A program made the position numbers and the translations under genes. From positions 930,001 through 994,000 of the forward strand of contig NZ_LR594659.1 in assembly GCF_901827155.1 (NCBI RefSeq): a DNA stretch of 64,000 bases. Reading direction: 5' to 3'. Source of the DNA: Variovorax sp. PBL-H6. Lineage in GTDB: Bacteria; Pseudomonadota; Gammaproteobacteria; Burkholderiales; Burkholderiaceae_C. Numbering within the stretch: the stretch's first letter is position 1; each line of letters begins with the position of its first letter. The notes below the pieces were generated by a model. The model ran no database searches, was not told the DNA's origin, and saw only the letters and a program-made list of their open reading frames with translations. This document shows positions 1 to 64,000 of the stretch, piece by piece.

Positions 1-1052
1 CGACGCTGGGGCCTGCGCCTGCACCCGCACCGGCACCCGCACCCGCGCCTGCGCCTGCGCCTGCGCCTGCAAACGCCCCGGCACCTGCACCTGCCGCTCG
101 CAAGCCCGCACCGGCGCGCGCGTTCGCCTCACCGGGCGCTCAAGCGCAAGCGCAAGCAGGCGAGCGCCCCATCGCCTCGCCCGCGGTGCGCCGTCGTGCG
201 TGGGAGCTCGGCATCGACCTGCGGCAGATCACGGCCAGCGGCACGGCCGGCCGCATCGTGCAGGCCGACCTCGACGCCTGGCTGGCCCGCCACCCCGGTG
301 CGCCGCGCGCGCCCCAACAGGCCGCAGCGGTGCCGAGCGGCGTGGAGCGCCACGACGAAGAGGCCGTGCCCATCACCGGCGTGCGCCGCCGCATTGCGCA
401 GCGCACCCAGGAGTCGGCACGCCGCATCCCGCACTTCACCTACGTCGAGGAAATCGACGTCGGCGAGATCGAGCGCCTGCGTGCCACGCTGAACGAACGG
501 TGGGCCGGCGAGCGCCCGCACCTGACGCTGCTGCCGCTGCTGGTGCGTGCCGTGGTGCTGGCGGTGCAGCGCCATCCGCAGGTCAACGCCCGCTTCGACG
601 ACGAGGCCGGCGTGCTCACGCGCCATGGTGCGGCGCATGTGGGGATCGCCACCCAGACCGAGGCCGGCCTGATGGTGCCGGTCTTGCGCAACGCCGAGGC
701 GCGCGACGTGTGGTCGAGCGCGGCCGAGATCGCACGCCTTGCCGCCGCCGCACGCGCCGGCCATGCCACGCGCGACGAACTGAGCGGCTCCACCATCACC
801 ATCACCAGCCTGGGCGCGCTCGGCGGCATCGCCTCGACGCCCATCATCAACCAGCCCGAAGTGGCGATCGTCGGCGTCAACCGCATCGTGCAGCGGCCCG
901 TCGTGCGCGATGGTGCGATGCAGCCGCGCAGCATGATGAACCTGTCCTGCTCCTTCGACCACCGCGTCATCGACGGCCAGCTCGCGGCCGAGTTCGTGCA
1001 GGCGGTGCGGGCCGCGCTCGAGTCCCCCGCGCTCCTTTTCATGGAGGGCTGA
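1..1052 (+). CDS. Dihydrolipoamide acyltransferase (E2) of a 2-oxo acid dehydrogenase complex, 5' truncated
   Basis: The frame is open from base 3 and the true start lies outside the window. The visible protein opens with an Ala/Pro-rich swinging-arm linker (bases 14-120). It then has a peripheral-subunit-binding domain (around bases 175-285, with SPAVRRRAWELGIDL and GTAGRIV) and a full catalytic acyltransferase domain. The active-site motif DHRVIDG sits near the C-terminus (about base 957), the classic His/Asp pair of the CAT-like fold. E2 transfers acyl groups from lipoyl-lysine to CoA in the cytoplasm. The lipoyl domain and the E1/E3 genes are not in the window, so the complex (pyruvate, acetoin or branched-chain) cannot be told. 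Any call of a start at the GTG at 186 would be an artefact of the linker. Confidence 0.9.
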   Translation, partial: TLGPAPAPAPAPAPAPAPAPAPANAPAPAPAARKPAPARAFASPGAQAQAQAGERPIASPAVRRRAWELGIDLRQITASGTAGRIVQADLDAWLARHPGAPRAPQQAAAVPSGVERHDEEAVPITGVRRRIAQRTQESARRIPHFTYVEEIDVGEIERLRATLNERWAGERPHLTLLPLLVRAVVLAVQRHPQVNARFDDEAGVLTRHGAAHVGIATQTEAGLMVPVLRNAEARDVWSSAAEIARLAAAARAGHATRDELSGSTITITSLGALGGIASTPIINQPEVAIVGVNRIVQRPVVRDGAMQPRSMMNLSCSFDHRVIDGQLAAEFVQAVRAALESPALLFMEG

Positions 1053-1078
1053 GCAGGAGCGCGAGGGTTTGCGAGCGT

Positions 1079-1107
1079 ATGACACCGCCGCAGCCCACTC
1101 CTAGAAT
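1079..1107 (+). promoter_or_regulatory. Predicted sigma-70 promoter of the nfeD-slipin pair
   Basis: ATGACA at 1079-1084 (five of six matches to TTGACA) is followed by a 17-base spacer and TAGAAT at 1102-1107. The expected start of transcription is at about 1114, next to the ATG at 1115. The transcript would therefore have essentially no leader. Confidence 0.6.
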
Positions 1108-1114
1108 CCGCCGC

Positions 1115-2602
1115 ATGAGGTCCGCCAGAACATGGTTGATGGGACTGGTCCTCCTTTGGTATGGGAGTACTTTCGCCTGGGGCTTCGGTGTGAGCGCCCT
1201 CGGGCGGCCGGGCGGCGCGCCTGGAGCAGCGGCCAGCGCTGAAGCCGGGTCTCCCGCGGCCACTTCGCCCCGGCTCGTGGTCCTCATGCAGCTCGAAGGC
1301 GCGATCGGCCCGGCGTCTGCCGACTACGTGCGGCGCGGTCTTGCGCTGGCAGCCGCCAAGGACGCGAAGCTCGCGGTGCTCCAGATCGACACCCCCGGCG
1401 GGCTCGACACCTCGATGCGCAACATCGTCAAGGACATCCTCGTCTCCCGCGTGCCGGTCGCGACCTTTGTCGCACCCAGCGGTGCGCGGGCCGCCAGTGC
1501 CGGCACGTACATCCTCTATGCCAGCCACATCGCCGCGATGGCGCCCGCCTCCAATCTCGGCGCCGCGACACCCGTGGCCATCGGCATGCCGACGCCGGGC
1601 CGGGCGGACCCGAAGCCTGGCGGCAAGGACAACAAGGACGACAAGAGCGAAAGCGGCGAACAGCGCGGCAAGAGCGAGAAGGCGGCCGAGCCCACGGCCG
1701 ATGCCATGACGGCCAAGCGCCTGTCCGATGCCTCGGCCTACATCCGAAGCCTCGCGCAGCTGCGCAATCGCAACGCCGAATGGGCCGAGCAGGCGGTGCG
1801 CGAATCGGTCAGCCTCTCCGCGCAGGAGGCCCGGGCGAAGCGGGTGGTCGACTACGTCGCGCAGGACGTGGCCGACCTGCTGATGCAGGTCAACGGGCGC
1901 GACGTGGAGATGGAGCGCGGCTCCGTTCGGCTCGCCACGCAGCGCGCGCAGCTGCTGGTGTTCGAGGCCGACTGGCGCAGCCGCCTGCTGTCGGTGATCA
2001 CGGAGCCCAGCCTGGCGCTGATCCTCCTGATGATCGGCATCTACGGCCTGTTGTTCGAGTTCTCCAGCCCGGGCTTCGTGCTGCCCGGGGTGGTGGGCGG
2101 GATCTGCCTGACGCTGGCGCTCTTCGGGCTGCAGATGTTGCCGGTCAACTACGCCGGCCTCGCGCTGATCCTGCTGGGAGTCGCCTTCCTGATCGCCGAG
2201 GCCTTCCTGCCCAGCTTCGGCGTGCTCGGGTTAGGGGGTATCGCCGCTTTTGCCTTCGGCGCGGTGCTGCTGATCGACAACGACGTTCCGGGCTTCGGGG
2301 TGCCGCTCTGGGTGATCGCGCTGAGCAGCGCCGTCTCCGCGCTCTTCATCATCGTGGTCGCAGGGATGGCGGCCAGGGCGAACCGGCGCCCGGTGGTCAG
2401 CGGCGTCACGACGTTGGTGGGTACCACGGGCGAGCTGGTCGAGTTCGCAGACGGCGAAGGCTGGGCGCACATCCAGGGAGACTACTGGCGCGTGACCGGC
2501 GCGGGCGACCTGTACGCGGGGCGGCGGGTCCGCGTCAGCGGCGTGCAGGGCAGTGCGCTGCAGGTGGCGCCGGAAGGCCAGGAGTCGGCCGCGAAGGTCT
2601 GA
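1115..2602 (+). CDS. NfeD-family membrane serine protease (ClpP-class)
   Basis: A 495-residue protein with an N-terminal signal or anchor segment, a ClpP/SppA-like protease domain and an NfeD membrane/OB-fold C-terminus. The protease domain shows the PGG loop (TPGGLDTS) and a likely nucleophile Ser in ASAGTYI. The general-base Lys is probably the one in TAKRLSDAS, after a Lys/Glu-rich low-complexity loop. Four or so hydrophobic helices follow, then a soluble NfeD C-terminal domain. Family members cleave membrane proteins such as stomatin. The slipin gene begins two bases after the stop, matching the conserved nfeD-stomatin pair. The upstream in-frame ATG at 1079 lies inside the predicted -35 box, so 1115 is preferred. 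Confidence 0.88.
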
Positions 2603-2604
2603 AC

Positions 2605-3369
2605 ATGTTCTCCAATCTCGGCATTGCGCTCACGCTTTTCGTCATGGTGTTGGCGGTGCTGCTCATCGCCGCCTCGCTGCGCATCCTGCGCGAGTACGAG
2701 CGCGCGGTGGTGTTCCAGCTCGGCCGCTTCTGGAAGGTCAAGGGCCCCGGGCTGGTGATCCTGATCCCCGGCATCCAGCAGATGGTGCGCGTGGGCCTGC
2801 GGGTGATGGTGCTGGACATCCCGAGCCAGGACGTGATCACGCGCGACAACGTCTCGGTGAAAGTGAACGCGGTGCTCTACTTCCGGGTGGTCGATGCGGA
2901 GAAGGCGATCATCCAGGTCGAGAGGTATTTCGAGGCGACCAGCCAGCTGGCGCAGACCACGCTGCGGGCGGTCCTGGGCAAGCACGAGCTCGACGACCTG
3001 CTGGCCGAGCGCGAGCGCCTCAACCTCGACATCCAGAAGACGCTGGAGTCGCAGACCGACGCCTGGGGCATCAAGGTGACCAACGTCGAGATCAAGCACG
3101 TGGACCTCAACGAGAACATGGTGCGCGCCATCGCTCGCCAGGCCGAGGCCGAGCGCGAGCGCCGCGCCAAGGTGATCCATGCGGAAGGCGAATTGCAGGC
3201 CTCGGTCAAGCTGGCGGAGGCGGCCGAGATCCTCGCGCGCGAGCCGCAGGCGCTGCAGCTGCGCTACCTGGAGACCCTGACGGTGATCGCGGCAGACAAG
3301 AACTCCACCATCATCTTTCCGCTGCCGCTGGATATCGTGGGGCCGCTGTTGCAGTCGTTGCGCAAATAG
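2605..3369 (+). CDS. Slipin / stomatin-like SPFH-domain protein
   Basis: A 254-residue protein with one N-terminal membrane helix (about residues 7-25) and an SPFH/Band-7 domain. The domain contains [13 protein letters not shown] and a conserved Pro-rich turn ([11 protein letters not shown]). A helical, Glu/Arg/Ala-rich segment ([14 protein letters not shown]) typical of stomatin oligomerisation comes near the C-terminus. Slipins form oligomeric membrane scaffolds and are the usual partner and substrate of the NfeD protease encoded directly upstream. Two bases separate the genes, so they are surely one operon. A hydrophobic, proline-containing C-terminus ([11 protein letters not shown]) resembles the segment cut by NfeD proteases in archaeal stomatins; this last point is inference. 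Confidence 0.9.
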
Positions 3370-3468
3370 TTCGAGGGTGGGTCAGAGGGCACCCGGCCTG
3401 TCCACGGCCCTCCGTTGCGTCGCATGGCAAGATGCCGCGTCCTGTTCCCTCACACCCCTGGCCCTCGC

Positions 3469-4446
3469 ATGCTCATCAACTGCGTCGTCTACGAGAACGG
3501 CACCAAGCTGGCCGATATTCCCGTTTCAGAGATCAGCGAGTACGTCTCGCTGCCCGGCTGCTTCGTCTGGGTCGCGCTGCGTGACGCATCGCCGCAGGAG
3601 CTGGCGGAGGTGCAGGAAGAGTTCGGACTGCACCCGCTGGCGGTCGAGGATGCGCAGCACGGCCATCAGCGGCCCAAGGTCGAGGAGTACGCGGACTCGC
3701 TGTTCGTCGTGATGCACCTGCTGGAGCCGGGCCAGGCCGGCGACACTTCCGAGCTGTCCGTGGGCGAGCTCGACGTCTTCGTCGGCCGCAGCTACGTGGT
3801 CTCGGTGCGCAACGGCAGCGACCACGGCTTCGTCGAGGTGCGCGAGCGCTGCGAGCGCGAGCCCGAGCTGCTGAAGAACGGGTCCGGCTTCGTGCTCTAT
3901 GCGCTGATGGACGCCGTGGTCGACCGCTACTTCCCCGTCATCGATGCCTTCGAGGTCGAGCTCGAGGCCATCGAGCAGCGCATCTTCACCAAGGGCTCGG
4001 CCCGCGAGAACATCAAGCAGCTCTACGAGCTCAAGCAGCGTCTTACGCTGCTCAAGCACGCCGTTGCGCCGCTGCTCGAGGGCACCAGCAAGCTGCACGG
4101 TGGACGGGTGCCGCAGATCTGCGCCGGCACGCAGGAGTACTTCCGCGACGTGGTGGATCACCTGGGCCGCATCAACAGCTCCATCGATTCGATGCGCGAC
4201 ACCATCGGAACCGCCATCAGCGTGAACCTGTCGATGGTCACCATCGAAGACAACGAGGTCACGAAGCGCCTTGCGGCCTGGGCCGCCATCTTTGCCGTGT
4301 GCACGGCCTTCGCCGGCATCTGGGGCATGAACTTCGAGCACATGCCGGAGCTGAAGTGGCGCTACGGCTATTGGACCGCGCTGGGCCTGATTGCGAGCTT
4401 CTGCAGTTACCTGTACTACCGCTTCCGGCGCGCGGGGTGGGTCTAG
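3469..4446 (+). CDS. corA: CorA-family magnesium/cobalt transporter
   Basis: A 325-residue inner-membrane cation channel. It has a large N-terminal cytoplasmic domain, a long stalk helix (about residues 150-260) and two C-terminal transmembrane helices. The first helix ends in the diagnostic GMN motif (GIWGMNFEHMPEL, about residue 285). A basic tail (YRFRRAGWV) ends the protein, as usual for CorA pentamers. The ATG at 3469 gives the standard N-terminus; an in-frame TTG at 3415 would add 18 unlikely residues. The gene converges on the GntR gene with only seven bases between stops and no visible terminator hairpin. Confidence 0.92.
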   Translation: MLINCVVYENGTKLADIPVSEISEYVSLPGCFVWVALRDASPQELAEVQEEFGLHPLAVEDAQHGHQRPKVEEYADSLFVVMHLLEPGQAGDTSELSVGELDVFVGRSYVVSVRNGSDHGFVEVRERCEREPELLKNGSGFVLYALMDAVVDRYFPVIDAFEVELEAIEQRIFTKGSARENIKQLYELKQRLTLLKHAVAPLLEGTSKLHGGRVPQICAGTQEYFRDVVDHLGRINSSIDSMRDTIGTAISVNLSMVTIEDNEVTKRLAAWAAIFAVCTAFAGIWGMNFEHMPELKWRYGYWTALGLIASFCSYLYYRFRRAGWV

Positions 4447-4453
4447 AGGGCCG

Positions 4454-5227
4454 CTACGGACCAGGGGCGAAGAGGCTGGCCAGGTCAGGCGCCTGCTGCG
4501 CGGCGGCGGCCCCGGCGATCACGCGCTGCTCCAGCTCGTCGAGGTGCTCCAGGGACACGGCCAGGGCGCGCGCGAGCGAGGGACCCGAGAGCGCCTCGAT
4601 GATCTGCCCGTGCTCCCGTGGCGCGCAGCTCGCGGCCTCGGCCGCGTCGTACAGGGCCTTGTAGAGCTCGGTGTTGGCGATCAGCCTTTGAAGATAGGAC
4701 AGCAGCTCCTCGCTGTGCGTCATGCGTGCGAGCAGCAGGTGGAATTCGCCCGCCAGGCGGATCGCGTCTTCGCGCCGCCCTTCCTTGAAGGCGCGCTGCT
4801 CCACCTGGACATGCTTGCGCAGCGCCGCGCCCTGCTCGCGCGACAGCTGTCCGAACAGCGTGGCGACCACCCCGGCCTCGACGATGCGTCGCGCCCGGTA
4901 GATGCCGCGCATGTCCTCGATCGAAGGGTTGGGCACGAAGGCGCCGCGGTTGTGCTCGAGCACCAGCTTCTTCTCCGTGCCCAACCGCGCCAGCACCTTG
5001 CGCACGGCGCCGCGGGTGCAGCCCAGCGCGTCGGCCAGGGCCCGTTCGCGCAATGGCGTGCCGGGGCGCAGCTTGCCGCTCAGCAGGGCCTTCGACACGG
5101 CCGCGTAGACGCGCTCGTCCACGCTCGTGTCGGCAATGGGAGCCTCTGACACAAGCTCGCGCGCGCGCACGGCGCGTGTTCGTGAGGGGGAAGATGCGGA
5201 GGGCGTGCGGCTGCGAGCGGTAGGCAT
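4454..5227 (-). CDS. GntR-family transcriptional regulator (FadR/FCD subfamily)
   Basis: A 257-residue repressor-type protein. After a Ser/Arg-rich N-terminal tail comes a winged helix-turn-helix: LRPGTPLRERALADALGCTR is followed by GAVRKVLARL, a typical GntR recognition region. The C-terminal half is an all-helical FCD effector domain with conserved Arg and His residues (YRARRIVEAG, EFHLLLARM, EHGQIIEAL), the last likely metal or ligand contacts. It is transcribed away from the cytosine-deaminase-like hydrolase and CynX-like transporter genes, which it probably controls through the GTTAAC palindromes in the shared intergenic region. The start at 5227 is chosen because the next upstream in-frame ATG lies in the A+T-rich operator region. 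Confidence 0.87.
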   Translation of the reverse strand: MPTARSRTPSASSPSRTRAVRARELVSEAPIADTSVDERVYAAVSKALLSGKLRPGTPLRERALADALGCTRGAVRKVLARLGTEKKLVLEHNRGAFVPNPSIEDMRGIYRARRIVEAGVVATLFGQLSREQGAALRKHVQVEQRAFKEGRREDAIRLAGEFHLLLARMTHSEELLSYLQRLIANTELYKALYDAAEAASCAPREHGQIIEALSGPSLARALAVSLEHLDELEQRVIAGAAAAQQAPDLASLFAPGP

Positions 5228-5327
5228 GAAGAAGCAGGAGAGGCGTGCCGAAATATTAACCGGCGCTCTCTCGCGGGGGCGCGCTTCGCCAGGATTGACG
5301 AAGTCATGGTCAATCTTTAACATGAAT

Positions 5328-5363
5328 TTGGTTAACCAAAAAATATAATAATCGTTAACCAAT
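5328..5363. promoter_or_regulatory. Paired palindromic operator in the gntR/hydrolase intergenic region
   Basis: A perfect 12-base palindrome TTGGTTAACCAA (5328-5339) and a near copy ATCGTTAACCAA (5351-5362) share a GTTAAC core. The cores are 23 bases apart, close to two helical turns. The segment is strikingly A+T-rich for this genome and lies between divergent genes. This fits a GntR-family operator pair; the binding itself is inference. Confidence 0.6.
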
Positions 5364-5429
5364 CTCGGTATCCAGTATCGGCTTTTTTGGCTTGCTGCCG
5401 GCCGGTTCCTCTTTCTCCTTGGATCTGCC

Positions 5430-6644
5430 ATGTCACATGCTTCGCCCCCGCTGCTGCTTCGCAATGTGCGCCCGCGGGGCGGCGCCGCAATCGACCTGCT
5501 CGTGCAGGACGGCCGCATCGCCGCTCTCGGCCCTGCGCTCGAAGCACCGGCGGATGGCGCGGTGGAGGAGGGTGGCGGCGCACTGCTGCTGCCCGGCCTG
5601 GTCGAGGGCCATACCCACCTGGACAAGACCCTGTGGGGACTCGACTGGTACTGCAACGAGGTCGGCCCGCGCCTCGTCGACCGCATCGACAACGAGCGCG
5701 ACTTTCGCCGGGCCAGCGGCCACGACGCGGCGGCGCAGTCGCTGGCGCTGGCCAAGGCCTTCCTGGCCCTGGGCACGACGCGGCTGCGCACCCATGTGGA
5801 CGTCGATACCGAGGCCGGTCTGCGCCATCTCGAAGGCGTGCTGCGCACCCGCGACGCGATGAAGGAGGTGCAGCAGATCCAGATCGTGGCCTTCCCGCAA
5901 TCCGGCCTGCTGGGCCGCCCCGGCACCGCCGAACTGCTGGGCCAGGCCCTGGCCCGGGGTGCCGACGTGCTGGGCGGCCTCGATCCGTGCGCGATCGACG
6001 GCGACCCGGTGCGTTCGCTGGACGTGCTGTTCGAGATCGCGCAGCGCCACGGCCGGCCGCTCGACATCCACCTGCACGAGCCCGGCGCGATGGGCGCCTT
6101 CTCGCTCGAACTGATCCTCGATCGCACGGCCGCCCTGGGCCTGCAGGGCCGGGTCGCGATCAGCCACGGCTTCTGCCTGGGCGACCTGCCCGAGCGCGAA
6201 TGCGAGGCGCTGCTGGCGCGCATGGCGAAGCTGGGCGTGGTGCTGATCACCAGCGCCCCGGCTGCGCGCGCCGTGCCGCCGCTGCTGGCCTGCCGGCGCG
6301 CCGGCGTGACGGTGCTGGGCGGCAACGACGGCATCCGCGACACCTGGACCCCCTACGGCACGCCCGACATGCTCGAGCGCGCGATGCTGATCGGCCTGCG
6401 CTTCAACCTGCGGCGCGACGACGAGCTCGCGATCGCGCTCGACTGCGTGACCGGGGCGGGCGCGCGCGGCTGCGGCTTCGAGGCCTACGGCCTGGCGCCC
6501 GGCTGCCGCGCCGACCTGGTGCTGGTCGAGGCGCAGACCTTTGCCCACGCCGTGGTCGCCCGCCCGCCGCGGCGGCTGGTGGTCTCGGGCGGACGCATCG
6601 TGGCGCGCGACGGGACGCTGCTGCCTGAAGCGGTGCCGGCATGA
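5430..6644 (+). CDS. Cytosine deaminase-like amidohydrolase
   Basis: A 404-residue cytoplasmic metal-dependent hydrolase with the amidohydrolase TIM barrel and a composite beta-sandwich at both ends. Metal-site motifs run in order: GHTHLDKTLW, THVDVD, DIHLHEPG, SHGFCLG and GGNDGIRDTWTPYG. This set is characteristic of cytosine deaminase (CodA) and the AtzC-type N-isopropylammelide hydrolase branch. It probably removes an amino or alkylamino group from a pyrimidine, triazine or related N-heterocycle; the substrate cannot be fixed from sequence. It overlaps the downstream transporter gene by four bases (ATGA) and faces a GntR regulator. The trio therefore looks like a substrate-inducible uptake and hydrolysis unit. 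Confidence 0.82.
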   Translation: MSHASPPLLLRNVRPRGGAAIDLLVQDGRIAALGPALEAPADGAVEEGGGALLLPGLVEGHTHLDKTLWGLDWYCNEVGPRLVDRIDNERDFRRASGHDAAAQSLALAKAFLALGTTRLRTHVDVDTEAGLRHLEGVLRTRDAMKEVQQIQIVAFPQSGLLGRPGTAELLGQALARGADVLGGLDPCAIDGDPVRSLDVLFEIAQRHGRPLDIHLHEPGAMGAFSLELILDRTAALGLQGRVAISHGFCLGDLPERECEALLARMAKLGVVLITSAPAARAVPPLLACRRAGVTVLGGNDGIRDTWTPYGTPDMLERAMLIGLRFNLRRDDELAIALDCVTGAGARGCGFEAYGLAPGCRADLVLVEAQTFAHAVVARPPRRLVVSGGRIVARDGTLLPEAVPA

Positions 6645-7873
6645 GTGCAGACGCGCGGCGCGGCCTCGGCTTCGCGCTGGTGATCGTGGCGGTCGCGCTC
6701 AACCTGCGCGCCTTTCTCACGGCCAGCAGTCCGCTGCTGGGCGAGATCCGCGCCGCCACGGGGCTCGACTTTCGCGAGGCGGCAATGCTCACCGTGCTGC
6801 CGATGCTGGCGATGGGGCCGATGTCGCTCGCCGGCGTCACGCTGGGCCGGCGGCTCGGCGAGCGCGCAGCGATCCTGCTGGGGTTGGCCGCTATCGCGCT
6901 GGCCTGCGCGACCCGCGGCTTGGCGAACGCCGCGGCACCGCTGCTCGGCAGTGCCGTGCTGGCGGGCCTGGGCGTCGGGCTGGTGCAGGCGCTGATGCCC
7001 GCGATCATCAAGCGGGCCTATCCGGTGGGCATGGGCCTGGCCATGGGTTTTTACTCGGCCGCGCTCATGGGCGGCGGCGGACTCGGCGCCGTGGGCGCGC
7101 CGTGGGTGGCGCGCGAGGCCGGCGACTGGCACGCGGGGCTGGCGGTCTGGGCGCTGCCCGCGCTCGGGGCGCTGGTGGCCTGGGGGCTGGCCGGTCGCTC
7201 CGCCACGGCGCCGGCCGGCGTCGGGGGCACCGGCGGCGGCTGGCTGGCGCAGTGCCTGCGCAACCGGCGGGCCTGGCTGCTGGCCCTTTACTTCGGTCTT
7301 CTCAATGGCGGCTACACCAGCCTCGTCGCCTGGCTCCCGCCTGCCTTTGCGCAGCGGGGCTGGAGCAATCAGGAGGCGGGCGCGCTGCTCGCGCTGATGA
7401 CGGCCGCGCAGGTGCTGGCCGCACTCGCGATGCCGGTGCTGGCACGAGGGCGGCGCGATCTGCGTGCGTGGCTCGCGGCGCTGCTGCTGATGCAGCTCGC
7501 CGGCTTCGGCGGCCTGCTGGCGGAACTGCCCGCGGCCGCGGGCGTGGTCGTGCTGCTGGGCTTCGGGCTCGGCGGCGCCTTCTCGCTGTGCATGGTCCTC
7601 GCGCTCGATCACCGGACCGACCCCGCGGAGGCCGGCGCGCTGGCCGCCTTCATGCAATGCTTCGGCTTCATGATCGCAGCGCTCGCGCCCTTTGCCACCG
7701 GTTGGGTGCGCGCGGCGAGCGGCGGTTTCGGCGCAGCCTGGGTGTACCTGGCCGCCGTGGTCCTGGCGTTGCTGCCGATGACGGCCTGCTTCGACCCGCG
7801 GCGCCACGCGCAGGCGACGCGCGGGCTTTTCGCCGGGCGCGCGGCGCCATGCCTCGCGCCTCGTAGCGGATGA
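6641..7873 (+). CDS. MFS transporter, CynX/NimT-like
   Basis: A 410-residue inner-membrane transporter with about 12 predicted helices. It starts with the signature ALNLRAFLTASSPLL typical of the CynX/YycB cyanate-type MFS group. A second conserved region (AMGFYSAALMGGGGLGA) lies near helix 5. The start codon overlaps the stop of the cytosine-deaminase-like gene, implying translational coupling and a shared substrate. Import of the hydrolase's heterocyclic substrate, or export of the amine or cyanate product, are both possible. The C-terminus is a short Arg/Ala-rich cytoplasmic tail. Confidence 0.82.
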   Translation: MSADARRGLGFALVIVAVALNLRAFLTASSPLLGEIRAATGLDFREAAMLTVLPMLAMGPMSLAGVTLGRRLGERAAILLGLAAIALACATRGLANAAAPLLGSAVLAGLGVGLVQALMPAIIKRAYPVGMGLAMGFYSAALMGGGGLGAVGAPWVAREAGDWHAGLAVWALPALGALVAWGLAGRSATAPAGVGGTGGGWLAQCLRNRRAWLLALYFGLLNGGYTSLVAWLPPAFAQRGWSNQEAGALLALMTAAQVLAALAMPVLARGRRDLRAWLAALLLMQLAGFGGLLAELPAAAGVVVLLGFGLGGAFSLCMVLALDHRTDPAEAGALAAFMQCFGFMIAALAPFATGWVRAASGGFGAAWVYLAAVVLALLPMTACFDPRRHAQATRGLFAGRAAPCLAPRSG

Positions 7874-7961
7874 CAGCGCCGGAGCAGAAGGTCTCCTCCT
7901 ACATGGCCGAGCTCCGGAGCACGCCCATACTTCGGAGCCCTCAATTCCCGAAAACGATCGA

Positions 7962-8657
7962 TTGAAAGTGAAAGCCTCGCCTGGAGCCAGCAGCTGGATC
8001 GTCGCCGGCGTGCGGCACGAATTGCTCACGCGCGCCCTGCCGGCACTTCGCCACGACATGGCGGCGCCGCTGTCGGTGATTCGCATGAGCCTGCTGCTCC
8101 TTCGCCATCGCGCAGCCTCGGCCGCGACGGCCGACGACGGGGGCTGGGAACACCAGTTTCAATCGATCTCCGAGCAGGTCGACGCGCTCGCCAACGGTGT
8201 TCGATCGCTGCGCGACTGGGAGCTGGCCGCAAGCGACGAGGGCATCACGCGCAGCGCGCTGGTGCAGCGCTGCACGTCCCTGATGCGCGCGGCCTATGAA
8301 CTCCATGGCATCCGGCTGCACCTCGACGACGCGTTGGCCGCCGGCGAGCCGGACGAAGCGCGCTTTCCGGAAGGTGCGGCCTTGCGCTACATGGTGCTGG
8401 GCGCGCTGGGCTACCTGCATGACAACACGCAGCGGCTCGGGGCGATCCGCGTCGAGCCGGACGGACCCGAGGGCCTGCGCTTCATCGCGAGCCCCGGCGA
8501 TTCGGTGTCCGCCGACCCGATACCGATAGCCGGTGCGCTGCGCGCGCCGCGCAAGCTGGCCATCGATGCCGTGGCGTTCCAGGCGCTGGCCGATGGCCTC
8601 GGCTACCCGGTGACCGTCGACGGCGCGACGGTTCAGCTCTCGCTGCGGGCGCGTTAA
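7962..8657 (+). CDS. Hypothetical protein with a histidine-kinase-like dimerisation segment
   Basis: About 231 residues from a TTG start at 7962. No ATG or clear ribosome binding site supports that start, and an internal ATG at 8058 is possible. Near residue 30 the segment ALRHDMAAPLSVIRMSLLLL resembles an H-box helix (His-Asp followed by Pro-Leu) of histidine kinases or histidine phosphotransfer proteins. The rest lacks a recognisable N-box (NxxxNA) or G-box, so ATP binding is not supported. It could be a degenerate kinase, a histidine phosphotransferase-like fold of the ChpT type, or unrelated. No partner regulator lies next to it. The gene itself looks real by codon use; the function is unknown. 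Confidence 0.55.
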   Translation: MKVKASPGASSWIVAGVRHELLTRALPALRHDMAAPLSVIRMSLLLLRHRAASAATADDGGWEHQFQSISEQVDALANGVRSLRDWELAASDEGITRSALVQRCTSLMRAAYELHGIRLHLDDALAAGEPDEARFPEGAALRYMVLGALGYLHDNTQRLGAIRVEPDGPEGLRFIASPGDSVSADPIPIAGALRAPRKLAIDAVAFQALADGLGYPVTVDGATVQLSLRAR

Positions 8658-8670
8658 CGCCCGACCGCAG

Positions 8671-8704
8671 CCGGCCCGGCCCGGCCCGGCCCGGCCCGGC
8701 CGGT
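8671..8704. repeat. Pentanucleotide CCCGG tandem repeat
   Basis: Six near-perfect 5-base units (CCGG/CCCGG) lie in the gap just after the stop of the kinase-like gene and upstream of a Bug gene. Strand slippage could alter its length. It lies outside any supported coding frame, so it would affect spacing or RNA structure rather than a protein. Confidence 0.85.
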
Positions 8705-8787
8705 GAAGCATTTGGTTGTCTTGCGCAGCGGCAAGGGGTCGCGTAACTTCCGGTTACCGACAAGTGCAACACTCCCAGAGCTTTCTC

Positions 8788-9810
8788 ATGATCACCAAAC
8801 GCCGCCTGCTTCAAGGCCTGGCCGCTTCCCTGTGCGGCAGTGCCGCCTGGGCTCAGCAGACTCTTTCGGCGGCGACGCCGCGTGCTCCCCGCGCCAGCGC
8901 ATCGCCGGGCGCCTGGCCGACCCAGCCCGTCCGCGTCCTGGTCGGCTTTCCCGCCGGCGCTTCCCCCGACCTGGCGGCGCGGGCGATTGCCGAGCCGCTC
9001 GCCAAGCTGCTGGGCCAGCCGTTCCTCGTGGAGAACAAGCCCGGCGCCAGCGGTAACGTGGCGGCCGACCTGGTGGCAAAGGCGCGGGACGACCACACCA
9101 TCGGCGCCCTGATCAACGGCAATCTCACGATCGCCAAGCTGCTCAATCCGGCCACCCCCTTCGACCCCGAGAAGGACTTCGCGCCTATCGGGCTGATCGG
9201 CACTGCCCCGCTGGTGCTGGCGGCCTCCGGCGACGCGGTGGGCAACACGCCGGCCGAGCTGCTGCTGTGGGCGCGCAACCTGGGCGACAAGGGCAGGTAC
9301 GGCACCCCCGGCGTCGGCACCGTGGGCCATCTCGGCATGGAGCTCTTGAAGACCCGCACCAGCATTGCGCCGAAACACGTGCCCTTCAACGGCAACCCGC
9401 AGGTGATCGAGGCCATGCTCGCCGGCAAGATCCAATTGGCGCTGCTGCCGCCCGGGCTCGCCAGGCCGCATGTGGCCTCGGGCAAGTTCAAGGCCATCGG
9501 CGTGACTTCGCCGCTGCGCAGCCCGCTCTTCGCGGAACTGCCCACGCTGCGCGAGGCCGAGGTGCGTGGCGCCGACCTGGAGATCTGGACCGCGCTTGCG
9601 GCGCCGGCCGGAATGGCCAGGCCGGCGGTGGCGCGGCTGAATGCGGCGCTTGGCGAGGTCCTGCGCGCTCCCGAAATCCAGACGCAGTTGCTGAAGGCGG
9701 GCTGGCAGAGCGAGGCCGGGACGCCGCAGGCGCTGGCCTATCGCATGCGGACCGACACGTCGCAGCTGGGCGGCGTGATCCTGATGCGGGGCATCCGGTC
9801 AGAAGGCTAG
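8788..9810 (+). CDS. Bug-family (TctC-like) periplasmic solute-binding protein 1
   Basis: A 340-residue secreted binding protein. The N-terminus MITKRRLLQGLAASLCGSAA ends at AWAQ and has a twin-arginine-like KRRLLQ, so Tat export is possible. Bug hallmarks are QPVRVLVGFPAGASPDLAAR, QPFLVENKPGASGN (the anionic ligand loop), and PFNGNPQVIEAMLAGKI. Bug proteins bind small carboxylates or amides for tripartite tricarboxylate transporters, but many in Burkholderiales are orphans, and no tctA/tctB lies here. The ATG at 8788 is chosen because the upstream frame (from 8716) lacks signal-peptide character. It is less similar to the other two Bug proteins in the window than they are to each other. Confidence 0.85.
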   Translation: MITKRRLLQGLAASLCGSAAWAQQTLSAATPRAPRASASPGAWPTQPVRVLVGFPAGASPDLAARAIAEPLAKLLGQPFLVENKPGASGNVAADLVAKARDDHTIGALINGNLTIAKLLNPATPFDPEKDFAPIGLIGTAPLVLAASGDAVGNTPAELLLWARNLGDKGRYGTPGVGTVGHLGMELLKTRTSIAPKHVPFNGNPQVIEAMLAGKIQLALLPPGLARPHVASGKFKAIGVTSPLRSPLFAELPTLREAEVRGADLEIWTALAAPAGMARPAVARLNAALGEVLRAPEIQTQLLKAGWQSEAGTPQALAYRMRTDTSQLGGVILMRGIRSEG

Positions 9811-9842
9811 TTCTGCCGCAGTCGGGGCGGCCGCGGCCATAA

Positions 9843-9866
9843 CCGTTGCTTATGCAAAAGCAACGG
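9843..9866. other. Inverted repeat upstream of Bug gene 2
   Basis: CCGTTGCTT (9843-9851) and AAGCAACGG (9858-9866) form a perfect nine-base stem with a six-base loop. No T-run follows, so it is not a canonical terminator. It may be an operator or a leader hairpin in the 127-base gap between the two Bug genes. Confidence 0.5.
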
Positions 9867-9937
9867 GCAGGGGCGTTCTGTTCGGGCGGGCTCATGCCGA
9901 TACTTCCAGGCATACCCACACTCCTGGAGACCCGTTC

Positions 9938-10903
9938 ATGCATCCTTCTCGTCGTCTGGCCTTGCTGGCCGGCCTTGCCACTCTTCTCGCCGCCAACGGC
10001 GCCGCCGCGCAGGGCTGGCCCGCCAAGCCGATCCGCCTGGTCGTGCCCTTCTCGGCCGGCGGGGCCAACGACCTGATGGCACGCGCCGCGGCCGATGGCG
10101 CCTCCAAGGCCCTGGGCCAGCCCATCGTCGTCGACAACAAGCCGGGCGCCGGCGCCACGCTGGGTGCGGACATCGTCGCCAAGAGTGCGCCCGACGGCTA
10201 TACCTTCCTGGTGAGCGCGGCGGGCGTGATCTCGAACAGCATGATCAAGAAGAACCTGCCCTACAAGGACAGCGACCTGGTGCCGGTCGGCATGATCGGT
10301 CTCGCGCCCTCGGTGATCCTGGTGCCGGCCGACGCGCCCTACAAGGACCTGAAGGAGTTCATCGCTGCCTCGAAGACCGGCCAGGGCTTCCACTGGGCCA
10401 CGGCCGGAACCGGCAGCACGCCGCATTTCGTCGAGGGCATGCTGGAGACGAAATACGGCGCCAAGCTGGACGTGGTGCCCTACAAGAGCGGCTCGGAGTC
10501 GATCACCGCGGTGCTCGGCAAGCAGGTCGAGGCCACGTCGGAAGCCAGCATCGTCGCGCTGCCCTACCTCAAGAGCGGCAAGCTGAAGGCGCTGGCCAAT
10601 ACCTGGACGACGCGCATCTCGGCCTACCCGCAGCTGACCACCGCCGCGGAGCAGGGCTTCCCCGACGTGCGGATCGCCCACTGGGCCGGCGTGCATGCGC
10701 CGCACGGGACGCCCGACGCGATCCTCGACAAGATGAGCGCGGCCATCGACACGGCCATGAAGACGCCGGCCACCGCCGAGAAGCTCAAGGGCATGGGCAT
10801 CGAGCCCGTCGGCGGGACGCGCGCCTCCTTCGTGCAGTTCGTCGATGCCGAGCGCGGCCGCCTGGGCGCAGTGGTCAAGGCCACCGGCATGAAGGACGAA
10901 TGA
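9938..10903 (+). CDS. Bug-family (TctC-like) periplasmic solute-binding protein 2
   Basis: A 321-residue protein with a Sec signal peptide (MHPSRRLALLAGLATLLAAN, cleavage near AAAQG). Family motifs are WPAKPIRLVVPFSAGGANDL, QPIVVDNKPGAGATLGADIV, and HFVEGMLETKYGAKLDVVPY. Its stop overlaps the start of the ICL/PEP-mutase-like lyase gene by four bases (ATGA). That tight coupling suggests the receptor binds a substrate, such as a branched dicarboxylate or tricarboxylate, that the lyase then cleaves. This is context-based inference. No membrane permease genes of the tripartite tricarboxylate type are adjacent. Confidence 0.87.
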   Translation: MHPSRRLALLAGLATLLAANGAAAQGWPAKPIRLVVPFSAGGANDLMARAAADGASKALGQPIVVDNKPGAGATLGADIVAKSAPDGYTFLVSAAGVISNSMIKKNLPYKDSDLVPVGMIGLAPSVILVPADAPYKDLKEFIAASKTGQGFHWATAGTGSTPHFVEGMLETKYGAKLDVVPYKSGSESITAVLGKQVEATSEASIVALPYLKSGKLKALANTWTTRISAYPQLTTAAEQGFPDVRIAHWAGVHAPHGTPDAILDKMSAAIDTAMKTPATAEKLKGMGIEPVGGTRASFVQFVDAERGRLGAVVKATGMKDE

Positions 10904-11781
10904 AGATGAGCAACGACGACCTCCATCCCGGTACGCTGCTGCGCCAGAAGGTGGCGGCAAAGCGCGGTCTTGTCGTGCCGGGCGCGGCCAATGCACTGGC
11001 CGCGCGCGTCATCGAGGAACTCGGCTTCGAAGCCGTCTACCTGAGCGGTGCGGGGCTCACCAACACCTTCTACGGCATGCCCGACCTGGGCTTCGTCCAC
11101 CTGGGCGACCTGGCACAGCACACGGCCGCGTTGCGGGATGCGGTGAAGCTGCCGATCGTCGTCGACGCCGACACCGGCTTCGGCAACGCGCTGAACGTGC
11201 AGCACACGGTGCGCACGCTGGAACGCGCAGGCGCCAACGCGATCCAGCTGGAGGACCAGGTCAGTCCCAAGAAGTGCGGGCACTTCGAGGGCAAGGCCGT
11301 GATCGCGCGCGACGAGATGCTGGGCAAGGTGAAGGCGGCGGTCGACGCGCGCGCGCACGGCGATTTCCTGGTGATCGCGCGCACCGACGCGGCTGCGATC
11401 GAAGGCATCGATGCTGCGATCGCACGCGCCGCGGCCTATGCCGAGGCCGGCGCCGACATCACCTTCGTCGAGGCGCCCGAGTCGCTGGACGCGCTGCGCC
11501 GCATTCCGCGCGAGCTGGCCTGCCCGCAGGTGGTCAACGTGGTGATCGGCGGCAAGACACCCACGCTGGATGCGGCGGAGTTCGGTGCGATGGGCTTCGG
11601 CCTGGTGCTGTACGCCAACGCCGCGCTCCAGGGCGCCGTGCGTGGCATGACACAGGCCTTGCAGGCCCTGCGCGACGGCGGCCGGCTCGACGAGGCGAGT
11701 GGCCTCGTTGCGACCTTTGCCGAGCGCCAGGCGCTGGTGCGCAAGAACGAGTACGACGCGCTCGACCGGCGCTATGCCTGA
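10900..11781 (+). CDS. Isocitrate lyase / PEP mutase superfamily carbon-carbon lyase
   Basis: A 293-residue cytoplasmic TIM-barrel enzyme. The active-site loop SPKKCGHFEGK carries the KKCGH signature of C-C bond lyases in this superfamily (isocitrate, methylisocitrate and dimethylmalate lyases). VDADTGFGN (Mg2+ site) and IARTDA are also present. The catalytic Cys argues for a lyase over a phosphonate mutase or Cys-less oxaloacetate decarboxylase. The substrate is probably a 2-hydroxy or 2,3-substituted dicarboxylate. The ATG at 10900 overlaps the upstream stop; another ATG at 10906 is equally plausible. It overlaps the amidohydrolase gene downstream by eight bases, so Bug-lyase-hydrolase form one operon. 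Confidence 0.85.
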   Translation: MKMSNDDLHPGTLLRQKVAAKRGLVVPGAANALAARVIEELGFEAVYLSGAGLTNTFYGMPDLGFVHLGDLAQHTAALRDAVKLPIVVDADTGFGNALNVQHTVRTLERAGANAIQLEDQVSPKKCGHFEGKAVIARDEMLGKVKAAVDARAHGDFLVIARTDAAAIEGIDAAIARAAAYAEAGADITFVEAPESLDALRRIPRELACPQVVNVVIGGKTPTLDAAEFGAMGFGLVLYANAALQGAVRGMTQALQALRDGGRLDEASGLVATFAERQALVRKNEYDALDRRYA

Positions 11782-12613
11782 GCCGATCGCAGCGACCTGC
11801 GCGGTCCGCGCGATCACCGCGATCGACAGCCACGCCCACGTGTTCCGGCGCGGCCTGCCGCTGGCGCCGGTGCACCGCCATGCGCCGGACTACGACGCCC
11901 TCCTGCCCGACTACCTGGCCTTGCTCGATGCGCATGCGGTGTCGCACGGCGTGCTGGTCCAGCCGAGCTTCCTGGGCACCGACAACGGCTTCCTGCTCGA
12001 TGCGCTGCGTGCCTGTCCGGAGCGGCTGCGCGGCGTGGTCATCATCGAACCCACGCTCGGCGACGAAGCGCTGGCGGACCTGGACCGGCAAGGCGTCCGC
12101 GGCATCCGGCTCAACCTGGTGGGGTTGCCCATTCCCGATTTCGGGAGCGCCGAATGGCGCAGCCTGTTTGGGCGGGTGCGCGCGCTCGACTGGCATGTGG
12201 AACTGCATCGCGAATCGCGCGACCTGCGGCGTGCCGGCCAGCCCATCCTCGACGCCGGCTGCAAGCTGGTGGTCGACCATTTCGGCCGCCCCGGCGAGGT
12301 GCTCGCCGACGATGAGGGCTTCGCATGGCTGCTTGACAGCGCGACCACGCAGCGCGTCTGGGTCAAGCTGGCCGCGGCCTACCGCAGCTGGCCCGACCAG
12401 CGCGGCAGTGCCGCCCGGGCCGCCGCCCAGGCGCTGCTGCTGGCGCTCGGCGCCGGGCGCCTTCTCTGGGGCAGCGACTGGCCGCATACGCAGCACCAGG
12501 CGCTGGCGGACTTCGGGGCCACCCGGCAGGCACTGGCCGACTGGGTGCAGGATGACCATGCTCGGCGTCGCATCCTGGTCGACACGCCGGCGGCGCTGTT
12601 CCGCTTCGCCTGA
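11774..12613 (+). CDS. Amidohydrolase-2 family hydrolase (2-pyrone-4,6-dicarboxylate hydrolase-like)
   Basis: A 279-residue TIM-barrel hydrolase. The N-terminal metal motif DSHAHVF, the strand ends WHVELHRE and LVVDHFGRP, and the C-terminal WGSDWPHTQHQ are typical of the LigI-like lactonase/hydrolase group. LigI itself opens 2-pyrone-4,6-dicarboxylate. A lactone or cyclic carboxylate substrate is therefore likely, and it fits the neighbouring carboxylate receptors and C-C lyase. The start at 11774 sits inside the end of the lyase gene. The upstream frame (from 11699) reads an Arg/Ser-rich shadow sequence and was excluded. Confidence 0.83.
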   Translation: MPEPIAATCAVRAITAIDSHAHVFRRGLPLAPVHRHAPDYDALLPDYLALLDAHAVSHGVLVQPSFLGTDNGFLLDALRACPERLRGVVIIEPTLGDEALADLDRQGVRGIRLNLVGLPIPDFGSAEWRSLFGRVRALDWHVELHRESRDLRRAGQPILDAGCKLVVDHFGRPGEVLADDEGFAWLLDSATTQRVWVKLAAAYRSWPDQRGSAARAAAQALLLALGAGRLLWGSDWPHTQHQALADFGATRQALADWVQDDHARRRILVDTPAALFRFA

Positions 12614-12657
12614 CCGCACGACAAGAGGCGCCCGGCAGGGCGCAAAGGAGACAAGAA

Positions 12658-13644
12658 ATGGCCCATGGTTCATGCTTGAGGCGAGTCGTCCTCCAAGCCT
12701 TCGGCGGCGCTGCCCTTCTGTTGGCGGCACTCGCCACGCAGGCGCAGGGCTGGCCGGCCAAGCCGGTACGCCTGGTCGTGACTTACCCACCCGGCGGCAC
12801 TGTGGATGCGGTGGCCCGCATCCTCGCCCCGAAGCTCTCGGCGCGGCTCGGCCAGCCTGTGGTGGTCGACAACCGCGGTGGCGCCGGCGGCGCGATCGGC
12901 GGCGAGCTGGTCGCCAAGAGTCCGGCCGATGGCTACACCGTGATGCTCGACGCGTCCAACCATGCGCAGAACCCGGCGCTGCGCAGCAAGATGCCCTTCG
13001 ATACGCTGCGCGACTTCGCGCCGGTGTCGCTCCTGGTCAAGGTCCCGAACATCCTGGTGGTGCATCCCGCGGCGCCGATCCGGAGCGTCAAGGACCTGAT
13101 CGCGCAGGCCAAGGCGCGGCCGGGCGAGATCAACTACGCGTCTTCCGGCAACGGCTCATCGCCGCACCTGGCCGCCGAGCTCTTCGATTCGATGGCGAAG
13201 ACGCGCATGACGCACGTGGCCTACAAGGGCGGCGGCCCTGCGCTCACCGACGTGATGGCAGGGCAGGTGCCGGTGTTCTTTGCCAGCCTGGGCTCGGGCA
13301 TGCCCTACATCCAGGCAGGCAAGCTGCGGCCGATCGCGATCGGCGGCAGGACGCGCTCGCCCGCGCTGCCCGAGGTGCCGACCATCGCCGAGTCGGGCCT
13401 GCCGGGCTACGAGATGTACGAGTGGAACGCGGTGTTCGTGCCCGCGGGCACGCCGGCAGCGGTGATCGAACGCCTTTCCGGCGATATCGCCGCGACGCTC
13501 AAGGATGCAGACGTGCGCCAGCGGCTGGAGGCCCTGGGCGCCGAAGTGATCGGCGCCGGCCCGGTCGAACTCGATGCCTTCCGCCGCGCCGAGCTCGTCA
13601 AATGGAGCCGGCTCGCGAAAGACAACAAGCTTCAGCTCGACTGA
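12658..13644 (+). CDS. Bug-family (TctC-like) periplasmic solute-binding protein 3
   Basis: A 328-residue secreted receptor with a signal peptide (hydrophobic AALLLAALATQAQ, cleavage near AQG). Family motifs are WPAKPVRLVVTYPPGGTVD, QPVVVDNRGGAGGAIGGELV, and AYKGGGPALTDVMAGQVPVF. A good ribosome binding site (AAAGGAGA) precedes the ATG. It is the last gene of the Bug-lyase-hydrolase operon. The 3' end overlaps the convergent LysR gene by 13 bases. Two receptors in one operon suggest uptake of related ligands or duplication with divergence. Confidence 0.87.
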   Translation: MAHGSCLRRVVLQAFGGAALLLAALATQAQGWPAKPVRLVVTYPPGGTVDAVARILAPKLSARLGQPVVVDNRGGAGGAIGGELVAKSPADGYTVMLDASNHAQNPALRSKMPFDTLRDFAPVSLLVKVPNILVVHPAAPIRSVKDLIAQAKARPGEINYASSGNGSSPHLAAELFDSMAKTRMTHVAYKGGGPALTDVMAGQVPVFFASLGSGMPYIQAGKLRPIAIGGRTRSPALPEVPTIAESGLPGYEMYEWNAVFVPAGTPAAVIERLSGDIAATLKDADVRQRLEALGAEVIGAGPVELDAFRRAELVKWSRLAKDNKLQLD

Positions 13645-14525
13645 AGCGGCCCCAGCTTCTGCGCGAACGCGTCGGCGAAAGTCGGCCGCGAGCGCGCCAG
13701 CCACATCGCCGACAGCTCGAAAGCGGGAAGGCCCTCGCCATCGCGCACTTCGGCATAGCGCACGCCCTCGTGGCGCAGCGCGCGCGCCGAGCGCGGCAGC
13801 AGCGACCAGCCGAGTCCGGCCGCCACGCAGGCCAGCACGGTCAGCGTGCGGTTCGCGTCCTGCACCACCTGCACGGGATGCCCGGCTCGGCGGATTGCGC
13901 CCAGCATCTGGCTGCGCAAGGCGGGGATCTGCTGCTCGGGGAACCAGACGAGGCCGTGCTCCGCGACCTCGGCCAAGGACACGCAGCCGTCCTCGGCCAC
14001 CTCGAAGTTCGCCGGAAGCGCGGCGATCATCGGGTCCTCGCCCAGGTGCAGTTCGTTCACGCGCGCATCGACCGACACAGGCGGGTGCAGCAGCGCGATG
14101 TCGATGCGCCCGCCCGCCAGCGCATCGACCTGCTCTGCGTTGCTCATCTCGCGCAGCACCACTTCGAGCCGCGGGTGCTCGGCGCGCAGCAGGCGCAGCG
14201 CGCGCGGCAGCACTTCGTAAATGGCATGGGTCACGAAGCCGACCGTGAGCCGGCCTGCGCGACCCGCCGCGATGGCGCGTGCGCGCTCGGCCGCCGCGTC
14301 GGAATGGGCCAGGCTGGCGCGCACGTCGTCCACGACCGCGAGCCCGGCTTCGGTGAGCGTCGCGCCGCGCCGCGTGCGCGTGAAGAGCGGCGTGCCGATC
14401 TCGCGCTCGAGCCGGTTCAGCGTCTGGGTGAGGGCCGGTTGGGCGATGCCCAACTGCTCGGCCGCGCGCGTGAGGCTGCCCGCCTCGCTGATGGCGAGGA
14501 TGCAGCGCATCTGGCGGGTGTCCAT
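13632..14525 (-). CDS. LysR-family transcriptional regulator
   Basis: A 297-residue LTTR. The N-terminal winged HTH reads MDTRQMRCILAISEAGSLTR, then AAEQLGIAQPALTQTLNRLE, a clean LysR signature. The C-terminal periplasmic-binding-like effector domain follows (GRLTVGFVTHAIYEVLPRAL). It lies 3' to the flavoprotein gene on the same strand (19-base gap) and converges on Bug gene 3. It probably regulates the flavoprotein, the Bug-lyase-hydrolase operon, or both. The start at 14525 gives the standard LysR N-terminus; an in-frame ATG at 14570 would add 15 residues and overlap the flavoprotein gene. Confidence 0.88.
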   Translation of the reverse strand: MDTRQMRCILAISEAGSLTRAAEQLGIAQPALTQTLNRLEREIGTPLFTRTRRGATLTEAGLAVVDDVRASLAHSDAAAERARAIAAGRAGRLTVGFVTHAIYEVLPRALRLLRAEHPRLEVVLREMSNAEQVDALAGGRIDIALLHPPVSVDARVNELHLGEDPMIAALPANFEVAEDGCVSLAEVAEHGLVWFPEQQIPALRSQMLGAIRRAGHPVQVVQDANRTLTVLACVAAGLGWSLLPRSARALRHEGVRYAEVRDGEGLPAFELSAMWLARSRPTFADAFAQKLGPLQSS

Positions 14526-14544
14526 CAGCGAATTCCGCGACGGC

Positions 14545-16083
14545 TCATTCGGCGCTTCCGCCGGGCACATGCCAGCGGGTCGCGATCAGCTCCGGCTCGT
14601 CATGCGCCTGCAGCCGTGCCCAATGGCGGTCCGCGTCTTCCACGAACAGGTCGCGCGCGATCGCCTGGGCCACTCGGGTGGCGCCGATGGCGAGGCCGGG
14701 AATGTCGCCCGCGAGCGCGCCGTGGCTCATGGTGGCACCCCAGTTGAAGAGGCGCATGCGCGAGAGCGCCTCGGCCGTTTCCTGGGAGCTTTGGGCGTGG
14801 GTACGCAGCTCGAAGCCGGAGCCGAGATACGGAAAGCGCGCGGGCTCGGGATGGCGCCGCGCCTCCTCGGGGGGCACGTGGCGCGCCCACGTGTCGATCA
14901 GCGGCGTGTAGCGGCCGATCTCGGGCCGGTCGAGCAGGTCGACGTCGAAGCCCGTGCCGAAGATCACGGCGTCGAAGCGCTCGCTGCTGCCATCGGGCAG
15001 GGCGACGTTCACCCCGCCTTCGCCGGGCGCGACGTCCAGCCAGGGCGTGCCCAGGCGCAGCGTGAAGGCCGCATGCGCGTCGCAGCGGCGCACGCTCTCC
15101 CAGGGCGGCGGCACCTGCTCGTCGAAGATGTAGGTGTAGACCCGCCACTTGCGCGGGTCGTCCAACTCCTCGAAGCCACGCAGGAAGCCGTGGCTCGAGG
15201 CCGCCTTGCTCTTGTTGACCTGCGGGAGCTGCGGCCGGCGGGCGAACAGCTGGACTTCGGCGGCGCCGGCCTCCAGCGCGCTGCCCGCGTTGTCGAAGGC
15301 CGATGCGCCGGCGCCCAGCACGCCGATGCGCTTGCCTTCGAGGACTGCGAAGTCGATCGCATCGGCCGAGTGGAACACCCGGCCGGCCGCCAAAGGGTCG
15401 TCGTGCCGCAGCGACGGGAAATCCGGCCAGCGTGGCGCGCCGCTGCCGTCTCGGCCCAGCGCCAGCACGAGCTGACGCGCGCGCACGGTCTCGCGCCGGC
15501 CGCCGGGGCTTTCCAGCTCGATCGAGAGCAGGCGGCCGCCTTCGCCGTGAGAAACCGAGCGCAGGCTGACGCCGTTGTCCACCGCCAGGCCGGCGGTGTC
15601 GCGCACCCACAGCAGGTAGTCGCGCCAGTCGATGCGGCCGATCTTGTGCAGTGCCTGCCAGCCGTCGCTGCCGTGCTGCGCCTCGTACCAGGCACGAAAG
15701 GAGAGCGAAGGCATGCCCAGGTCCGGCCCGCCGACCTGCTTCGGGCTGCGCAGGGTGAGCATCCGCGCGTAGGTGCCCCAGGGGCCTTCCTCGCCGCGTG
15801 CGGCGCGGTCGATCACGCGGATGTTCGTCAGGCCCTCGCGGCGCAGGGCGAAGGCAGCCGTCTGGCCGCACATGCCGGCGCCTGCCACCAGCACGTCGAG
15901 GACCGGCTGCGCGTCGGTGGCGGCCTCGGCCGGGAGCATCCAGGCGGGAGGCGGAACGTTGATGCGTTCGAGGTCGGCACGGGCCTGGGTCGCCAGGGCT
16001 TCGAGCGCTGCGGCGTTGCGCGGGCTCGTGGTGAACTGAGGGGGCACCGGCGGCAATGCGGCGATGGAAGTGTCCTGGGGCAT
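14545..16083 (-). CDS. FAD/NAD(P)-binding oxidoreductase (flavin monooxygenase-like)
   Basis: A 512-residue flavoprotein. The first Rossmann motif is VLVAGAGMCGQTAAFAL (FAD) and a second nucleotide-binding GXGXXA-type motif is KRIGVLGAGASAFD (NADPH). An ATG-like segment FDAVIFGTGFDVD lies near the C-terminal third. This layout is that of class B flavin monooxygenases and lysine/ornithine N-hydroxylase relatives. Substrate unknown. It is divergent from the 2-hydroxychromene-2-carboxylate isomerase-like gene, with 18 bases between start codons, and upstream of the LysR gene on the same strand. Together these suggest a small accessory oxidation module, possibly for an aromatic or cyclic compound. 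Confidence 0.8.
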   Translation of the reverse strand: MPQDTSIAALPPVPPQFTTSPRNAAALEALATQARADLERINVPPPAWMLPAEAATDAQPVLDVLVAGAGMCGQTAAFALRREGLTNIRVIDRAARGEEGPWGTYARMLTLRSPKQVGGPDLGMPSLSFRAWYEAQHGSDGWQALHKIGRIDWRDYLLWVRDTAGLAVDNGVSLRSVSHGEGGRLLSIELESPGGRRETVRARQLVLALGRDGSGAPRWPDFPSLRHDDPLAAGRVFHSADAIDFAVLEGKRIGVLGAGASAFDNAGSALEAGAAEVQLFARRPQLPQVNKSKAASSHGFLRGFEELDDPRKWRVYTYIFDEQVPPPWESVRRCDAHAAFTLRLGTPWLDVAPGEGGVNVALPDGSSERFDAVIFGTGFDVDLLDRPEIGRYTPLIDTWARHVPPEEARRHPEPARFPYLGSGFELRTHAQSSQETAEALSRMRLFNWGATMSHGALAGDIPGLAIGATRVAQAIARDLFVEDADRHWARLQAHDEPELIATRWHVPGGSAE

Positions 16084-16101
16084 GGCGTGAAGATAATCCA
16101 G

Positions 16102-16728
16102 ATGATGATTGCCCTCGACTGCTATTACAGCCTCTCCTCGCCGTGGGCCTACCTCGGCGGCCCGCAACTGCAGGACATCGTGCGCCGCCATCACGTGCAC
16201 CTCACGCTCAAGCCATACGACTTCCAGGCCGTGGTGCCGCAGACCGGCGGCATCCCGCTCAAGACGCGGCCGCAGGCTCGCCGCACCTATCACGCGCTCG
16301 AGCTCGCGCGCTGGCGCGACTACCTGGGCATGCCGCTGGTGCTGGAGCCCGCTCACTATCCGAAAGGCCAGCCCGCCGATCCGGACTGGAACAAGTACCC
16401 CGGCTGGATGGTGATCGCTGCCCAGTCGAAGGGGCTGGACGCGCAGCCGCTGTCGCATGCGCTGCTGCGCGCGCTGTGGGCCGAGGAACGAGACACCTCG
16501 GAGGCCGAGGTCCGCGTTGCAGTGGCTGACGAGAACGGCTACGACGGCGCGTCGCTGCAGGCGCTCGAACTGGCCGCCGAGACGCAGGCCGCCTATCGCG
16601 CCTACAGTGCCGAGGCGGTGGAGCAGGGGGTGTTCGGCTCGCCGACCTTCGTTCTCGAAGGCGAGCGCTTCTGGGGGCAGGACCGGCTGGGCTTCCTGGA
16701 CCGGGCGCTCGACCGGCTGCGCAGCTGA
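16102..16728 (+). CDS. DsbA-family 2-hydroxychromene-2-carboxylate isomerase-like protein
   Basis: A 208-residue thioredoxin-fold protein of the GST-kappa/HCCA isomerase type. It begins LDCYYSLSSPWAYLGGPQL, where the SPWAYL box replaces the CxxC of DsbA and supplies the glutathione-activating Ser. Near the C-terminus GVFGSPTFVLEGERFWGQDR is the family's cis-Pro and substrate segment. Such enzymes isomerise intermediates in naphthalene or other aromatic pathways with glutathione. GATAAT at 16092-16097 lies so close to the start that a leaderless message beginning at the second ATG (16105) is expected. The real N-terminus may therefore be one residue shorter. Confidence 0.83.
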   Translation: MMIALDCYYSLSSPWAYLGGPQLQDIVRRHHVHLTLKPYDFQAVVPQTGGIPLKTRPQARRTYHALELARWRDYLGMPLVLEPAHYPKGQPADPDWNKYPGWMVIAAQSKGLDAQPLSHALLRALWAEERDTSEAEVRVAVADENGYDGASLQALELAAETQAAYRAYSAEAVEQGVFGSPTFVLEGERFWGQDRLGFLDRALDRLRS

Positions 16729-16764
16729 CCGCAAGCACTGCGCGGCGCGGCAGATAATCCGGCG

Positions 16765-17640
16765 ATGCGAATCCGCTTCACCAAGATGCAGGGCGCCGGC
16801 AACGACTTCGTCGTTCTGGACGAGACCCGCGGCGCGCTCGGCCTTGACAACGCGCAGTACCGCTTCCTTGCCGACCGCCATTTCGGCGTGGGCGCCGACC
16901 AGATCCTCAGCGTGCGGCCCGCGCCGGCCGAAGGCGTCGATTTCCAGTACGTGATCCACAACGCCGACGGCGGCGAGGTCGAGCAGTGCGGCAACGGCGC
17001 GCGCTGCTTCATGCGCTTCGTGCGCGAGCACGGCCTGACCGACAAGGACCAGGTGCGGGTGCAGACGCTCTCCGGCGTGATCGAGCCGAGGATGGGCGAA
17101 GACGGCCGCGTGACGGTGGACATGGGCGCCCCCATCTTCGAGCCGCAGCGGGTGCCTTTCGACACCGCCGGCCTGGACCCGCAAAGCGACAACGGCTGGC
17201 ATACCTGGAACCTGGCCCTGGGAACGCACGCCGAGAGTGCGAAGGTGTCGGTGGCGGTGCTCTCGATGGGCAATCCGCACGCCGTCCAGATCGTGCCCGA
17301 TGTCGATGCCGCGCCGGTCGCGAAACAGGGGCCGGCCATCGAGCACCATCCGCGCTTTCCCCAGCGCGTGAATGCCGGCTTCATGCAGATCGTCGACCGC
17401 GGCCATGTGCGGTTGCGCGTGTTCGAGCGCGGCGCTGGCGAGACCCTGGCCTGCGGCACCGGCGCCTGCGCCGCGGTGGTCGCGGGCATCCGCCTCGCGC
17501 GGCTCGACGCCCGGGTCGACGTGCAGACCCGTGGCGGCCTGCTGACCATCGAGTGGGCCGGAGACGGCGCGCCGGTGCTGATGACCGGCCCTGCCGTCAC
17601 CGTGTTCGAGGGCGACATCGAGGTCCCCGACGCCCCATGA
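16765..17640 (+). CDS. dapF: Diaminopimelate epimerase
   Basis: A 291-residue cytoplasmic enzyme converting LL- to meso-diaminopimelate for lysine and peptidoglycan. Both catalytic cysteines are in their motifs: Cys75 in [10 protein letters not shown] and Cys230 in [14 protein letters not shown]. The N-terminus [16 protein letters not shown] is diagnostic. GATAAT at 16753-16758 puts the predicted transcription start on the A of the ATG, so the message is probably leaderless. The order dapF, DUF484, (ElyC/YdcF-like), xerC matches the dapF-yigA-xerC order known in gammaproteobacteria. The stop overlaps the DUF484 start by four bases. Confidence 0.96.
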
Positions 17641-18326
17641 ACCCCATCCACCAAGACGCCATGAATCCCATCACCGAAGACGACATCGCCAACTACCTCT
17701 CGAACACGCCCGACTTCTTCGAACGCCATGCGCAGCTGCTGGCCCAGGTGCAGCTCACCAGCCCGCACGGCAACCGCGCCGTCAGCCTGCAGGAGCGCCA
17801 GGCCGAGATGCTGCGCGAGAAGATCAAGGCGCTGGAGCACCGCGTGATGGACATGGTGCGCCACGGCACCGAGAACGTCGTCACCGCCGATCGCCTGCAG
17901 CGCTGGACCCGCGGCCTGCTGACCACGCGCGATCCGCGCGCGCTGCCGATGCGGATCGCGAGCGACCTGGAGACGCTGTTCGTCGTGCCGCAGGTCACGA
18001 TCAAGATCTGGGACTGCGACAGCAGCTACCTCCACGAGCCCTATGCGCAGCAGGTGAGCGAGGACATGAAGGCACTGGCCACCTCGCTGACCGCGCCTTA
18101 CTGCGGCCTCAACGCCGGCTTCGAGGTCGCCGGCTGGCTGACCGAACCGCAGGCGGCGGTGTCGATTGCGCTGATCCCGCTTCGGCCCGACCCCGAGACG
18201 CCGGCCTTCGGCCTGCTGGTGCTCGCTTCGCCCGATGCGCATCGTTTCAACGCCGAGATGGGCACCGACTTCCTGGAGCGCATCGCCGAGCTGGCCTCGG
18301 CGGCGCTGTCGCGGCTGCGTTCTTGA
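17637..18326 (+). CDS. DUF484 family protein (GAF-like)
   Basis: A 229-residue protein with an N-terminal helical region ([20 protein letters not shown], the DUF484 signature), a coiled-coil stretch (about residues 45-75) and a C-terminal GAF-like domain. Function is not established; the family is almost always between dapF and xerC. It overlaps dapF (ATGA) and ends inside the start of the next gene, so it is translated as part of the dapF operon. An internal ATG seven codons in (MNPITEDD) is an alternative start. Confidence 0.88.
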
Positions 18327-18934
18327 TTGCGCGGCGCGCGCTCACTGGCGCGCTCGTCGTGCTGCTCATGGGTTACGCCGCTGTCCATGTCGCGGTCTGG
18401 CTGCATGCGCGCAAGCGGCTTGCGCATCCGCCGGCGCGCGTGGCCGATGTGGCGCTGGTGCTCGGCAACCGTGCATACCGCGACGGTCGGCCCAATCCGT
18501 GCCTGACCGGGCGCGTCGATGCCGCCGTTGCATTGGCGCGCGCCGGCCTCGTGCGCCAGCTCCTGTTCTCGGGCGGCATGGACAAGGAAGACGGCCGCAT
18601 CGAGGCCGAGGTGATGCAGCAGCATGCGCGTGCCGCGGGCTACGAGGGCGCGCTGCTGCTGGAGACGGTCTCGCAGTCCACGCGCGAGAACCTCGCGATG
18701 TCGCGCCCGCTGCTCGAGGCGGCGGGTGTGAAACGCGTGATCGTCGTATCCGAGCCTTACCACCTGTGGCGCGTCGAGCGGCTGGCGCATGCGGCGGGCT
18801 TCGATCGCCGCTTCGAGGTGCAGTACGCCGCCGCGCCCACCACCTGCTGGCAGCGCTGGGGCATGGCGTTCCGGGGTGCGTTGCGCGAGCCGCTGGCCAT
18901 CGTGAACAATGCCGCCCATGGATACCTCCACTGA
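18323..18934 (+). CDS. ElyC/SanA/YdcF-family (DUF218) membrane protein
   Basis: A 203-residue protein with one N-terminal transmembrane segment and a DUF218 alpha/beta domain. Hallmarks are VALVLGNRAYRDGRPN, LLFSGGMD, STRENLAMSRPLLE and VIVVSEPYHLWR. The family includes E. coli ElyC and SanA, linked to envelope integrity and peptidoglycan precursors, though their chemistry is unclear. The TTG start overlaps the DUF484 stop by four bases (TTGA). The end overlaps the xerC start. It is an insertion relative to the usual dapF-DUF484-xerC order. Confidence 0.83.
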   Translation: MIARRALTGALVVLLMGYAAVHVAVWLHARKRLAHPPARVADVALVLGNRAYRDGRPNPCLTGRVDAAVALARAGLVRQLLFSGGMDKEDGRIEAEVMQQHARAAGYEGALLLETVSQSTRENLAMSRPLLEAAGVKRVIVVSEPYHLWRVERLAHAAGFDRRFEVQYAAAPTTCWQRWGMAFRGALREPLAIVNNAAHGYLH

Positions 18935-19892
18935 ATCGCCGCTCGTCGAGCGCTACCTCGAGCACGTGCGGGTCGAGCGTCGATTGGCAGATCGCACGGT
19001 CGAGCTCTATGCGATCCACCTCGAGACGCTGATCGAGAACGCCGCGGCCGCCGGCCTGGCCCTGGAACAGGTGCAGACCGCACATGTGCGCCGTTGGATG
19101 GCGCAGCTGCACAGCGCGGGCCGGGAGTCGCGCGGCATCGCGCTGGTGCTGTCCTGCTGGCGCGGCTTCTACCGCTGGCTCGGCCACGAGGGGCGGATCG
19201 GCTCGAACCCGGTGCAGGACGTGCACGCACCCAAGGCAGCGCGGCCGCTGCCGAAGGCGCTGGCGGTCGACGAGGCGGTGCAACTTGCGCAACTGCACGA
19301 CGAGGAGGCCGATCCCTGGACCGAGGCCCGCGACCGCGCCATCGTGGAGCTGCTCTACGGCTGCGGCCTGCGCGTGGGCGAGCTCACCGGCCTTGATCTG
19401 CGCGCGAGCAACACGGCGCGCGGCTGGGTGGATCTCGACGCGCAGGAAGCCAGCGTGCTCGGCAAGGGCAGCAAGCGGCGCACCGTGCCGGTGGGCGCCA
19501 AGGCGGCCGAGGCGCTGGCGGACTGGCTGGCGCGGCGCGAAGACTGCGCGGCCCTGCCCGCTGCGCGGCTGCGCGATCCGGCCGGCGCCGCGGCGCTCTT
19601 CATCGGCCGCACGGGCACGCGCCTGTCGCCCCATGCCATCTGGCGCCAGCTGCGCCAGCGCAGCCTGAAGGCGGGCCTCGCGGCGCCCGTGCATCCGCAC
19701 ATGCTGCGCCACTCCTTCGCGAGCCACCTGCTGCAGTCCAGCAGCGACCTGCGTGCGGTGCAAGAACTGCTGGGACACGCGAGCATCTCGACGACGCAGG
19801 TCTATACGCGGCTGGATTTCCAGCACCTGGCGAAGGCCTACGATGCGGCGCATCCGCGTGCCCGGGTGAAAGAAGAGGGCGGCAAGAAATGA
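18909..19892 (+). CDS. xerC: Tyrosine recombinase XerC
   Basis: A 327-residue site-specific recombinase acting at dif to resolve chromosome dimers. It has an N-terminal core-binding SAM-like domain and a C-terminal catalytic domain. Catalytic residues are visible: Arg in CGLRVGEL, Lys in LGKGSKRR, His and Arg in HMLRHSFASHLL, His in LLGHASISTTQ and the nucleophile Tyr in VYTRLDFQHLAK. Synteny with dapF-DUF484 identifies it as XerC and not XerD or a phage integrase. Start may be 18909 or the ATG nine bases later. It overlaps the 3' end of the upstream gene and is overlapped by the methyltransferase gene. Confidence 0.93.
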   Translation: MPPMDTSTESPLVERYLEHVRVERRLADRTVELYAIHLETLIENAAAAGLALEQVQTAHVRRWMAQLHSAGRESRGIALVLSCWRGFYRWLGHEGRIGSNPVQDVHAPKAARPLPKALAVDEAVQLAQLHDEEADPWTEARDRAIVELLYGCGLRVGELTGLDLRASNTARGWVDLDAQEASVLGKGSKRRTVPVGAKAAEALADWLARREDCAALPAARLRDPAGAAALFIGRTGTRLSPHAIWRQLRQRSLKAGLAAPVHPHMLRHSFASHLLQSSSDLRAVQELLGHASISTTQVYTRLDFQHLAKAYDAAHPRARVKEEGGKK

Positions 19893-21091
19893 AAACACTC
19901 CGCCTGCGCCCCGGCAAGGAACGCTCTCTGCTGCGCCGCCATCCGTGGATCTTCGAATCGGCGATCGCCAAGGGCGGCGGCGATGCCGGCGAGACGGTGC
20001 GCATCGAGACCGACGACGGCCGCTTCCTGGCATGGGCGGCCTTCAGCCCGCATTCCAAGATCCGCGCGCGCGCCTGGAGCTTCGACGAGCAGCAGCGCAT
20101 CGATGCCACCTTCATGGCATCGCGGGTAGCGAGCGCGGTGGCGGCACGGGAGCGCTTCGAGCTCCCGAGCGACGGCGTGCGCCTGGTGCACGGCGAGGCC
20201 GATGGCCTGCCGGGGCTGATCGTCGACCGCTACGGCGACACGCTGGTGGCGCAGTTCCTGTCGGCCGGGGCCGAGCGCTGGAAGAGCGTGCTGGCCGATG
20301 CGCTGCTTGCGGCCACCGCACTCGAGAAGCTCTACGAGCGTTCCGACGCGAGCGGGCGAGAGCGAGAGGGATTGGCGCCCGAAGCCGGCTGGCTCCGCGG
20401 TAGCGGGCCCACCCAGCTGGCCATCCGCGAGCACGACTGGCAGCTCACGCTGGACATCGCCACGGGGCACAAGACCGGCTTCTACCTCGACCAGCGCGAC
20501 AGCCGCGGGCGCTTCGCCGAACTGGCGCGGCACCGGCGCTTCCGGCGGGTGCTCAACTGCTTCTGCTACACGGGCGGCTTCACGGTGGCGGCGATGGCGG
20601 GGCTGAAGGCCGCGGGTGCGCTCGACGGGGCGGAACTGCTGTCCATCGATTCGTCGCTGCCGGCGCTGGAGCGTGCGCGTGCACACGTGGCCCTCAATGG
20701 TTTCGGAGGAGCCCGCGCCGAGTTCCTGGATGCGGACGTCAATGCCTCGCTGCGCCGCTTTCTCGACGAGGGCCGCAGCTTCGATGCCATCGTGCTCGAC
20801 CCGCCCAAGTTCGCCCCCACCGTGGCCCATGCCGAGCGCGCGGCGCGGGCCTACAAGGACCTCAACCGCCTGGCCCTGAAGCTGCTGGAGCCGGGCGGGG
20901 TGTTGCTGACCTTCTCCTGCTCGGGCGGCATCGGCGCCGACCTGTTCCACAAGATCGTGGCCTCTGCCGGCATCGATGCGGGCGTGGACGGCTACATCAG
21001 CGAGCGTCTTGGCGCGGCGCCGGACCATCCGATGACCATCGAGTTTCCGGAGGGCGAGTACCTGAAAGGCCTGGTGGTGGTGCGCAAGTGA
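19889..21091 (+). CDS. rlmI: RlmI-like class I SAM-dependent rRNA (cytosine-C5) methyltransferase
   Basis: A 400-residue cytoplasmic enzyme. An N-terminal PUA-type RNA-binding domain (LRPGKERSLLRRHPWIFESA) precedes an EEHEE-like region and a Rossmann methyltransferase domain. The latter has LNCFCYTGGFTVAAM (SAM loop), AIVLDPPKFA (NPPY-like motif IV) and TFSCSGGIG with the catalytic Cys. This matches the RlmI family, which methylates C1962 of 23S rRNA. It overlaps xerC by four bases (ATGA) and ends the dapF operon. A near-random 120-base gap follows. Confidence 0.88.
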   Translation: MKTLRLRPGKERSLLRRHPWIFESAIAKGGGDAGETVRIETDDGRFLAWAAFSPHSKIRARAWSFDEQQRIDATFMASRVASAVAARERFELPSDGVRLVHGEADGLPGLIVDRYGDTLVAQFLSAGAERWKSVLADALLAATALEKLYERSDASGREREGLAPEAGWLRGSGPTQLAIREHDWQLTLDIATGHKTGFYLDQRDSRGRFAELARHRRFRRVLNCFCYTGGFTVAAMAGLKAAGALDGAELLSIDSSLPALERARAHVALNGFGGARAEFLDADVNASLRRFLDEGRSFDAIVLDPPKFAPTVAHAERAARAYKDLNRLALKLLEPGGVLLTFSCSGGIGADLFHKIVASAGIDAGVDGYISERLGAAPDHPMTIEFPEGEYLKGLVVVRK

Positions 21092-21211
21092 GCCGCACGG
21101 CCCTTGCGAAGAATCAGCGGCGCGTGGCCCCTTAGCCCCTGTCGGAGCGCGGCTTGGGGCGCGTGGCTAAACTTCCCGCCTTCCCCCTCGTCCCCCATTC
21201 CCGGAGCACCC

Positions 21212-22261
21212 ATGGCCCTGATCCCCGCCACCATCCTCACCGGCTTTCTCGGCTCCGGCAAGACCACGCTGCTCAAGCGCATCCTGACCGAGGCGCACGG
21301 GCAGAAGATCGCCGTGATCGAGAACGAGTTCGGCGAGGAGAACATCGACAACGACATCCTGGTCACCGAGTCCAAGGAGCAGATCGTGCAGATGAACAAC
21401 GGCTGCATCTGCTGCACCATTCGCGAGGACCTGCGCGAAGCCCTGCAGCTGCTGGCCGCCAAGAAGCGCAAGGGGCTGCTCGACTTCGACCGCGTGGTGA
21501 TCGAGACCACCGGCCTGGCCGACCCGGGCCCCGTGGCGCAGACCTTCTTCATGGACGACGAGATCGCCGAAAGCTATCTGCTCGACTCGATCCTCACGCT
21601 GGTGGACGCCAAGCATGCGCCGCAGCAGCTCAACGACCGCCAGGAAGCACGCCGCCAGGTGGGCTTTGCCGACCAGATCTTCATCAGCAAGACCGACCTG
21701 GTGGCGGGCGAGGAGACCGATGCGCTGATCCACCGCCTCAAGCACATGAACCCGCGTGCCCCGCAGCAGAAGGTGCATTTCGGCGAGGTACCGCTTTCGG
21801 ACGTGTTCGACCTGCGCGGCTTCAACCTCAACGCCAAGCTGGACATCGACCCGGACTTCCTGAAGGAGGAAGACGAGCACGACCACCACGATCACGCGCA
21901 CGGCGAGCATTGCGACCACCCCTCGCACGAGCAAGAGGGCCACGGCCACCACCATCACCACGATGACGACGTGAAGAGCTTCGTCTTCCGCGCCGACCGG
22001 CCCTTCGACCCGGCCCGGCTGGAGGACTTCCTGGGCGCGATCGTCAACATCTACGGCCCGCGCATGCTGCGCTACAAGGGCGTGCTGGACATGCAGGGCA
22101 CCGAGCGCAAGGTGATCTTCCAGGGCGTGCACCAGCTGATGGGCAGCGACCTCGGCCCGGCCTGGGGGCCGGATGAGAAGCGCAACAGCCGCATGGTGTT
22201 CATCGGCATCGACCTGCCGCGCGAGATCCTGGAACAGGGACTGGAGCAGTGTCTGGTCTGA
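21212..22261 (+). CDS. CobW/YjiA-family G3E GTPase (zinc metallochaperone-like)
   Basis: A 349-residue G3E P-loop GTPase. Walker A GFLGSGKTTLL, the metal-binding CxCC in NNGCICCTIREDL, Walker B-like VVIETTGLADP, and the switch ISKTDL are all present. A long His/Asp/Glu-rich stretch (about residues 225-258, including HGHHHHHDDD) separates the GTPase and the C-terminal CobW domains, as in zinc-handling members. It likely delivers Zn2+ to apo-enzymes. No Zur-type palindrome was recognised upstream; a 10-base direct repeat GGCGCGTGGC (21119-21128, 21158-21167) is present instead. Confidence 0.87.
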   Translation: MALIPATILTGFLGSGKTTLLKRILTEAHGQKIAVIENEFGEENIDNDILVTESKEQIVQMNNGCICCTIREDLREALQLLAAKKRKGLLDFDRVVIETTGLADPGPVAQTFFMDDEIAESYLLDSILTLVDAKHAPQQLNDRQEARRQVGFADQIFISKTDLVAGEETDALIHRLKHMNPRAPQQKVHFGEVPLSDVFDLRGFNLNAKLDIDPDFLKEEDEHDHHDHAHGEHCDHPSHEQEGHGHHHHHDDDVKSFVFRADRPFDPARLEDFLGAIVNIYGPRMLRYKGVLDMQGTERKVIFQGVHQLMGSDLGPAWGPDEKRNSRMVFIGIDLPREILEQGLEQCLV

Positions 22262-22280
22262 CCGTCGTCGGCTGACCTTC

Positions 22281-22288
22281 TATACAAT
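22281..22288 (+). promoter_or_regulatory. Candidate -10 element for the dksA leader
   Basis: TATACAAT lies 20 bases after the CobW stop and about 228 bases before the dksA start. It is close to the sigma-70 -10 consensus. A convincing -35 is not obvious because the preceding bases are the end of the GTPase gene. If used, dksA has an unusually long structured leader. Confidence 0.35.
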
Positions 22289-22312
22289 CGCGCGCCTGTT
22301 CCGGAGGTCAGG

Positions 22313-22434
22313 CATCGTCCTTCCCGGGACGATGTGTGACTTTTGGCATAGGGCGGCACACGTTTTCGGCCTGCTTTCGGGGGTATAACCCCTGGGTTCG
22401 CCGCTGGCGAGCCCCTGACAAGGCGGGGTCCCGC
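22313..22434 (+). other. Structured 5' leader upstream of dksA (three hairpins)
   Basis: Three stem-loops occur in series. The first is a perfect eight-base stem CATCGTCC/GGACGATG (22313-22320 with 22327-22334). The second is GGGTTCGCC/GGCGAGCCC (22394-22402 with 22406-22414, one G-U). The third is a short GCGGG/CCCGC (22423-22427 with 22430-22434). None is followed by a T-run. This is the largest part of the 254-base gap before dksA and suggests post-transcriptional control. Confidence 0.4.
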
Positions 22435-22515
22435 GAAGCCCTCGGGCAGCAGTGGTTCCCATGGAAGTAGATCCCTTTGAAAGCGCGTACCAGTTCGTCG
22501 AAGGAGCCAGTCACC

Positions 22516-23439
22516 GTGAAGAAACCAGTCGCCCAGGCAGAGCCCGTGTCCAAGCCGGCCGTCAAGAAGACGGAGGTTGCAAAGCAGGCTGTGCCCGCCG
22601 CGAAGCAGGTTTCCGCGCCCAAGACCGTCGGGCCTGTCGCGCCGCCGAAGCCTTCTGCCACGAGCAAGGCCAAGGCTGCGGGTGCAGGTGCTTCCTCATC
22701 AACCCTGGCGGCCGGCCCACGAGCCGCCGCACCAGCTTCATCGATTCCCGTTAAAAAGGCGGCTGCGGCCCCTGCCGCAGCGACACCTGCTATGACCACT
22801 CCGACCACTCCCACCGACACTTCTTCCTCCAACGCACCGGCACCCGCTCGCGGTGGGCGCGTCTCGCGGCTGTCGCAGCTGACCGTGCCCTCGATGCCGC
22901 AATCGGTGGCCTCCACAGCGGCCAAGTCCAGCTTCGTCCAGGACTTGAAGACCGCGCTGGTGCCGCCCCCGCCCGTCGCCATCAAGAAAGATCCCAAGCT
23001 GGCCAACAACTGGAAGACGAAGCCGGTCGAGGAGCTCACCGACGCCGAGGTGATTGCCATGCCGGACTCGGAGTACATGAACGAAAAGCAGATGGCCTTC
23101 TTCCGGCTCAAGCTGCAAGAGCTCAAGCGCGGGATTCTCGAGAACGCCGGTGAGACCACCGAGCACCTGCGGGAGGACACCGTCGTGGTGCCCGACCCGG
23201 CCGACCGTGCCACCATCGAGGAAGAACACGCGCTCGAACTGCGTACGCGTGACCGTGAGCGCAAGCTGCTGAAGAAGATCGAGCAGTCGATCCAGCGCAT
23301 CGACGCCGGCGACTACGGCTACTGCGACGAGACGGGCGAGCCGATCGGCGTCGGCCGCCTGCTGGCCCGCCCCACCGCCACGCTGTCGCTCGAGGCGCAG
23401 CAGCGCCGGGAGCTCAAGCAGAAGATGTTCGGCGACTGA
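22516..23439 (+). CDS. dksA: DksA-family RNA polymerase-binding transcription factor with a long N-terminal extension
   Basis: 307 residues, about twice the length of E. coli DksA. Residues 1-150 are Lys/Ala/Pro/Thr-rich and low-complexity, histone-H1-like. The C-terminal part is DksA proper: the coiled coil (MAFFRLKLQELKRGILENAG ... TRDRERKLLKKIEQSIQRI) and the globular tip (AGDYGYCDETGEPIGVGRLL, then ARPTATLSLEAQ). Only one zinc-finger cysteine remains (Cys270); the other positions are Glu/Gly, Ser and Ala. This cysteine-poor form is common in alpha- and betaproteobacteria. It works with ppGpp on rRNA promoters. GTG at 22516 is chosen because AAGGAG (22501-22506) stands nine bases before it; an in-frame TTG at 22477 has no such site. 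Confidence 0.88.
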   Translation: MKKPVAQAEPVSKPAVKKTEVAKQAVPAAKQVSAPKTVGPVAPPKPSATSKAKAAGAGASSSTLAAGPRAAAPASSIPVKKAAAAPAAATPAMTTPTTPTDTSSSNAPAPARGGRVSRLSQLTVPSMPQSVASTAAKSSFVQDLKTALVPPPPVAIKKDPKLANNWKTKPVEELTDAEVIAMPDSEYMNEKQMAFFRLKLQELKRGILENAGETTEHLREDTVVVPDPADRATIEEEHALELRTRDRERKLLKKIEQSIQRIDAGDYGYCDETGEPIGVGRLLARPTATLSLEAQQRRELKQKMFGD

Positions 23440-23470
23440 GTCGCCGCAGCATCGAAGGGAGTCGTTGCGC

Positions 23471-25084
23471 ATGGCGAAGGAAGACACCGGCCGGCTGCTG
23501 TCCAAGGTGGCGAAGTTCGTTCGCAATCCGCTCAAGGATTGGTCCGAGCTCGATGCCGAGGAGTCCTCGCAGCTCGAGAACGGCTACAGCCGCGAGATGC
23601 TCAAGGAAATGATTGAGCGGCGGCAGCGCAATGACTTCGTGCGTCGCCGCGAGTTCGACATGCTGCGCAAATTGCGCCAGCGCGAGGCGGCCGGCGGCCG
23701 CGATCCGGGGGGCACGCCGTCCTCCTTCAACATCAGCAGCACCACCGGCAAGACCGAAGGCCGTGCTCTCACGCTCAAGAAGATCGCCGAGATCGAAGAG
23801 CAGATGTCGCAGCAATGGTGGAAGAACCGCGGCCCGGGCGGAGAACAGGGCCCCGGGGAGAACAAGGCAAGCGGCGACATGGCGGCCCAGCACGCGCGCG
23901 CCTATGCCGACACCGTGCCTGGGGTATCGCAGCAGCAGGGCGCCTCCGGCACGGCCGCCGCGCCCTCGGTTTCCGACGGCTGCATCGAAGAGGCCGCGAT
24001 CCGCTTCGCCCATGGAGACGACGCCGGCGCGGAAGCCATTCTTCTGCAGGCGCTGGCGCCCGAAGCGTCGAGTGCCGATCACGACGACACCTGGCGAGCG
24101 CTGTTCGACTTCTATCGCGCTGTCGGCGATGCCGAGAAGTTCGCGGCAGCGGCTGTGCGCTACACGCAGCGCACCCGGCGGAATCCGCCCGTATGGATCT
24201 CGCTGCCTGCTGTGGCGCGCCATGCCCAGGTCTCGGCGGCATCGGCCTTGAGCGCCCCGCCGCCGGCGCCCGCAGGCGGCGCCGACTGGGCCAGCCCCGC
24301 GGTGCTCAGGCGCGAAGACCTGCTCGGCCTGACGCGCGCGCTCGGCGCGGCGGGCCCCACCTGGAAGCTGGATTGGAGCGTGCTCGACGCCATCGAGCCC
24401 GATGCCGCCGGTCCGCTGCGTGCGCTCTTCAACCATTGGGCCGACTCGGCCGTGCAGTTGCGCTTTGCTGGCGCCGACCGGCTGCAGATCGCGCTCACCG
24501 GGGCCACGCCGGTCAACGAACGCCGTGTCGACGCCATCTGGTGGCAGCTGCACATGGCCGCATTGCGTGTCATGCACCGCCCCGACGAGTTCGAACTGCT
24601 GGCGCTCAACTACTGCATTACCTACGAAGTGTCGCCCCCGCCTTGGGAAGACCCGAAGGGCGATTTTGGTGAGCTCGAGGTGTCGTCGTCGACGACGCGG
24701 TCCCCCGTGTCGTCCGATACGAGCCCCTCCGTGTCATCGGGATTCTCGATCTCGGGGCACGACGACGAACTGATCGGGGCCGACGCCACGCCGACGCACG
24801 CCGCGGCCGGCCACGGCTCGCTGGCAGGAGAGCTCGATGGCGAATCGCTCTCGACCTGGGAGCGGCTCGACCGGGAACTGGCCGGTGCGCAGGGCTTGTC
24901 CATTTCCTGCTCGGGGCTGGTGCGCCTGGACTTCGTGGCGGGCGGTTCGCTGCTGAACTGGGTCACTGCCCGCGACGCGCGCGGCGAGCGGGTCGCCTTT
25001 GTCGATGCCCATCGCCTGATCGCCGCCTTCTTTGGCGTGATCGGGATCGCGGACCACGCCGACGTCGCCATCAGGGCGAACTGA
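23471..25084 (+). CDS. Hypothetical protein with a C-terminal STAS-like domain
   Basis: 537 residues; I recognise no specific family name. The N-terminal 120 residues are charged and helical ([20 protein letters not shown], then [10 protein letters not shown]). A middle section resembles helical repeat material ([20 protein letters not shown]). A Ser/Thr-rich linker with [19 protein letters not shown] follows. The last 90 residues look like an STAS/anti-sigma-antagonist-type fold ([39 protein letters not shown]), without an obvious phosphorylatable Ser. Ribosome binding site AAGGGAG (23455-23461) supports the ATG at 23471. It lies 31 bases after dksA, likely co-transcribed, and precedes hslVU. 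Confidence 0.72.
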
Positions 25085-25217
25085 GACCCGAGCTCACGGG
25101 CGCCATGCGCCGGGTGTTGGCCTCTGCGCCAAAGAGGTCGCCACAACACGGTATTCTGTTTCCCACCCAATCCCCATCCCGGCTTGCATTCGTGCAGGCT
25201 ATCGCCATATTTCCTCG

Positions 25218-25763
25218 ATGGAACAATTTCACGGAACCACGATCATCAGCGTGCGCCGCAAGACCCCGAACGGCGACCAGGTCGCGATCGGTGGTGATGG
25301 CCAGGTCACGCTGGGCAACATCGTCATCAAGGGCAGCGCGCGCAAGGTGCGCCGGCTCTACCAGGGCAAGGTACTCGCCGGTTTCGCCGGCGCGACCGCC
25401 GATGCCTTCACCCTCTTCGAACGCTTCGAGGGCAAGCTCGAGAAGCACCAGGGGCAGTTGGCGCGTGCTGCCATCGAGCTGACCAAGGACTGGCGCACCG
25501 ACCGCGTGCTGCGCCGCCTGGAGGCGATGCTGGCCGTCGCCGACGCCCATAGTTCACTGATCATCACCGGCAACGGCGACGTGCTGGAGCCCGAGAACGG
25601 CATCATCGCGATCGGCTCCGGCGGCGCCTATGCCCAGGCCGCGGCCAAGGCGCTGCTCGACCACACCGAGCTGAGCGCAGCCGACATCGTGAAGAAGTCG
25701 CTCGAGATTGCGGGCGAACTCTGCATCTACACCAACATGCACCACACCATCGAGACCCTGTGA
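25218..25763 (+). CDS. hslV: ATP-dependent protease HslV, peptidase subunit
   Basis: A 181-residue threonine protease forming the HslUV (ClpYQ) core with HslU. The N-terminus [14 protein letters not shown] places the nucleophile Thr at residue 7, exposed after removal of the first six residues. [13 protein letters not shown], the [15 protein letters not shown] segment and [15 protein letters not shown] are family signatures. A TATTCT element (25152-25157) in the 133-base gap may be the -10 of the hslVU promoter. The stop overlaps an in-frame GTG of hslU. Confidence 0.97.
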
Positions 25764-25780
25764 GCCCAGCGAGTGACCCC

Positions 25781-27103
25781 ATGCCCATGACCCCACAGGA
25801 AATCGTCTCCGAGCTCGACAATCACATCGTCGGGCAACCCGATGCCAAGCGCGCCGTCGCCATTGCGCTGCGCAACCGCTGGCGCCGCCAGCAGGTCGAC
25901 GAGAAGCTGCGCAGCGAGATCACGCCCAAGAACATCCTCATGATCGGCCCCACCGGCGTGGGCAAGACCGAGATCGCGCGCCGGCTTGCGCGCCTGGCCG
26001 ATGCGCCCTTCATCAAGGTCGAGGCCACCAAGTTCACCGAGGTGGGCTACGTGGGCAAGGACGTCGACTCGATCGTGCGCGACCTGGCCGAGATGGCCGT
26101 CAAGCAGACCCGCGAGAGTGAGAGCGCCAAGGTGCGCATGCGCGCCGAGGATGGCGCCGAGGAGCGCATCCTCGACGTGCTGCTGCCCCCGGCCCGTACC
26201 GCGGACGGCTCGAATGCCGAGAGCAGCAACGCCACCCGCCAGGCCTTCCGCAAGAAGCTGCGCGAGCATCAGCTCGACGACAAGGAAATCGACATCGAGC
26301 TGGCCGAGCAACGGGCCCCGCTCGAGATCATGGGCCCGGCCGGCATGGAGGACATGACCGAGCAACTGCGCGGCATGTTCGGCCAGCTGACGCAGGGCCG
26401 GCGAAAGACGCGCAAGCTCAAGATCGGCGAGGCGATGCGTCTGCTGATCGACGAGGAGGCGGCCAAGCTGGTCAACGAGGAAGAGATCCGCACCCAGGCG
26501 ATTCACAACGCCGAGCAGAACGGCATCGTCTTCATCGACGAGATCGACAAGGTTGCCACCCGCAGCGAAGCACAGGGCGCCGACGTGTCGCGCCAGGGCG
26601 TCCAGCGCGACCTGCTGCCGCTGGTGGAGGGTACCGCGGTCAGTACCAAGTACGGGGTGGTGCGCACCGACCATATCCTCTTCATCGCCAGCGGCGCCTT
26701 CCACCTGAGCAAGCCCAGCGACCTGATTCCCGAACTGCAAGGCCGCTTTCCGATTCGCGTCGAGTTGCAATCGCTCTCGGTGGCAGATTTCGAAAGCATC
26801 CTGACCCAGACCCGCGCCTCGCTGGTCAAGCAGTACCAGGCGCTGCTGGCGACCGAGGGTGTGACGCTGGAGTTCACGGCGGACGGCATCACCCGGCTTG
26901 CCAGCATCGCCTACGAGGTCAACGAGCGCACCGAGAACATCGGCGCCCGCCGCCTGTCGACTGTCATGGAGCGCCTGCTCGACGAGGTGAGCTTCGACGC
27001 CGCCAAGCTGGAAGGCCAGGCGGTGCTTATCGATGCCGCCTACGTGGACGCACGTCTGTCGGCGCTGAGTCAGGACGAAGACCTGTCCCGGTTCATCCTC
27101 TGA
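25781..27103 (+). CDS. hslU: ATP-dependent protease HslU, ATPase/unfoldase subunit
   Basis: A 440-residue AAA+ unfoldase feeding HslV. Walker A is [17 protein letters not shown], the pore region is [18 protein letters not shown] (GYVG loop), Walker B is [12 protein letters not shown], and sensor II is [17 protein letters not shown]. The I-domain insertion (about residues 110-235) is present. The end LSRFIL matches the HslU C-terminal tail that docks into HslV. ATG at 25781 gives the usual MTPQEIV N-terminus; GTG at 25760 (overlapping the hslV stop) is an alternative that would couple translation. Confidence 0.97.
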
Positions 27104-27150
27104 TCCGGCTTCTGCACTCATACGGTTCGCGCAACACATTCATTGCGTGA

Positions 27151-27213
27151 GCTAAGTACTTAGCCTGCAACGGGAATTCGGTGTTTTCGAGCCTTCGAAA
27201 ACACTGCTAAGTT
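27151..27213. other. Palindrome and hairpin block between hslU and mraZ
   Basis: GCTAAGTACTTAGC (27151-27164) is a perfect 14-base palindrome. A perfect ten-base stem GTGTTTTCGA/TCGAAAACAC with a four-base loop follows (27181-27204). A half-copy GCTAAGTT lies at 27206-27213. No T-run follows the hairpin. The block looks like a protein-binding or regulatory region at the end of hslU. Confidence 0.5.
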
Positions 27214-27249
27214 GTTGATTCCATTACAAAAAATAGCCGCGACCCCTCG

Positions 27250-27277
27250 TTGCAGGGTAGGTGTTTCCTGCTACAGT
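27250..27277 (+). promoter_or_regulatory. Candidate promoter of the dcw cluster
   Basis: TTGCAG (27250-27255), 16-base spacer, TACAGT (27272-27277). The -10 overlaps the first MraZ repeat, as expected for an autorepressed promoter. The leader to mraZ would be about 80 bases. Confidence 0.45.
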
Positions 27278-27314
27278 GGAAAAAAGTGCAGTTAAGTGGG
27301 AAAAAGTGTCCGTT
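27275..27314 (+). promoter_or_regulatory. MraZ operator: four 10-base-spaced AGTG repeats
   Basis: AGTG begins at 27275, 27285, 27295 and 27305, exactly ten bases apart, with a CGTG at 27315. The first and third copies read AGTGGAAAAA and AGTGGGAAAA. MraZ is known to bind direct TGGGN-type repeats with five-base spacers in front of its own gene. The spacing and location match that system and suggest autoregulation of the division/wall cluster. Confidence 0.75.
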
Positions 27315-27364
27315 CGTGCCTCGCCGAGGTGCACGGTGCCTTTCCAAGACAGGGGTTCGCGGTC

Positions 27365-27793
27365 GTGTTTCAAGGGGCTTCATCGCTCAATCTCGATGCC
27401 AAGGGGCGGCTTTCCGTGCCGACCCGGCATCGTGACGTCCTGAGCGCGACGGCAGGAAGCCAGCTCACGATCACCAAGCACCCCCACGGCTGCCTCATGG
27501 TGTTCCCGCGTCCTGAGTGGGAGAAATTCCGCGATCGCATCGCGGAGCTCCCGATGTCGGCACAGTGGTGGAAGCGGGTTTTCCTCGGCAATGCGATGGA
27601 CGTGGACATGGACGGCACGGGCCGCGTGTTGATCTCCCCCGAGCTGCGCGCGGCGGCCGGCATCACGCGCGACGCGCTGCTGCTCGGCATGGGCAACCAC
27701 TTCGAGCTCTGGGACAAGGCCACCTACGACGCGAAGGAGGCCGAGGCCACCCAGGGAGAGATGCCCGATGTGTTCCAGGATTTCTCTTTTTGA
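27365..27793 (+). CDS. mraZ: Transcriptional regulator MraZ
   Basis: A 142-residue AbrB-like protein of two MraZ domains. The first contains [18 protein letters not shown] and the second [20 protein letters not shown], the two DGxGRxxIP-type DNA-binding strands. It forms a ring that binds the repeated operator upstream and represses dcw transcription. GTG at 27365 gives the family N-terminus ([11 protein letters not shown]); upstream frame residues have no family similarity. The stop (TTTTGA) overlaps an in-frame TTG of rsmH. Confidence 0.93.
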
Positions 27794-27801
27794 GGCCGGC
27801 A

Positions 27802-28725
27802 GTGCAAGCGCCATGGAGCCATACGACCGTGTTGTTGAAGGAGGCAGTGGAGGCACTCCTTCCCGGCACCGCGCCCGGCTCTGGCACCTACGTGGATGCC
27901 ACCTTTGGGCGAGGCGGCCATTCCCGGGCAATCCTCGAAAGACTGTCAGAGGCCGGTCACTTGATCGCGTTCGACAAGGACGCGGAAGCGGTGGCCGAGG
28001 CAGCGCGCATCGAGGATGCGCGTTTTTCCATCAGGCACCAGAGCTTCGACCACCTGGGGGAGCTGCCGCCGCGCAGCGTCGCTGGCGTGCTGATGGACCT
28101 CGGCGTGAGCTCCCCCCAGATCGACAACCCCGTTCGGGGTTTTTCTTTTCGTTTCGACGGCCCGCTCGACATGCGCATGGACACCACGCGCGGGCAGAGC
28201 GTGGCCGAATGGCTGGCAACGGCCGAAGTGCAGCAGATGGCGGAGGTAATTCGTGACTATGGCGAAGAACGGTTTGCTGTTCAGATTGCAAAGGCGATTG
28301 CAGCTCGCCGACAAGAACGGGGCCCAATTTCAACCACCGCCGAGCTGGCCGAGCTCGTGGCTGGCACGGTCAAAACCCGCGAGCCGGGCCAGAACCCTGC
28401 AACGCGCACATTTCAGGCTCTTCGGATTTTCATCAATGCCGAGCTTGAAGAGCTGCAACAGGCGTTAGAGGCGAGTCTTTCCGTGCTGCACCCCCAGGGC
28501 CGGCTTGCGGTGATCAGCTTCCACTCGCTGGAAGACCGCATCGTGAAGCAGTTCATCGCCAGGCATTCGCGCGAGGTCTACGATCGCCGCGCGCCCTTTG
28601 CCGCGCCGCGCGCGATGAAGATGCGCGCACTTGGCCGCATCAGGCCCACGCAGGCCGAGGTGGACGCGAATCCCCGGGCCCGCAGTGCCATCCTGCGGGT
28701 GGCCGAACGCACCGGGGAGCCGTGA
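27802..28725 (+). CDS. rsmH: 16S rRNA (cytosine-1402-N4) methyltransferase
   Basis: A 307-residue SAM-dependent enzyme (MraW). [32 protein letters not shown] (SAM loop), [20 protein letters not shown] and [16 protein letters not shown] are diagnostic. It methylates N4 of C1402 in the ribosomal P site. GTG at 27802 preceded by GAGG (27792-27795) gives the expected N-terminus [15 protein letters not shown] at 27790, in frame and overlapping the mraZ stop, is a possible coupled start. A 91-base gap occupied by a dispersed repeat and a mini-ORF follows. Confidence 0.95.
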
Positions 28726-28728
28726 AAA

Positions 28729-28815
28729 ATGTTTGGCCCCCACGCTCATCACTTCGTGTATTGCGGCCCCCCGAGGGGGCGCTCATCGCCCTTCGGGCGG
28801 CCGGGCGGGCGCTGA
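28729..28815 (+). other. Bridging mini-ORF between rsmH and ftsL (repeat-derived)
   Basis: ATG at 28729 lies three bases after the rsmH stop. The 28-codon frame ends at TGA 28813-28815, one base before the ftsL ATG. The peptide begins MFGPHAHHFVYCG and is Gly/Arg/Pro-rich. Nearly all of it is encoded by the dispersed repeat. It would carry ribosomes across the gap; translation is not proven. Confidence 0.35.
28737..28812 (+). repeat. Dispersed palindromic repeat, copy 1
   Basis: This shares the core CCCCCACGCTC, then CACTTCGTGT, then CCCGAGGGGGC, and a CTTCGGGCGGCC-type end with copies at 38175-38345 (inverted, two) and 45328-45400. The centre is a C5/G5 palindrome. It fills the gap between rsmH and ftsL. 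It has diverged more from the other copies than they have from each other. Confidence 0.75.
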
Positions 28816-28816
28816 T

Positions 28817-29179
28817 ATGGTGCGCTTGAACCTCCTCCTGCTCACCGCGGTCATCGCCTCTGCGATCTACCTGGTGCATACGCAATACCAGTCGCGCCAG
28901 CTGTTCACCGAGCTGCACCGGGTGCAAAACGAAGCGCGCCGGCTGGAGCTCGAACGCGACCGGCTGGAGGTGGAGAAGCGTGCCCAGGCCACGCCGTTGC
29001 GGGTCGAACGGCTGGCCAAGGAACAGCTGAAGATGCGCACCACCACGCCGGCCATCACGCAGTACGTGCGCGCCGACGGCACGGTGATTCCGGCGGTCGC
29101 GGCGCCCGCGACCCCGACTGCGGCGCCATCAGTGCGCCCCGGAGCCGCCGCCGCGCCAGCCCGCAGGAGCGCGCAATGA
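28817..29179 (+). CDS. ftsL: Cell division protein FtsL
   Basis: A 120-residue bitopic membrane protein of the divisome. It has an N-terminal transmembrane helix (LNLLLLTAVIASAIYLV) and a periplasmic coiled coil (residues about 25-65, heptad Leu/Val with Glu/Arg). A Pro/Ala-rich tail ends it. It partners FtsB and FtsQ to activate FtsWI. Its position between rsmH and ftsI is the standard dcw order. The stop overlaps ftsI by four bases (ATGA). Confidence 0.9.
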   Translation: MVRLNLLLLTAVIASAIYLVHTQYQSRQLFTELHRVQNEARRLELERDRLEVEKRAQATPLRVERLAKEQLKMRTTTPAITQYVRADGTVIPAVAAPATPTAAPSVRPGAAAAPARRSAQ

Positions 29180-30930
29180 GCCGTCGCAGCCGCAGCGTCC
29201 AATACACCACCAGCCCGCTGCTGGCGAGCAAGACGCCAGTCTGGCGCAGCAAGTTCATCGTCGCCACCATCGCCTTCGGCTTCCTGGTGCTCGCCGGCCG
29301 TGCGGCCTATGTGCAGGTGGTCGGCAACGCGTTCTTTCAGCGCCAGGGCGAGGTGCGCTTCGCCCGCACGCTGGAGCTGCCAGCCAATCGCGGCCGCATC
29401 CTGGATCGCAACGGGCTGCTTCTCGCCTCCAGCGTGGTGGCGCCCAGCATCTGGGCCATTCCCGAGGACATCGAGCGCGAAGACCCGGACGTCAAGGCCA
29501 AGCTGCGCCAGGTCGCGAAGCTGCTCGGCATGGCGCAGAAGGACTTCGACAAGAAGCTGGAGGACGAGGACAAGACCTTCGTCTGGATCCAGCGCCAGGT
29601 CGACGAGCCGATCGCCAAGCAGATCGCTGCCCTCAACATCAAGGGCCTGTACCAGCGCAAGGAATACAAGCGCCAGTACCCGGAGGGCGAAGCCGCCGCG
29701 CACGTGGTGGGCTTCACCAACGTGGAGGACAACGGCCAGGAAGGCATCGAGCTGGCCTTCAACAAGGAACTGGCCGGACGCCCAGGCTCCAGGCGCGTGA
29801 TCAAGGACCGGCTCGGCCGCGTGGTCGAAGGCATCGGCGAGCAGGTCCCTCCGCTCGACGGCAAGGACATCCAGCTCTCGGTCGACAGCAAGGTGCAGTT
29901 TTTCGCCTATCAGAAGCTGCGCGACGCGGTCACGGCCAACAAGGCCAAGGCGGGCAGCGTGGTGGTGCTGGACGCCATCACCGGCGAAGTGCTGGCAATG
30001 GCCAACTACCCGAGCTACGTGCCCGACAAGCGGCAGAGCCTCACCGGCGAGCAGTTGCGCAACCGCGCGCTCACCGACACCTTCGAGCCAGGCTCGACCA
30101 TGAAGCCCATCACGATCGCGATGGCGCTGGAGGCAGGGCGCATCAAGCCGCAGACGCCGGTCGATACCTCCCCGGGCCGCTACAGCATTGGCGGCTTCAC
30201 CATCAGCGACACCCACAATTACGGCCTGCTGACGGTCGAGGGCGTGATCCAGAAGTCCAGCAACGTGGGCGCGCTCAAGATCGCGCAGAAGATGACCCCG
30301 CACGAGATGTGGGACACCTACACCGCGCTCGGCTACGGGCAGAAGCCGCAGCTCCGGTTCCCCGGCGCCGTGACCGGTCGCCTGCGCCCTTGGAAGAGCT
30401 GGAAGCCGGTCGAGCAGGCCACCATGGCCTATGGCTACGGCCTCTCGGCCTCGCTCTTCCAGATGGCGCATTCGTACACCGCCTTCGCGCACGACGGCGC
30501 CATCATTCCCGCGAGCATTCTCAAGAGCCCCGATCCGGCGGTAGGCGTGCAGGTGTTTTCGGCGCAGAACGCGCTGGCCGTGCGCAAGATGCTGCAGATG
30601 GCGGCCGGCCCGGGCGGCACCGGCCAGCGCGCGCAGACCATCGGCTACTCGGTGGGAGGCAAGTCGGGCACTGCGCACAAGCAGGTCGGCAAGGGCTACG
30701 CGAGCAACAAGTACCGTGCCTGGTTCACCGGCATGGCGCCCATCGAGAAGCCGCGCATCATCGTGGCGGTGATGATCGACGAGCCGAGCGCCGGCCAGTA
30801 CTTCGGCGGCCTGGTGGCGGCACCCGTGTTCAGCGAGGTCGTGCAGCAGACGCTGCGCATGATGAACGTACCGCCGGATCTCGCAGTCAAACCGCTGGTC
30901 GTGACCAACGGCGTGGAGGAGAGCTTCTGA
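29176..30930 (+). CDS. ftsI: Peptidoglycan transpeptidase FtsI (PBP3)
   Basis: A 584-residue class B penicillin-binding protein of the septal wall machinery. It has a short cytoplasmic tail, one transmembrane helix (about residues 25-45), a pedestal domain (RGRILDRNGLLLA) and a transpeptidase domain. The catalytic motifs are STMK (Ser307), SSN in IQKSSNVGA and KSGT in GGKSGTAHK. It crosslinks septal peptidoglycan with FtsW. Overlaps of four bases with ftsL and one base with murE (TGATG) indicate coupled translation. Confidence 0.97.
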   Translation: MSRRSRSVQYTTSPLLASKTPVWRSKFIVATIAFGFLVLAGRAAYVQVVGNAFFQRQGEVRFARTLELPANRGRILDRNGLLLASSVVAPSIWAIPEDIEREDPDVKAKLRQVAKLLGMAQKDFDKKLEDEDKTFVWIQRQVDEPIAKQIAALNIKGLYQRKEYKRQYPEGEAAAHVVGFTNVEDNGQEGIELAFNKELAGRPGSRRVIKDRLGRVVEGIGEQVPPLDGKDIQLSVDSKVQFFAYQKLRDAVTANKAKAGSVVVLDAITGEVLAMANYPSYVPDKRQSLTGEQLRNRALTDTFEPGSTMKPITIAMALEAGRIKPQTPVDTSPGRYSIGGFTISDTHNYGLLTVEGVIQKSSNVGALKIAQKMTPHEMWDTYTALGYGQKPQLRFPGAVTGRLRPWKSWKPVEQATMAYGYGLSASLFQMAHSYTAFAHDGAIIPASILKSPDPAVGVQVFSAQNALAVRKMLQMAAGPGGTGQRAQTIGYSVGGKSGTAHKQVGKGYASNKYRAWFTGMAPIEKPRIIVAVMIDEPSAGQYFGGLVAAPVFSEVVQQTLRMMNVPPDLAVKPLVVTNGVEESF

Positions 30931-32432
30931 TGCTGGCGCTCCACAGTCCTCTCGATGCCGCGGGCTGGTTGAAGTCCCGCGTGGGCGGCGCGCTGCATGG
31001 CGACAGCCGCCCGCTGCGCGCGGGCGACGGCTTCGTCGCCTGGCCGGGCGCTGCCACCGACGGTCGCCGCCACGTCGCGGCCGCGCTTGGCCAGGGCGCG
31101 GTGGCCTGCCTGGTGGAGGCAGACGGCGTCGAGTCCTTCGGCTTCGACGAGGGCGACGAGCGCATTGCGCGCTATGCCGGCCTGAAGGCGGCCACCGGGC
31201 CGATCGCTGCCGCCTTCCACGGCGACCCGTCATCGCGCCTGGACCTGCTGGCCGTCACCGGCACCAACGGCAAGACCTCGACCGCGTGGTGGCTGGCGCA
31301 GGCGCTTGCCGCGCACGACGCCACGCGGCCCTGCGCCGTGATGGGCACGCTCGGCATCGGCGTGCCCCCGGATCTCACCTACACCGGCCTCACCACGCCC
31401 GACCCGGTGATGCTGCAGCGCGAGCTGCTCGCCTTTGCGGATCGCGGTTTCGGTGCCTGCGCCGTCGAGGCCTCCTCGATCGGCATCGCCGAACGCCGGC
31501 TCGACGGCACGCGCATCGCGGTGGCAGTGTTCACCAATTTCACCCAGGACCACCTGGACTACCACGGCAGCATGGACGCGTACTGGCAAGCGAAGGCCGA
31601 GCTGTTCCGCTGGCCGGGCCTGCGCGCCGCGGTGGTCAACATCGACGACGTTCACGGCGCCAGCCTCGTGGCCAGCCTCGTCGAACGCGGCGAGGGTGCG
31701 CCCGAGGTCTGGACGGTGTCGGCCGCCGGCGCGCCGGCCCGGCTCGCGGCGAAGAACATCGGCCACGACGCCCAGGGCCTGCAGTTCACTGTGGTGGAGC
31801 AGGGCGAGGCGCCGCTGCGCCTGGAGACGCAGTTGATCGGCCAGTACAACGTGGCCAACCTGCTGGGCGTGCTCGGCACCCTGCGCGCGCTCGGCCTCAC
31901 GCTCGCCCAGGCCGTGGCCGCCTGCGCGCGGCTGGACAGCGTGCCCGGCCGCATGGAGCGTGTGAGCGTTCCGGGTCGGCCGCTGGCGGTGGTGGACTAC
32001 GCCCACACGCCCGACGCGCTCGACAAGGCGCTGGCCGGCCTGCGGCCGCTGGCGCGCCAGCGCGGTGGGCAGCTCTGGTGCATGTTCGGCTGCGGCGGCG
32101 ACCGCGACACCGTCAAGCGGCCGATGATGGGGGCCGTGGCCGAGAAGCAGGCCGACCGGGTCGTGCTGACCAGCGACAACCCGCGCAGCGAGAAGCCCGG
32201 CGCGATCATCAGCCAGATCCTGCTGGGGCTGTCGCGCCCCGAAGCGGCCCAGGTCGAGCCCGACCGCGCCGAGGCGATCCGCCAGACCTTGGCACAGGCC
32301 GCGCCCGACGACGTGGTGCTGCTCGCCGGCCGCGGCCACGAAGCCTGGCAGGAAATCGCCGGTGAGCGCATCGCGTTCTCCGACCGGGCGCACGCCATCG
32401 ATGCGTTGACGCATGCAAGGAGCGCAAGATGA
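30930..32432 (+). CDS. murE: UDP-MurNAc-L-Ala-D-Glu:meso-diaminopimelate ligase
   Basis: A 500-residue cytoplasmic Mur ligase. The P-loop is [10 protein letters not shown] (about residue 110), the middle domain has NFTQDHLDYHG, and the C-terminal domain has DNPRSEKP (about residue 416). DNPR marks specificity for meso-diaminopimelate over lysine. It adds the third amino acid of the stem peptide. Start is fixed by the TGATG overlap with ftsI; it overlaps murF by four bases. Confidence 0.97.
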   Translation: MLALHSPLDAAGWLKSRVGGALHGDSRPLRAGDGFVAWPGAATDGRRHVAAALGQGAVACLVEADGVESFGFDEGDERIARYAGLKAATGPIAAAFHGDPSSRLDLLAVTGTNGKTSTAWWLAQALAAHDATRPCAVMGTLGIGVPPDLTYTGLTTPDPVMLQRELLAFADRGFGACAVEASSIGIAERRLDGTRIAVAVFTNFTQDHLDYHGSMDAYWQAKAELFRWPGLRAAVVNIDDVHGASLVASLVERGEGAPEVWTVSAAGAPARLAAKNIGHDAQGLQFTVVEQGEAPLRLETQLIGQYNVANLLGVLGTLRALGLTLAQAVAACARLDSVPGRMERVSVPGRPLAVVDYAHTPDALDKALAGLRPLARQRGGQLWCMFGCGGDRDTVKRPMMGAVAEKQADRVVLTSDNPRSEKPGAIISQILLGLSRPEAAQVEPDRAEAIRQTLAQAAPDDVVLLAGRGHEAWQEIAGERIAFSDRAHAIDALTHARSAR

Positions 32433-33877
32433 GCGCGCCGCAGGAAGACGCACCGATGATGACGCTCGCCAAGGCGCTCGCCTGGGTGCCCGGCGCACGC
32501 CTGGTCGGCGACCCGGAAGTGGCCGTCTCGCGCGTGCACACCGACACCCGTACTCTCGCGGCAGGCGACCTGTTCGTCGCGCTGAAGGGTGAGCGCTTCG
32601 ACGCCAACGATTTCCTGGCCGATGCGCGTGCGCGCGGCGCGGTCGCGGCCATCGCCCATCGCGGGCTTGAGGCGGCCGGGCTGGCCGGGCTGGAAGTGCC
32701 CGACACCCTCGCCGCACTCGGCGCCCTGGCCGCGGGCTGGCGAGCCCAGTTCGATCTGCCGCTGGTCGCGGTCACCGGCAGCAACGGCAAGACAACCGTC
32801 ACGCAGATGATCGCCTCGATCCTGCGGGCTGCCGGTGTGGACCGGGCGCTGGCCACCATCGGCAACCTCAACAACGAGATCGGCCTGCCGCTGACGCTGC
32901 TGCGCCTGCGCGAGCGGCACCAGCTGGCCGTGGTCGAGCTGGGCATGAACCATCCGGGCGAAATCGCCCGGCTGTCGGCAATCGCGTGTCCCACCATCGC
33001 GCTGGTCAATAACGCGCAGCGCGAGCACCAGGAGTTCATGGCCACGGTCGAGGCCGTCGCGCGCGAGAACGGCGCGGTGTTCGCCGCGCTGCCGGACAAC
33101 GGCACCGCCGTCTTCCCCTACGGCGACACCTTCACGTCGCTGTGGAACGAGATGGCGCACGAGGGCGCGCCGCGGCGCTGCCTGAGCTTCGGCGAGCAAG
33201 CCAACGCGGACATCGCGCTCGGCCATGCCGAGTGGAAGCATGGCGCCTGGCAGTTCGAGGCCCGCACGCCGCTCGGCGAAATCTCCACCACCCTGCGCAT
33301 CGCCGGGCGTCACAACGTGGTGAACGCACTGGCGGCCATCGCCTGCGCGCTGGCCTGCGGGGTATCGCTCGAAAAGATCGCCGAAGGGCTCGCCGCCTTC
33401 GAGCCGGTCAAGGGGCGCTCGCGGGCGAGCGAGGTACTGCTGGCGGACGGCCGGGCGATCACGGTGGTCGACGACAGCTACAACGCCAACCCCGATTCCG
33501 TGCGCGCCGCCGTCGACGTGCTCGGCGGCCTGCCGGGCCCGCGCCTGCTGGTGCTGGGCGACATGGGCGAGGTCGGCGATCGTGGTCCGCAGTTCCATGC
33601 CGAGGTCGGCGCCTGGGCGGCCGAGCGCGGCATCGAATCGCTGTTCGCAATGGGCGACGCATCGATCCATGCGACCGCGGCCTACACGCGCAGCGGTGGC
33701 AGCGAGGCGCGCCACTTCGACGACATCGACAGGCTCAACGCCGCCGTGCTGGCGCAACTGCCGCGCGTCGCCAGCGTGCTGGTCAAGGGCTCGCGCTTCA
33801 TGCGGATGGAGCGCGTCGTCCAGGCCCTCGCCTGCGCTTCAGCACAACAAGACAACAACAAGGAGGGCCGGCCGTGA
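32429..33877 (+). CDS. murF: UDP-MurNAc-tripeptide:D-alanyl-D-alanine ligase
   Basis: A 482-residue Mur ligase adding the D-Ala-D-Ala dipeptide. Motifs are [19 protein letters not shown] (P-loop), [33 protein letters not shown] and [10 protein letters not shown]. The 3' end carries a strong Shine-Dalgarno AGGAGGG (33861-33867). It is placed not for mraY directly but six bases before a GTG (33874) that overlaps the murF stop. The start overlaps murE (ATGA). Confidence 0.96.
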
Positions 33878-33909
33878 TTCATGCGCCGCGCACGTTCGCA
33901 TCATGCTGA
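33874..33909 (+). other. Bridging mini-ORF between murF and mraY
   Basis: GTG at 33874 overlaps the murF stop (GTGA) and is preceded at six bases by AGGAGGG. The 11-codon frame ([11 protein letters not shown]) ends at TGA 33907-33909, which overlaps the second in-frame ATG of mraY (TGATG). This looks like a translational relay across the gap. Confidence 0.4.
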
Positions 33910-35081
33910 TGAGTCTCGCCCAATGGTTGCAGACGGTCTCGCCGGATCTCGGTTTCCTGCGCGTCTTCCAATACCTCACCTTTCGCGCGCTGATGGCGGC
34001 GCTGAGCGCGCTGCTGCTCGGCCTGGGCGCGGGGCCGTACGTGATCCGCCGCCTGACCGCGCTCAAGATCGGCCAGCCGGTGCGCGGCTATGCCATGGAA
34101 ACTCACCTGAGCAAGAGCGGCACGCCGACCATGGGCGGCGTGCTGGTGCTGTTCTCGATCGCCTTCGCGACCTTGCTGTGGTTCGACCTCTCCAACCGCT
34201 TCGTCTGGATCGTGCTGTGGGTCACGCTGGGCTTCGGTGCCATCGGCTGGGTCGACGACTGGCGCAAGGTGGTGCGCAAGGACCCCGAGGGCATGCGCTC
34301 GCGCGAGAAGTACTTCTGGCAGTCGGCAGTCGGCCTGACCGCCGCCTTCTACCTGCTCTTCAGCATCTCGGAGAGCTCCAACTGGCGCGTGCTCGAGCTG
34401 TTCTACGCCTGGGTAGGCTCGGGTTTCGACCTCGACTTCCCGCCCAAGATCAACCTGCTGGTGCCCTTCTTCAAGGAAGTGAGCTACCCGCTCGGCGGCA
34501 TCGGCTTCGTGATCCTGACCTACCTGGTGATCGTGGGTGCCAGCAACGCCGTCAACCTGACCGACGGCCTCGACGGCCTGGCCATCATGCCGGTGGTGAT
34601 GGTCGGCTCCGCCCTGGGCGTCTTCGCCTACGTGACCGGCAGCGCGGTCTATTCGCGCTACCTGCTGTTCCCGCACATCCCGGGTTCGGGCGAACTGCTG
34701 GTGTTCTGCTCCGCGATGGCCGGTGCGGGCCTCGCCTTCCTCTGGTTCAACACCCATCCGGCGCAGGTCTTCATGGGTGACGTGGGCGCGCTCGCGCTGG
34801 GCGGCGCGCTGGGCACCATCGCGATCATCGTGCGCCAGGAGATCGTCTTCTTCGTCATGGGCGGCATCTTCGTGGTCGAGGCGATCTCGGTGATGGCGCA
34901 GGTGGCCTACTTCAAGTACACCAAGAAGCGCTTCGGCGAAGGCCGCCGCGTGCTCAAGATGGCGCCGCTGCATCACCACTTCGAGAAGAGCGGCTGGCGC
35001 GAGACGCAGGTTGTCGTGCGCTTCTGGATCATCACCATGCTGCTGTGCCTGGTGGGCCTGTCGACCTTGAAGCTGAGGTGA
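33903..35081 (+). CDS. mraY: Phospho-MurNAc-pentapeptide transferase MraY
   Basis: A 392-residue inner-membrane enzyme making lipid I from UDP-MurNAc-pentapeptide and undecaprenyl phosphate. About ten helices. Signatures are [32 protein letters not shown] (Asp-Asp), [13 protein letters not shown] and [15 protein letters not shown]. The N-terminus [10 protein letters not shown] from 33903 aligns well with the family; ATG at 33909 is a coupled alternative. No Shine-Dalgarno of its own is seen, so reinitiation after the bridging mini-ORF is plausible. Confidence 0.96.
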
Positions 35082-35086
35082 GCTCG

Positions 35087-36886
35087 ATGCGCCATCTTCA
35101 AGACCAACACGTGCTGATCCTGGGCCTGGGCGCCTCAGGCCTGGCGATGGCGCGCTGGTGCGCGCGCCACGGAGCGAAGGTCACCGTGGCCGACACCCGC
35201 GAGGCGCCGCCGCAGCTCGAAGCGCTGCGTGCCGGGCTGCCCGACGCGGTCTTCGTCGGCGGGCCCTTGTCGGCCGCGCTGATCGAGGGCACCGCGGTGC
35301 GCGCGGTCTACCGTTCGCCGGGCTTGTCGCCGGCCTCGATCGCGGTGGTCGTCGAGGCGGCCAAGGCGGTGGGCTTGCCTGTGGGGAGCGAACTGGACCT
35401 GTTCGCGCGCGCGTTGGCGGACCTGCGGGTGCCAGAGCGCACAGAAGAGCCAGCGCCGCCGGCCCGGCCGGAAACGAATGCGGCCCTGGAGGCGTTGCAG
35501 CCCGACGGTGCGCCGGAATCATCGGTGATGCCGCAGGCGGAGGAAACCGCTGCGGCCAACGATCCGCAGCTTGCCGCCGAAGCCGAAGCCGAAGCCGAAG
35601 CCGAAGCCAGCCCCGAGCCCGAGCCCGTCGAAGACGACGACGATGCCGAGGCACCGACGCCGGTGCCCGTGCCCGTTCCGCCGGCCCGCAAGGGCTACGG
35701 GCCCGCGGTACTGGCCGTGACAGGCACCAACGGCAAGACCACCGTCACGGCGCTCACCGGCCAGCTGGTCGCGCGCGCCGGCAAGACGGTGGCGGTGGCC
35801 GGGAACATCGGCCCCACGCTGCTCGACACCCTCGCAGCACACATCGATGCCGGCACGCTGCCCGAGGTGTGGGTGCTGGAGCTCTCGAGCTTCCAGCTCG
35901 ACGGCGTGCAGGACTTCGAGCCCACCGCGGCGACCGTGCTCAACGTCACGCAGGACCACCTCGACTGGCACGGCGACATGGCAGCCTATGCCGCCGCCAA
36001 GACGCGCATCTTCGGCAGCAAGAGCATCGTGGTGCTGAACCGCGAAGACGACCTTGTCATGGCGATGAAGCCGCCGCAGGTCAAGCTGGCCAGGGGCCAG
36101 TCGCCCCGCCCGGTCGTGACCTTCGGCGCCGGCATGCCCTTGCGCCCAGGCGACTACGGCATCGAGCGCGTCCACGGCATGGCCTGGCTGGTGCGCGCCC
36201 TGGAGGCCGACGAGACGCAGAAGCGCAAGCGCGGCGCGGCGGTCGAAGAGGAAGAGATCCATATCCAGCGCCTGATCCCGGCCGATGCACTGCGCATCCG
36301 CGGGCGGCACAACGCGCTCAATGCGCTGGCCGCACTCGCGCTCGCCACTGCGGCCGGTTGCCAGCTCGGACCCATGCTCTACGGCCTGCGCGAATACCGC
36401 GGTGAGCCGCACCGGGTGGAGCCGGTCACCATCGTGGACGAGGTCGAGTTCTTCGACGACAGCAAGGGCACGAATGTCGGTGCGACGGTCGCGGCCCTGG
36501 GCGGCCTCGGCGAGGAGCGCCGCGTTGTCGTGATCCTCGGAGGCGACGGCAAGGGCCAGGACTTCGCGCCGCTGGCCGAGCCGGTGCGTCAGTACGCACG
36601 CGCGGTGGTGCTGATCGGCCGCGACGCGCCGCTGATCGAGGCGGCGCTCGCCTCCACCGGCGTGCCGCTGCTCCACGCCGCGTCGATGGAAGAGGCGGTG
36701 AAGGCCGCCGCCGGCCGCGCGCATCCCGGCAATGCAGTGCTGCTGTCGCCGGCTTGCGCCAGCTTCGACATGTTCAAGGACTACGCGCACCGCGCTGCGG
36801 TGTTCTGCGAGGCCGTGCAGGACTGGGCCGAGTCGCCGCGCGAGGCGGGCCTCGATGCGGACTTGCCGAACGGGGCGGTTCTATGA
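35087..36886 (+). CDS. murD: UDP-MurNAc-L-alanine:D-glutamate ligase with a large acidic insertion
   Basis: 599 residues against about 440-450 for typical MurD. The N-terminal domain ([17 protein letters not shown]) is normal up to about residue 117. A low-complexity Glu/Ala/Pro-rich stretch (residues 118-199, including (Ala-Glu)n and [12 protein letters not shown]) then separates it from the ATPase domain, whose P-loop GTNGKTT begins near residue 213. A second charged loop ([15 protein letters not shown]) lies near residue 385. [20 protein letters not shown] and [11 protein letters not shown] are intact, so the enzyme should be active. GTG at 35078, overlapping the mraY stop, is an in-frame alternative start. 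The stop overlaps ftsW (ATGA). Confidence 0.94.
35576..35608 (+). repeat. Hexanucleotide repeat (GCCGAA)5 inside murD
   Basis: Five exact GCCGAA units plus a final GCC encode an Ala-Glu run in the acidic insertion. Length change by one unit keeps the frame, so the linker length could vary between strains without loss of MurD. Confidence 0.9.
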
Positions 36887-38178
36887 GCTCGACGGCAGCC
36901 GCAACGCCCAACAAGGCCCCGCGCTTCTGGGAGGGCTGGTTCAGCCGTGCCAAGAGCGGCATGGACGCCCTGCCCATGCACCTGCCGGTGCGCCTGGGCA
37001 GCGCCGGCATGACGCAGACCAAGGCCGCGCCGGTGCGCGTGCTGGGCTTCGACCAGGCGCTGGCCTGGGTCACGGTCGCGCTGCTGGCCTGGGGGTTGGT
37101 GATGGTCTATTCGGCCTCGATCGCGCTGCCCGACAACCCGCGCTTTGCGCGCGCCGGCTACAGCCCGGTCTTCTTCCTCACGCGGCACATCGCCTCGATC
37201 GTGATCGCCTTCGTCGCGGCGCTGCTGGCCTTCCAGGTGCCGATGCGGACCTGGGAGCGCGCGGCGCCGTGGCTCTTCGTGGCCTCGCTGCTGCTGCTGG
37301 TCGCGGTGCTGATCCCGCACATCGGCATCAACGTCAACGGTGCGCGCCGCTGGCTGCCGATGGGTTTCATGCGCTTCCAGCCCTCGGAGCTGGCCAAGCT
37401 CGCGATGATCCTCTACGCCGCCAGCTACATGGTGCGCAAGATGGAGATCAAGGAGCGCTTCTTCCGCGCCGTGCTGCCCATGGGCGTGGCGGTGGTGGTG
37501 GTCGGCATGCTGGTGATGGCCGAGCCCGACATGGGCGCCTTCATGGTGATCGCCGTGATCGCCATGGGCATCCTGTTCCTGGGCGGGGTCAATGCGCGCA
37601 TGTTCTTCCTGATCGCGGCGCTGGTGGTGGTGGCCTTCTCCACCATCGTGGCCTCCAGCTCGTGGCGGCGCGAGCGCATCTTTGCCTACCTCGACCCGTG
37701 GAGCGAAGAGCATGCGCTGGGCAAGGGGTACCAGCTTTCGCATTCGCTGATCGCCATCGGCCGCGGCGAGATCTTCGGCGTCGGCCTGGGCGGCAGCGTC
37801 GAGAAGCTGCACTGGCTGCCCGAGGCGCACACCGACTTCCTGATGGCGGTGATCGGCGAGGAGTTCGGCCTCGTCGGCGTGCTGCTGGCCATCGGCCTCT
37901 TTCTCTGGCTGACCCGCCGCATCATGCACATCGGCCGCCAGGCCATTGCGCTCGACCGCGTGTTCGCGGGCCTGGTGGCGCAGGGCGTCGGCATCTGGAT
38001 CGGTTTCCAGACCTTCATCAACATGGGCGTCAACCTGGGCGCGCTGCCGACCAAGGGGCTCACCCTGCCGCTGATGAGCTTCGGCGGCTCGGCGATCCTG
38101 ATGAACGTGGTGGCGCTGGCCATCGTCCTGCGCATCGATTACGAGAACCGCGTGCTGATGCGGGGAGGCCGCGTATGA
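36883..38178 (+). CDS. ftsW: Septal peptidoglycan glycosyltransferase FtsW
   Basis: A 431-residue SEDS polymerase with ten or so helices. A Thr/Ala-rich cytoplasmic N-terminus of about 55 residues is longer than usual. Motifs are [50 protein letters not shown] and [20 protein letters not shown] with SFGGSAI. It works with FtsI. Just before the stop, GGAGG (38164-38168) stands six bases ahead of an ATG (38175) that overlaps the stop. Murein-gene coupling is displaced here by a tandem repeat. Confidence 0.96.
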
Positions 38179-38345
38179 GCGCCGCGCCGGGCCGCCCCAA
38201 GCAAGCGAACGCCCCCTCGGGGGGCAGCGAGGACACGCCAGTGCCGAGCGTGGGGGTCGGTATGAGCGCCGCGCCGGGCCGCCCCAAGCAAGCGAACGCC
38301 CCCTCGGGGGGCAGCGAGGACACGCCAGTGCCGAGCGTGGGGGTC
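38175..38345 (-). repeat. Dispersed repeat, copies 2 and 3, in exact tandem
   Basis: 38175-38258 and 38262-38345 are 84-base identical direct repeats, 87 bases apart. Each is the reverse complement of the element at 45328-45400 (CCCCCACGCTCGGCACT, then GTGTCCTCGCTGCC, then CCCGAGGGGGC, then TTGGGGCGGCCCGGCG). Each copy begins with ATGAGC, the same six bases that start murG at 38351. Exact identity of the two copies implies a recent duplication. Confidence 0.92.
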
Positions 38346-38354
38346 CACACATGA
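38175..38354 (+). other. Bridging ORF between ftsW and murG (two 29-codon units)
   Basis: ATG 38175 overlaps the ftsW stop (ATGA) and has GGAGG six bases upstream. The 59-codon frame reads [20 protein letters not shown]... twice and stops at TGA 38352-38354, overlapping the murG ATG (ATGA). The 87-base period equals 29 codons, so duplication kept the frame and the coupling. Confidence 0.45.
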
Positions 38355-39412
38355 GCAGAACGGCATTGGTCATGGCGGGCGGCACAGGCGGCCACATCTT
38401 CCCCGGCCTGGCCGTGGCCGAAGCCCTGCGCGAGCGCGGCTGGCGCGTGCACTGGCTGGGCGCGCCCGGCAGCATGGAAGAGAAGCTGGTGCCGCCGCGC
38501 GGCTTCGCCTTCGAGCCCGTGCAGTTCGGCGGCGTGCGCGGCAAGGGCCCCATCACCCTGGCCCTCCTGCCCATGCGCCTGCTTCGCGCCTTCTGGCAAA
38601 GCCTCGCCGTCGTGCGCCGCGTGCGGCCCGACGTGGTGCTGGGCCTGGGCGGCTACATCACCTTTCCTGGCGGCATGATGAGCGTGCTGCTCAACAAGCC
38701 GCTCGTGCTGCACGAACAAAACTCGGTGGCCGGGCTCGCCAACAAGATCCTGGCCGGCGTGGCCGACCGCGTCTTCACCGCCTTCCCGAACGTGATGAAG
38801 AAGGCGCAATGGATCGGCAACCCGTTGCGCGCAGCCTTCCTCTCGCAGCCCGACCCGGCGGCGCGCTTCGCAAGCCGCAACGGCCCGCTCAAGCTGCTGG
38901 TGGTGGGCGGCAGCCTCGGCGCGAAGGCGCTCAATGCCGTGGTGCCCAAGGCCCTGGCCTGCATCGCCCCCGAGCAGCGGCCGACCGTCACGCACCAGAG
39001 CGGCGCGAAGCAGATCGACGAGCTGCGCGCCAACTACGCCGCTGCCGGCGTCGAGGGCGAGCTCACCCCCTTCATCGAAGACACCGCACGCGCCTATGCC
39101 GATGCCGACCTGATCGTCGCGCGCGCCGGCGCCAGCACCGTCACCGAGATCGCGGCCGTCGGCGCGGCTGCCCTGTTCGTGCCTTTCCCTTCCGCCGTGG
39201 ACGACCACCAGACCACCAACGCCCGCTTCCTGGTCGACGCGGGCGGGGGCTGGCTTGTCCAACAAACCGAATTGACACCCGAATTGCTGGCCGACTTGCT
39301 ACAGAAGACCGGGCGCCCCGCGCTCATGGAACGCGCCGTGAAGGCCAAGACGATGCAGAAGACCGAGGCCGTCGAAGTGATGGTGCGCGCCTGCGAGGAA
39401 CTGGCCAAATGA
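38351..39412 (+). CDS. murG: UDP-GlcNAc:lipid I N-acetylglucosaminyltransferase MurG
   Basis: A 353-residue peripheral membrane GT-B enzyme forming lipid [19 protein letters not shown], the hydrophobic patch, [15 protein letters not shown] and [16 protein letters not shown] are signatures. The ATG has no Shine-Dalgarno (upstream is the repeat end GTGGGGGTCCACAC). It is overlapped by the stop of the repeat-encoded bridging ORF, so its translation probably depends on coupling. The stop overlaps an ATG (39409) that starts a second bridging frame. Confidence 0.96.
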
Positions 39413-39495
39413 AGCACGCCATCAGGCACATCGACCACTTCGTCGCGTCCAGCGAGCACGCCGACGAACCGGGCTGCACGAAAGGCCGCGCATGA
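39409..39495 (+). other. Bridging mini-ORF between murG and murC carrying a duplicate murC start
   Basis: ATG 39409 overlaps the murG stop, has GAGGAA eight bases upstream, and stops at TGA 39493-39495 overlapping the murC ATG. The 28-residue peptide begins [14 protein letters not shown]. MurC itself begins [15 protein letters not shown]. Over the first eight codons all five base differences are silent. It looks like a partial duplication of the murC 5' end retained as a relay ORF. Confidence 0.5.
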
Positions 39496-40967
39496 AGCAT
39501 GCAATCCGACATATCCACTTCGTCGGCATCGGCGGCTCCGGCATGAGCGGCATCGCCGAGGTCCTGTTCAACCTGGGCTACAAGATCACGGGTTCGGACC
39601 TGGCCGACAGCGCCACGCTCAAGCGCCTCGGCGGCCTGGGCATCGGCACCTTCGTGGGCCACGATGCGGCCCACATCGCGGGCGCCGATGCGGTCGTGAC
39701 CTCCACCGCCGTGCATGCAGGCAATCCCGAGGTGGTGGCTGCACGCGAGAAGCGCATTCCCGTGGTGCCGCGCGCGCTGATGCTGGCCGAGCTGATGCGC
39801 CTCAAGCAGGGCATTGCCATCGCCGGCACGCACGGCAAGACCACCACGACCAGCCTGGTGGCCAGCGTGCTCGCCGCCGCCGGACTGGACCCGACCTTCG
39901 TCATCGGCGGCCGGCTCAACAGCGCGGGCGCCAATGCGCAGCTGGGCAGCGGCGACTACATCGTGGTGGAGGCCGACGAGTCGGACGCTTCCTTCCTCAA
40001 CCTGCTGCCGGTCATGGCCGTGGTGACGAACATCGATGCCGACCACATGGAGACCTACGGACACGACTTCGCGAAGCTCAAGAAGGCCTTCGTCGACTTC
40101 CTGCACCGCATGCCCTTCTACGGCGTGGCGATCCTGTGCACCGACGACCCGGCAGTGCGCACGATCTTGACGGAGGTCTCCTGCCCGATCACCAGCTACG
40201 GCTTCGGCGACGACGCCCAGGTGCGCGCCATCGACGTGCGCGCAGTGGGCCAGCAGATGCACTTCACCGCGCAGCGGCGCAACGGCGTCACGCTGCCCGA
40301 CCTGGACATCGTGCTCAACCTGCCCGGCGAGCACAACGTGCGCAACGCGCTGGCGGTGATCGCGGTCGCGGTCGAGCTCGGCGTGCCTGACGAGGCGGTG
40401 CAGCGCGGCCTGGCCGATTTCAAGGGCGTGGGCCGGCGTTTCCAGCGCTATGGGGATGTCGCACTGGGCGGCAGCGCGCAGAGCCTGGGCAGCTTCACGC
40501 TGATCGACGACTACGGCCACCACCCGGTCGAGATGGCGGCCACCATTGCCGCCGCGCGCGGTGCCTTCCCGGGGCGCCGCCTGATGCTGGCCTTCCAGCC
40601 GCACCGCTACACCCGCACGCGCGACTGCTTCGAGGATTTCGTCAAGGTCATCGGCGCTGCCGACGCGGTGCTGCTGGGCGAGGTCTATGCCGCCGGCGAG
40701 CCGCCCATCGTGGCCGCCGACGGCCGCTCGCTGGCGCGCGCCTTGCGCGTGGCGGGCAAGGTCGAGCCGGTGTTCGTCGACGACATCACCGCCATGCCGC
40801 AGGCCATCCTGGACAACGCACGCGACGGCGACGTCGTCATCTGCATGGGCGCGGGCTCCATCGGCGCCGTGCCCGCCAGGGTGGTCGAGCAGGGCGGCGC
40901 GGCGTCGTCCTCCATCACATCCGAGCGCACGTCCGGGCAGGACATGCGCGAAGGGAGGTCCCTGTGA
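39492..40967 (+). CDS. murC: UDP-MurNAc:L-alanine ligase
   Basis: A 491-residue Mur ligase committing UDP-MurNAc to peptide addition. Motifs are [71 protein letters not shown] and [14 protein letters not shown]. The C-terminus is Ser/Thr-rich. A weak AAAGG precedes the ATG. It overlaps the upstream mini-ORF stop and, at the end, the ddlB GTG start (GTGA). Confidence 0.97.
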
Positions 40968-41923
40968 ACCCGCAAGACTTCGGCAAGGTTGCGGTGCTGT
41001 TCGGCGGCACCTCGGCAGAGCGCGAGATTTCCATCATGTCGGGCACCGGCGTGCTCGAGGCACTTCGCTCGCGCGGCGTCGATGCGCACGCCTTCGACCC
41101 GGCCGACCGCGAGCTGGTCGAACTCAAGCACGAGGCTTTCGCGCGCTGCTTCGTGGTGCTGCACGGCCGCCATGGCGAGGACGGCACGGTGCAGGGGGCG
41201 CTGGAGCTGCTGGGCATCCCTTACACCGGCTCCGGCGTCATGGCCTCTGCCGTGGCCATGGACAAGGTCATGACCAAGCGCATCTGGCAGGCCGATGGGC
41301 TGCCCACCCCGCGCTACGCGCGCCTGGCCTTCGACCAGCAGAGCCGCAAGCAGATCATGGCGGTCCCCGACGTGCTGGGCCTGCCGCTGATCGTGAAGCC
41401 GCCGCGCGAGGGCTCCTCCATCGGCGTGACCAAGGTCCAGGGCTACTCGCAGATGCAGGACGCCGTCGCCCTCGCCGTGCGCTACGACTCCGACGTGCTG
41501 TGCGAGGAGTTCATCGAAGGCGAGGAAGTCACCTGCGCCGTGCTGGGCAGCGGCCTCGACGCGCAGGCGCTGCCCGTGGTGCGCATCGCCGCGCCCGAGG
41601 GCGCCTACGACTACCAGAACAAGTACTTCACCGACGACGTGAAATACCACTGCCCGAGCGGCCTGCCAGAGACCGAGGAGCAGGAGATCCGTCGGATCTC
41701 GCTGGCGGCCTACCACCAGCTCGGCTGCCGCGGCTGGGGCCGCGCCGACCTGATGATCCGCGCCAGCGACCGCAAGCCCTTCCTGCTGGAAATGAACACC
41801 TCGCCGGGCATGACCAGCCATTCGCTGGTGCCGATGTCGGCGCGCGCGGCGGGCATTTCCTACGAGGACTTGTGCCTGCGCGTGCTGGCTTCCGCCACGC
41901 TCGATTCGAAGGCGGAGATCTGA
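40964..41923 (+). CDS. ddlB: D-alanine:D-alanine ligase
   Basis: A 319-residue ATP-grasp enzyme. [50 protein letters not shown] and [18 protein letters not shown] are diagnostic. GTG start with AAGGGAGG (40951-40958) six bases ahead, overlapping the murC stop. It supplies the dipeptide used by MurF. A one-base overlap (TGATG) leads to ftsQ. Confidence 0.97.
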
Positions 41924-42714
41924 TGGCCGAGAGCATCCCCGTGCCCTTCGACGTCAAGCTCATGAACGTGACCGCGACGCTGGTGTACGCGTTGTTCGCG
42001 CTCGTGCTGCTCGCGGCGGGTGCGTGGTGGGTGCTGCGCCAGCCCTTCTTTCCGCTCGCCGGGATCAAGGTCGACGGCGAAGTCACGCACAACAATGCGG
42101 TCACGCTGCGCGCCAATGTCGCGCCGCAACTGGCCGGCAACTTCTTCACTGTCGACCTGGCGAAGGCCCGCGCCGCCTTCGAGGCCGTGCCCTGGGTGCG
42201 CAAGGCGGTGGTGCGGCGCGAGTTCCCCAACAAGCTGCGCGCGACGCTGACCGAGCATGTGCCGGTGGCGCACTGGGGCGAAGAGGCGGATTCGCGCCTG
42301 ATCAACGGCTTCGGCGAAGTCTTCGATGCCAATGTCGCCGAGGTCGACGACCTGCTCCCTCGGCTCGACGGCCCGCCGGAGCAGGCGGGCCAGGTGCTGG
42401 GCATGTACCGCGTGCTGCAACCGCTGTTCGCGCCCCACGAGCTGGTGATCGAGGAATTGAAGCTGTCGCGCCGCGGCAGCTGGAGCGTGGTGCTGGACAG
42501 CGGCGCGGTGCTCGAACTCGGGCGCGGTCGCGCCGAGGAAGTGGCCGCGCGTACGCAGCGTTTCCTGACCACGGTGACGCAGGTCGCCCGGCAGTACGGG
42601 CGCACCGTTGCCTCCATCGAGGGCGCCGACCTGCGGCACAACGAGGGCTATGCGCTCCGGCTGCGCGGCGTCACCACGGTCACGACAGAGCCGCCATCCC
42701 CCAGGAAGAAATAG
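41923..42714 (+). CDS. ftsQ: Cell division protein FtsQ
   Basis: A 263-residue bitopic protein. It has a cytoplasmic N-terminus, one transmembrane helix (residues about 15-40), a POTRA domain (FFPLAGIKVDGEVTHNNAVT, then VPWVRKAVVRREFPNKLRAT) and a beta domain (VIEELKLSRRGSWSVVLDSG). It links the FtsBL pair to the divisome. Start codon overlaps the ddlB stop. A 15-base gap with AGAGGAA precedes ftsA. Confidence 0.94.
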   Translation: MAESIPVPFDVKLMNVTATLVYALFALVLLAAGAWWVLRQPFFPLAGIKVDGEVTHNNAVTLRANVAPQLAGNFFTVDLAKARAAFEAVPWVRKAVVRREFPNKLRATLTEHVPVAHWGEEADSRLINGFGEVFDANVAEVDDLLPRLDGPPEQAGQVLGMYRVLQPLFAPHELVIEELKLSRRGSWSVVLDSGAVLELGRGRAEEVAARTQRFLTTVTQVARQYGRTVASIEGADLRHNEGYALRLRGVTTVTTEPPSPRKK

Positions 42715-42729
42715 AGAACAGAGGAATTC

Positions 42730-43959
42730 ATGTCCAAGGAATACAAAGACCTGGTTGTCGGACTCGACATCGGCACCGCCAAGGTGATGGCGGTGGTGGC
42801 CGAGGTGCTGCCGACGGGCGAGCTCAAGCTGGCGGGGCTGGGCATCGCGCCGAGCAACGGGCTCAAGCGCGGCGTCGTGGTGAACATCGACGCCACGGTG
42901 CAGAGCATCCAGCAGGCGCTGAAGGAAGCGGAGCTGATGGCCGACTGCAAGATCAGCCGCGTCTACACCGGCATCACGGGCAGCCACATCCGCGGCATCA
43001 ATTCGAGTGGCATGGTGGCGGTCAAGGACAAGGAAGTCACGCAGGCCGACGTGGCGCGCGTGGTGGAGACCGCGCGTGCGATCAACATCTCCAGCGACCA
43101 GCGTTTGCTGCTGGTGGAGCCGCAGGAATTCGTCATCGACGGCCAGGACGTGAAGGAGCCGATCGGCATGAGCGGCATGCGCCTGGAAGCCAAGGTCCAC
43201 ATCGTCACCGGCGCGCAGAGCGCGGCCGAGAACATCATCAAGTGCGTGCGCCGCTGCGGCCTGGAGGTCGACCAGCTGATGCTGAACCCGCTGGCCTCCA
43301 GCCTGGCGGTGCTGACCGAGGACGAGCGCGAGCTCGGCGTGGTGCTGGTGGACATCGGCGCGGGCACCACCGACGTGGCCATCTTCACCAACGGCGCGAT
43401 CCGCCACACCGCGGTGATCCCGATTGCGGGCGACCTCATCACCAGCGACATCGCGATGGCGCTGCGCACGCCCACCAAGGACGCCGAGGACATCAAGGTC
43501 GAGAACGGCTATGCCAAGCAGCTGCTGGCCGATCCCGAGACGCAGGTCGAGGTGCCCGGGCTCGGCGACCGCGGGCCGCGCATGCTCAGCAAGCAGGCGC
43601 TCGCCGGCGTGATCGAGCCGCGCGTTGAAGAGATCTTCTCGCTGGTGCAGCAGGTGGTGCGCGAGTCGGGCTACGAAGAGGTCTTGTCCTCCGGCGTGGT
43701 GCTGACCGGCGGCAGCGCGGTGATGCCCGGCATGGTCGAGCTCGGCGAAGACATCTTCCTGAAGCCGGTGCGGCGCGGCATTCCGAAGTATTCGAGCGCG
43801 CTCTCGGACATGGTCGCGCAGCCGCGCGCCGCGACCGTGATGGGCCTGCTCGAGGAGGCACGCCATGCACGGCTGCGCGGCTTCAAGGTGGCCCAGAAGA
43901 ACGGCTCGGTGAAAACCGCGTTCGGCCGGTTCAAGGACTTCATCGTGGGGAACTTCTGA
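42730..43959 (+). CDS. ftsA: Cell division protein FtsA
   Basis: A 409-residue actin-fold protein that anchors FtsZ to the membrane. GLDIGTAKVMAVVAE (phosphate 1), VVLVDIGAGTTDVAIF (phosphate 2) and VVLTGGSAVMPGMVEL (adenosine) are present, plus a 1C domain. The C-terminal amphipathic helix (FGRFKDFIVGNF) is the membrane-targeting sequence. The stop is followed at two bases by an ATG that opens a 32-codon mini-ORF leading to ftsZ. Confidence 0.97.
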   Translation: MSKEYKDLVVGLDIGTAKVMAVVAEVLPTGELKLAGLGIAPSNGLKRGVVVNIDATVQSIQQALKEAELMADCKISRVYTGITGSHIRGINSSGMVAVKDKEVTQADVARVVETARAINISSDQRLLLVEPQEFVIDGQDVKEPIGMSGMRLEAKVHIVTGAQSAAENIIKCVRRCGLEVDQLMLNPLASSLAVLTEDERELGVVLVDIGAGTTDVAIFTNGAIRHTAVIPIAGDLITSDIAMALRTPTKDAEDIKVENGYAKQLLADPETQVEVPGLGDRGPRMLSKQALAGVIEPRVEEIFSLVQQVVRESGYEEVLSSGVVLTGGSAVMPGMVELGEDIFLKPVRRGIPKYSSALSDMVAQPRAATVMGLLEEARHARLRGFKVAQKNGSVKTAFGRFKDFIVGNF

Positions 43960-43961
43960 CG

Positions 43962-44060
43962 ATGGACAGCACACCACTTTGGCGCGCAAGGGGCAGCCCC
44001 CCACGGCATTTCAATGAGCGATGGCGGCGCACCGGACCGCCAAAGGAGCGTAGACGGTGA
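43962..44060 (+). other. Bridging mini-ORF between ftsA and ftsZ
   Basis: ATG 43962 begins two bases after the ftsA stop. The 32-codon, Arg/Pro-rich frame (MDSTPLWRARGSPP...) ends at TGA 44058-44060. That stop overlaps a GTG at 44057 (GTGA) that is in frame with ftsZ and has AAGGAG eight bases upstream. It fills most of the 157-base gap. Confidence 0.35.
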
Positions 44061-44104
44061 CCCTCAAAACAACCCATTCGTACAAACAAGGCAACTGCAA
44101 TATC

Positions 44105-44110
44105 AAGGAG
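44105..44110 (+). promoter_or_regulatory. Shine-Dalgarno of the standard ftsZ start
   Basis: AAGGAG six bases before ATG 44117. A second AAGGAG (44043-44048) stands eight bases before the in-frame GTG 44057, so two translation starts are equally well equipped. Confidence 0.75.
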
Positions 44111-44116
44111 TCAGAA

Positions 44117-45322
44117 ATGGCCATCGAAATGATCGAAATCGAAGAGTTCAACCAAGGCACGCAGATCAAGGTGATCGGCGTGGGCGGCGGCGGCGGCAAT
44201 GCGGTCGCCCACATGATCGAGCGCCGTGTGCAGGGTGTCGAGTTCATCTGCGCCAACACCGACGCGCAGGCGCTCCAGCGCAGCAACGCGCACAAGACCA
44301 TCCAGCTCGGTACCAACGGACTGGGCGCGGGCAGCAAGCCCGAGAGAGGGCGCGATGCGGCCGAGGCGGCGGTGGACGACATCCGCGGCGCCATCAACGG
44401 TGCGCACATGCTGTTCATCACGGCCGGCATGGGCGGCGGCACCGGCACCGGCGCGGCGCCGGTGATTGCGCGCGTGGCCAAGGAGATGGGCATCCTCACG
44501 GTCGGCGTGGTGACCAAGCCCTTCGACTGGGAAGGCGGCCGCCGCATGACCAATGCCGACAGCGGCCTGACCGAGCTCGAGGCGAACGTCGACTCGCTGA
44601 TCGTGGTGCTCAACGAGAAGCTGCTCGACGTGCTGGGCGAGGACGTCACGCAGGACGAGGCCTTCGCGCACGCCAACGATGTGCTGAAGAACGCCGTCGG
44701 GGGCATCTCGGAGATCATCAACGAGTACGGCGGCGTGAACGTCGACTTCGAGGACGTGCGCACCGTCATGGGCGAGCCCGGCAAGGCCATGATGGGCACG
44801 GCCGCGGCCTCCGGCCCCGATCGCGCGCGCATCGCAGCCGAGCAGGCGGTGGCCTGCCCGCTGCTCGAGGGCATCGACCTGTCGGGCGCCAAGGGCGTGC
44901 TGGTGCTGGTCACGGCGTCGAAGAACTCGCTCAAGCTGAGCGAATCGAAGTTGGCAATGACCACCATCCGCGCCTTCGCCGCGGAAGACGCGCACGTGAT
45001 CTACGGCGCCGCCTACGACGAGAGCCTGGGCGACGAGATGCGCGTGACCGTGGTCGCCACCGGCCTGTCGCGCCAGGACGCGCGCCGCCAGGCGCCGACC
45101 CTGGAGGTGATCCGTACCGGCACGGACAACATCCCGTTCGGCGTGCCGACGCTCGGCGGCACGATGCAGGGTCAGCCTGGCCAGCCCAACTACGACGGCA
45201 TGGCCGTGCCCAGTGTGTGGCGCACCAACCGCACCATGGCTGCGGCCAAGGTGGATGCGCTGTCGACAGGGGGCATGGACGACATCGAGATCCCGGCCTT
45301 CCTGCGCCGCCAGGCAGACTGA
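44117..45322 (+). CDS. ftsZ: Cell division GTPase FtsZ
   Basis: A 401-residue tubulin-like GTPase forming the Z ring. [14 protein letters not shown], the tubulin signature [22 protein letters not shown] and [11 protein letters not shown] are present. The C-terminal conserved peptide [11 protein letters not shown] binds FtsA and other partners, after a short linker. ATG 44117 gives the common N-terminus [17 protein letters not shown] 44057 would add 20 residues (MTLKTTHSYKQGNCNIKESE) and couples to the upstream mini-ORF. The stop overlaps an ATG (TGATG) of a repeat-derived frame. Confidence 0.97.
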
Positions 45323-45414
45323 TGTTGCCCCCACGCTCGGCACTTCGTGTCCTCGCTGCCTCCCGAGGGGGCTGCGTCCGCCTTGGGGCGGCCCGGCGGC
45401 GGACGGCTCGATGA
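45322..45414 (+). other. Bridging mini-ORF between ftsZ and lpxC (repeat-derived)
   Basis: ATG 45322 overlaps the ftsZ stop (TGATG). The 30-codon frame ([14 protein letters not shown]...) ends at TGA 45412-45414. That stop overlaps ATG 45411 (ATGA), which is in frame with lpxC. The frame lies almost wholly in repeat copy 4. Confidence 0.4.
45328..45400 (+). repeat. Dispersed palindromic repeat, copy 4
   Basis: CCCCCACGCTCGGCACTTCG, then TGTCCTCGCTGCCTCCCGAG, then GGGGGC ... CCTTGGGGCGGCCCGGCG. It is closest to the inverted tandem copies between ftsW and murG. It sits exactly in the ftsZ-lpxC gap. Confidence 0.85.
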
Positions 45415-45466
45415 CGGCTATTGCGGAGATAGCGAGGCGCACGGCGCGCCGGATGCCTCGCGCTCC

Positions 45467-45472
45467 TAGAAT
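45467..45472 (+). promoter_or_regulatory. Candidate -10 of lpxC
   Basis: TAGAAT, with the predicted transcription start (about 45479) beside the GTG at 45480. No good -35 is visible. It would allow lpxC to be made from its own leaderless message as well as from the dcw transcript. Confidence 0.4.
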
Positions 45473-45479
45473 CGCTGCC

Positions 45480-46403
45480 GTGCTCCAGCAACGAACCCTG
45501 AAATCCATCACCCGCGCCGTTGGCGTGGGGCTGCACAGCGGCCAGCGGGTCGAGCTCACGCTTCGGCCGGCGCCGGTCGATGCCGGCATCGTGTTCCGCC
45601 GCGTCGACCTGCCCGAGCCCGTCGAGATCCCGATGCGGGCCGAGGCCGTGACCGATACACGGCTGGCATCGACCGTCTCTGCCAAGGGCGCCAAGGTGCA
45701 GACCGTCGAACACCTGATGTCGGCCTGCGCGGGGCTGGGCATCGACAACCTGCTGATCGACATCACGGCCGACGAAGTGCCGATCCTCGACGGCTCGGCC
45801 TCGTCCTTCGTGTTCCTGCTGCAGAGCGCGGGCATCGAGCTGCAGAACGCGCCGCGCCGCTTCATCCGCGTCACCCGGCCTGTCGAGGTGCGCGAGGGCG
45901 AGGGGCATGAGCTCAAGTGGGCGCGCCTCGTGCCCTACCACGGCTACAAGCTGAGCTTCGAGATCGACTTCGATCACCGCGTCGTCAACGCGAGCGGCCA
46001 GCGCTTCGAATTCGACCTGGGCTCGGGCTCCTACAGCCGCGACATCGCGCGCGCGCGCACCTTCGGCTTCACAAAAGAGGTCGAGTACATGCGCTCCAAG
46101 GGCCTGGCGCTCGGCGGCGGTCTCGACAACGCGATCGTGATGGACGACACCAAGGTGCTCAATGCCGGCGGGCTTCGCTACGACGATGAATTCGTCAAGC
46201 ACAAGATCCTCGACGCCATGGGCGACCTCTACGTCATCGGCCGCCAACTGCTCGCGGCCTATAGCGCGTTCCGATCGGGGCATGCGCTCAACAACAAGCT
46301 GCTGCGCGAGCTGCTGGCCCAGCCGGACGCCTACGAGATCGTCAGCTTCGACGACCAGCGGCAGGCGCCGGCCGGCTTCGCCGAAGTCGCGCGGGCCTGG
46401 TAA
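45480..46403 (+). CDS. lpxC: UDP-3-O-acyl-N-acetylglucosamine deacetylase
   Basis: A 307-residue Zn2+ enzyme and committed step of lipid A synthesis. [36 protein letters not shown] (Zn His), [17 protein letters not shown] (Zn His and Asp) and [14 protein letters not shown] are diagnostic. GTG 45480 matches the usual N-terminus and length. ATG 45411 is in frame, overlaps the preceding mini-ORF stop, and would add 23 Arg/Ala-rich residues. Its place after ftsZ is the common proteobacterial order. Confidence 0.96.
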
Positions 46404-46419
46404 GTCGCCAAGACACACG

Positions 46420-46596
46420 ATGCTGCTGTTCCGCTGGGCCATCCTGTTGCTGCTGCTCGTGGCCGGCGCTTCCTTCGCCTTCTATGCGGGCACCGGTCAG
46501 CCCAAGTACAAGCGCTTCGGCTGGGTCGTGCTCAAGTGGACGCTGCTGGCGGCCCTGGGTTTCTTCGCCGTGCTCATTGCCGAGCGCGTCGCCTAG
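46420..46596 (+). CDS. Small two-helix membrane protein
   Basis: 58 residues, starting 16 bases after lpxC. Two hydrophobic segments (LLFRWAILLLLLVAGASFAF and VLKWTLLAALGFFAVLIAE) flank a basic loop (QPKYKRFGW). No named family recognised. The stop shares CTAG with the stop of the convergent CFA-like gene (a four-base tail overlap). Probably co-transcribed with lpxC. Confidence 0.65.
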   Translation: MLLFRWAILLLLLVAGASFAFYAGTGQPKYKRFGWVVLKWTLLAALGFFAVLIAERVA

Positions 46597-47870
46597 GCGC
46601 TGGCCGGGAACTTCAGCCTGTACAAACCGACATCGACGCGCCCCGCACGGAATCCGGCCTCGCAATAGCAGAGGTAGTACTCCCACAGTCTGCGAAAGGA
46701 CGCGTCGAAGCCCAGTTTCTCGATGTCGGGCCAGGCACGCAGGAATCGCTCCCGCCATTCGACCAGCGTGGCCGCGTAGCTTTCGCCAAAGGACAGCGCC
46801 TTTTCCAGCACCATGCCGGCGCGCTGTGCATGCGCGTGCAGTGCAGCTTCCGGCGGCAGCATTCCGCCAGGAAAGATGAAGCGCTGGATGAAGTCCGCAG
46901 CTTCGCGGTAGCGATCGAAGTGGGCGTCGGCGATGGTGATCACCTGCAGCACGGCGACGCCATCAGGCTTCAGCCGGCGGCGCAGGGTGTTGAAGTACAG
47001 CGGCCAGTAGCTTTCACCGACGGCTTCGAGCATCTCGATCGAGACGATGCGGTCGTACTGTCCGCCGACATCACGGTAGTCCTGCAGGCGCAGGTCCAGC
47101 CGCGTGGCCAGGCCCTCGTCGACAGCACGCCGGCGCGCATGCGTCAATTGCTCCAGAGACAGCGTCAGTCCGGTCACCCGCGCACGATGGCGCCTCGCCA
47201 TCGCCACCGCAAGTGCGCCCCAGCCGCAGCCGATCTCCAGCACCGAGGCGTCGGCTTCGAGTGCGAGCAGATCAAGAATGCGGTCGAGCTTGGCCGCCTG
47301 CGCGGCTTCGAGCGGCTCGTCCCCGCGCGTGTAGAGCGCGCTCGAGTAGATCAGCTCCTGGTCGAGCCACTTCCCATAGAAGTCGTTGCCGAGGTCGTAG
47401 TGGAAGGCGATGTTCTCGCGGCTGCCACGGCGCGTGTTGCGCCTTGCGAGGTGGTGCAACCGGTGCAGCCAGTGTGCCGGCAGGGCGGCCTCGAGCGATC
47501 CGGCCCAGCTCGACTCATTGTGCAGGCCCGACGCCAGCAGCGCGGCCAGGTCCGGGCTCGACCAGTCGCCGTCGCGGTACGAGCGGGCCAGGCCGATGTC
47601 GCCCTGCAGCAGCAGACGCAGCAGCGGGCGCCAGCGATGCAGCACGACCGAGGCGTGCGGGCCCGGGGCGGCACCACGGCCCTCGAGGCGTTCGCCGTCC
47701 GGCAGCTCGACCGAGAGCGTGCCGAAGTGCAGGCGGCGCAGCAGGCGCGTCATCAGGTGGCGCAATGGGCGCGTGGCCAGGGCCGCCAAAGGGCCGATGG
47801 AGGGCTTGGCCGTCGCCATCGCGTCGAACAGGCCCGAAGGGTCTTGCGGCGTGGGAGATGAGGTGCTCAT
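46593..47870 (-). CDS. Cyclopropane-fatty-acyl-phospholipid synthase-like methyltransferase
   Basis: A 425-residue CFA-synthase family SAM enzyme. An N-terminal lipid-binding domain is followed by the methyltransferase fold. AFHYDLGNDFYGKWLD, LIYSSALY, VLEIGCGWGALAVAMAR (SAM loop) and VSIEMLEAVGESYWP are signatures. Some residues differ from true CFA synthases, and in R. sphaeroides a relative encoded in a sigma-E regulon makes methylated or furan fatty acids. It is the last gene of a three-gene unit (FAD oxidoreductase, DUF1365, this) divergent from an ECF sigma gene, so oxidative membrane-lipid modification is the likely role. Confidence 0.85.
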   Translation of the reverse strand: MSTSSPTPQDPSGLFDAMATAKPSIGPLAALATRPLRHLMTRLLRRLHFGTLSVELPDGERLEGRGAAPGPHASVVLHRWRPLLRLLLQGDIGLARSYRDGDWSSPDLAALLASGLHNESSWAGSLEAALPAHWLHRLHHLARRNTRRGSRENIAFHYDLGNDFYGKWLDQELIYSSALYTRGDEPLEAAQAAKLDRILDLLALEADASVLEIGCGWGALAVAMARRHRARVTGLTLSLEQLTHARRRAVDEGLATRLDLRLQDYRDVGGQYDRIVSIEMLEAVGESYWPLYFNTLRRRLKPDGVAVLQVITIADAHFDRYREAADFIQRFIFPGGMLPPEAALHAHAQRAGMVLEKALSFGESYAATLVEWRERFLRAWPDIEKLGFDASFRRLWEYYLCYCEAGFRAGRVDVGLYRLKFPASA

Positions 47871-48661
47871 GAATGCTTGTTGTCGACGACGGTGACCTTC
47901 CGCTCGGGCGCGCCTGGACGCCGACGCAGCCGAAGGCCCTTGGCCCAGAGATGCAGGGCCTCCCAGTGGATAGCCGCAATCACCTTCAGCGTGAGCAGCG
48001 GGAAGGCGACGAAGGCACGCAGCAGCTGCCGGTCGTCGAGCGTGCGCCGCCGTGCATCGAAGCAGGCCGTGAGCACTGGCCCCTCACCGTCGCTCGCCGT
48101 CACGGCGATGCGCAGCCGTTCGTCGTGCTCTCGCGGGGTGGTGATGGCGAAGCGGTAGCGCATGTCGAGGGCAAGAAAGGGCGAGACGTGGAAGCGTTTC
48201 GCGCAGTGCTGCGTGAGCTCGCCTGCCTGGCGATGCGCCTCGTCCACCGGGATGAGGTAGCTGTGCCGCTCGCCGAAGGTGTTGTTGACCTCGTAGAGGA
48301 TGGCCTGAAGGCCGCCGACCGGGTGGTGGCAGAAGTAGACGCTCAGGGGATTGAAGGCGTAGCCCAGGATGCGCGGCATGGCCAGCAGGCGGATGGCGCC
48401 GCCGGTGGCGAAACCTGCGGCGTGGAGCTGATCTTCGACGTAGGGGCGCAAGCCCTGATCGCCGCCAGCGCCGTGGTCGCGCTGGTGCAGGCTGAAGAGA
48501 TTGAAGCGGTCGAGAGAGAAGAACCGCAGCCGGTCTGCCAGCCGAGGCAACTCGTCGAGGTCGAGCAGCAGCGAGAACACGCGGTAGCGCAGCCGATGCA
48601 CCACCGGCCGCAGCCGCTGGTGCATGACGCTGCCGCTGTAGAGCGCGGAGTGTTCGCTCAT
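47867..48661 (-). CDS. DUF1365 domain protein
   Basis: A 264-residue protein of unknown chemistry. Hallmarks include ALYSGSVMHQRLRPVVHRLR, PRILGYAFNPLSVYFCH and EVNNTFGERHSYLIP. DUF1365 is nearly always beside a CFA-like methyltransferase and a FAD oxidoreductase in ECF sigma/ChrR loci, as here. It overlaps both by four bases. A lipid-related enzymatic role is inferred from context only. Confidence 0.85.
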   Translation of the reverse strand: MSEHSALYSGSVMHQRLRPVVHRLRYRVFSLLLDLDELPRLADRLRFFSLDRFNLFSLHQRDHGAGGDQGLRPYVEDQLHAAGFATGGAIRLLAMPRILGYAFNPLSVYFCHHPVGGLQAILYEVNNTFGERHSYLIPVDEAHRQAGELTQHCAKRFHVSPFLALDMRYRFAITTPREHDERLRIAVTASDGEGPVLTACFDARRRTLDDRQLLRAFVAFPLLTLKVIAAIHWEALHLWAKGLRLRRRPGAPERKVTVVDNKHS

Positions 48662-50025
48662 GAAGCACGGGCCAGCGTCGCATGCCGGTGAATGCGACCC
48701 GACTCGTCGGCCACTGCCCAGGGCCTGCGCACGCCGCCCAGCGCCTCGGCAACGGCGAGTCCGGCCTGCAACCCGTCTTCGTGGAAGCCCGCGCCGAAAT
48801 AGGCGCCGCAAAACCAGACGCCGCGCCGGCCCTGCAGCGACCAGAGCGCGTGCTGGGCCCGGATCGCGGCGGCGTCGAAGAGAGGATGCTCGTACACCTC
48901 GGTGTGGAACACCTGTGCCGGCTCGTCCCTGGGATTCAGCGTGAGGAACAAGGGAGCGGCGCCGGGCAGCTGCTGCAGGCGGTTCATCCAGTAGCTCACG
49001 CGAGGCGCTTCCGCAATCCCTCGCGTTCCGGTGTAGTTCCAGCTCGACCACAGGCGATGTCGATGGGGCATCACCGTGGCGTCGCCGTGGAGCACGGCGT
49101 GGTTGCGGGTGTATTCGAACGCGCCGAGCAGTCTTCGCTCTTCGGCGTTCGCATCGGCCAGCAGGCGCAGGGCCTGGTCGGCATGGGTCGCGATCACGAC
49201 GTGGTCGAAGCGCTCGGGCGCCGGCCGGTCCGCCGTCTGCACGAGCACGCCTCCCGCGCCGGCCTGCACCTGGACCACGGCGCTGCCCAGGCGAAGGCGT
49301 GGTCCCAGCCCTTTCGTCAGGCGCTCGACATAGCGTCGGCTGCCGCCCCGCACCGTGCGCCACGCGTGGCGCTGCCCGAGCGCCAGCAGTTGGTGGTTTT
49401 CGCAGAAGCGCACGAAGGCTTCGGTCGGATACTTGCCGATGCGCGCTGGCGAGGCGGACCAGATGGCGGCGGCCATCGGATAGAGATGGTCCTCGCGAAA
49501 GGCGCGGCCGTAGCCGTGCAGGTCCAGGTAGGCGTCCAGCGGCATGAGTCCGACGGACCCCGCGTCCGCCGGCGCCCGCCGGTAGAAGCGGAGCACGTCG
49601 CGCAGCATCGACCAGAAGCGCGGGCTGACCAGGTTGCGACGCTGGGCAAACAGGGCGCGCAGGTCCGTGCCGGCGTACTCCAGGGCGCCGCCGTCCAGGC
49701 TCACCGCGAATGACATATCGGTGGGATCGGTCGCCACGCCGAGGTGCGCGAAGAGCGCGCTCAGGTTCGGGTAGGTCGCCTCGTTGTAGACGATGAACCC
49801 GGTATCGACCGCCACGGCGCCGGTGGGGCCGGAGAGCTCGACCGTGTTGCTGTGGCCGCCCGGCCGGCCATCGGCCTCGAACACCGTCACCTGGTGCTGC
49901 TGCCCCAGCAGCCAGGCGGCCGACAGGCCGGAGATGCCGCTGCCGACGACGGCAATGTCGAGCACGGGGCCGTCCGGGCCCACGGGGGATGGCGGATGCT
50001 CTTCGATGCCGTTCGCGAGGCGCAT
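48658..50025 (-). CDS. FAD-dependent oxidoreductase (amine oxidase-like)
   Basis: A 455-residue flavoprotein. The dinucleotide motif is DIAVVGSGISGLSAAWLL, followed by the GG doublet (DGRPGGHSNTV) of the amine oxidase/desaturase class. Near the C-terminus GVWFCGAYFGAGFHEDGLQA is the FAD-contacting end. It is related to carotenoid or fatty-acid desaturase-like flavoproteins. First gene of the CFA-like operon. A predicted ECF promoter (-35 at 50091-50096, -10 at 50068-50072) lies about 40 bases upstream on this strand. Confidence 0.83.
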   Translation of the reverse strand: MRLANGIEEHPPSPVGPDGPVLDIAVVGSGISGLSAAWLLGQQHQVTVFEADGRPGGHSNTVELSGPTGAVAVDTGFIVYNEATYPNLSALFAHLGVATDPTDMSFAVSLDGGALEYAGTDLRALFAQRRNLVSPRFWSMLRDVLRFYRRAPADAGSVGLMPLDAYLDLHGYGRAFREDHLYPMAAAIWSASPARIGKYPTEAFVRFCENHQLLALGQRHAWRTVRGGSRRYVERLTKGLGPRLRLGSAVVQVQAGAGGVLVQTADRPAPERFDHVVIATHADQALRLLADANAEERRLLGAFEYTRNHAVLHGDATVMPHRHRLWSSWNYTGTRGIAEAPRVSYWMNRLQQLPGAAPLFLTLNPRDEPAQVFHTEVYEHPLFDAAAIRAQHALWSLQGRRGVWFCGAYFGAGFHEDGLQAGLAVAEALGGVRRPWAVADESGRIHRHATLARAS

Positions 50026-50067
50026 GGCTGGCCTTGTGGGTGATGGTTTCGGTTTTGACGCTGGGAG

Positions 50068-50096
50068 TTGTACGTGCCAGCGACGCTTTTGGATCT
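50068..50096 (-). promoter_or_regulatory. Predicted ECF promoter of the FAD oxidoreductase-DUF1365-CFA operon
   Basis: On the minus strand AGATCC (50091-50096), 18-base spacer, TACAA (50068-50072). It has the same GATC-N18-G-TA geometry as the sigma gene's own promoter, but with more mismatches to TGATCC/TAAGA. Confidence 0.5.
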
Positions 50097-50113
50097 GATT
50101 GCGCGAAACGCTG

Positions 50114-50142
50114 TGATCTAATGCCGCGCGCGACGCGTAAGA
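50114..50142 (+). promoter_or_regulatory. Predicted autoregulatory ECF promoter of the sigma gene
   Basis: TGATCT (50114-50119), 18-base spacer, TAAGA (50138-50142). This is one base from the TGATCC-N18-TAAGA element I recall for the R. sphaeroides RpoE/ChrR (ECF11) group. Confidence 0.7.
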
Positions 50143-50147
50143 ACCGC

Positions 50148-50807
50148 ATGCGCATCGCCCCACAGTCAGAGAACGCCGCTTCCGGACCCGCCGGACTGCG
50201 AGCGCCCTGGCTGTCGATCGTGACCAAGGAAGAGCGGCGAGGATCCGTGCCGACCCCCGAGGAACTCAACGCATTGTTCAGAGCCGTGGCCCTTGCCGGC
50301 GACCGGCAGGCTTTCGCGGCGCTGTTCAAGCACTTCGCACCGCGCGTCAAGGCCTACCTGATGCTGCGCGGCACCGGCGAGGCCGTGGCCGAAGAGTTGA
50401 CGCAGGAAACCATGGTCACCCTTTGGCGCAAGGCCGCCCTGTTCGACCCTGAACGGGCGGGGCTGTCCACCTGGATCTTCGCCATTGCCCGCAACCTGCG
50501 GGTCGACCACCTCCGGCGTCCGGCGAACCGTGCCGTTGCCGATGAGGACGATCAGGCGAGCCAGATTCCAGATCCGCTGCCCGGTCTCGACGAGCAGGTG
50601 CTCGCCAGGCAGCGCGAGTCGCGCGTTCGAGTGGCGATGTCCCGGCTCTCGCAAGACCAGGCGCACATCCTGCGGTTGTCCTTCTTCGAAGAGCATCCCC
50701 ACGCCCGGATCGCGGAGGAGCTCGGGCTTCCGCTGGGCACGGTCAAGTCGCGCGTGCGCCTCGCGGTGAACCACCTGCGGCGATTGCTCGAGGGGCTCGA
50801 ACCATGA
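50148..50807 (+). CDS. ECF-type RNA polymerase sigma factor (RpoE/ChrR-partner class)
   Basis: 219 residues from ATG 50148. Region 2 (AALFKHFAPRVKAYLMLRGT, EELTQETMVTLWRKAALFDP, TWIFAIARNLRVDHLRR) and region 4 (LSQDQAHILRLSFFEEHPHA, IAEELGLPLGTVKSRVRLAV) are clear; the linker is short, as in ECF factors. The stop overlaps the anti-sigma start (ATGA). The predicted promoter ends only five bases before the ATG, so the message may be leaderless, or GTG 50220 or 50247 may be the true start. Expected trigger is singlet oxygen or organic peroxide stress, by family analogy. Confidence 0.9.
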   Translation: MRIAPQSENAASGPAGLRAPWLSIVTKEERRGSVPTPEELNALFRAVALAGDRQAFAALFKHFAPRVKAYLMLRGTGEAVAEELTQETMVTLWRKAALFDPERAGLSTWIFAIARNLRVDHLRRPANRAVADEDDQASQIPDPLPGLDEQVLARQRESRVRVAMSRLSQDQAHILRLSFFEEHPHARIAEELGLPLGTVKSRVRLAVNHLRRLLEGLEP

Positions 50808-51460
50808 TCCGCCACCATCCGCCGGACGATCTGCTGCTGTCGATGGCGGCGGGCACTTTGTCCGCCGGACCCGAGCTGGTCGTGGCCAGCCACCTGGAGA
50901 CGTGCGCCGATTGCCGCGGCCGGCTGCATTCGCTGGAGATAGCCGGCGGCGTGATGCTCGAGGCGTTGCCGCCCGAGACGCTCTCTTCCCAGGCATTGGC
51001 GAAGACCCTGGCCGCCATTGACGCCCCGCCGCTTCGTACGCGCGCCCCCGACGTGGTGCCGCGCGCACGACCGCCACTGCCGCCCGGCATGGCCTGGCCG
51101 CGCGCACTCGAAGCCTGCAGTGCCACGCCCTGGCGCTGGCTGGGCCCTGGCATGCGCTGGAGCCGACTGGTGCTGCCGGCCGATCCGAAAGCCAAGCTGT
51201 TCCTGCTGCGCATCGGCGCGGGCATGAGCCTGGCACCTCACACGCACAGCGATTGCGAGCTCACGCAGGTGCTGCATGGCGCTTTCCATGACGGCCGCGA
51301 CCTGTTCGGTGCGGGGGACTTCGATGCTGCCGACGACACCGTTCATCACCAGCCGATGGTGCAGGACGGCGGCGACTGCATCTGTCTCGCCTCGGTCGAG
51401 GGCCGCATGCGCTTCGACGGCCGCCTGGCGCGAACGCTGGCCGCGTTGATCGGCATGTAG
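50804..51460 (+). CDS. ChrR-type zinc anti-sigma factor with cupin domain
   Basis: 218 residues. The N-terminal anti-sigma domain has the ZAS motif in SHLETCADCRGRL (HxxxCxxC), binding Zn2+. The C-terminal cupin (LAPHTHSDCELTQVLHGAFH, then a later His in DDTVHHQ) is the stress-sensing module in ChrR. It holds the cognate sigma factor inactive until singlet oxygen or similar stress. Cotranscribed and translationally coupled with the sigma gene. The 13-base gap to the convergent DUF2177 gene holds no terminator. Confidence 0.92.
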   Translation: MIRHHPPDDLLLSMAAGTLSAGPELVVASHLETCADCRGRLHSLEIAGGVMLEALPPETLSSQALAKTLAAIDAPPLRTRAPDVVPRARPPLPPGMAWPRALEACSATPWRWLGPGMRWSRLVLPADPKAKLFLLRIGAGMSLAPHTHSDCELTQVLHGAFHDGRDLFGAGDFDAADDTVHHQPMVQDGGDCICLASVEGRMRFDGRLARTLAALIGM

Positions 51461-51473
51461 CCGCCGCGACGCC

Positions 51474-51893
51474 TCAGCGGGCGGCGCCGCCGAAAGCCAG
51501 CACGGCGCGGCATCCCGCCGCTGCAGCCGCCGCCGTGACGAAGGTGCCCCAGCCCAGGTCGATGAGGGTCAACCGCCAAGGCCAGTCCTTCAGCGTGGCC
51601 TGATTGGTGAAGTCGTAGGTCGCATAGGCGAACAGGCCGAGCAATGCGCCACGCCCGAGAGCCGAGGTCCACGATCGTGCCTCCACCGCCGGCGCGACGG
51701 CAAAGATCACGATGCCAGCGACATACAGCACGTAGAAGGTCAAGGCGGCTTTCACGTCCATGTCGGGCCGCATGAGGTGGCCGATCGCAGGCCGATACAC
51801 GCGGCTGGCCATCGTGCCCAGCCAGGCGGCGTCGAGCGCCAGGAACACGAGGGCCGAGCTGGCATAGGCGGTGAGGAACTGGCGCATGAACAT
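51474..51893 (-). CDS. DUF2177 family membrane protein
   Basis: A 139-residue protein with four predicted helices. FLALDAAWLGTMASRVYRPA and FAYATYDFTNQATLKDWPWR are DUF2177 signatures. Function unknown. AGGAG five bases before the ATG on this strand supports 51893. A predicted ECF promoter lies directly upstream, tying it to the sigma/ChrR regulon. DUF2177 genes are common in such loci. Confidence 0.85.
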   Translation of the reverse strand: MFMRQFLTAYASSALVFLALDAAWLGTMASRVYRPAIGHLMRPDMDVKAALTFYVLYVAGIVIFAVAPAVEARSWTSALGRGALLGLFAYATYDFTNQATLKDWPWRLTLIDLGWGTFVTAAAAAAGCRAVLAFGGAAR

Positions 51894-51933
51894 GGAGGCT
51901 CCTGGGACCAAGGAGCCGAGGCGACCCCAGGGC

Positions 51934-51963
51934 TCTCTACGCTCGAAAGCCGTTCGCAGATCA
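51934..51963 (-). promoter_or_regulatory. Predicted ECF promoter of the DUF2177 gene
   Basis: On the minus strand TGATCT (51958-51963), 18-base spacer, TAGAGA (51934-51939). The -35 is identical to that of the sigma gene and the spacing is the same. The leader would be about 34 bases. Confidence 0.65.
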
Positions 51964-52001
51964 CGTTGGGGTGCCGGCTCGGCCGGCTGCGCCTGCGAGA
52001 T

Positions 52002-52802
52002 TCATGAACGCTCCCTGCGAGGCGGCGCCGGCACGAAGGCGCTGGTGCGTGCCATGTAGTCGCGGTAGGCGGGCCGGCGTTCCTCGATGTCCTTCTCGAG
52101 CAGGCGCACGCCCGAGACCTCGAGCAGCAGCCCCGTCATGAGCAACGGCGAAATCGCGCTCCACAGGGCTTGAAATCCCGATGCGCCAAGGGCCATCAAC
52201 CAGAAGCCCCACCACACGCAAGCTTCACCGAAGTAGTTGGGATGGCGTGAGTAGCGCCACAGGCCCCGGTCCATGACTTCGCCGCGGTGCGCGGGATCGG
52301 CCCTGAAGCGCGCGAGCTGCATATCGCCGATCGCCTCGAACGCGATACCGAACGCGGCCAGGGAAGCACCTGCGGCGTCGAGCCAGTTGGGCGGGCGCGC
52401 GGAGTCGGCTGCGGCCAGGAAAGGGGCCGAGACGATCCAGGCCAGAACCGCCTGCAGTCCGAAGACGAGGTACAGGCTCTTCCAGCCGAACCCCGGCTCG
52501 TTGCGCTGCCGCATGTCCCGGTAGCGGCGGTCTTCGCCATGCCCCCAGTTGCGCCAGGTGATGTAGATGCCGAGCCGCAGCCCCCAGACCAGCCCGAGGG
52601 CCGCCATGAGCCAGGTGCGCGAACCTGTGCCGGGCTGCATCCCAAGGTAGAGCAGTGCCGGGCCCGCAATCAGGAAGGGCCAGGCCCGGTCGGCCAGGCT
52701 CGCATCGCCGCGCACGAGGCTGGCGAGCCATGTCAGGAGGGCCAAACCGAGTGCGAGCGCCAGCCCGGCAAGTGCGAGCAGCAGCGGCGGCGCAGCAGTC
52801 AT
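52002..52802 (-). CDS. DUF1295 / steroid 5-alpha-reductase-like membrane protein
   Basis: 266 residues with six or seven helices. RLGIYITWRNWGHGEDRRYR and GLWRYSRHPNYFGEACVWWG are diagnostic for DUF1295, an isoprenylcysteine-methyltransferase/steroid-reductase-like fold that binds NADPH. It is a recurrent member of CFA/DUF1365/ChrR gene sets. Here it follows ruvC at 16 bases and no ECF-type site was found before it. It may be read from the ruvC operon, and its link to the stress regulon rests on neighbourhood only. Confidence 0.85.
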   Translation of the reverse strand: MTAAPPLLLALAGLALALGLALLTWLASLVRGDASLADRAWPFLIAGPALLYLGMQPGTGSRTWLMAALGLVWGLRLGIYITWRNWGHGEDRRYRDMRQRNEPGFGWKSLYLVFGLQAVLAWIVSAPFLAAADSARPPNWLDAAGASLAAFGIAFEAIGDMQLARFRADPAHRGEVMDRGLWRYSRHPNYFGEACVWWGFWLMALGASGFQALWSAISPLLMTGLLLEVSGVRLLEKDIEERRPAYRDYMARTSAFVPAPPRRERS

Positions 52803-52818
52803 TGCTTCGCCGGCGCCA

Positions 52819-53367
52819 TCAGCGCGTGCGGCCTCCGCGGTACGCGCTGAGGGTCCCGCGCATCAGCACGGCCGCCTGGCCGATACGTGCCATCGAGCTG
52901 CCCACGTGTGCGTGGGTGATCGCAATGCCCAGGGCGTCAGCGGCATCGCTGCCCGGGACGCCGGGCAGCGACAACAAGCGTCGCACCATTTCCTGCACCT
53001 GAGGCTTGGCGGCGCGGCCATGGCCGGCGACGGCCTGCTTCATCTGCAGGGCGGTGTACTCGGCGACGGGAAGGGCGTTGGTCACAAGCGCAGTGATGCA
53101 GGCGCCTCTCGCCTGGCCGAGCAGCAGGGTGGATTGCGGATTGACGTTGACGAACACGATTTCTATCGCCGCCGCATCGGGCCGGTAGGTCGCCACGATC
53201 TCGCCGATGCCGTCGTACAGCACCTTGAGGCGCGCCGGCAGTTCGCCCTTGAGCACGCTGCGGGTGCTGATGGTGCCGCTGGCGACGTAGCGCAGCGCAT
53301 GGCCGTCCATGTCCACCACGCCAAAGCCGGTGGTCTGCAGGCCGGGGTCGATGCCGAGGATGCGCAT
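52819..53367 (-). CDS. ruvC: Holliday junction endonuclease RuvC
   Basis: 182 residues. [18 protein letters not shown] (catalytic Asp7), [20 protein letters not shown] (Glu), [20 protein letters not shown] and [16 protein letters not shown] (acidic pair region) are the RuvC signature set. It resolves four-way junctions with RuvAB, whose genes are not in the window. It sits three bases after the cdsA-like gene, same strand, so probably one transcript. Confidence 0.95.
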
Positions 53368-53370
53368 GTT

Positions 53371-54438
53371 CTAGGCGTCGAAGTACCAGCGGACCGAGTG
53401 GAAGAACACCGGGGCCGCGAAGCACAGCGCATCGACGCGGTCCAGCAGGCCGTTGGCGCCGGTCACGCCCATGCCGCGCCCGCCCCAGTTGGGGATGCCG
53501 CGGTCGCGCTTGAGCGCCTTCATCACCAGGTGACCCATGGAGCCTGCCACGCAGGCGAGCAGGGAGACGGCCAGCGCCTGGCCGAAGCGGAAGGGGGTGA
53601 CGAACGAGAACATCGCGCCGACCAGGCTCGCGATCGCCATGCCGATGGCCCAGCTGCGCCAGTTGAAACTGCTGCTCACGTGCGGTGCGGCCGGCGCGTC
53701 CCTGAATAGCCAGTCGCCGGTTCGCCTCAGGAAGCCTCGACGTAGCTCGATGCCGTCCTCGTCCCCACTGCCCGGCACGCTGCTGCGCCGCGAGATCAGG
53801 TGCTGCACCAGGACACAGGTCTGCACCACGAAAACCAGGAAGAACACCAGGAATGCGCTCTTGCCCTCGTAGCCGGGAAAGGAGAGCAGCAGCAGCGCCG
53901 GCACGTGGCTCATGCCATAGACGCAGACCATGATGCCCCACTGCAGCTTCGCATTGCGCTCGAGGAAGTGATGGGGGTCGTCGGCCAGCGCGCTCACCAC
54001 CGGGATGGCGAGGAAGACGTAGACCGGGATGAACACGGTGAACAGGTCGAAGCGCGCCGTCGCGACCAGCCAGAACTGGATCGGCAGCACCACGAAGAAG
54101 GCGAGGATCAGGCTGCGGTGGTCGCCGCGCCGCGTGGGCGACAGCGTGATGAACTCGCGCAGCGTGAAGAAGGAGATCAGCGCGAACAGCACCGTGGCCA
54201 CGGTTTCCCCCAGCGCCCAGCCGATCCAGAAGATCACCGCCATGAACCAGGTGGTTCCCAGCAGCCCGCGGAAGTGCGCCAGTTCGCGCTGCCAGCGCTC
54301 GTCGTGCTGGGGGTTGCGACGCTCGCGGAAGGTCAGCAGGAAAGCCACGGTGCTCACCATGACGAGCAGGCCGAAGACGATAAAGAACAGCGCCGCGACC
54401 TGGTGGGTGGGCGAGAGCTGGCGAAGGTATTCGTTCAT
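53371..54438 (-). CDS. Phosphatidate cytidylyltransferase-like (CdsA family) membrane enzyme
   Basis: 355 residues, about eight helices. The C-terminal CTP-transferase signature is GSMGHLVMKALKRDRGIPNW followed by GGRGMGVTGANGLLDRVDAL (Lys-Arg, Gly-Gly and DRxD). It would make CDP-diacylglycerol. A charged loop (EDGIELRRGFLRRTGDWLF) precedes it. The protein is longer than E. coli CdsA at its N-terminus. It follows the acyltransferase gene by 14 bases: together they make and activate phosphatidate. It is not beside bamA/dxr, so it may be a second CdsA. Confidence 0.85.
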   Translation of the reverse strand: MNEYLRQLSPTHQVAALFFIVFGLLVMVSTVAFLLTFRERRNPQHDERWQRELAHFRGLLGTTWFMAVIFWIGWALGETVATVLFALISFFTLREFITLSPTRRGDHRSLILAFFVVLPIQFWLVATARFDLFTVFIPVYVFLAIPVVSALADDPHHFLERNAKLQWGIMVCVYGMSHVPALLLLSFPGYEGKSAFLVFFLVFVVQTCVLVQHLISRRSSVPGSGDEDGIELRRGFLRRTGDWLFRDAPAAPHVSSSFNWRSWAIGMAIASLVGAMFSFVTPFRFGQALAVSLLACVAGSMGHLVMKALKRDRGIPNWGGRGMGVTGANGLLDRVDALCFAAPVFFHSVRWYFDA

Positions 54439-54452
54439 TCGGTCGGCAGGCC

Positions 54453-55193
54453 CTACACGTAGCGCAATGCGACCACGGCTTCGCGCGCTCGGTCGAGGAA
54501 GGGGCGGCGCTCCTCGCTCTCTTCGAGCCGGATGGGTTCGCCGAAGGTGACCGAGCAGAGGATCGGCACCGGCACCACCTCGCCCTTGGGCATCACACGC
54601 TGCACGTTGTCGATCCAGGCCGGGACAAGCACCGCCTCGGGGAACATCTGCGCCAGTGCGTAGAGGCCCGACTTGAACTTCTGCGGCTCGCCGGTGTGGC
54701 CGCGCGTGCCCTCGGGGAAGATGATGATCGAGTCGCCGCTTTGGAGCGCATCGATCAGCGGCTGCAGCGGCACCAGGGCTTCGGCGCTGCCCGGCTGCGG
54801 CATGGGCGCCGGATCGGCGGATTCGATCGGCTCGGAGACCATCGGCATGGCCTCTTCGAACACGGGCTCGATGCGTTCGCGCGGCGCCGCGACGGGAGTG
54901 GGCACGGGCGCGCTGCCGCCGCGTTCCACGTAGATGGCGTTGAACACCTCGGTGGTGATCCAGCGTTTGAAGGGCGTCGTGGCCCAGTAGTCGCGCGCCG
55001 CGATCGGCCGTGTGATGCTGCGCAGTTCCTCCGGCAGCGCGGCCCAGATCATCACCAGGTCGAGATGGCTTTGGTGATTGGCGAAGTAGATGCGCTGCTC
55101 GGCCTTGGGCGGACAGCCCCACCAGCGCGCCTGGGCACCGGTGAGAAGCCGGATCAGGCCCAGCAACACCCACCCCGTGAACTTTGCAAGCAT
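54453..55193 (-). CDS. PlsC-like 1-acylglycerol-3-phosphate acyltransferase with a Pro/Glu-rich insertion
   Basis: 246 residues. The N-terminal anchor is LAKFTGWVLLGLIRLLTG. Acyltransferase motif I is ANHQSHLDLVM (HxxxxD) and motif III is IIFPEGTRGHTG. Between the motif II region (AIYVERGG) and motif III lies an insertion of about 45 residues rich in Pro, Glu and Ala (VPTPVAAPRERIEPVFEEAM). This is not usual in PlsC. The catalytic residues are intact. Coupled by position to the CdsA-like gene. Confidence 0.83.
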   Translation of the reverse strand: MLAKFTGWVLLGLIRLLTGAQARWWGCPPKAEQRIYFANHQSHLDLVMIWAALPEELRSITRPIAARDYWATTPFKRWITTEVFNAIYVERGGSAPVPTPVAAPRERIEPVFEEAMPMVSEPIESADPAPMPQPGSAEALVPLQPLIDALQSGDSIIIFPEGTRGHTGEPQKFKSGLYALAQMFPEAVLVPAWIDNVQRVMPKGEVVPVPILCSVTFGEPIRLEESEERRPFLDRAREAVVALRYV

Positions 55194-55234
55194 GGCGGCG
55201 ATGATACGGGCCGCGCATGCGTGTTTTTCTCGGC

Positions 55235-55240
55235 TATGAT
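55235..55240 (+). promoter_or_regulatory. Candidate -10 of the tRNA-Gly gene
   Basis: TATGAT ends 15 bases before the mature tRNA 5' end, giving a predicted leader of about nine bases. No good -35 match is visible. Confidence 0.45.
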
Positions 55241-55255
55241 TCGCACCCTTCAAAC

Positions 55256-55331
55256 GCGGGAATAGCTCAGTTGGTAGAGCGCAACCTTGCCAAGGTTGAG
55301 GTCGAGAGTTCGAGACTCTTTTCCCGCTCCA
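55256..55331 (+). tRNA. tRNA-Gly (anticodon GCC)
   Basis: 76 nt including an encoded CCA. The acceptor stem is GCGGGAA (55256-55262) with TTCCCGC (55321-55327), discriminator U at 55328. The D arm contains AGCTCAGTTGGTAGAGC and the T arm contains GAGAGTTCGAGACTC. The anticodon GCC is at 55289-55291 within CTTGCCAAG. It stands alone between minus-strand genes. Confidence 0.97.
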
Positions 55332-55389
55332 GATTTCTCCTCGCCTACCCCCAGCCGGTGCCACGCCAAGACCCGAGCTGCGTGTCAGA

Positions 55390-56139
55390 TCAGGGCAGCT
55401 CGGCCGAGGGCATGCGCGCCGCAATGGTGGCCGCGCGGGCTGCAAGATAGGCAGACTGGGAGCGCCGCTCGAAGAGCTTGGGGCTCGGCAGCATCACCGC
55501 CAGCCGCGCCGCCTCCTGGGTACCGAGCCGCGAGGCCGGTTTCCTGAAGTAGTGCTGCGCAGCCGCCTCGGCACCGAAGATGCCTTCGCCCCACTCCACG
55601 CTGTTGAGATAGATCTCCAGGATGCGCTGCTTGTCCAGCAGCAGTTCCAGCACGACCGCGAGCACCAGCTCCTGGCCCTTGCGCAGCAGCGTGCGCTCGC
55701 CCGACAGCAGCAGGTTCTTCGCGAGTTGCTGCGTGATGGTCGAGCCGCCGCGCAGTTGCACCGCGCGTGGCTCCTTGCCGCGCGCACGCATCTGTGCGGC
55801 GCGACGGGCAGCGATCTGCTCGGCCCTGGCATTGCGCTGGCGCGCACGTTCGACGGCCTCCCACTCGACGCCGTTGTGATAGATGAACTCGCCGTCCTCG
55901 CTCGCGATGACGGCGCGCTTCAAGTTGTCGGCGATCTGGCCATACGGCACCCATCGCTGTTTCCAGCCGCGCTCGCCGTTGCTGCGCTCCTCGGTCGCGA
56001 GCTGCCAGGCCTCTGAGCGCTGGAAAGCGGTCGACTGCGGATCGAACACCGCCATCGCGGCGATGCGCCCGATGAAGAAGACCTCGAGCGCGACCGCCGC
56101 GAACAACAGGCAGAGCACCCACCGCAGGAGGGCCTTCAT
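55390..56139 (-). CDS. mtgA: Monofunctional biosynthetic peptidoglycan transglycosylase
   Basis: 249 residues. It has one N-terminal transmembrane helix (VLCLLFAAVALEVFFIG) and a GT51 domain. VIASEDGEFIYHNGVEWEAV has the catalytic Glu; GGSTITQQLAKNLLLSGERT and LEIYLNSVEWGEGIFGAEAA follow. It polymerises lipid II without transpeptidase. The start overlaps aroE (ATGA). The 3' end lies close to the tRNA-Gly gene on the opposite strand. Confidence 0.94.
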   Translation of the reverse strand: MKALLRWVLCLLFAAVALEVFFIGRIAAMAVFDPQSTAFQRSEAWQLATEERSNGERGWKQRWVPYGQIADNLKRAVIASEDGEFIYHNGVEWEAVERARQRNARAEQIAARRAAQMRARGKEPRAVQLRGGSTITQQLAKNLLLSGERTLLRKGQELVLAVVLELLLDKQRILEIYLNSVEWGEGIFGAEAAAQHYFRKPASRLGTQEAARLAVMLPSPKLFERRSQSAYLAARAATIAARMPSAELP

Positions 56140-56996
56140 TGGCGGTCGACCACCGCGCGCAGCTCGGCGAGCACCTGCGCCGAGGGCGGCCGCACGCCGC
56201 GCCAGAAGGCGAAGGACTCGGCAGCCTGTTCAACCAGCATACCCAGCCCGTCGCGCGGCACGGCGCCATGTTCGCGGGCCCAGTCGAGGAAGCCGGCGGC
56301 CGCCGGGCCGTACATCATGTCGATGGCCAGTGCGCCGCGCCGCAGCACGCGGGCCTTCACCGGCACTTCACCCCCAGCGAGACTGGACGCGGTGCCGTTC
56401 ACCATGATGTCGAACTCGCCGGGCACGGATTGCAGTTCGTGCGCTTCCAGGGTGATGCCGTGCTGCAGCGCAAGTGCCGCATGGTGCCGCACCAGGGCGA
56501 TCGCCTTGGCGAGCGTGCGGTTGGCCACCACCACGCGGCGCGGGCCGGCTTCCAGCAGCGGGCCCAGCACGCCGGCCGCGGCACCGCCGGCGCCCAGCAG
56601 CAGCAGCTCGTGGCCCGCCAGTGTGACGCCGGCGTGCTGCGTGATGTCTGCCACGAGCCCGGCGCCGTCGGTGTTGTCGCCGTGGATGCCGTCCACGTCG
56701 AAGCGCAGCGTGTTGACCGCGCGCGCCAGCATGGCGCGGGGGCTCAGGTGCTGCGCCAGCGCTGCGGCCTCGAACTTGAAGGGCACGGTGATGTTGCAGC
56801 CGCGCGCCGTGCCGGCTGTCTCGGCGCGAAACGCTGCCACGGCCGCCTCGAAGCCGTCGAGCGGCACCAGGCGGCGGCCGTAATCCAGCACCTGGCCGGT
56901 CAGTTCGGCAAAGCGCGCGTGAATCCAGGGCGAGCGGCTGTGCTCGACCGGGTTGCCCATCACACAGTAAAGGTCCATGGTGTCTCGCTCGCTCAC
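56136..56996 (-). CDS. aroE: Shikimate dehydrogenase
   Basis: 286 residues. EHSRSPWIHARFAELTG (substrate loop), GCNITVPFKFEAAALA (catalytic Lys), HGDNTDGAGLVADI and LLLGAGGAAAGVLGPLLEAG (NADP loop) are diagnostic. It reduces 3-dehydroshikimate with NADPH. ATG at 56996 overlaps the TonB-like stop by four bases; ATG six codons later (MDLYCVMGNP) is also possible. Confidence 0.95.
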   Translation of the reverse strand: MSERDTMDLYCVMGNPVEHSRSPWIHARFAELTGQVLDYGRRLVPLDGFEAAVAAFRAETAGTARGCNITVPFKFEAAALAQHLSPRAMLARAVNTLRFDVDGIHGDNTDGAGLVADITQHAGVTLAGHELLLLGAGGAAAGVLGPLLEAGPRRVVVANRTLAKAIALVRHHAALALQHGITLEAHELQSVPGEFDIMVNGTASSLAGGEVPVKARVLRRGALAIDMMYGPAAAGFLDWAREHGAVPRDGLGMLVEQAAESFAFWRGVRPPSAQVLAELRAVVDRQ

Positions 56997-57856
56997 TGCT
57001 TGGACGACGAGGAGACCTGGGCCTCGAGCGTCTCGTCGCGCGTGAACTTGAAGCGCGAAGGCAGCACGATCTGGTCGGTCTGCCGCCGCATCGCGTCCGT
57101 GAATTTGCCGAAGCTGCCGATGCTGCGAACGATGGCCTGCGCGCGCCGGTCAAGCGTGGAATTGCCCGACCCTTCGATGACCTCGGTGCCGAGGATCGCG
57201 CCGTCGAAGTTGACCGTCACCATCATCGTGAGCTCGCCATAGAGCTTCTTGCCGGCGAGCTCCGGGAAGTTTGCGGTGCCGCGCGCCTCGATCTTGCGGC
57301 GCAGCGCGTCCACGTAGACAGCGTAGGTAGCCTCACGCGTGGCCGGGCTGAGGTAGCGCTTCTTGGGGCGCGCGTTCTCCTCGTTCACCCGGCGCTCGAT
57401 CTCGGCCAGGATCTTGACCAGCTGGCGGCGCTTTTCCTCGCGCGCGGCGTTCTCGCTGGGGTTGCCCTGGTGCCGCGGGTCCGGCAGTGGCATTGCGGCG
57501 AGTTGCTCCTTGATCTGTGTCAGCAGCAGCATTTGCTGGGCCTGCATGGCCTCGACCTGGCGCTGCGCGTCTTCCATCGAGTCGCCGATGGTGGTGAAGG
57601 TGGAGGGCGGAAGCGGGCTGGTGGCGCGCCCGCGTTCGAGGTCGCCCCCGCCGGCCAGCGAGCTCTGGGCGATGGCCACGGCTTTCTCGGGACGATCGTT
57701 GGTCTTGGCGTTGACCAGGATGACCTCCAGCGGCGTCTCGGTGAAGACGCGGTTGAAGGACTCGGGATCGGCAAAGCGAAACGCGAGCAGGAGGGCGTGC
57801 GCGGCGACCGAGATGCCGAGCGCGAGCTGCAGCCTGCTCAGGTCGCGCAGGTTCAT
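56993..57856 (-). CDS. TonB-like energy transducer protein
   Basis: 287 residues with an N-terminal helix (LALGISVAAHALLLAFRF), the usual TonB anchor with His in the membrane segment, a coiled-coil region (MEDAQRQVEAMQAQQMLLL) and a TonB C-terminal domain. The last carries YLSPATREATYAVYVDALRR, GELTMMVTVNFDGAILGTEV and DRRAQAIVRSIGSFGKFTD. The periplasmic stretch is not strongly Pro-rich, unlike classic TonB. No exbBD are adjacent. It overlaps both neighbours by four bases, so it belongs to the RNase-tonB-aroE-mtgA operon. Confidence 0.83.
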   Translation of the reverse strand: MNLRDLSRLQLALGISVAAHALLLAFRFADPESFNRVFTETPLEVILVNAKTNDRPEKAVAIAQSSLAGGGDLERGRATSPLPPSTFTTIGDSMEDAQRQVEAMQAQQMLLLTQIKEQLAAMPLPDPRHQGNPSENAAREEKRRQLVKILAEIERRVNEENARPKKRYLSPATREATYAVYVDALRRKIEARGTANFPELAGKKLYGELTMMVTVNFDGAILGTEVIEGSGNSTLDRRAQAIVRSIGSFGKFTDAMRRQTDQIVLPSRFKFTRDETLEAQVSSSSKQ

Positions 57857-59913
57857 GCAGGCACCTTCGAGGGCGCAGGCGCCTCGTCGCCGTCGGCCAG
57901 GTCCACCGCAATGGCAATCGGCCCGGCGACTTCCTCTTCGTCGCCTTCCTCTTCGGCCGCTGGTTCGGCCGGCGCGGCATCGAGGCGCTCGATGACGGTG
58001 CCGTGCACATCGAGGGCGATCTCGTCGACCTCACCGAGCTTGACGCGCACGCGGGCTCCGCGCGCGAGGCCCTGGTTGCCGGTGACCTGCAACACCAGCG
58101 GCAGTGCGTCGGCACGCGCGAGGGCACCGTTGGGCACGTCCTTGATCAGCGTCGCATCGAGCTCGGAGATGCCCTGCTGCTCGAGGTACTTCAGCGTCCA
58201 GAAGCGCTCCATGGCGCCCTGGTGCGCGTTGTAGGCGGCATAGGCGGCATCGAAGCCCGAGAGGATGGAGAACAGATCGGCGTCCTTGGGCTTGAAGGGC
58301 GCTGCCAGCGCGGCGGTCTTGCCATGGCGCGCCGCCGCGATGATCTGCCATTGGTTCACCAGGTCGGTGTAGCGGCGCAGTGGAGAGGTGCTCCAGGCGT
58401 AGCTCTTCACGCCGAGTCCGGCATGCGGAAGCGCCTTGGTGCCCATGCGCACCTTGATGCCGGGTGCCAGGCTGGCCTGGCTGCGGTAGAGGGCCGGCAC
58501 GCCGAGCTCGCCGAGCCAGCTGCCCCAGCTGCTGTTGGCCAGGATCATCGCCTCGGACACGATCAGGTCCAGCGGCGCGCCGCGCTGGCGCGTCGTGATC
58601 TGCACCCGCTCGTCGCCGGTGGGCTCGCCCTGCGCGTCGGTCAAGCGGAAGTTGTAGTCGGGCCGGTTGAAGCTCTCAGGCTTGCCGCGCACCACCTCGC
58701 GCTGCGCCTTCAGCTGCTTGGCCAGTCGGAACAGGAAAGACAGCGGCTCGCGCAGGCGCACGGCCACCTCGGGCGTGCCCGCGCTGACGACCGAGGCGTC
58801 TTCGAGCCAGGCTTGAGTGATGAAGCCGTCGAGCTGGTCGTGCCGCAGGTTCGCCACGATGGGCACGCGCTCGAGGCGGGTCTCCGTGGCTTTCAGTGCC
58901 AGCGTGGCCTCGTCGAAGTCGGCATACAGCGAGACAGCCGGGCAGTCGCGGCCTTCCTGAAGGGTGTAGGTTTCCACCACCTCGTCGGGCAGCATGGTGA
59001 TCTTGTGGCCGGGCATGTAGACGGTGGACATGCGCGCGCGCGCCACCTGGTCGATCGGGCTGCCGGGCGCCAGCGCAAGGGCCGGCGCCGCGATGTGGAT
59101 TCCGACGCGCACCGTGCCGCTGCCGAGGCGATTGACCGAAAGCGCGTCGTCGATCTCGGTGGTATGGGAATCGTCGACCGAGAAGGCCTGCACCTCGGCG
59201 AGTGGCAGCTCGTCGGCGATGGCCGGGGCCTTGAGCACCGGGAAGCCGGTGCCCTTGGGGAAGTTCTCGAAGAGGAATCGGCGCCAGTGGAACTGGTAGG
59301 GCGAGTCGATGGCTCCGGCGCGCTGCAGCAGTTCGAGGGGCGGGCGCTGCGTGGAACGCGCGGCCTCCACGACGGCCTTGTATTCGGGCGCGTTCTTGTC
59401 GGGCTTGAAGAGGATCTTGTACAGCTGCTCGCGCACCGGCGCGGGGCACTCGCCGGCGCCGAGCTGCGCCGCCCATCCGGCAATCTGGGCCTGCACCAGC
59501 TTCTTCTTCTCGATGGCGGCGAGCGCCTGCTGCACGATCTCGGTCGGCGCCTTCTTGAACCGGCCCTTGCCGGCGCGGCGGAAGTAGTGCGGCGCCTCGA
59601 ACAGCGCCAGCAGCGAAGCGGCCTGCTGCGCCAGAGCGGGCTGGGCCTGGAAATAGTCGGAGGCCAGCTCGGCGAATCCGAATTCCCCTTCGGGGGCGAA
59701 TTCCCAGGCCAGGTCGAGGTCCATGCCGGCGGCGAGCGCGCGGGCTTCATCGAGCAGTTGGGCCGGCGCCGGCTTCTCGAAGCGCAGCACGATGTTGGCG
59801 GCCTTCACCTTGACGCGCTTGCCGGAATCGAGCTCCACCTGTGCCGAGGACTCCGCCTCCGACAGGACACGGCCGCCCAGGTATTTGCCGGCTTCTTCGA
59901 ACAATACAAACAT
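57853..59913 (-). CDS. RNase II/R-family 3'-5' exoribonuclease
   Basis: 686 residues. It has an N-terminal winged/CSD-like region, a central RNB catalytic domain and a C-terminal S1-like segment. The RNB core is AFSVDDSHTTEIDDALSVNR (catalytic Asp cluster), RMSTVYMPGHKITMLPDEVV and YAWSTSPLRRYTDLVNQWQI. An acidic tail (EPAAEEEGDEEEVAGP) ends it. It degrades single-stranded RNA. It is too short for RNase R and lacks its Lys-rich end; the betaproteobacterial RNB-family protein of this type has no settled name. Confidence 0.88.
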   Translation of the reverse strand: MFVLFEEAGKYLGGRVLSEAESSAQVELDSGKRVKVKAANIVLRFEKPAPAQLLDEARALAAGMDLDLAWEFAPEGEFGFAELASDYFQAQPALAQQAASLLALFEAPHYFRRAGKGRFKKAPTEIVQQALAAIEKKKLVQAQIAGWAAQLGAGECPAPVREQLYKILFKPDKNAPEYKAVVEAARSTQRPPLELLQRAGAIDSPYQFHWRRFLFENFPKGTGFPVLKAPAIADELPLAEVQAFSVDDSHTTEIDDALSVNRLGSGTVRVGIHIAAPALALAPGSPIDQVARARMSTVYMPGHKITMLPDEVVETYTLQEGRDCPAVSLYADFDEATLALKATETRLERVPIVANLRHDQLDGFITQAWLEDASVVSAGTPEVAVRLREPLSFLFRLAKQLKAQREVVRGKPESFNRPDYNFRLTDAQGEPTGDERVQITTRQRGAPLDLIVSEAMILANSSWGSWLGELGVPALYRSQASLAPGIKVRMGTKALPHAGLGVKSYAWSTSPLRRYTDLVNQWQIIAAARHGKTAALAAPFKPKDADLFSILSGFDAAYAAYNAHQGAMERFWTLKYLEQQGISELDATLIKDVPNGALARADALPLVLQVTGNQGLARGARVRVKLGEVDEIALDVHGTVIERLDAAPAEPAAEEEGDEEEVAGPIAIAVDLADGDEAPAPSKVPA

Positions 59914-59952
59914 GGGGCGGATTGTCCCATGGGGGCCGGCGCGCGCCGCGCC

Positions 59953-60549
59953 TCAGACTGGATCGATGAAGGCCATCGTCTCGTCCAGGTGATTGCGCTC
60001 GAAATCGGACAGGGCGTGGTCACCGCCGTCCAGCAGCTTGATGCGGCTGCCGGGATAGCGGGCCGACATTTCCCGCCAGTCCAGCAGCTCGTCCCCCTTG
60101 GCGATGACGGCGAAGACGCGTTCCGGCTGCGCCAGCGGGCCGGCGTCGAGCGCGCGCAACTCGTCGATGTACTCGGGGCAGAAATAGAAATGGTCGGACG
60201 GATCGTGCCACGCCGTCTGCTCGCCGATGTAGTTCGCCAGGTCCCGCGCCGGATGCACGGCCGGGTTCAGCAGCACCGCGCGGCAGCGCGTCAGGCCGGT
60301 CACGTAGGTGGCATAGAAGCCGCCCAGCGAGGAGCCGACGACTGCCATGCCGTCGCGCGGCCATTGCGCGATGCCTCGCATGACCAGGTCGATGGCCGCC
60401 TGCGGCGAAGGCGGCAGCTGCGGGCACCACCAGTGCACCTGCGGATGCCGCTCGCGGACACGCTGCGCCATCTGCCGTGCCTTGGTGGACTGCGGCGAGG
60501 AACGAAAGCCGTGGAGGTACAGCAGGTGGGTGGCGGGCGCGAGGTTCAT
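59953..60549 (-). CDS. YqiA/YcfP-like alpha/beta-hydrolase
   Basis: 198 residues. LLYLHGFRSSPQSTKARQM (oxyanion region), VVGSSLGGFYATYV (nucleophile Ser in GxSxG) and LDGGDHALSDFERN (catalytic His) are visible; Asp in AKGDELLDWRE is a likely third triad member. YqiA is an esterase of small substrates with unknown physiology. It lies 39 bases before the RNase gene on the same strand and 78 bases from the divergent rodA. Confidence 0.88.
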   Translation of the reverse strand: MNLAPATHLLYLHGFRSSPQSTKARQMAQRVRERHPQVHWWCPQLPPSPQAAIDLVMRGIAQWPRDGMAVVGSSLGGFYATYVTGLTRCRAVLLNPAVHPARDLANYIGEQTAWHDPSDHFYFCPEYIDELRALDAGPLAQPERVFAVIAKGDELLDWREMSARYPGSRIKLLDGGDHALSDFERNHLDETMAFIDPV

Positions 60550-60613
60550 GCCTTTGTCTTACTCAAGGGCCGCAGTGCTTCCGCGATTGTCGGTGAAGCA
60601 GGCGGCGCCAGCG

Positions 60614-60619
60614 GATAAT
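60614..60619 (+). promoter_or_regulatory. Candidate -10 of rodA
   Basis: GATAAT eight bases before ATG 60628; the predicted transcription start is within two bases of the start codon. No clear -35. Confidence 0.4.
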
Positions 60620-60627
60620 CCGCGCCC

Positions 60628-61782
60628 ATGTCTGCCGTGTTCCACCAGCCGTCCTTCGCACGACGCATCGCGCCCGTGTTCCAGGGCTTCGACGGCTTTC
60701 TCGCCTTCGCGGTGCTGCTGCTGGCCTGCGCCGGGCTGCTGACCATGTACTCGTCCGGTTACGACCACGGCACGCGCTTCATGGATCACGGCCGGAATAT
60801 GCTGCTGGCCGGCTTCATCATGTTCGTGGTGGCACAGGTGCCGCCGCAGCGACTGATGTTCTTCGCCGTGCCGATCTACGTGGTGGGCGTGGGGCTGCTG
60901 GTCGCGGTGGCGCTGTTCGGCATCACCAAGAAGGGCGCCACCCGCTGGATCAATGTCGGCATGGTGATCCAGCCGAGCGAGATCCTGAAGATCGCCATGC
61001 CGCTGATGCTGGCCTGGTGGTTCCAGCGTCGCGAAGGCCAGCTTCGCCCACTGGACTTCGTGGTCGCGACAGTGCTGCTGGCGGTGCCCGTCGGGCTCAT
61101 CATGAAGCAGCCCGACCTGGGCACGGCACTGCTGGTCCTGGCCGCCGGCCTGTCGGTGATCTTCTTTGCCGGCCTCTCGTGGAAGCTGATCATTCCGCCT
61201 GTGATCATCGCAGCGATCGCGGTGTCGCTGATCGTGGGCTTCGAATCGCAACTGTGCGCCGACGGCGTGGATTGGCGCGTCCTGCACGACTACCAGAAGC
61301 AGCGCATCTGCACGCTGCTCGACCCGACCAAGGACCCGCTGGGCAAAGGCTTCCACATCATCCAGGGCATGATCGCCATCGGCTCCGGCGGGATTGGCGG
61401 CAAGGGCTTCATGCAGGGCACGCAGACGCACCTGGAGTTCATTCCAGAGCGCACCACGGACTTCATCTTCGCCGCCTATTCCGAGGAGTTCGGCCTTGCA
61501 GGCAACCTGGCGCTGATCGCGGGCTTCATATTCCTGATCTTCCGTGGACTGGCCATCGCGCTGGACGCGCCCACCTTGTTCTCGCGCCTCCTGGCCGGAG
61601 CGGTGACGATGATCTTCTTTACCTATGCATTCGTGAACATGGGCATGGTCAGCGGCATTCTTCCGGTCGTGGGCGTGCCCTTGCCTTTCATCAGCTACGG
61701 CGGCACTGCGATGGTGACGCTGGGATCGGGGCTGGGCATCCTGATGGCGATCGCGCGGGCCAAGAGGCTGATGCAGAGCTGA
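60628..61782 (+). CDS. rodA: Rod-shape peptidoglycan polymerase RodA
   Basis: A 384-residue SEDS glycosyltransferase with ten predicted helices. GATRWINVGMVIQPSEILKI, KQPDLGTALLV, GKGFHIIQGMIAIGSGGIGG, IPERTTDFIFAAYSEEFGLA and LPFISYGGTAMV separate it from FtsW; the large periplasmic loop fits RodA. It acts in lateral wall elongation with PBP2. In many betaproteobacteria it follows mreBCD-mrdA, but here the upstream neighbour is a divergent esterase gene, so it is transcribed separately. Confidence 0.93.
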   Translation: MSAVFHQPSFARRIAPVFQGFDGFLAFAVLLLACAGLLTMYSSGYDHGTRFMDHGRNMLLAGFIMFVVAQVPPQRLMFFAVPIYVVGVGLLVAVALFGITKKGATRWINVGMVIQPSEILKIAMPLMLAWWFQRREGQLRPLDFVVATVLLAVPVGLIMKQPDLGTALLVLAAGLSVIFFAGLSWKLIIPPVIIAAIAVSLIVGFESQLCADGVDWRVLHDYQKQRICTLLDPTKDPLGKGFHIIQGMIAIGSGGIGGKGFMQGTQTHLEFIPERTTDFIFAAYSEEFGLAGNLALIAGFIFLIFRGLAIALDAPTLFSRLLAGAVTMIFFTYAFVNMGMVSGILPVVGVPLPFISYGGTAMVTLGSGLGILMAIARAKRLMQS

Positions 61783-61825
61783 GAAGCGCATTCACGGATT
61801 CCGAGCACCATCCAGGGGGCGAGCC

Positions 61826-61831
61826 TAGAAT
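61826..61831 (+). promoter_or_regulatory. Candidate -10 of tldD
   Basis: TAGAAT six bases before ATG 61838; the predicted transcription start coincides with the A of the ATG. Confidence 0.45.
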
Positions 61832-61837
61832 CCCTCG

Positions 61838-63298
61838 ATGATCTCCCGCGAACCCACCCTCGAGCGCCTCGCCACGGCGCAGCAGCTCCTGCTCACGCCC
61901 TTCGGCCTGGACGAATCGCATCTGTTGCGCGCCCTGGCCGAGATCACGGCCCACAAGGTGGACGACGCCGACCTCTACTTCCAGTACACCCGCAGCGAAG
62001 GCTGGAGCCTGGAGGAGGGGATCGTCAAGACCGGCAGCTTCAGCATCGACCAGGGCGTAGGCGTGCGCGCCGTCAGCGGCGAGAAGACGGCCTTCGCCTA
62101 TTCCGACGACATTTCCGAGGCTTCGCTGCTCGACGCGGCGCGCACCGTGCGCACCATTTCCGCCGCCGGACGCAACGGCCGTGTGAAGGCGCCGACGCGC
62201 AAGGTCGCGACCAGCCGTTCGCTGTACGGCGGGGTGGATCCGATCTCGACGCTCGACAGCGCCGCCAAGGTCGAACTGCTGGGCAAGGTCGAGAAGCTCG
62301 CGCGCTCGCGCGATCCGCGCGTCGCCCAGGTGATGGCAGGCCTGGCGAGCGAGTACGACGTGGTGCTGGTGGCTCGGGCCGACGGAACCCTGGCGGCCGA
62401 CGTGCGGCCGCTGGTGCGTCTCTCGGTCACGGTGATCGCCGAGCAGAACGGCCGCCGCGAGGTCGGTTCGGGCGGCGGGGGCGGGCGCTTCGGCCTTGCC
62501 TACTTCGACGAGGCGCGCATTGCCGAGTTCGTCGACCAGGCGGTCCAGCAGGCGCTCACCAATCTGGATTCGCGTCCGGCACCCGCGGGCGAGATGACCG
62601 TGGTGCTCGGTCCGGGCTGGCCCGGCATCCTGCTGCACGAGGCGATCGGCCACGGGCTGGAGGGTGACTTCAACCGCAAGGGTTCGAGCGCCTTCTCCGG
62701 GCGTATCGGCGAACGCGTGGCCGCCAAGGGCGTGCACGTGCTGGACGACGGCACCATCGCCGATCGCCGCGGCTCGCTCAACGTCGACGACGAGGGCAAC
62801 GCCACACAGCGCAACGTGCTGATCGAGGACGGCATCCTCAAGGGCTACATCCAGGACTCGCTCAATGCGCGCCTGATGAAGGTCAAACCCACCGGCAACG
62901 GCCGCCGCGAGAGCTATGCCCACGTGCCGATGCCGCGCATGACCAACACCTACATGCTTGGCGGCAACAAGGTGCCAGAAGAGATCGTCGCCAGCATCAA
63001 GAAAGGGCTCTACGCCACCAACTTCGGCGGCGGCCAGGTCGACATCACGAGCGGCAAGTTCGTGTTCTCGGCCAGCGAGGCCTACTGGGTGGAAAACGGC
63101 AAGATCCAGTATCCGGTGAAAGGCGCGACCCTGGTGGGCAACGGTCCGGACGCACTGACGCGCGTCACCATGATCGGCAACGACATGGCGCTCGATTCCG
63201 GCGTGGGCACCTGCGGCAAGGAAGGCCAGAGCGTGCCGGTGGGCGTTGGGCAGCCCACCCTGCGCATCGACGGCCTGACCGTCGGCGGCACGGCCTGA
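61838..63298 (+). CDS. tldD: Metalloprotease TldD
   Basis: 486 residues. The Zn motif HEAIGHGLEGDFNRKGSSAF (HExxxH) is complete, and WPGILLHEAIGHG is diagnostic. Cys in GVGTCGKEGQSVPVGVGQP supplies a conserved third ligand region. TldD pairs with TldE/PmbA to degrade unfolded peptides and process microcins or CcdA; the partner gene is not here. Length is typical (E. coli 481). Confidence 0.96.
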   Translation: MISREPTLERLATAQQLLLTPFGLDESHLLRALAEITAHKVDDADLYFQYTRSEGWSLEEGIVKTGSFSIDQGVGVRAVSGEKTAFAYSDDISEASLLDAARTVRTISAAGRNGRVKAPTRKVATSRSLYGGVDPISTLDSAAKVELLGKVEKLARSRDPRVAQVMAGLASEYDVVLVARADGTLAADVRPLVRLSVTVIAEQNGRREVGSGGGGGRFGLAYFDEARIAEFVDQAVQQALTNLDSRPAPAGEMTVVLGPGWPGILLHEAIGHGLEGDFNRKGSSAFSGRIGERVAAKGVHVLDDGTIADRRGSLNVDDEGNATQRNVLIEDGILKGYIQDSLNARLMKVKPTGNGRRESYAHVPMPRMTNTYMLGGNKVPEEIVASIKKGLYATNFGGGQVDITSGKFVFSASEAYWVENGKIQYPVKGATLVGNGPDALTRVTMIGNDMALDSGVGTCGKEGQSVPVGVGQPTLRIDGLTVGGTA

Positions 63299-63330
63299 GG
63301 CATTTGCGCAACGGCCGCTTCGTTTTCCTG

Positions 63331-63339
63331 TGCTACATT
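63331..63339 (+). promoter_or_regulatory. Candidate extended -10 of the DAHP synthase leader
   Basis: TGCTACATT (TGN plus TACATT). The predicted start (about 63346) lies two bases before the leader-peptide ATG. Confidence 0.45.
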
Positions 63340-63347
63340 CCGCCCCT

Positions 63348-63422
63348 ATGTCTTCGCGCGCCGTGTTTTTCTTTTCGTACTTTTGGTTCCCGGACTCCGG
63401 CGGACGAGAGGCGAGCGCGTAA
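63348..63422 (+). CDS. Aromatic leader peptide (Phe/Tyr/Trp) of the DAHP synthase attenuator
   Basis: 24 codons: MSSRAVFFFSYFWFPDSGGR then EASA and TAA. Residues 7-14 hold five Phe, one Tyr and one Trp, the end products of the pathway whose first enzyme is encoded next. This is the classic ribosome-mediated attenuation leader. Ribosome stalling at codons 7-14 (63366-63389) would leave the downstream antiterminator arm (63397-63403) free. Confidence 0.85.
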   Translation: MSSRAVFFFSYFWFPDSGGREASA

Positions 63423-63445
63423 AGCACACTGAACACCCCTCCCAG

Positions 63446-63479
63446 AACCGCCGGCGCCTCGAGCCCCGGCGGTTTTTTT
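63446..63479 (+). terminator. Attenuator terminator before the DAHP synthase gene
   Basis: A perfect nine-base stem AACCGCCGG (63446-63454) / CCGGCGGTT (63466-63474), 11-base loop, T-run to 63479. The 5' arm CCGCCGG (63448-63454) can instead pair with CCGGCGG at 63397-63403 inside the leader ORF, forming an antiterminator. Confidence 0.88.
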
Positions 63480-63516
63480 ATGCCCCGATGATTTCCATCC
63501 CTTGAAGGAACGAACC

Positions 63517-64000
63517 ATGAGCACGAGCACCGTCCCCGCGACCGAGAACTGGCATGCGAGCGTCGAGAAAACCAGCCGAACCGACGACGAACGCATCAAG
63601 GACATCACCGTGCTGCCCCCTCCCGAACACCTGATCCGTTTCTTCCCGATCCGCGGCACGCCCGTCGAGACGCTGATCACCGGCACCCGCCGGTCCATTC
63701 ACAACATCATGAGCGGCAAGGACGACCGGCTGCTGGTGGTGATGGGTCCCTGTTCGATCCACGATCCCGATGCCGCGCTCGAATATGCCCGGCGCCTGAA
63801 GGCGGAGCGCGACAAGTACGCCGGCACGCTGGAGATCGTGATGCGGGTCTACTTCGAGAAGCCGCGCACCACGGTGGGCTGGAAGGGGCTGATCAACGAC
63901 CCCTACCTCGACGAGAGCTTCCGCATCGACGAAGGGCTGCGCATCGCGCGCCAATTGCTGATCGAGATCAACCGGCTCGGCCTGCCGGCCGGCAGCGAGT
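63517..64000 (+). CDS. 3-deoxy-D-arabino-heptulosonate-7-phosphate synthase, 3' truncated
   Basis: 161 residues visible; the gene continues past the window. Class I DAHP synthase (AroF/G/H) signatures are VVMGPCSIHDPDAALEYARR and VYFEKPRTTVGWKGLINDP. It condenses PEP with erythrose 4-phosphate, the first step to aromatic amino acids. GAAGGAA seven bases before ATG 63517. Expression is controlled by the leader attenuator upstream. Which feedback isoform (Phe, Tyr or Trp) cannot be told; the Phe-heavy leader suggests Phe responsiveness at the transcript level. Confidence 0.94.
   Translation, partial: MSTSTVPATENWHASVEKTSRTDDERIKDITVLPPPEHLIRFFPIRGTPVETLITGTRRSIHNIMSGKDDRLLVVMGPCSIHDPDAALEYARRLKAERDKYAGTLEIVMRVYFEKPRTTVGWKGLINDPYLDESFRIDEGLRIARQLLIEINRLGLPAGSE

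What the first reader, a model, noticed from the sequence alone, without database searches (positions are those of the whole stretch)
28725..45480. Larger intergenic gaps in the dcw cluster are spanned by mini-ORFs linking upstream stop to downstream start
Seen directly: ATG 28729-TGA 28815 (rsmH to ftsL), GTG 33874-TGA 33909 (murF to mraY), ATG 38175-TGA 38354 (ftsW to murG), ATG 39409-TGA 39495 (murG to murC), ATG 43962-TGA 44060 (ftsA to ftsZ) and ATG 45322-TGA 45414 (ftsZ to lpxC). In four cases (murF-mraY, ftsW-murG, murG-murC, ftsZ-lpxC) both ends are overlaps (ATGA, GTGA or TGATG). In rsmH-ftsL and ftsA-ftsZ the start lies two or three bases after the upstream stop; the rsmH-ftsL frame ends one base before ftsL. 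Three starts have good Shine-Dalgarno sequences placed for the mini-ORF. Elsewhere adjacent dcw genes mostly overlap or sit within 15 bases. The inference is a translational relay that keeps stoichiometry across gaps created by insertions.
Basis: partly seen in the sequence, partly recalled or inferred. Interest (0 to 1): 0.8.

Follow-up and report, generated by a model that had tools for sequence, protein, structure and literature searches.

The report
Tiny relay genes bridging operon gaps
Where extra DNA has landed between tightly linked cell-division and cell-wall genes of Variovorax-like bacteria, it is mostly kept in a form that holds a tiny gene which could hand the ribosome from one gene to the next.

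Summary
The six mini-ORFs exist as described, but two (ftsA-ftsZ, ftsZ-lpxC) stop 56 and 65 nt short of the real next start. For rsmH-ftsL, ftsW-murG and murG-murC comparison strongly supports a relay. Among 190 non-redundant dcw loci, gaps of 20-300 nt there favour one residue modulo 3 (40 of 45, 44 of 65, 25 of 26), while ftsQ-ftsA, ftsA-ftsZ and ftsZ-lpxC show no bias. Setting in-frame N-terminal extensions aside, 96 of 109 inserts are bridged by a strict chain of overlapping ORFs, six of them two-step; after random one-base deletions or additions about 26% and 13% of trials stay bridged. The inserts have unrelated origins: a dispersed palindromic repeat, copies of the murC 5' end, a FxQN...LMRGGRV ORF, others. 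The repeat also sits elsewhere in the genome, bridged between codirectional genes or in frame inside genes. One murG-murC mini-ORF family carries a segment complementary to its own murC, so it may also gate murC. Outside the family the rule is not shown (2 of 7 inserts bridged). Closest precedent: mycobacterial MIRUs. Translation of the mini-ORFs is inferred; no ribosome data were available.

The parts
28729..28815 (+). rsmH-ftsL mini-ORF (28 codons) through a reverse-oriented repeat copy; an alternative relay is the GTG ORF 28722-28829, whose start overlaps the rsmH stop and whose stop lies 12 nt inside ftsL
   Evidence: relatives
28737..28816 (-). copy of the dispersed palindromic element
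   Evidence: G000:C1:958737-958816
33874..33909 (+). murF-mraY mini-ORF (11 codons), GTGA ... TGATG; strong SD in front of it, none in front of mraY ATG 33903
   Evidence: frame not shared by most relatives
38175..38354 (+). ftsW-murG mini-ORF (59 codons), ATGA ... ATGA, one frame through two tandem element copies
38173..38258 (+). first tandem element copy (86 nt)
38260..38345 (+). second tandem element copy, identical to the first over 86 nt
39409..39495 (+). murG-murC mini-ORF (28 codons) beginning with a diverged copy of the murC 5' end (MKHAIRHI)
39460..39468 (+). GCCGACGAA segment of the mini-ORF, reverse complement of murC nt 28-36 (39519-39527); predicted hairpin encloses the murC start
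43962..44060 (+). ftsA-ftsZ mini-ORF; ends 56 nt before ftsZ ATG 44117, so not a relay to the real start
45322..45414 (+). ftsZ-lpxC mini-ORF through a reverse-oriented element copy; ends 65 nt before lpxC GTG 45480
45328..45398 (-). copy of the dispersed palindromic element
   Evidence: G000:C1:975328-975398

Best explanation
rsmH-ftsL, ftsW-murG and murG-murC are junctions whose commonest empty state has stop and start overlapping or adjoining (mostly ATGA). Repeat elements or duplicated junction sequence have repeatedly been inserted there. Shown: surviving inserts nearly always keep a mini-ORF whose start overlaps or closely follows the upstream stop and whose stop overlaps or lies near the downstream start; some tandem inserts give two-step chains. 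Inferred: the ribosome that ends the upstream gene restarts on the mini-ORF, translates it and restarts again on the downstream gene, so that a gap of about 25-270 nt does not uncouple the genes; inserts without an open relay frame are removed by selection. In one murG-murC type the mini-ORF also carries a segment complementary to murC nt 23-44, so its translation may open a hairpin around the murC start.
For: Gap residues 0/1/2 for gaps of 20-300 nt: rsmH-ftsL 1/40/4, ftsW-murG 5/44/16, murG-murC 1/25/0, ftsL-ftsI 0/4/0; ftsQ-ftsA 32/35/39, ftsA-ftsZ 60/56/63, ftsZ-lpxC 40/48/40. Strict chains bridge 31 of 43, 39 of 40 and 26 of 26 inserts (extensions set aside) at the three main junctions, against 10 of 102 at ftsQ-ftsA and 4 of 115 at ftsZ-lpxC; one-base deletions leave 17%, 38% and 23% of trials bridged, one-base additions 14%, 9% and 16%. 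With a looser stop window all 45 rsmH-ftsL gaps are relays (38 in the relay residue, 5 in another frame) or extensions (2). Six two-step chains: L059, L073, L112, L154, L173 at ftsW-murG and L150 at murG-murC. 24 of 24 insert-sequence clusters bridged by majority, 21 of 24 in the relay residue, binomial p = 6e-8 against 1/3. The inserted state changes at least 30, 33 and 22 times on a protein tree. Of 32 classified repeat copies of the genome, 15 lie between codirectional genes and are bridged and 11 lie in frame inside genes.
Against: No ribosome profiling or reporter data. Downstream genes with inserts keep Shine-Dalgarno strengths like those without, and murC has stronger ones, so direct initiation is not excluded. 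Twelve of 43 rsmH-ftsL inserts fail the strict chain test (stop 3-12 nt inside ftsL); one of 40 at ftsW-murG (L161) fails. ftsA-ftsZ, used as an unbiased junction, is still bridged in 68 of 177 against 14% for shuffles and 23-26% for one-base changes. murF-mraY 3 of 32 and murC-ddl 1 of 4 are bridged. Outside the family only 2 of 7 inserts were bridged, one of them doubtful. Related inserts are not independent events; gain and loss were not told apart.
Confidence: 0.82

Rival explanations
1. By-product: duplications and repeat insertions at ATGA junctions leave ATGA at both ends by mechanism, and high GC keeps frames open; nothing is translated or selected.
For: Both ATGA ends can follow from duplication of the junction; length-keeping shuffles stay bridged in 46%, 30% and 70% of trials at the three main junctions.
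Against: It does not explain the length residue: 21 of 24 clusters in one class, many different lengths in the same class, no bias at three other junctions, low survival of the chain after one-base changes.
Confidence: 0.08
2. The mini-ORFs encode functional micropeptides and the frame is kept for the peptide.
For: FxQN...LMRGGRV and [11 protein letters not shown] recur in many loci; third codon positions differ somewhat more often in the FxQN family (1105/1056/1385 at positions 1/2/3).
Against: Unrelated peptides fill the same junction with the same architecture; the middle of the peptides is poorly conserved; nonsynonymous codon differences outnumber synonymous ones about 3 to 1 in the two families and 4 to 1 in the repeat type (only pairs differing by 40% or less were used).
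Confidence: 0.07
3. The inserts act as RNA structures (hairpins, stabilisers, attenuators); the open frame is secondary.
For: The element is palindromic; 14 murC-like mini-ORFs carry a segment complementary to their own murC, better matched than to other genomes' murC (permutation p = 4e-4, relatedness not corrected).
Against: Structure alone gives no reason for a length residue or for start/stop overlap at both ends; none of the 12 other murG-murC inserts shows the complementarity beyond shuffles.
Confidence: 0.1
4. A selfish element that is tolerated because it is codable: the repeat inserts widely and survives where it is translated through, as a gene insert or as a relay. Compatible with the main reading for that family.
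For: Of 32 own copies 11 are in frame inside genes, 15 bridged, 6 codirectional and not bridged, 0 between convergent or divergent genes.
Against: Does not cover the inserts that are not this repeat; absence from convergent/divergent spacers is weak evidence (p about 0.05 by intergenic length in the window), and in other genomes 2 of 29 copies lie in such spacers.
Confidence: 0.4

Closest known systems
Mycobacterial interspersed repetitive units (MIRUs; Supply et al. 1997, not read; described in review PMC12548453, passages seen)
   Same: Short, apparently mobile repeats at start codons; an ORF inside the repeat is coupled at -4 to the gene, so that insertion disturbs expression little. Tandem copies (recalled).
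   Different: Another phylum; palindromic; readable in both orientations; also in frame inside genes; and the junction rule here also holds for inserts of unrelated origin. MIRU sequence was not compared.
Rickettsia palindromic elements (RPE; PMC10969869, passages seen)
   Same: Palindromic repeat inserted in frame in unrelated genes.
   Different: Described there as about 150 bp and as gene fusions; the passages seen do not mention operon junctions.
REP families (PMC3733652, passages seen)
   Same: Palindromic repeats close to or overlapping coding regions; some lie within ORFs, and GTAG REPs often provide the stop codon of a flanking ORF.
   Different: 20-40 bp; the passages seen describe no bridging ORF; Variovorax, Acidovorax, Comamonadaceae and Burkholderiales have no occurrence in its main text.
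Translational coupling by termination-reinitiation or by unfolding (PMC6728339, passages seen)
   Same: ATGA and TGATG overlaps; upstream translation can open structure at the downstream start.
   Different: Couples neighbouring genes directly; here a further ORF of no fixed sequence is interposed, sometimes two.
Integron ORF-11/17/18 and short ORFs in attC (PMC8876359, passages seen)
   Same: A short ORF delivers ribosomes to a downstream cassette; a short ORF in attC is said to favour expression across a stem-loop.
   Different: Integron recombination sites; no length rule across many genomes in the passages seen.

Membership tests
[quoted passage not shown]
   forward-type copies L003, L007, L014, L016: (A/G)TGA ... 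ATGA, gap 82
MIRU | insertion at DTGA coupling sites of operons (recalled) | tested here: inconclusive
   DTGA at forward-type junctions, but reverse-type copies start their ORF behind the stop, and copies also lie inside genes
MIRU | one orientation relative to transcription (recalled) | tested here: not met
   both orientations are bridged and both occur inside genes
MIRU | sequence homology to the mycobacterial unit | not tested
   no MIRU sequence was fetched; not filed as a member
Rickettsia palindromic elements | palindromic element in frame in unrelated protein genes | tested here: met
   11 of 32 own copies; unmatched stretch at the insert in PEP carboxylase and UvrA alignments
Rickettsia palindromic elements | homology to RPE families | not tested
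   no RPE sequence compared; works alike, not filed as a member
REP with RAYT transposase | Y1 transposase gene flanked by the repeat | tested here: not met
   one PF01797 protein in the genome, C1:1335236-1335562; nearest listed copy at 1350355, about 15 kb away
termination-reinitiation coupling | overlapping or adjoining stop and start codons | tested here: met
termination-reinitiation coupling | downstream output depends on upstream translation | not testable with these tools
   needs reporters or ribosome profiling

The most novel reading that the evidence does not exclude
In this bacterial family, DNA that survives at a coupled junction of the division and cell-wall cluster does so by becoming a relay ORF, whatever its origin. 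Relay units flanked by direct repeats that include SD and ATGA can expand or contract into multi-step chains, and one family (murG-murC) has in addition evolved a co-varying hairpin that makes murC translation conditional on the relay.
Probability: 0.45. Interest if true: 0.85.

Novelty: new variant of a known kind. Interest (0 to 1): 0.72.

Why it matters
It would show that translational coupling between essential genes is strong enough to leave a length-modulo-3 mark in DNA that looks non-coding, offer a class of mini-ORFs whose role is to carry ribosomes rather than to make a peptide, and explain how small repeats can enter operons without polar damage. Genome scans could use the mark to find which junctions are truly coupled, and two-step relays make it testable how often one ribosome can restart in succession.

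Tried and rejected
ftsA-ftsZ and ftsZ-lpxC as relays in the window: rejected, the mini-ORFs miss the real starts. Micropeptide reading: weak codon signal. Duplex energy between murG-murC mini-ORF tails and own versus foreign murC gave only p = 0.06; exact complementarity gave p = 4e-4. RAYT link: one Y1_Tnp protein, not next to a copy. FxQN unit as a dispersed element: in one genome (G363) only its two tandem copies matched over most of the query; the rest were short or weak (40 of 173 candidates scored); not checked in other genomes. (element in the genome of L088) was given wrong coordinates (a piece upstream of the insert; the insert is at 705-789), so its single hit says nothing about the element. 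Rfam: nothing reached a gathering score in 27000-46500. Universality: in 60 genomes of other families inserts are rare and mostly unbridged. Loss of downstream Shine-Dalgarno after insertion: not seen. A covariance model was considered and not built. Rows dropped: 11 near-duplicate loci (201 to 190); junctions without both neighbours found or with gaps beyond 400 nt; gaps under 20 or over 300 nt in the insert counts; in-frame N-terminal extensions; L104 (apparent rsmH frameshift) only, it is still in the counts.

Full report
WHAT IS THERE. The window lies in an unnamed 6.87 Mb genome (C1:930001-994000); its MurG is 97% identical to that of Variovorax sp. WDL1. All six mini-ORFs translate as stated. 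Homology places the ftsZ start at 44117 and the lpxC start at 45480 (Pfam domains of ten gene products), so the mini-ORFs before them end 56 and 65 nt short.

WHAT THE GAPS ARE MADE OF. rsmH-ftsL, ftsW-murG and ftsZ-lpxC hold copies of one palindromic element of about 80-90 bp; ftsW-murG holds two, identical over 86 nt. The murG-murC gap begins with a diverged copy of the murC 5' end. In relatives the same junctions hold these or unrelated sequence: an ORF ending in LMRGGRV like FtsW itself, murC 5' copies, and others.

COMPARATIVE TEST. Gap residues modulo 3 for gaps of 20-300 nt: rsmH-ftsL 1/40/4, ftsL-ftsI 0/4/0, ftsI-murE 0/3/4, murE-murF 0/2/5, murF-mraY 23/9/0, ftsW-murG 5/44/16, murG-murC 1/25/0, murC-ddl 3/1/42, ddl-ftsQ 0/2/9, ftsQ-ftsA 32/35/39, ftsA-ftsZ 60/56/63, ftsZ-lpxC 40/48/40. 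Residue 1 is the one in which a start overlapping the upstream stop reads into a stop overlapping the downstream start. Gaps in which the downstream frame itself is open back to a start near the upstream stop were classed as possible N-terminal extensions and set aside: 2 at rsmH-ftsL, 4 at ftsI-murE, 5 at murE-murF, 25 at ftsW-murG (16 of residue 2, 9 of residue 1), 42 at murC-ddl, 7 at ddl-ftsQ. All residue-2 gaps at ftsI-murE, murE-murF and ftsW-murG fall in that class.

CHAINS. A strict search (each start -4 to +3 from the previous stop) bridges 31 of 43 rsmH-ftsL, 39 of 40 ftsW-murG and 26 of 26 murG-murC inserts, 4 of 4 ftsL-ftsI, 2 of 3 ftsI-murE, 2 of 2 murE-murF, 3 of 4 ddl-ftsQ, 1 of 4 murC-ddl, 3 of 32 murF-mraY, 10 of 102 ftsQ-ftsA, 68 of 177 ftsA-ftsZ and 4 of 115 ftsZ-lpxC. 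The 12 rsmH-ftsL misses have an open relay frame that ends 3-12 nt inside ftsL. Six inserts at ftsW-murG and murG-murC are two-step chains. Length-keeping shuffles show that openness alone is weak evidence; one-base changes show that length matters. ftsA-ftsZ is above its shuffles (38% against 14%), which I cannot explain; shared descent of a conserved spacer is one possibility.

INDEPENDENCE. On a FastTree of five concatenated proteins (189 rows, no support analysis) the inserted state needs at least 30, 33 and 22 changes; gains and losses are not told apart. Single-linkage clusters at 60% identity, a grouping that probably merges unrelated inserts too, give 24 clusters, all bridged by majority, 21 in the relay residue (p = 6e-8 against 1/3). 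The ftsW-murG and murC-type units repeat the junction sequence at both ends, so slippage or recombination could add or remove whole relay steps; this is inference.

THE ELEMENT. Two own-genome searches give 33 copies at E <= 0.001, a lower bound because only 40 of 55 and 40 of 86 first-look candidates were scored. 32 were classified with a simple codon-usage gene caller written here: 11 in frame inside genes, 15 codirectional and bridged (13 junctions; one of them by a start at +2 rather than a mini-ORF, and at ftsW-murG the caller took part of the mini-ORF for a gene), 6 codirectional and not bridged (5 places; L029 is bridged with the gene end used), none between convergent or divergent genes. 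Database comparisons show the insert as an unmatched or split stretch in PEP carboxylase, UvrA, a T2SSE ATPase and an Ldh_2 protein. In 29 best copies from 29 other genomes: 14 bridged, 6 in genes, 5 unbridged, 2 without called genes, 1 convergent, 1 divergent; the query was a bridged copy and some of these junctions look orthologous, so this sample leans towards relays. A search of 150 genomes of the family found a match in 102 (80 of 115 genera; at most 6 candidates scored per genome).

THE murC GATE. In 14 loci whose mini-ORF begins like murC, the rest contains an exact reverse complement of 6-14 nt to murC nt 23-44 of the same genome, beyond shuffles at p < 0.05 in 11 of 14; none of 12 other inserts reaches that; matched genomes beat mismatched ones (p = 4e-4; relatedness not corrected). 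The window's segment is 39460-39468 (p = 0.04). The energy version of the test was not significant (p = 0.06).

LIMITS. Sixty genomes from other families of the class (60 of the 132 with a match; stretches) had few inserts at ftsW-murG (55 tested) and murG-murC (57 tested): 7 of 20 nt or more, 2 bridged, one of these by a chain of three very short ORFs. The rule is shown for this family only. Translation of the mini-ORFs is inferred.

LITERATURE. The review PMC12548453 (passages) describes MIRUs as inserting at start codons with an internal ORF coupled at -4, and short ORFs that deliver ribosomes; the original MIRU paper was not read. RPEs: PMC10969869 (passages). Coupling mechanisms: PMC6728339 (passages). 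Integron ORFs: PMC8876359 (passages). REP families: PMC3733652 (passages). PMC12817950 was searched for MIRU and coupling without an occurrence. In the rows listed by the searches I saw no paper on relay mini-ORFs in this family; apart from the papers named, only titles and abstract starts were seen, some lists were capped, and the library lacks most subscription papers.

Noticed in passing
L004, L005, L006, L013, L017, L020, L021, L024, L025, L256, L258: The palindromic element lies in frame inside 11 genes, among them PEP carboxylase, UvrA, an AcrB-type transporter and a T2SSE ATPase.
   Followed up: partly
window 43960-44117: The ftsA-ftsZ spacer has an ATG close behind the ftsA stop in many relatives and recurring peptide-like motifs (ARGSPP, RWRCTGPP); possibly a conserved structured RNA or small ORF. 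Its bridging rate exceeds shuffles.
   Followed up: no
ftsW-murG junction of L059, L073, L112, L154, L173: FxQN-type mini-ORF in tandem duplicate; in most of these each unit ends like the FtsW C-terminus, so direct repeats flank the units.
   Followed up: partly
L031, L034, L037, L051, L055 at murG-murC: A different hairpin-rich insert of 154-157 nt, also open as a relay.
   Followed up: no
G000:C1:1335236-1335562 (L259): The only Y1_Tnp (PF01797) match found in the genome; possible mobiliser of the repeat, not adjacent to a copy.
   Followed up: no
window 45402-45552: Weak Rfam match to sRNA Xoo8 (26 bits against a gathering score of 90) over the lpxC 5' region.
   Followed up: no
L104, rsmH 3' end: Apparent frameshift in rsmH that mimics a 214-nt gap.
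   Followed up: partly
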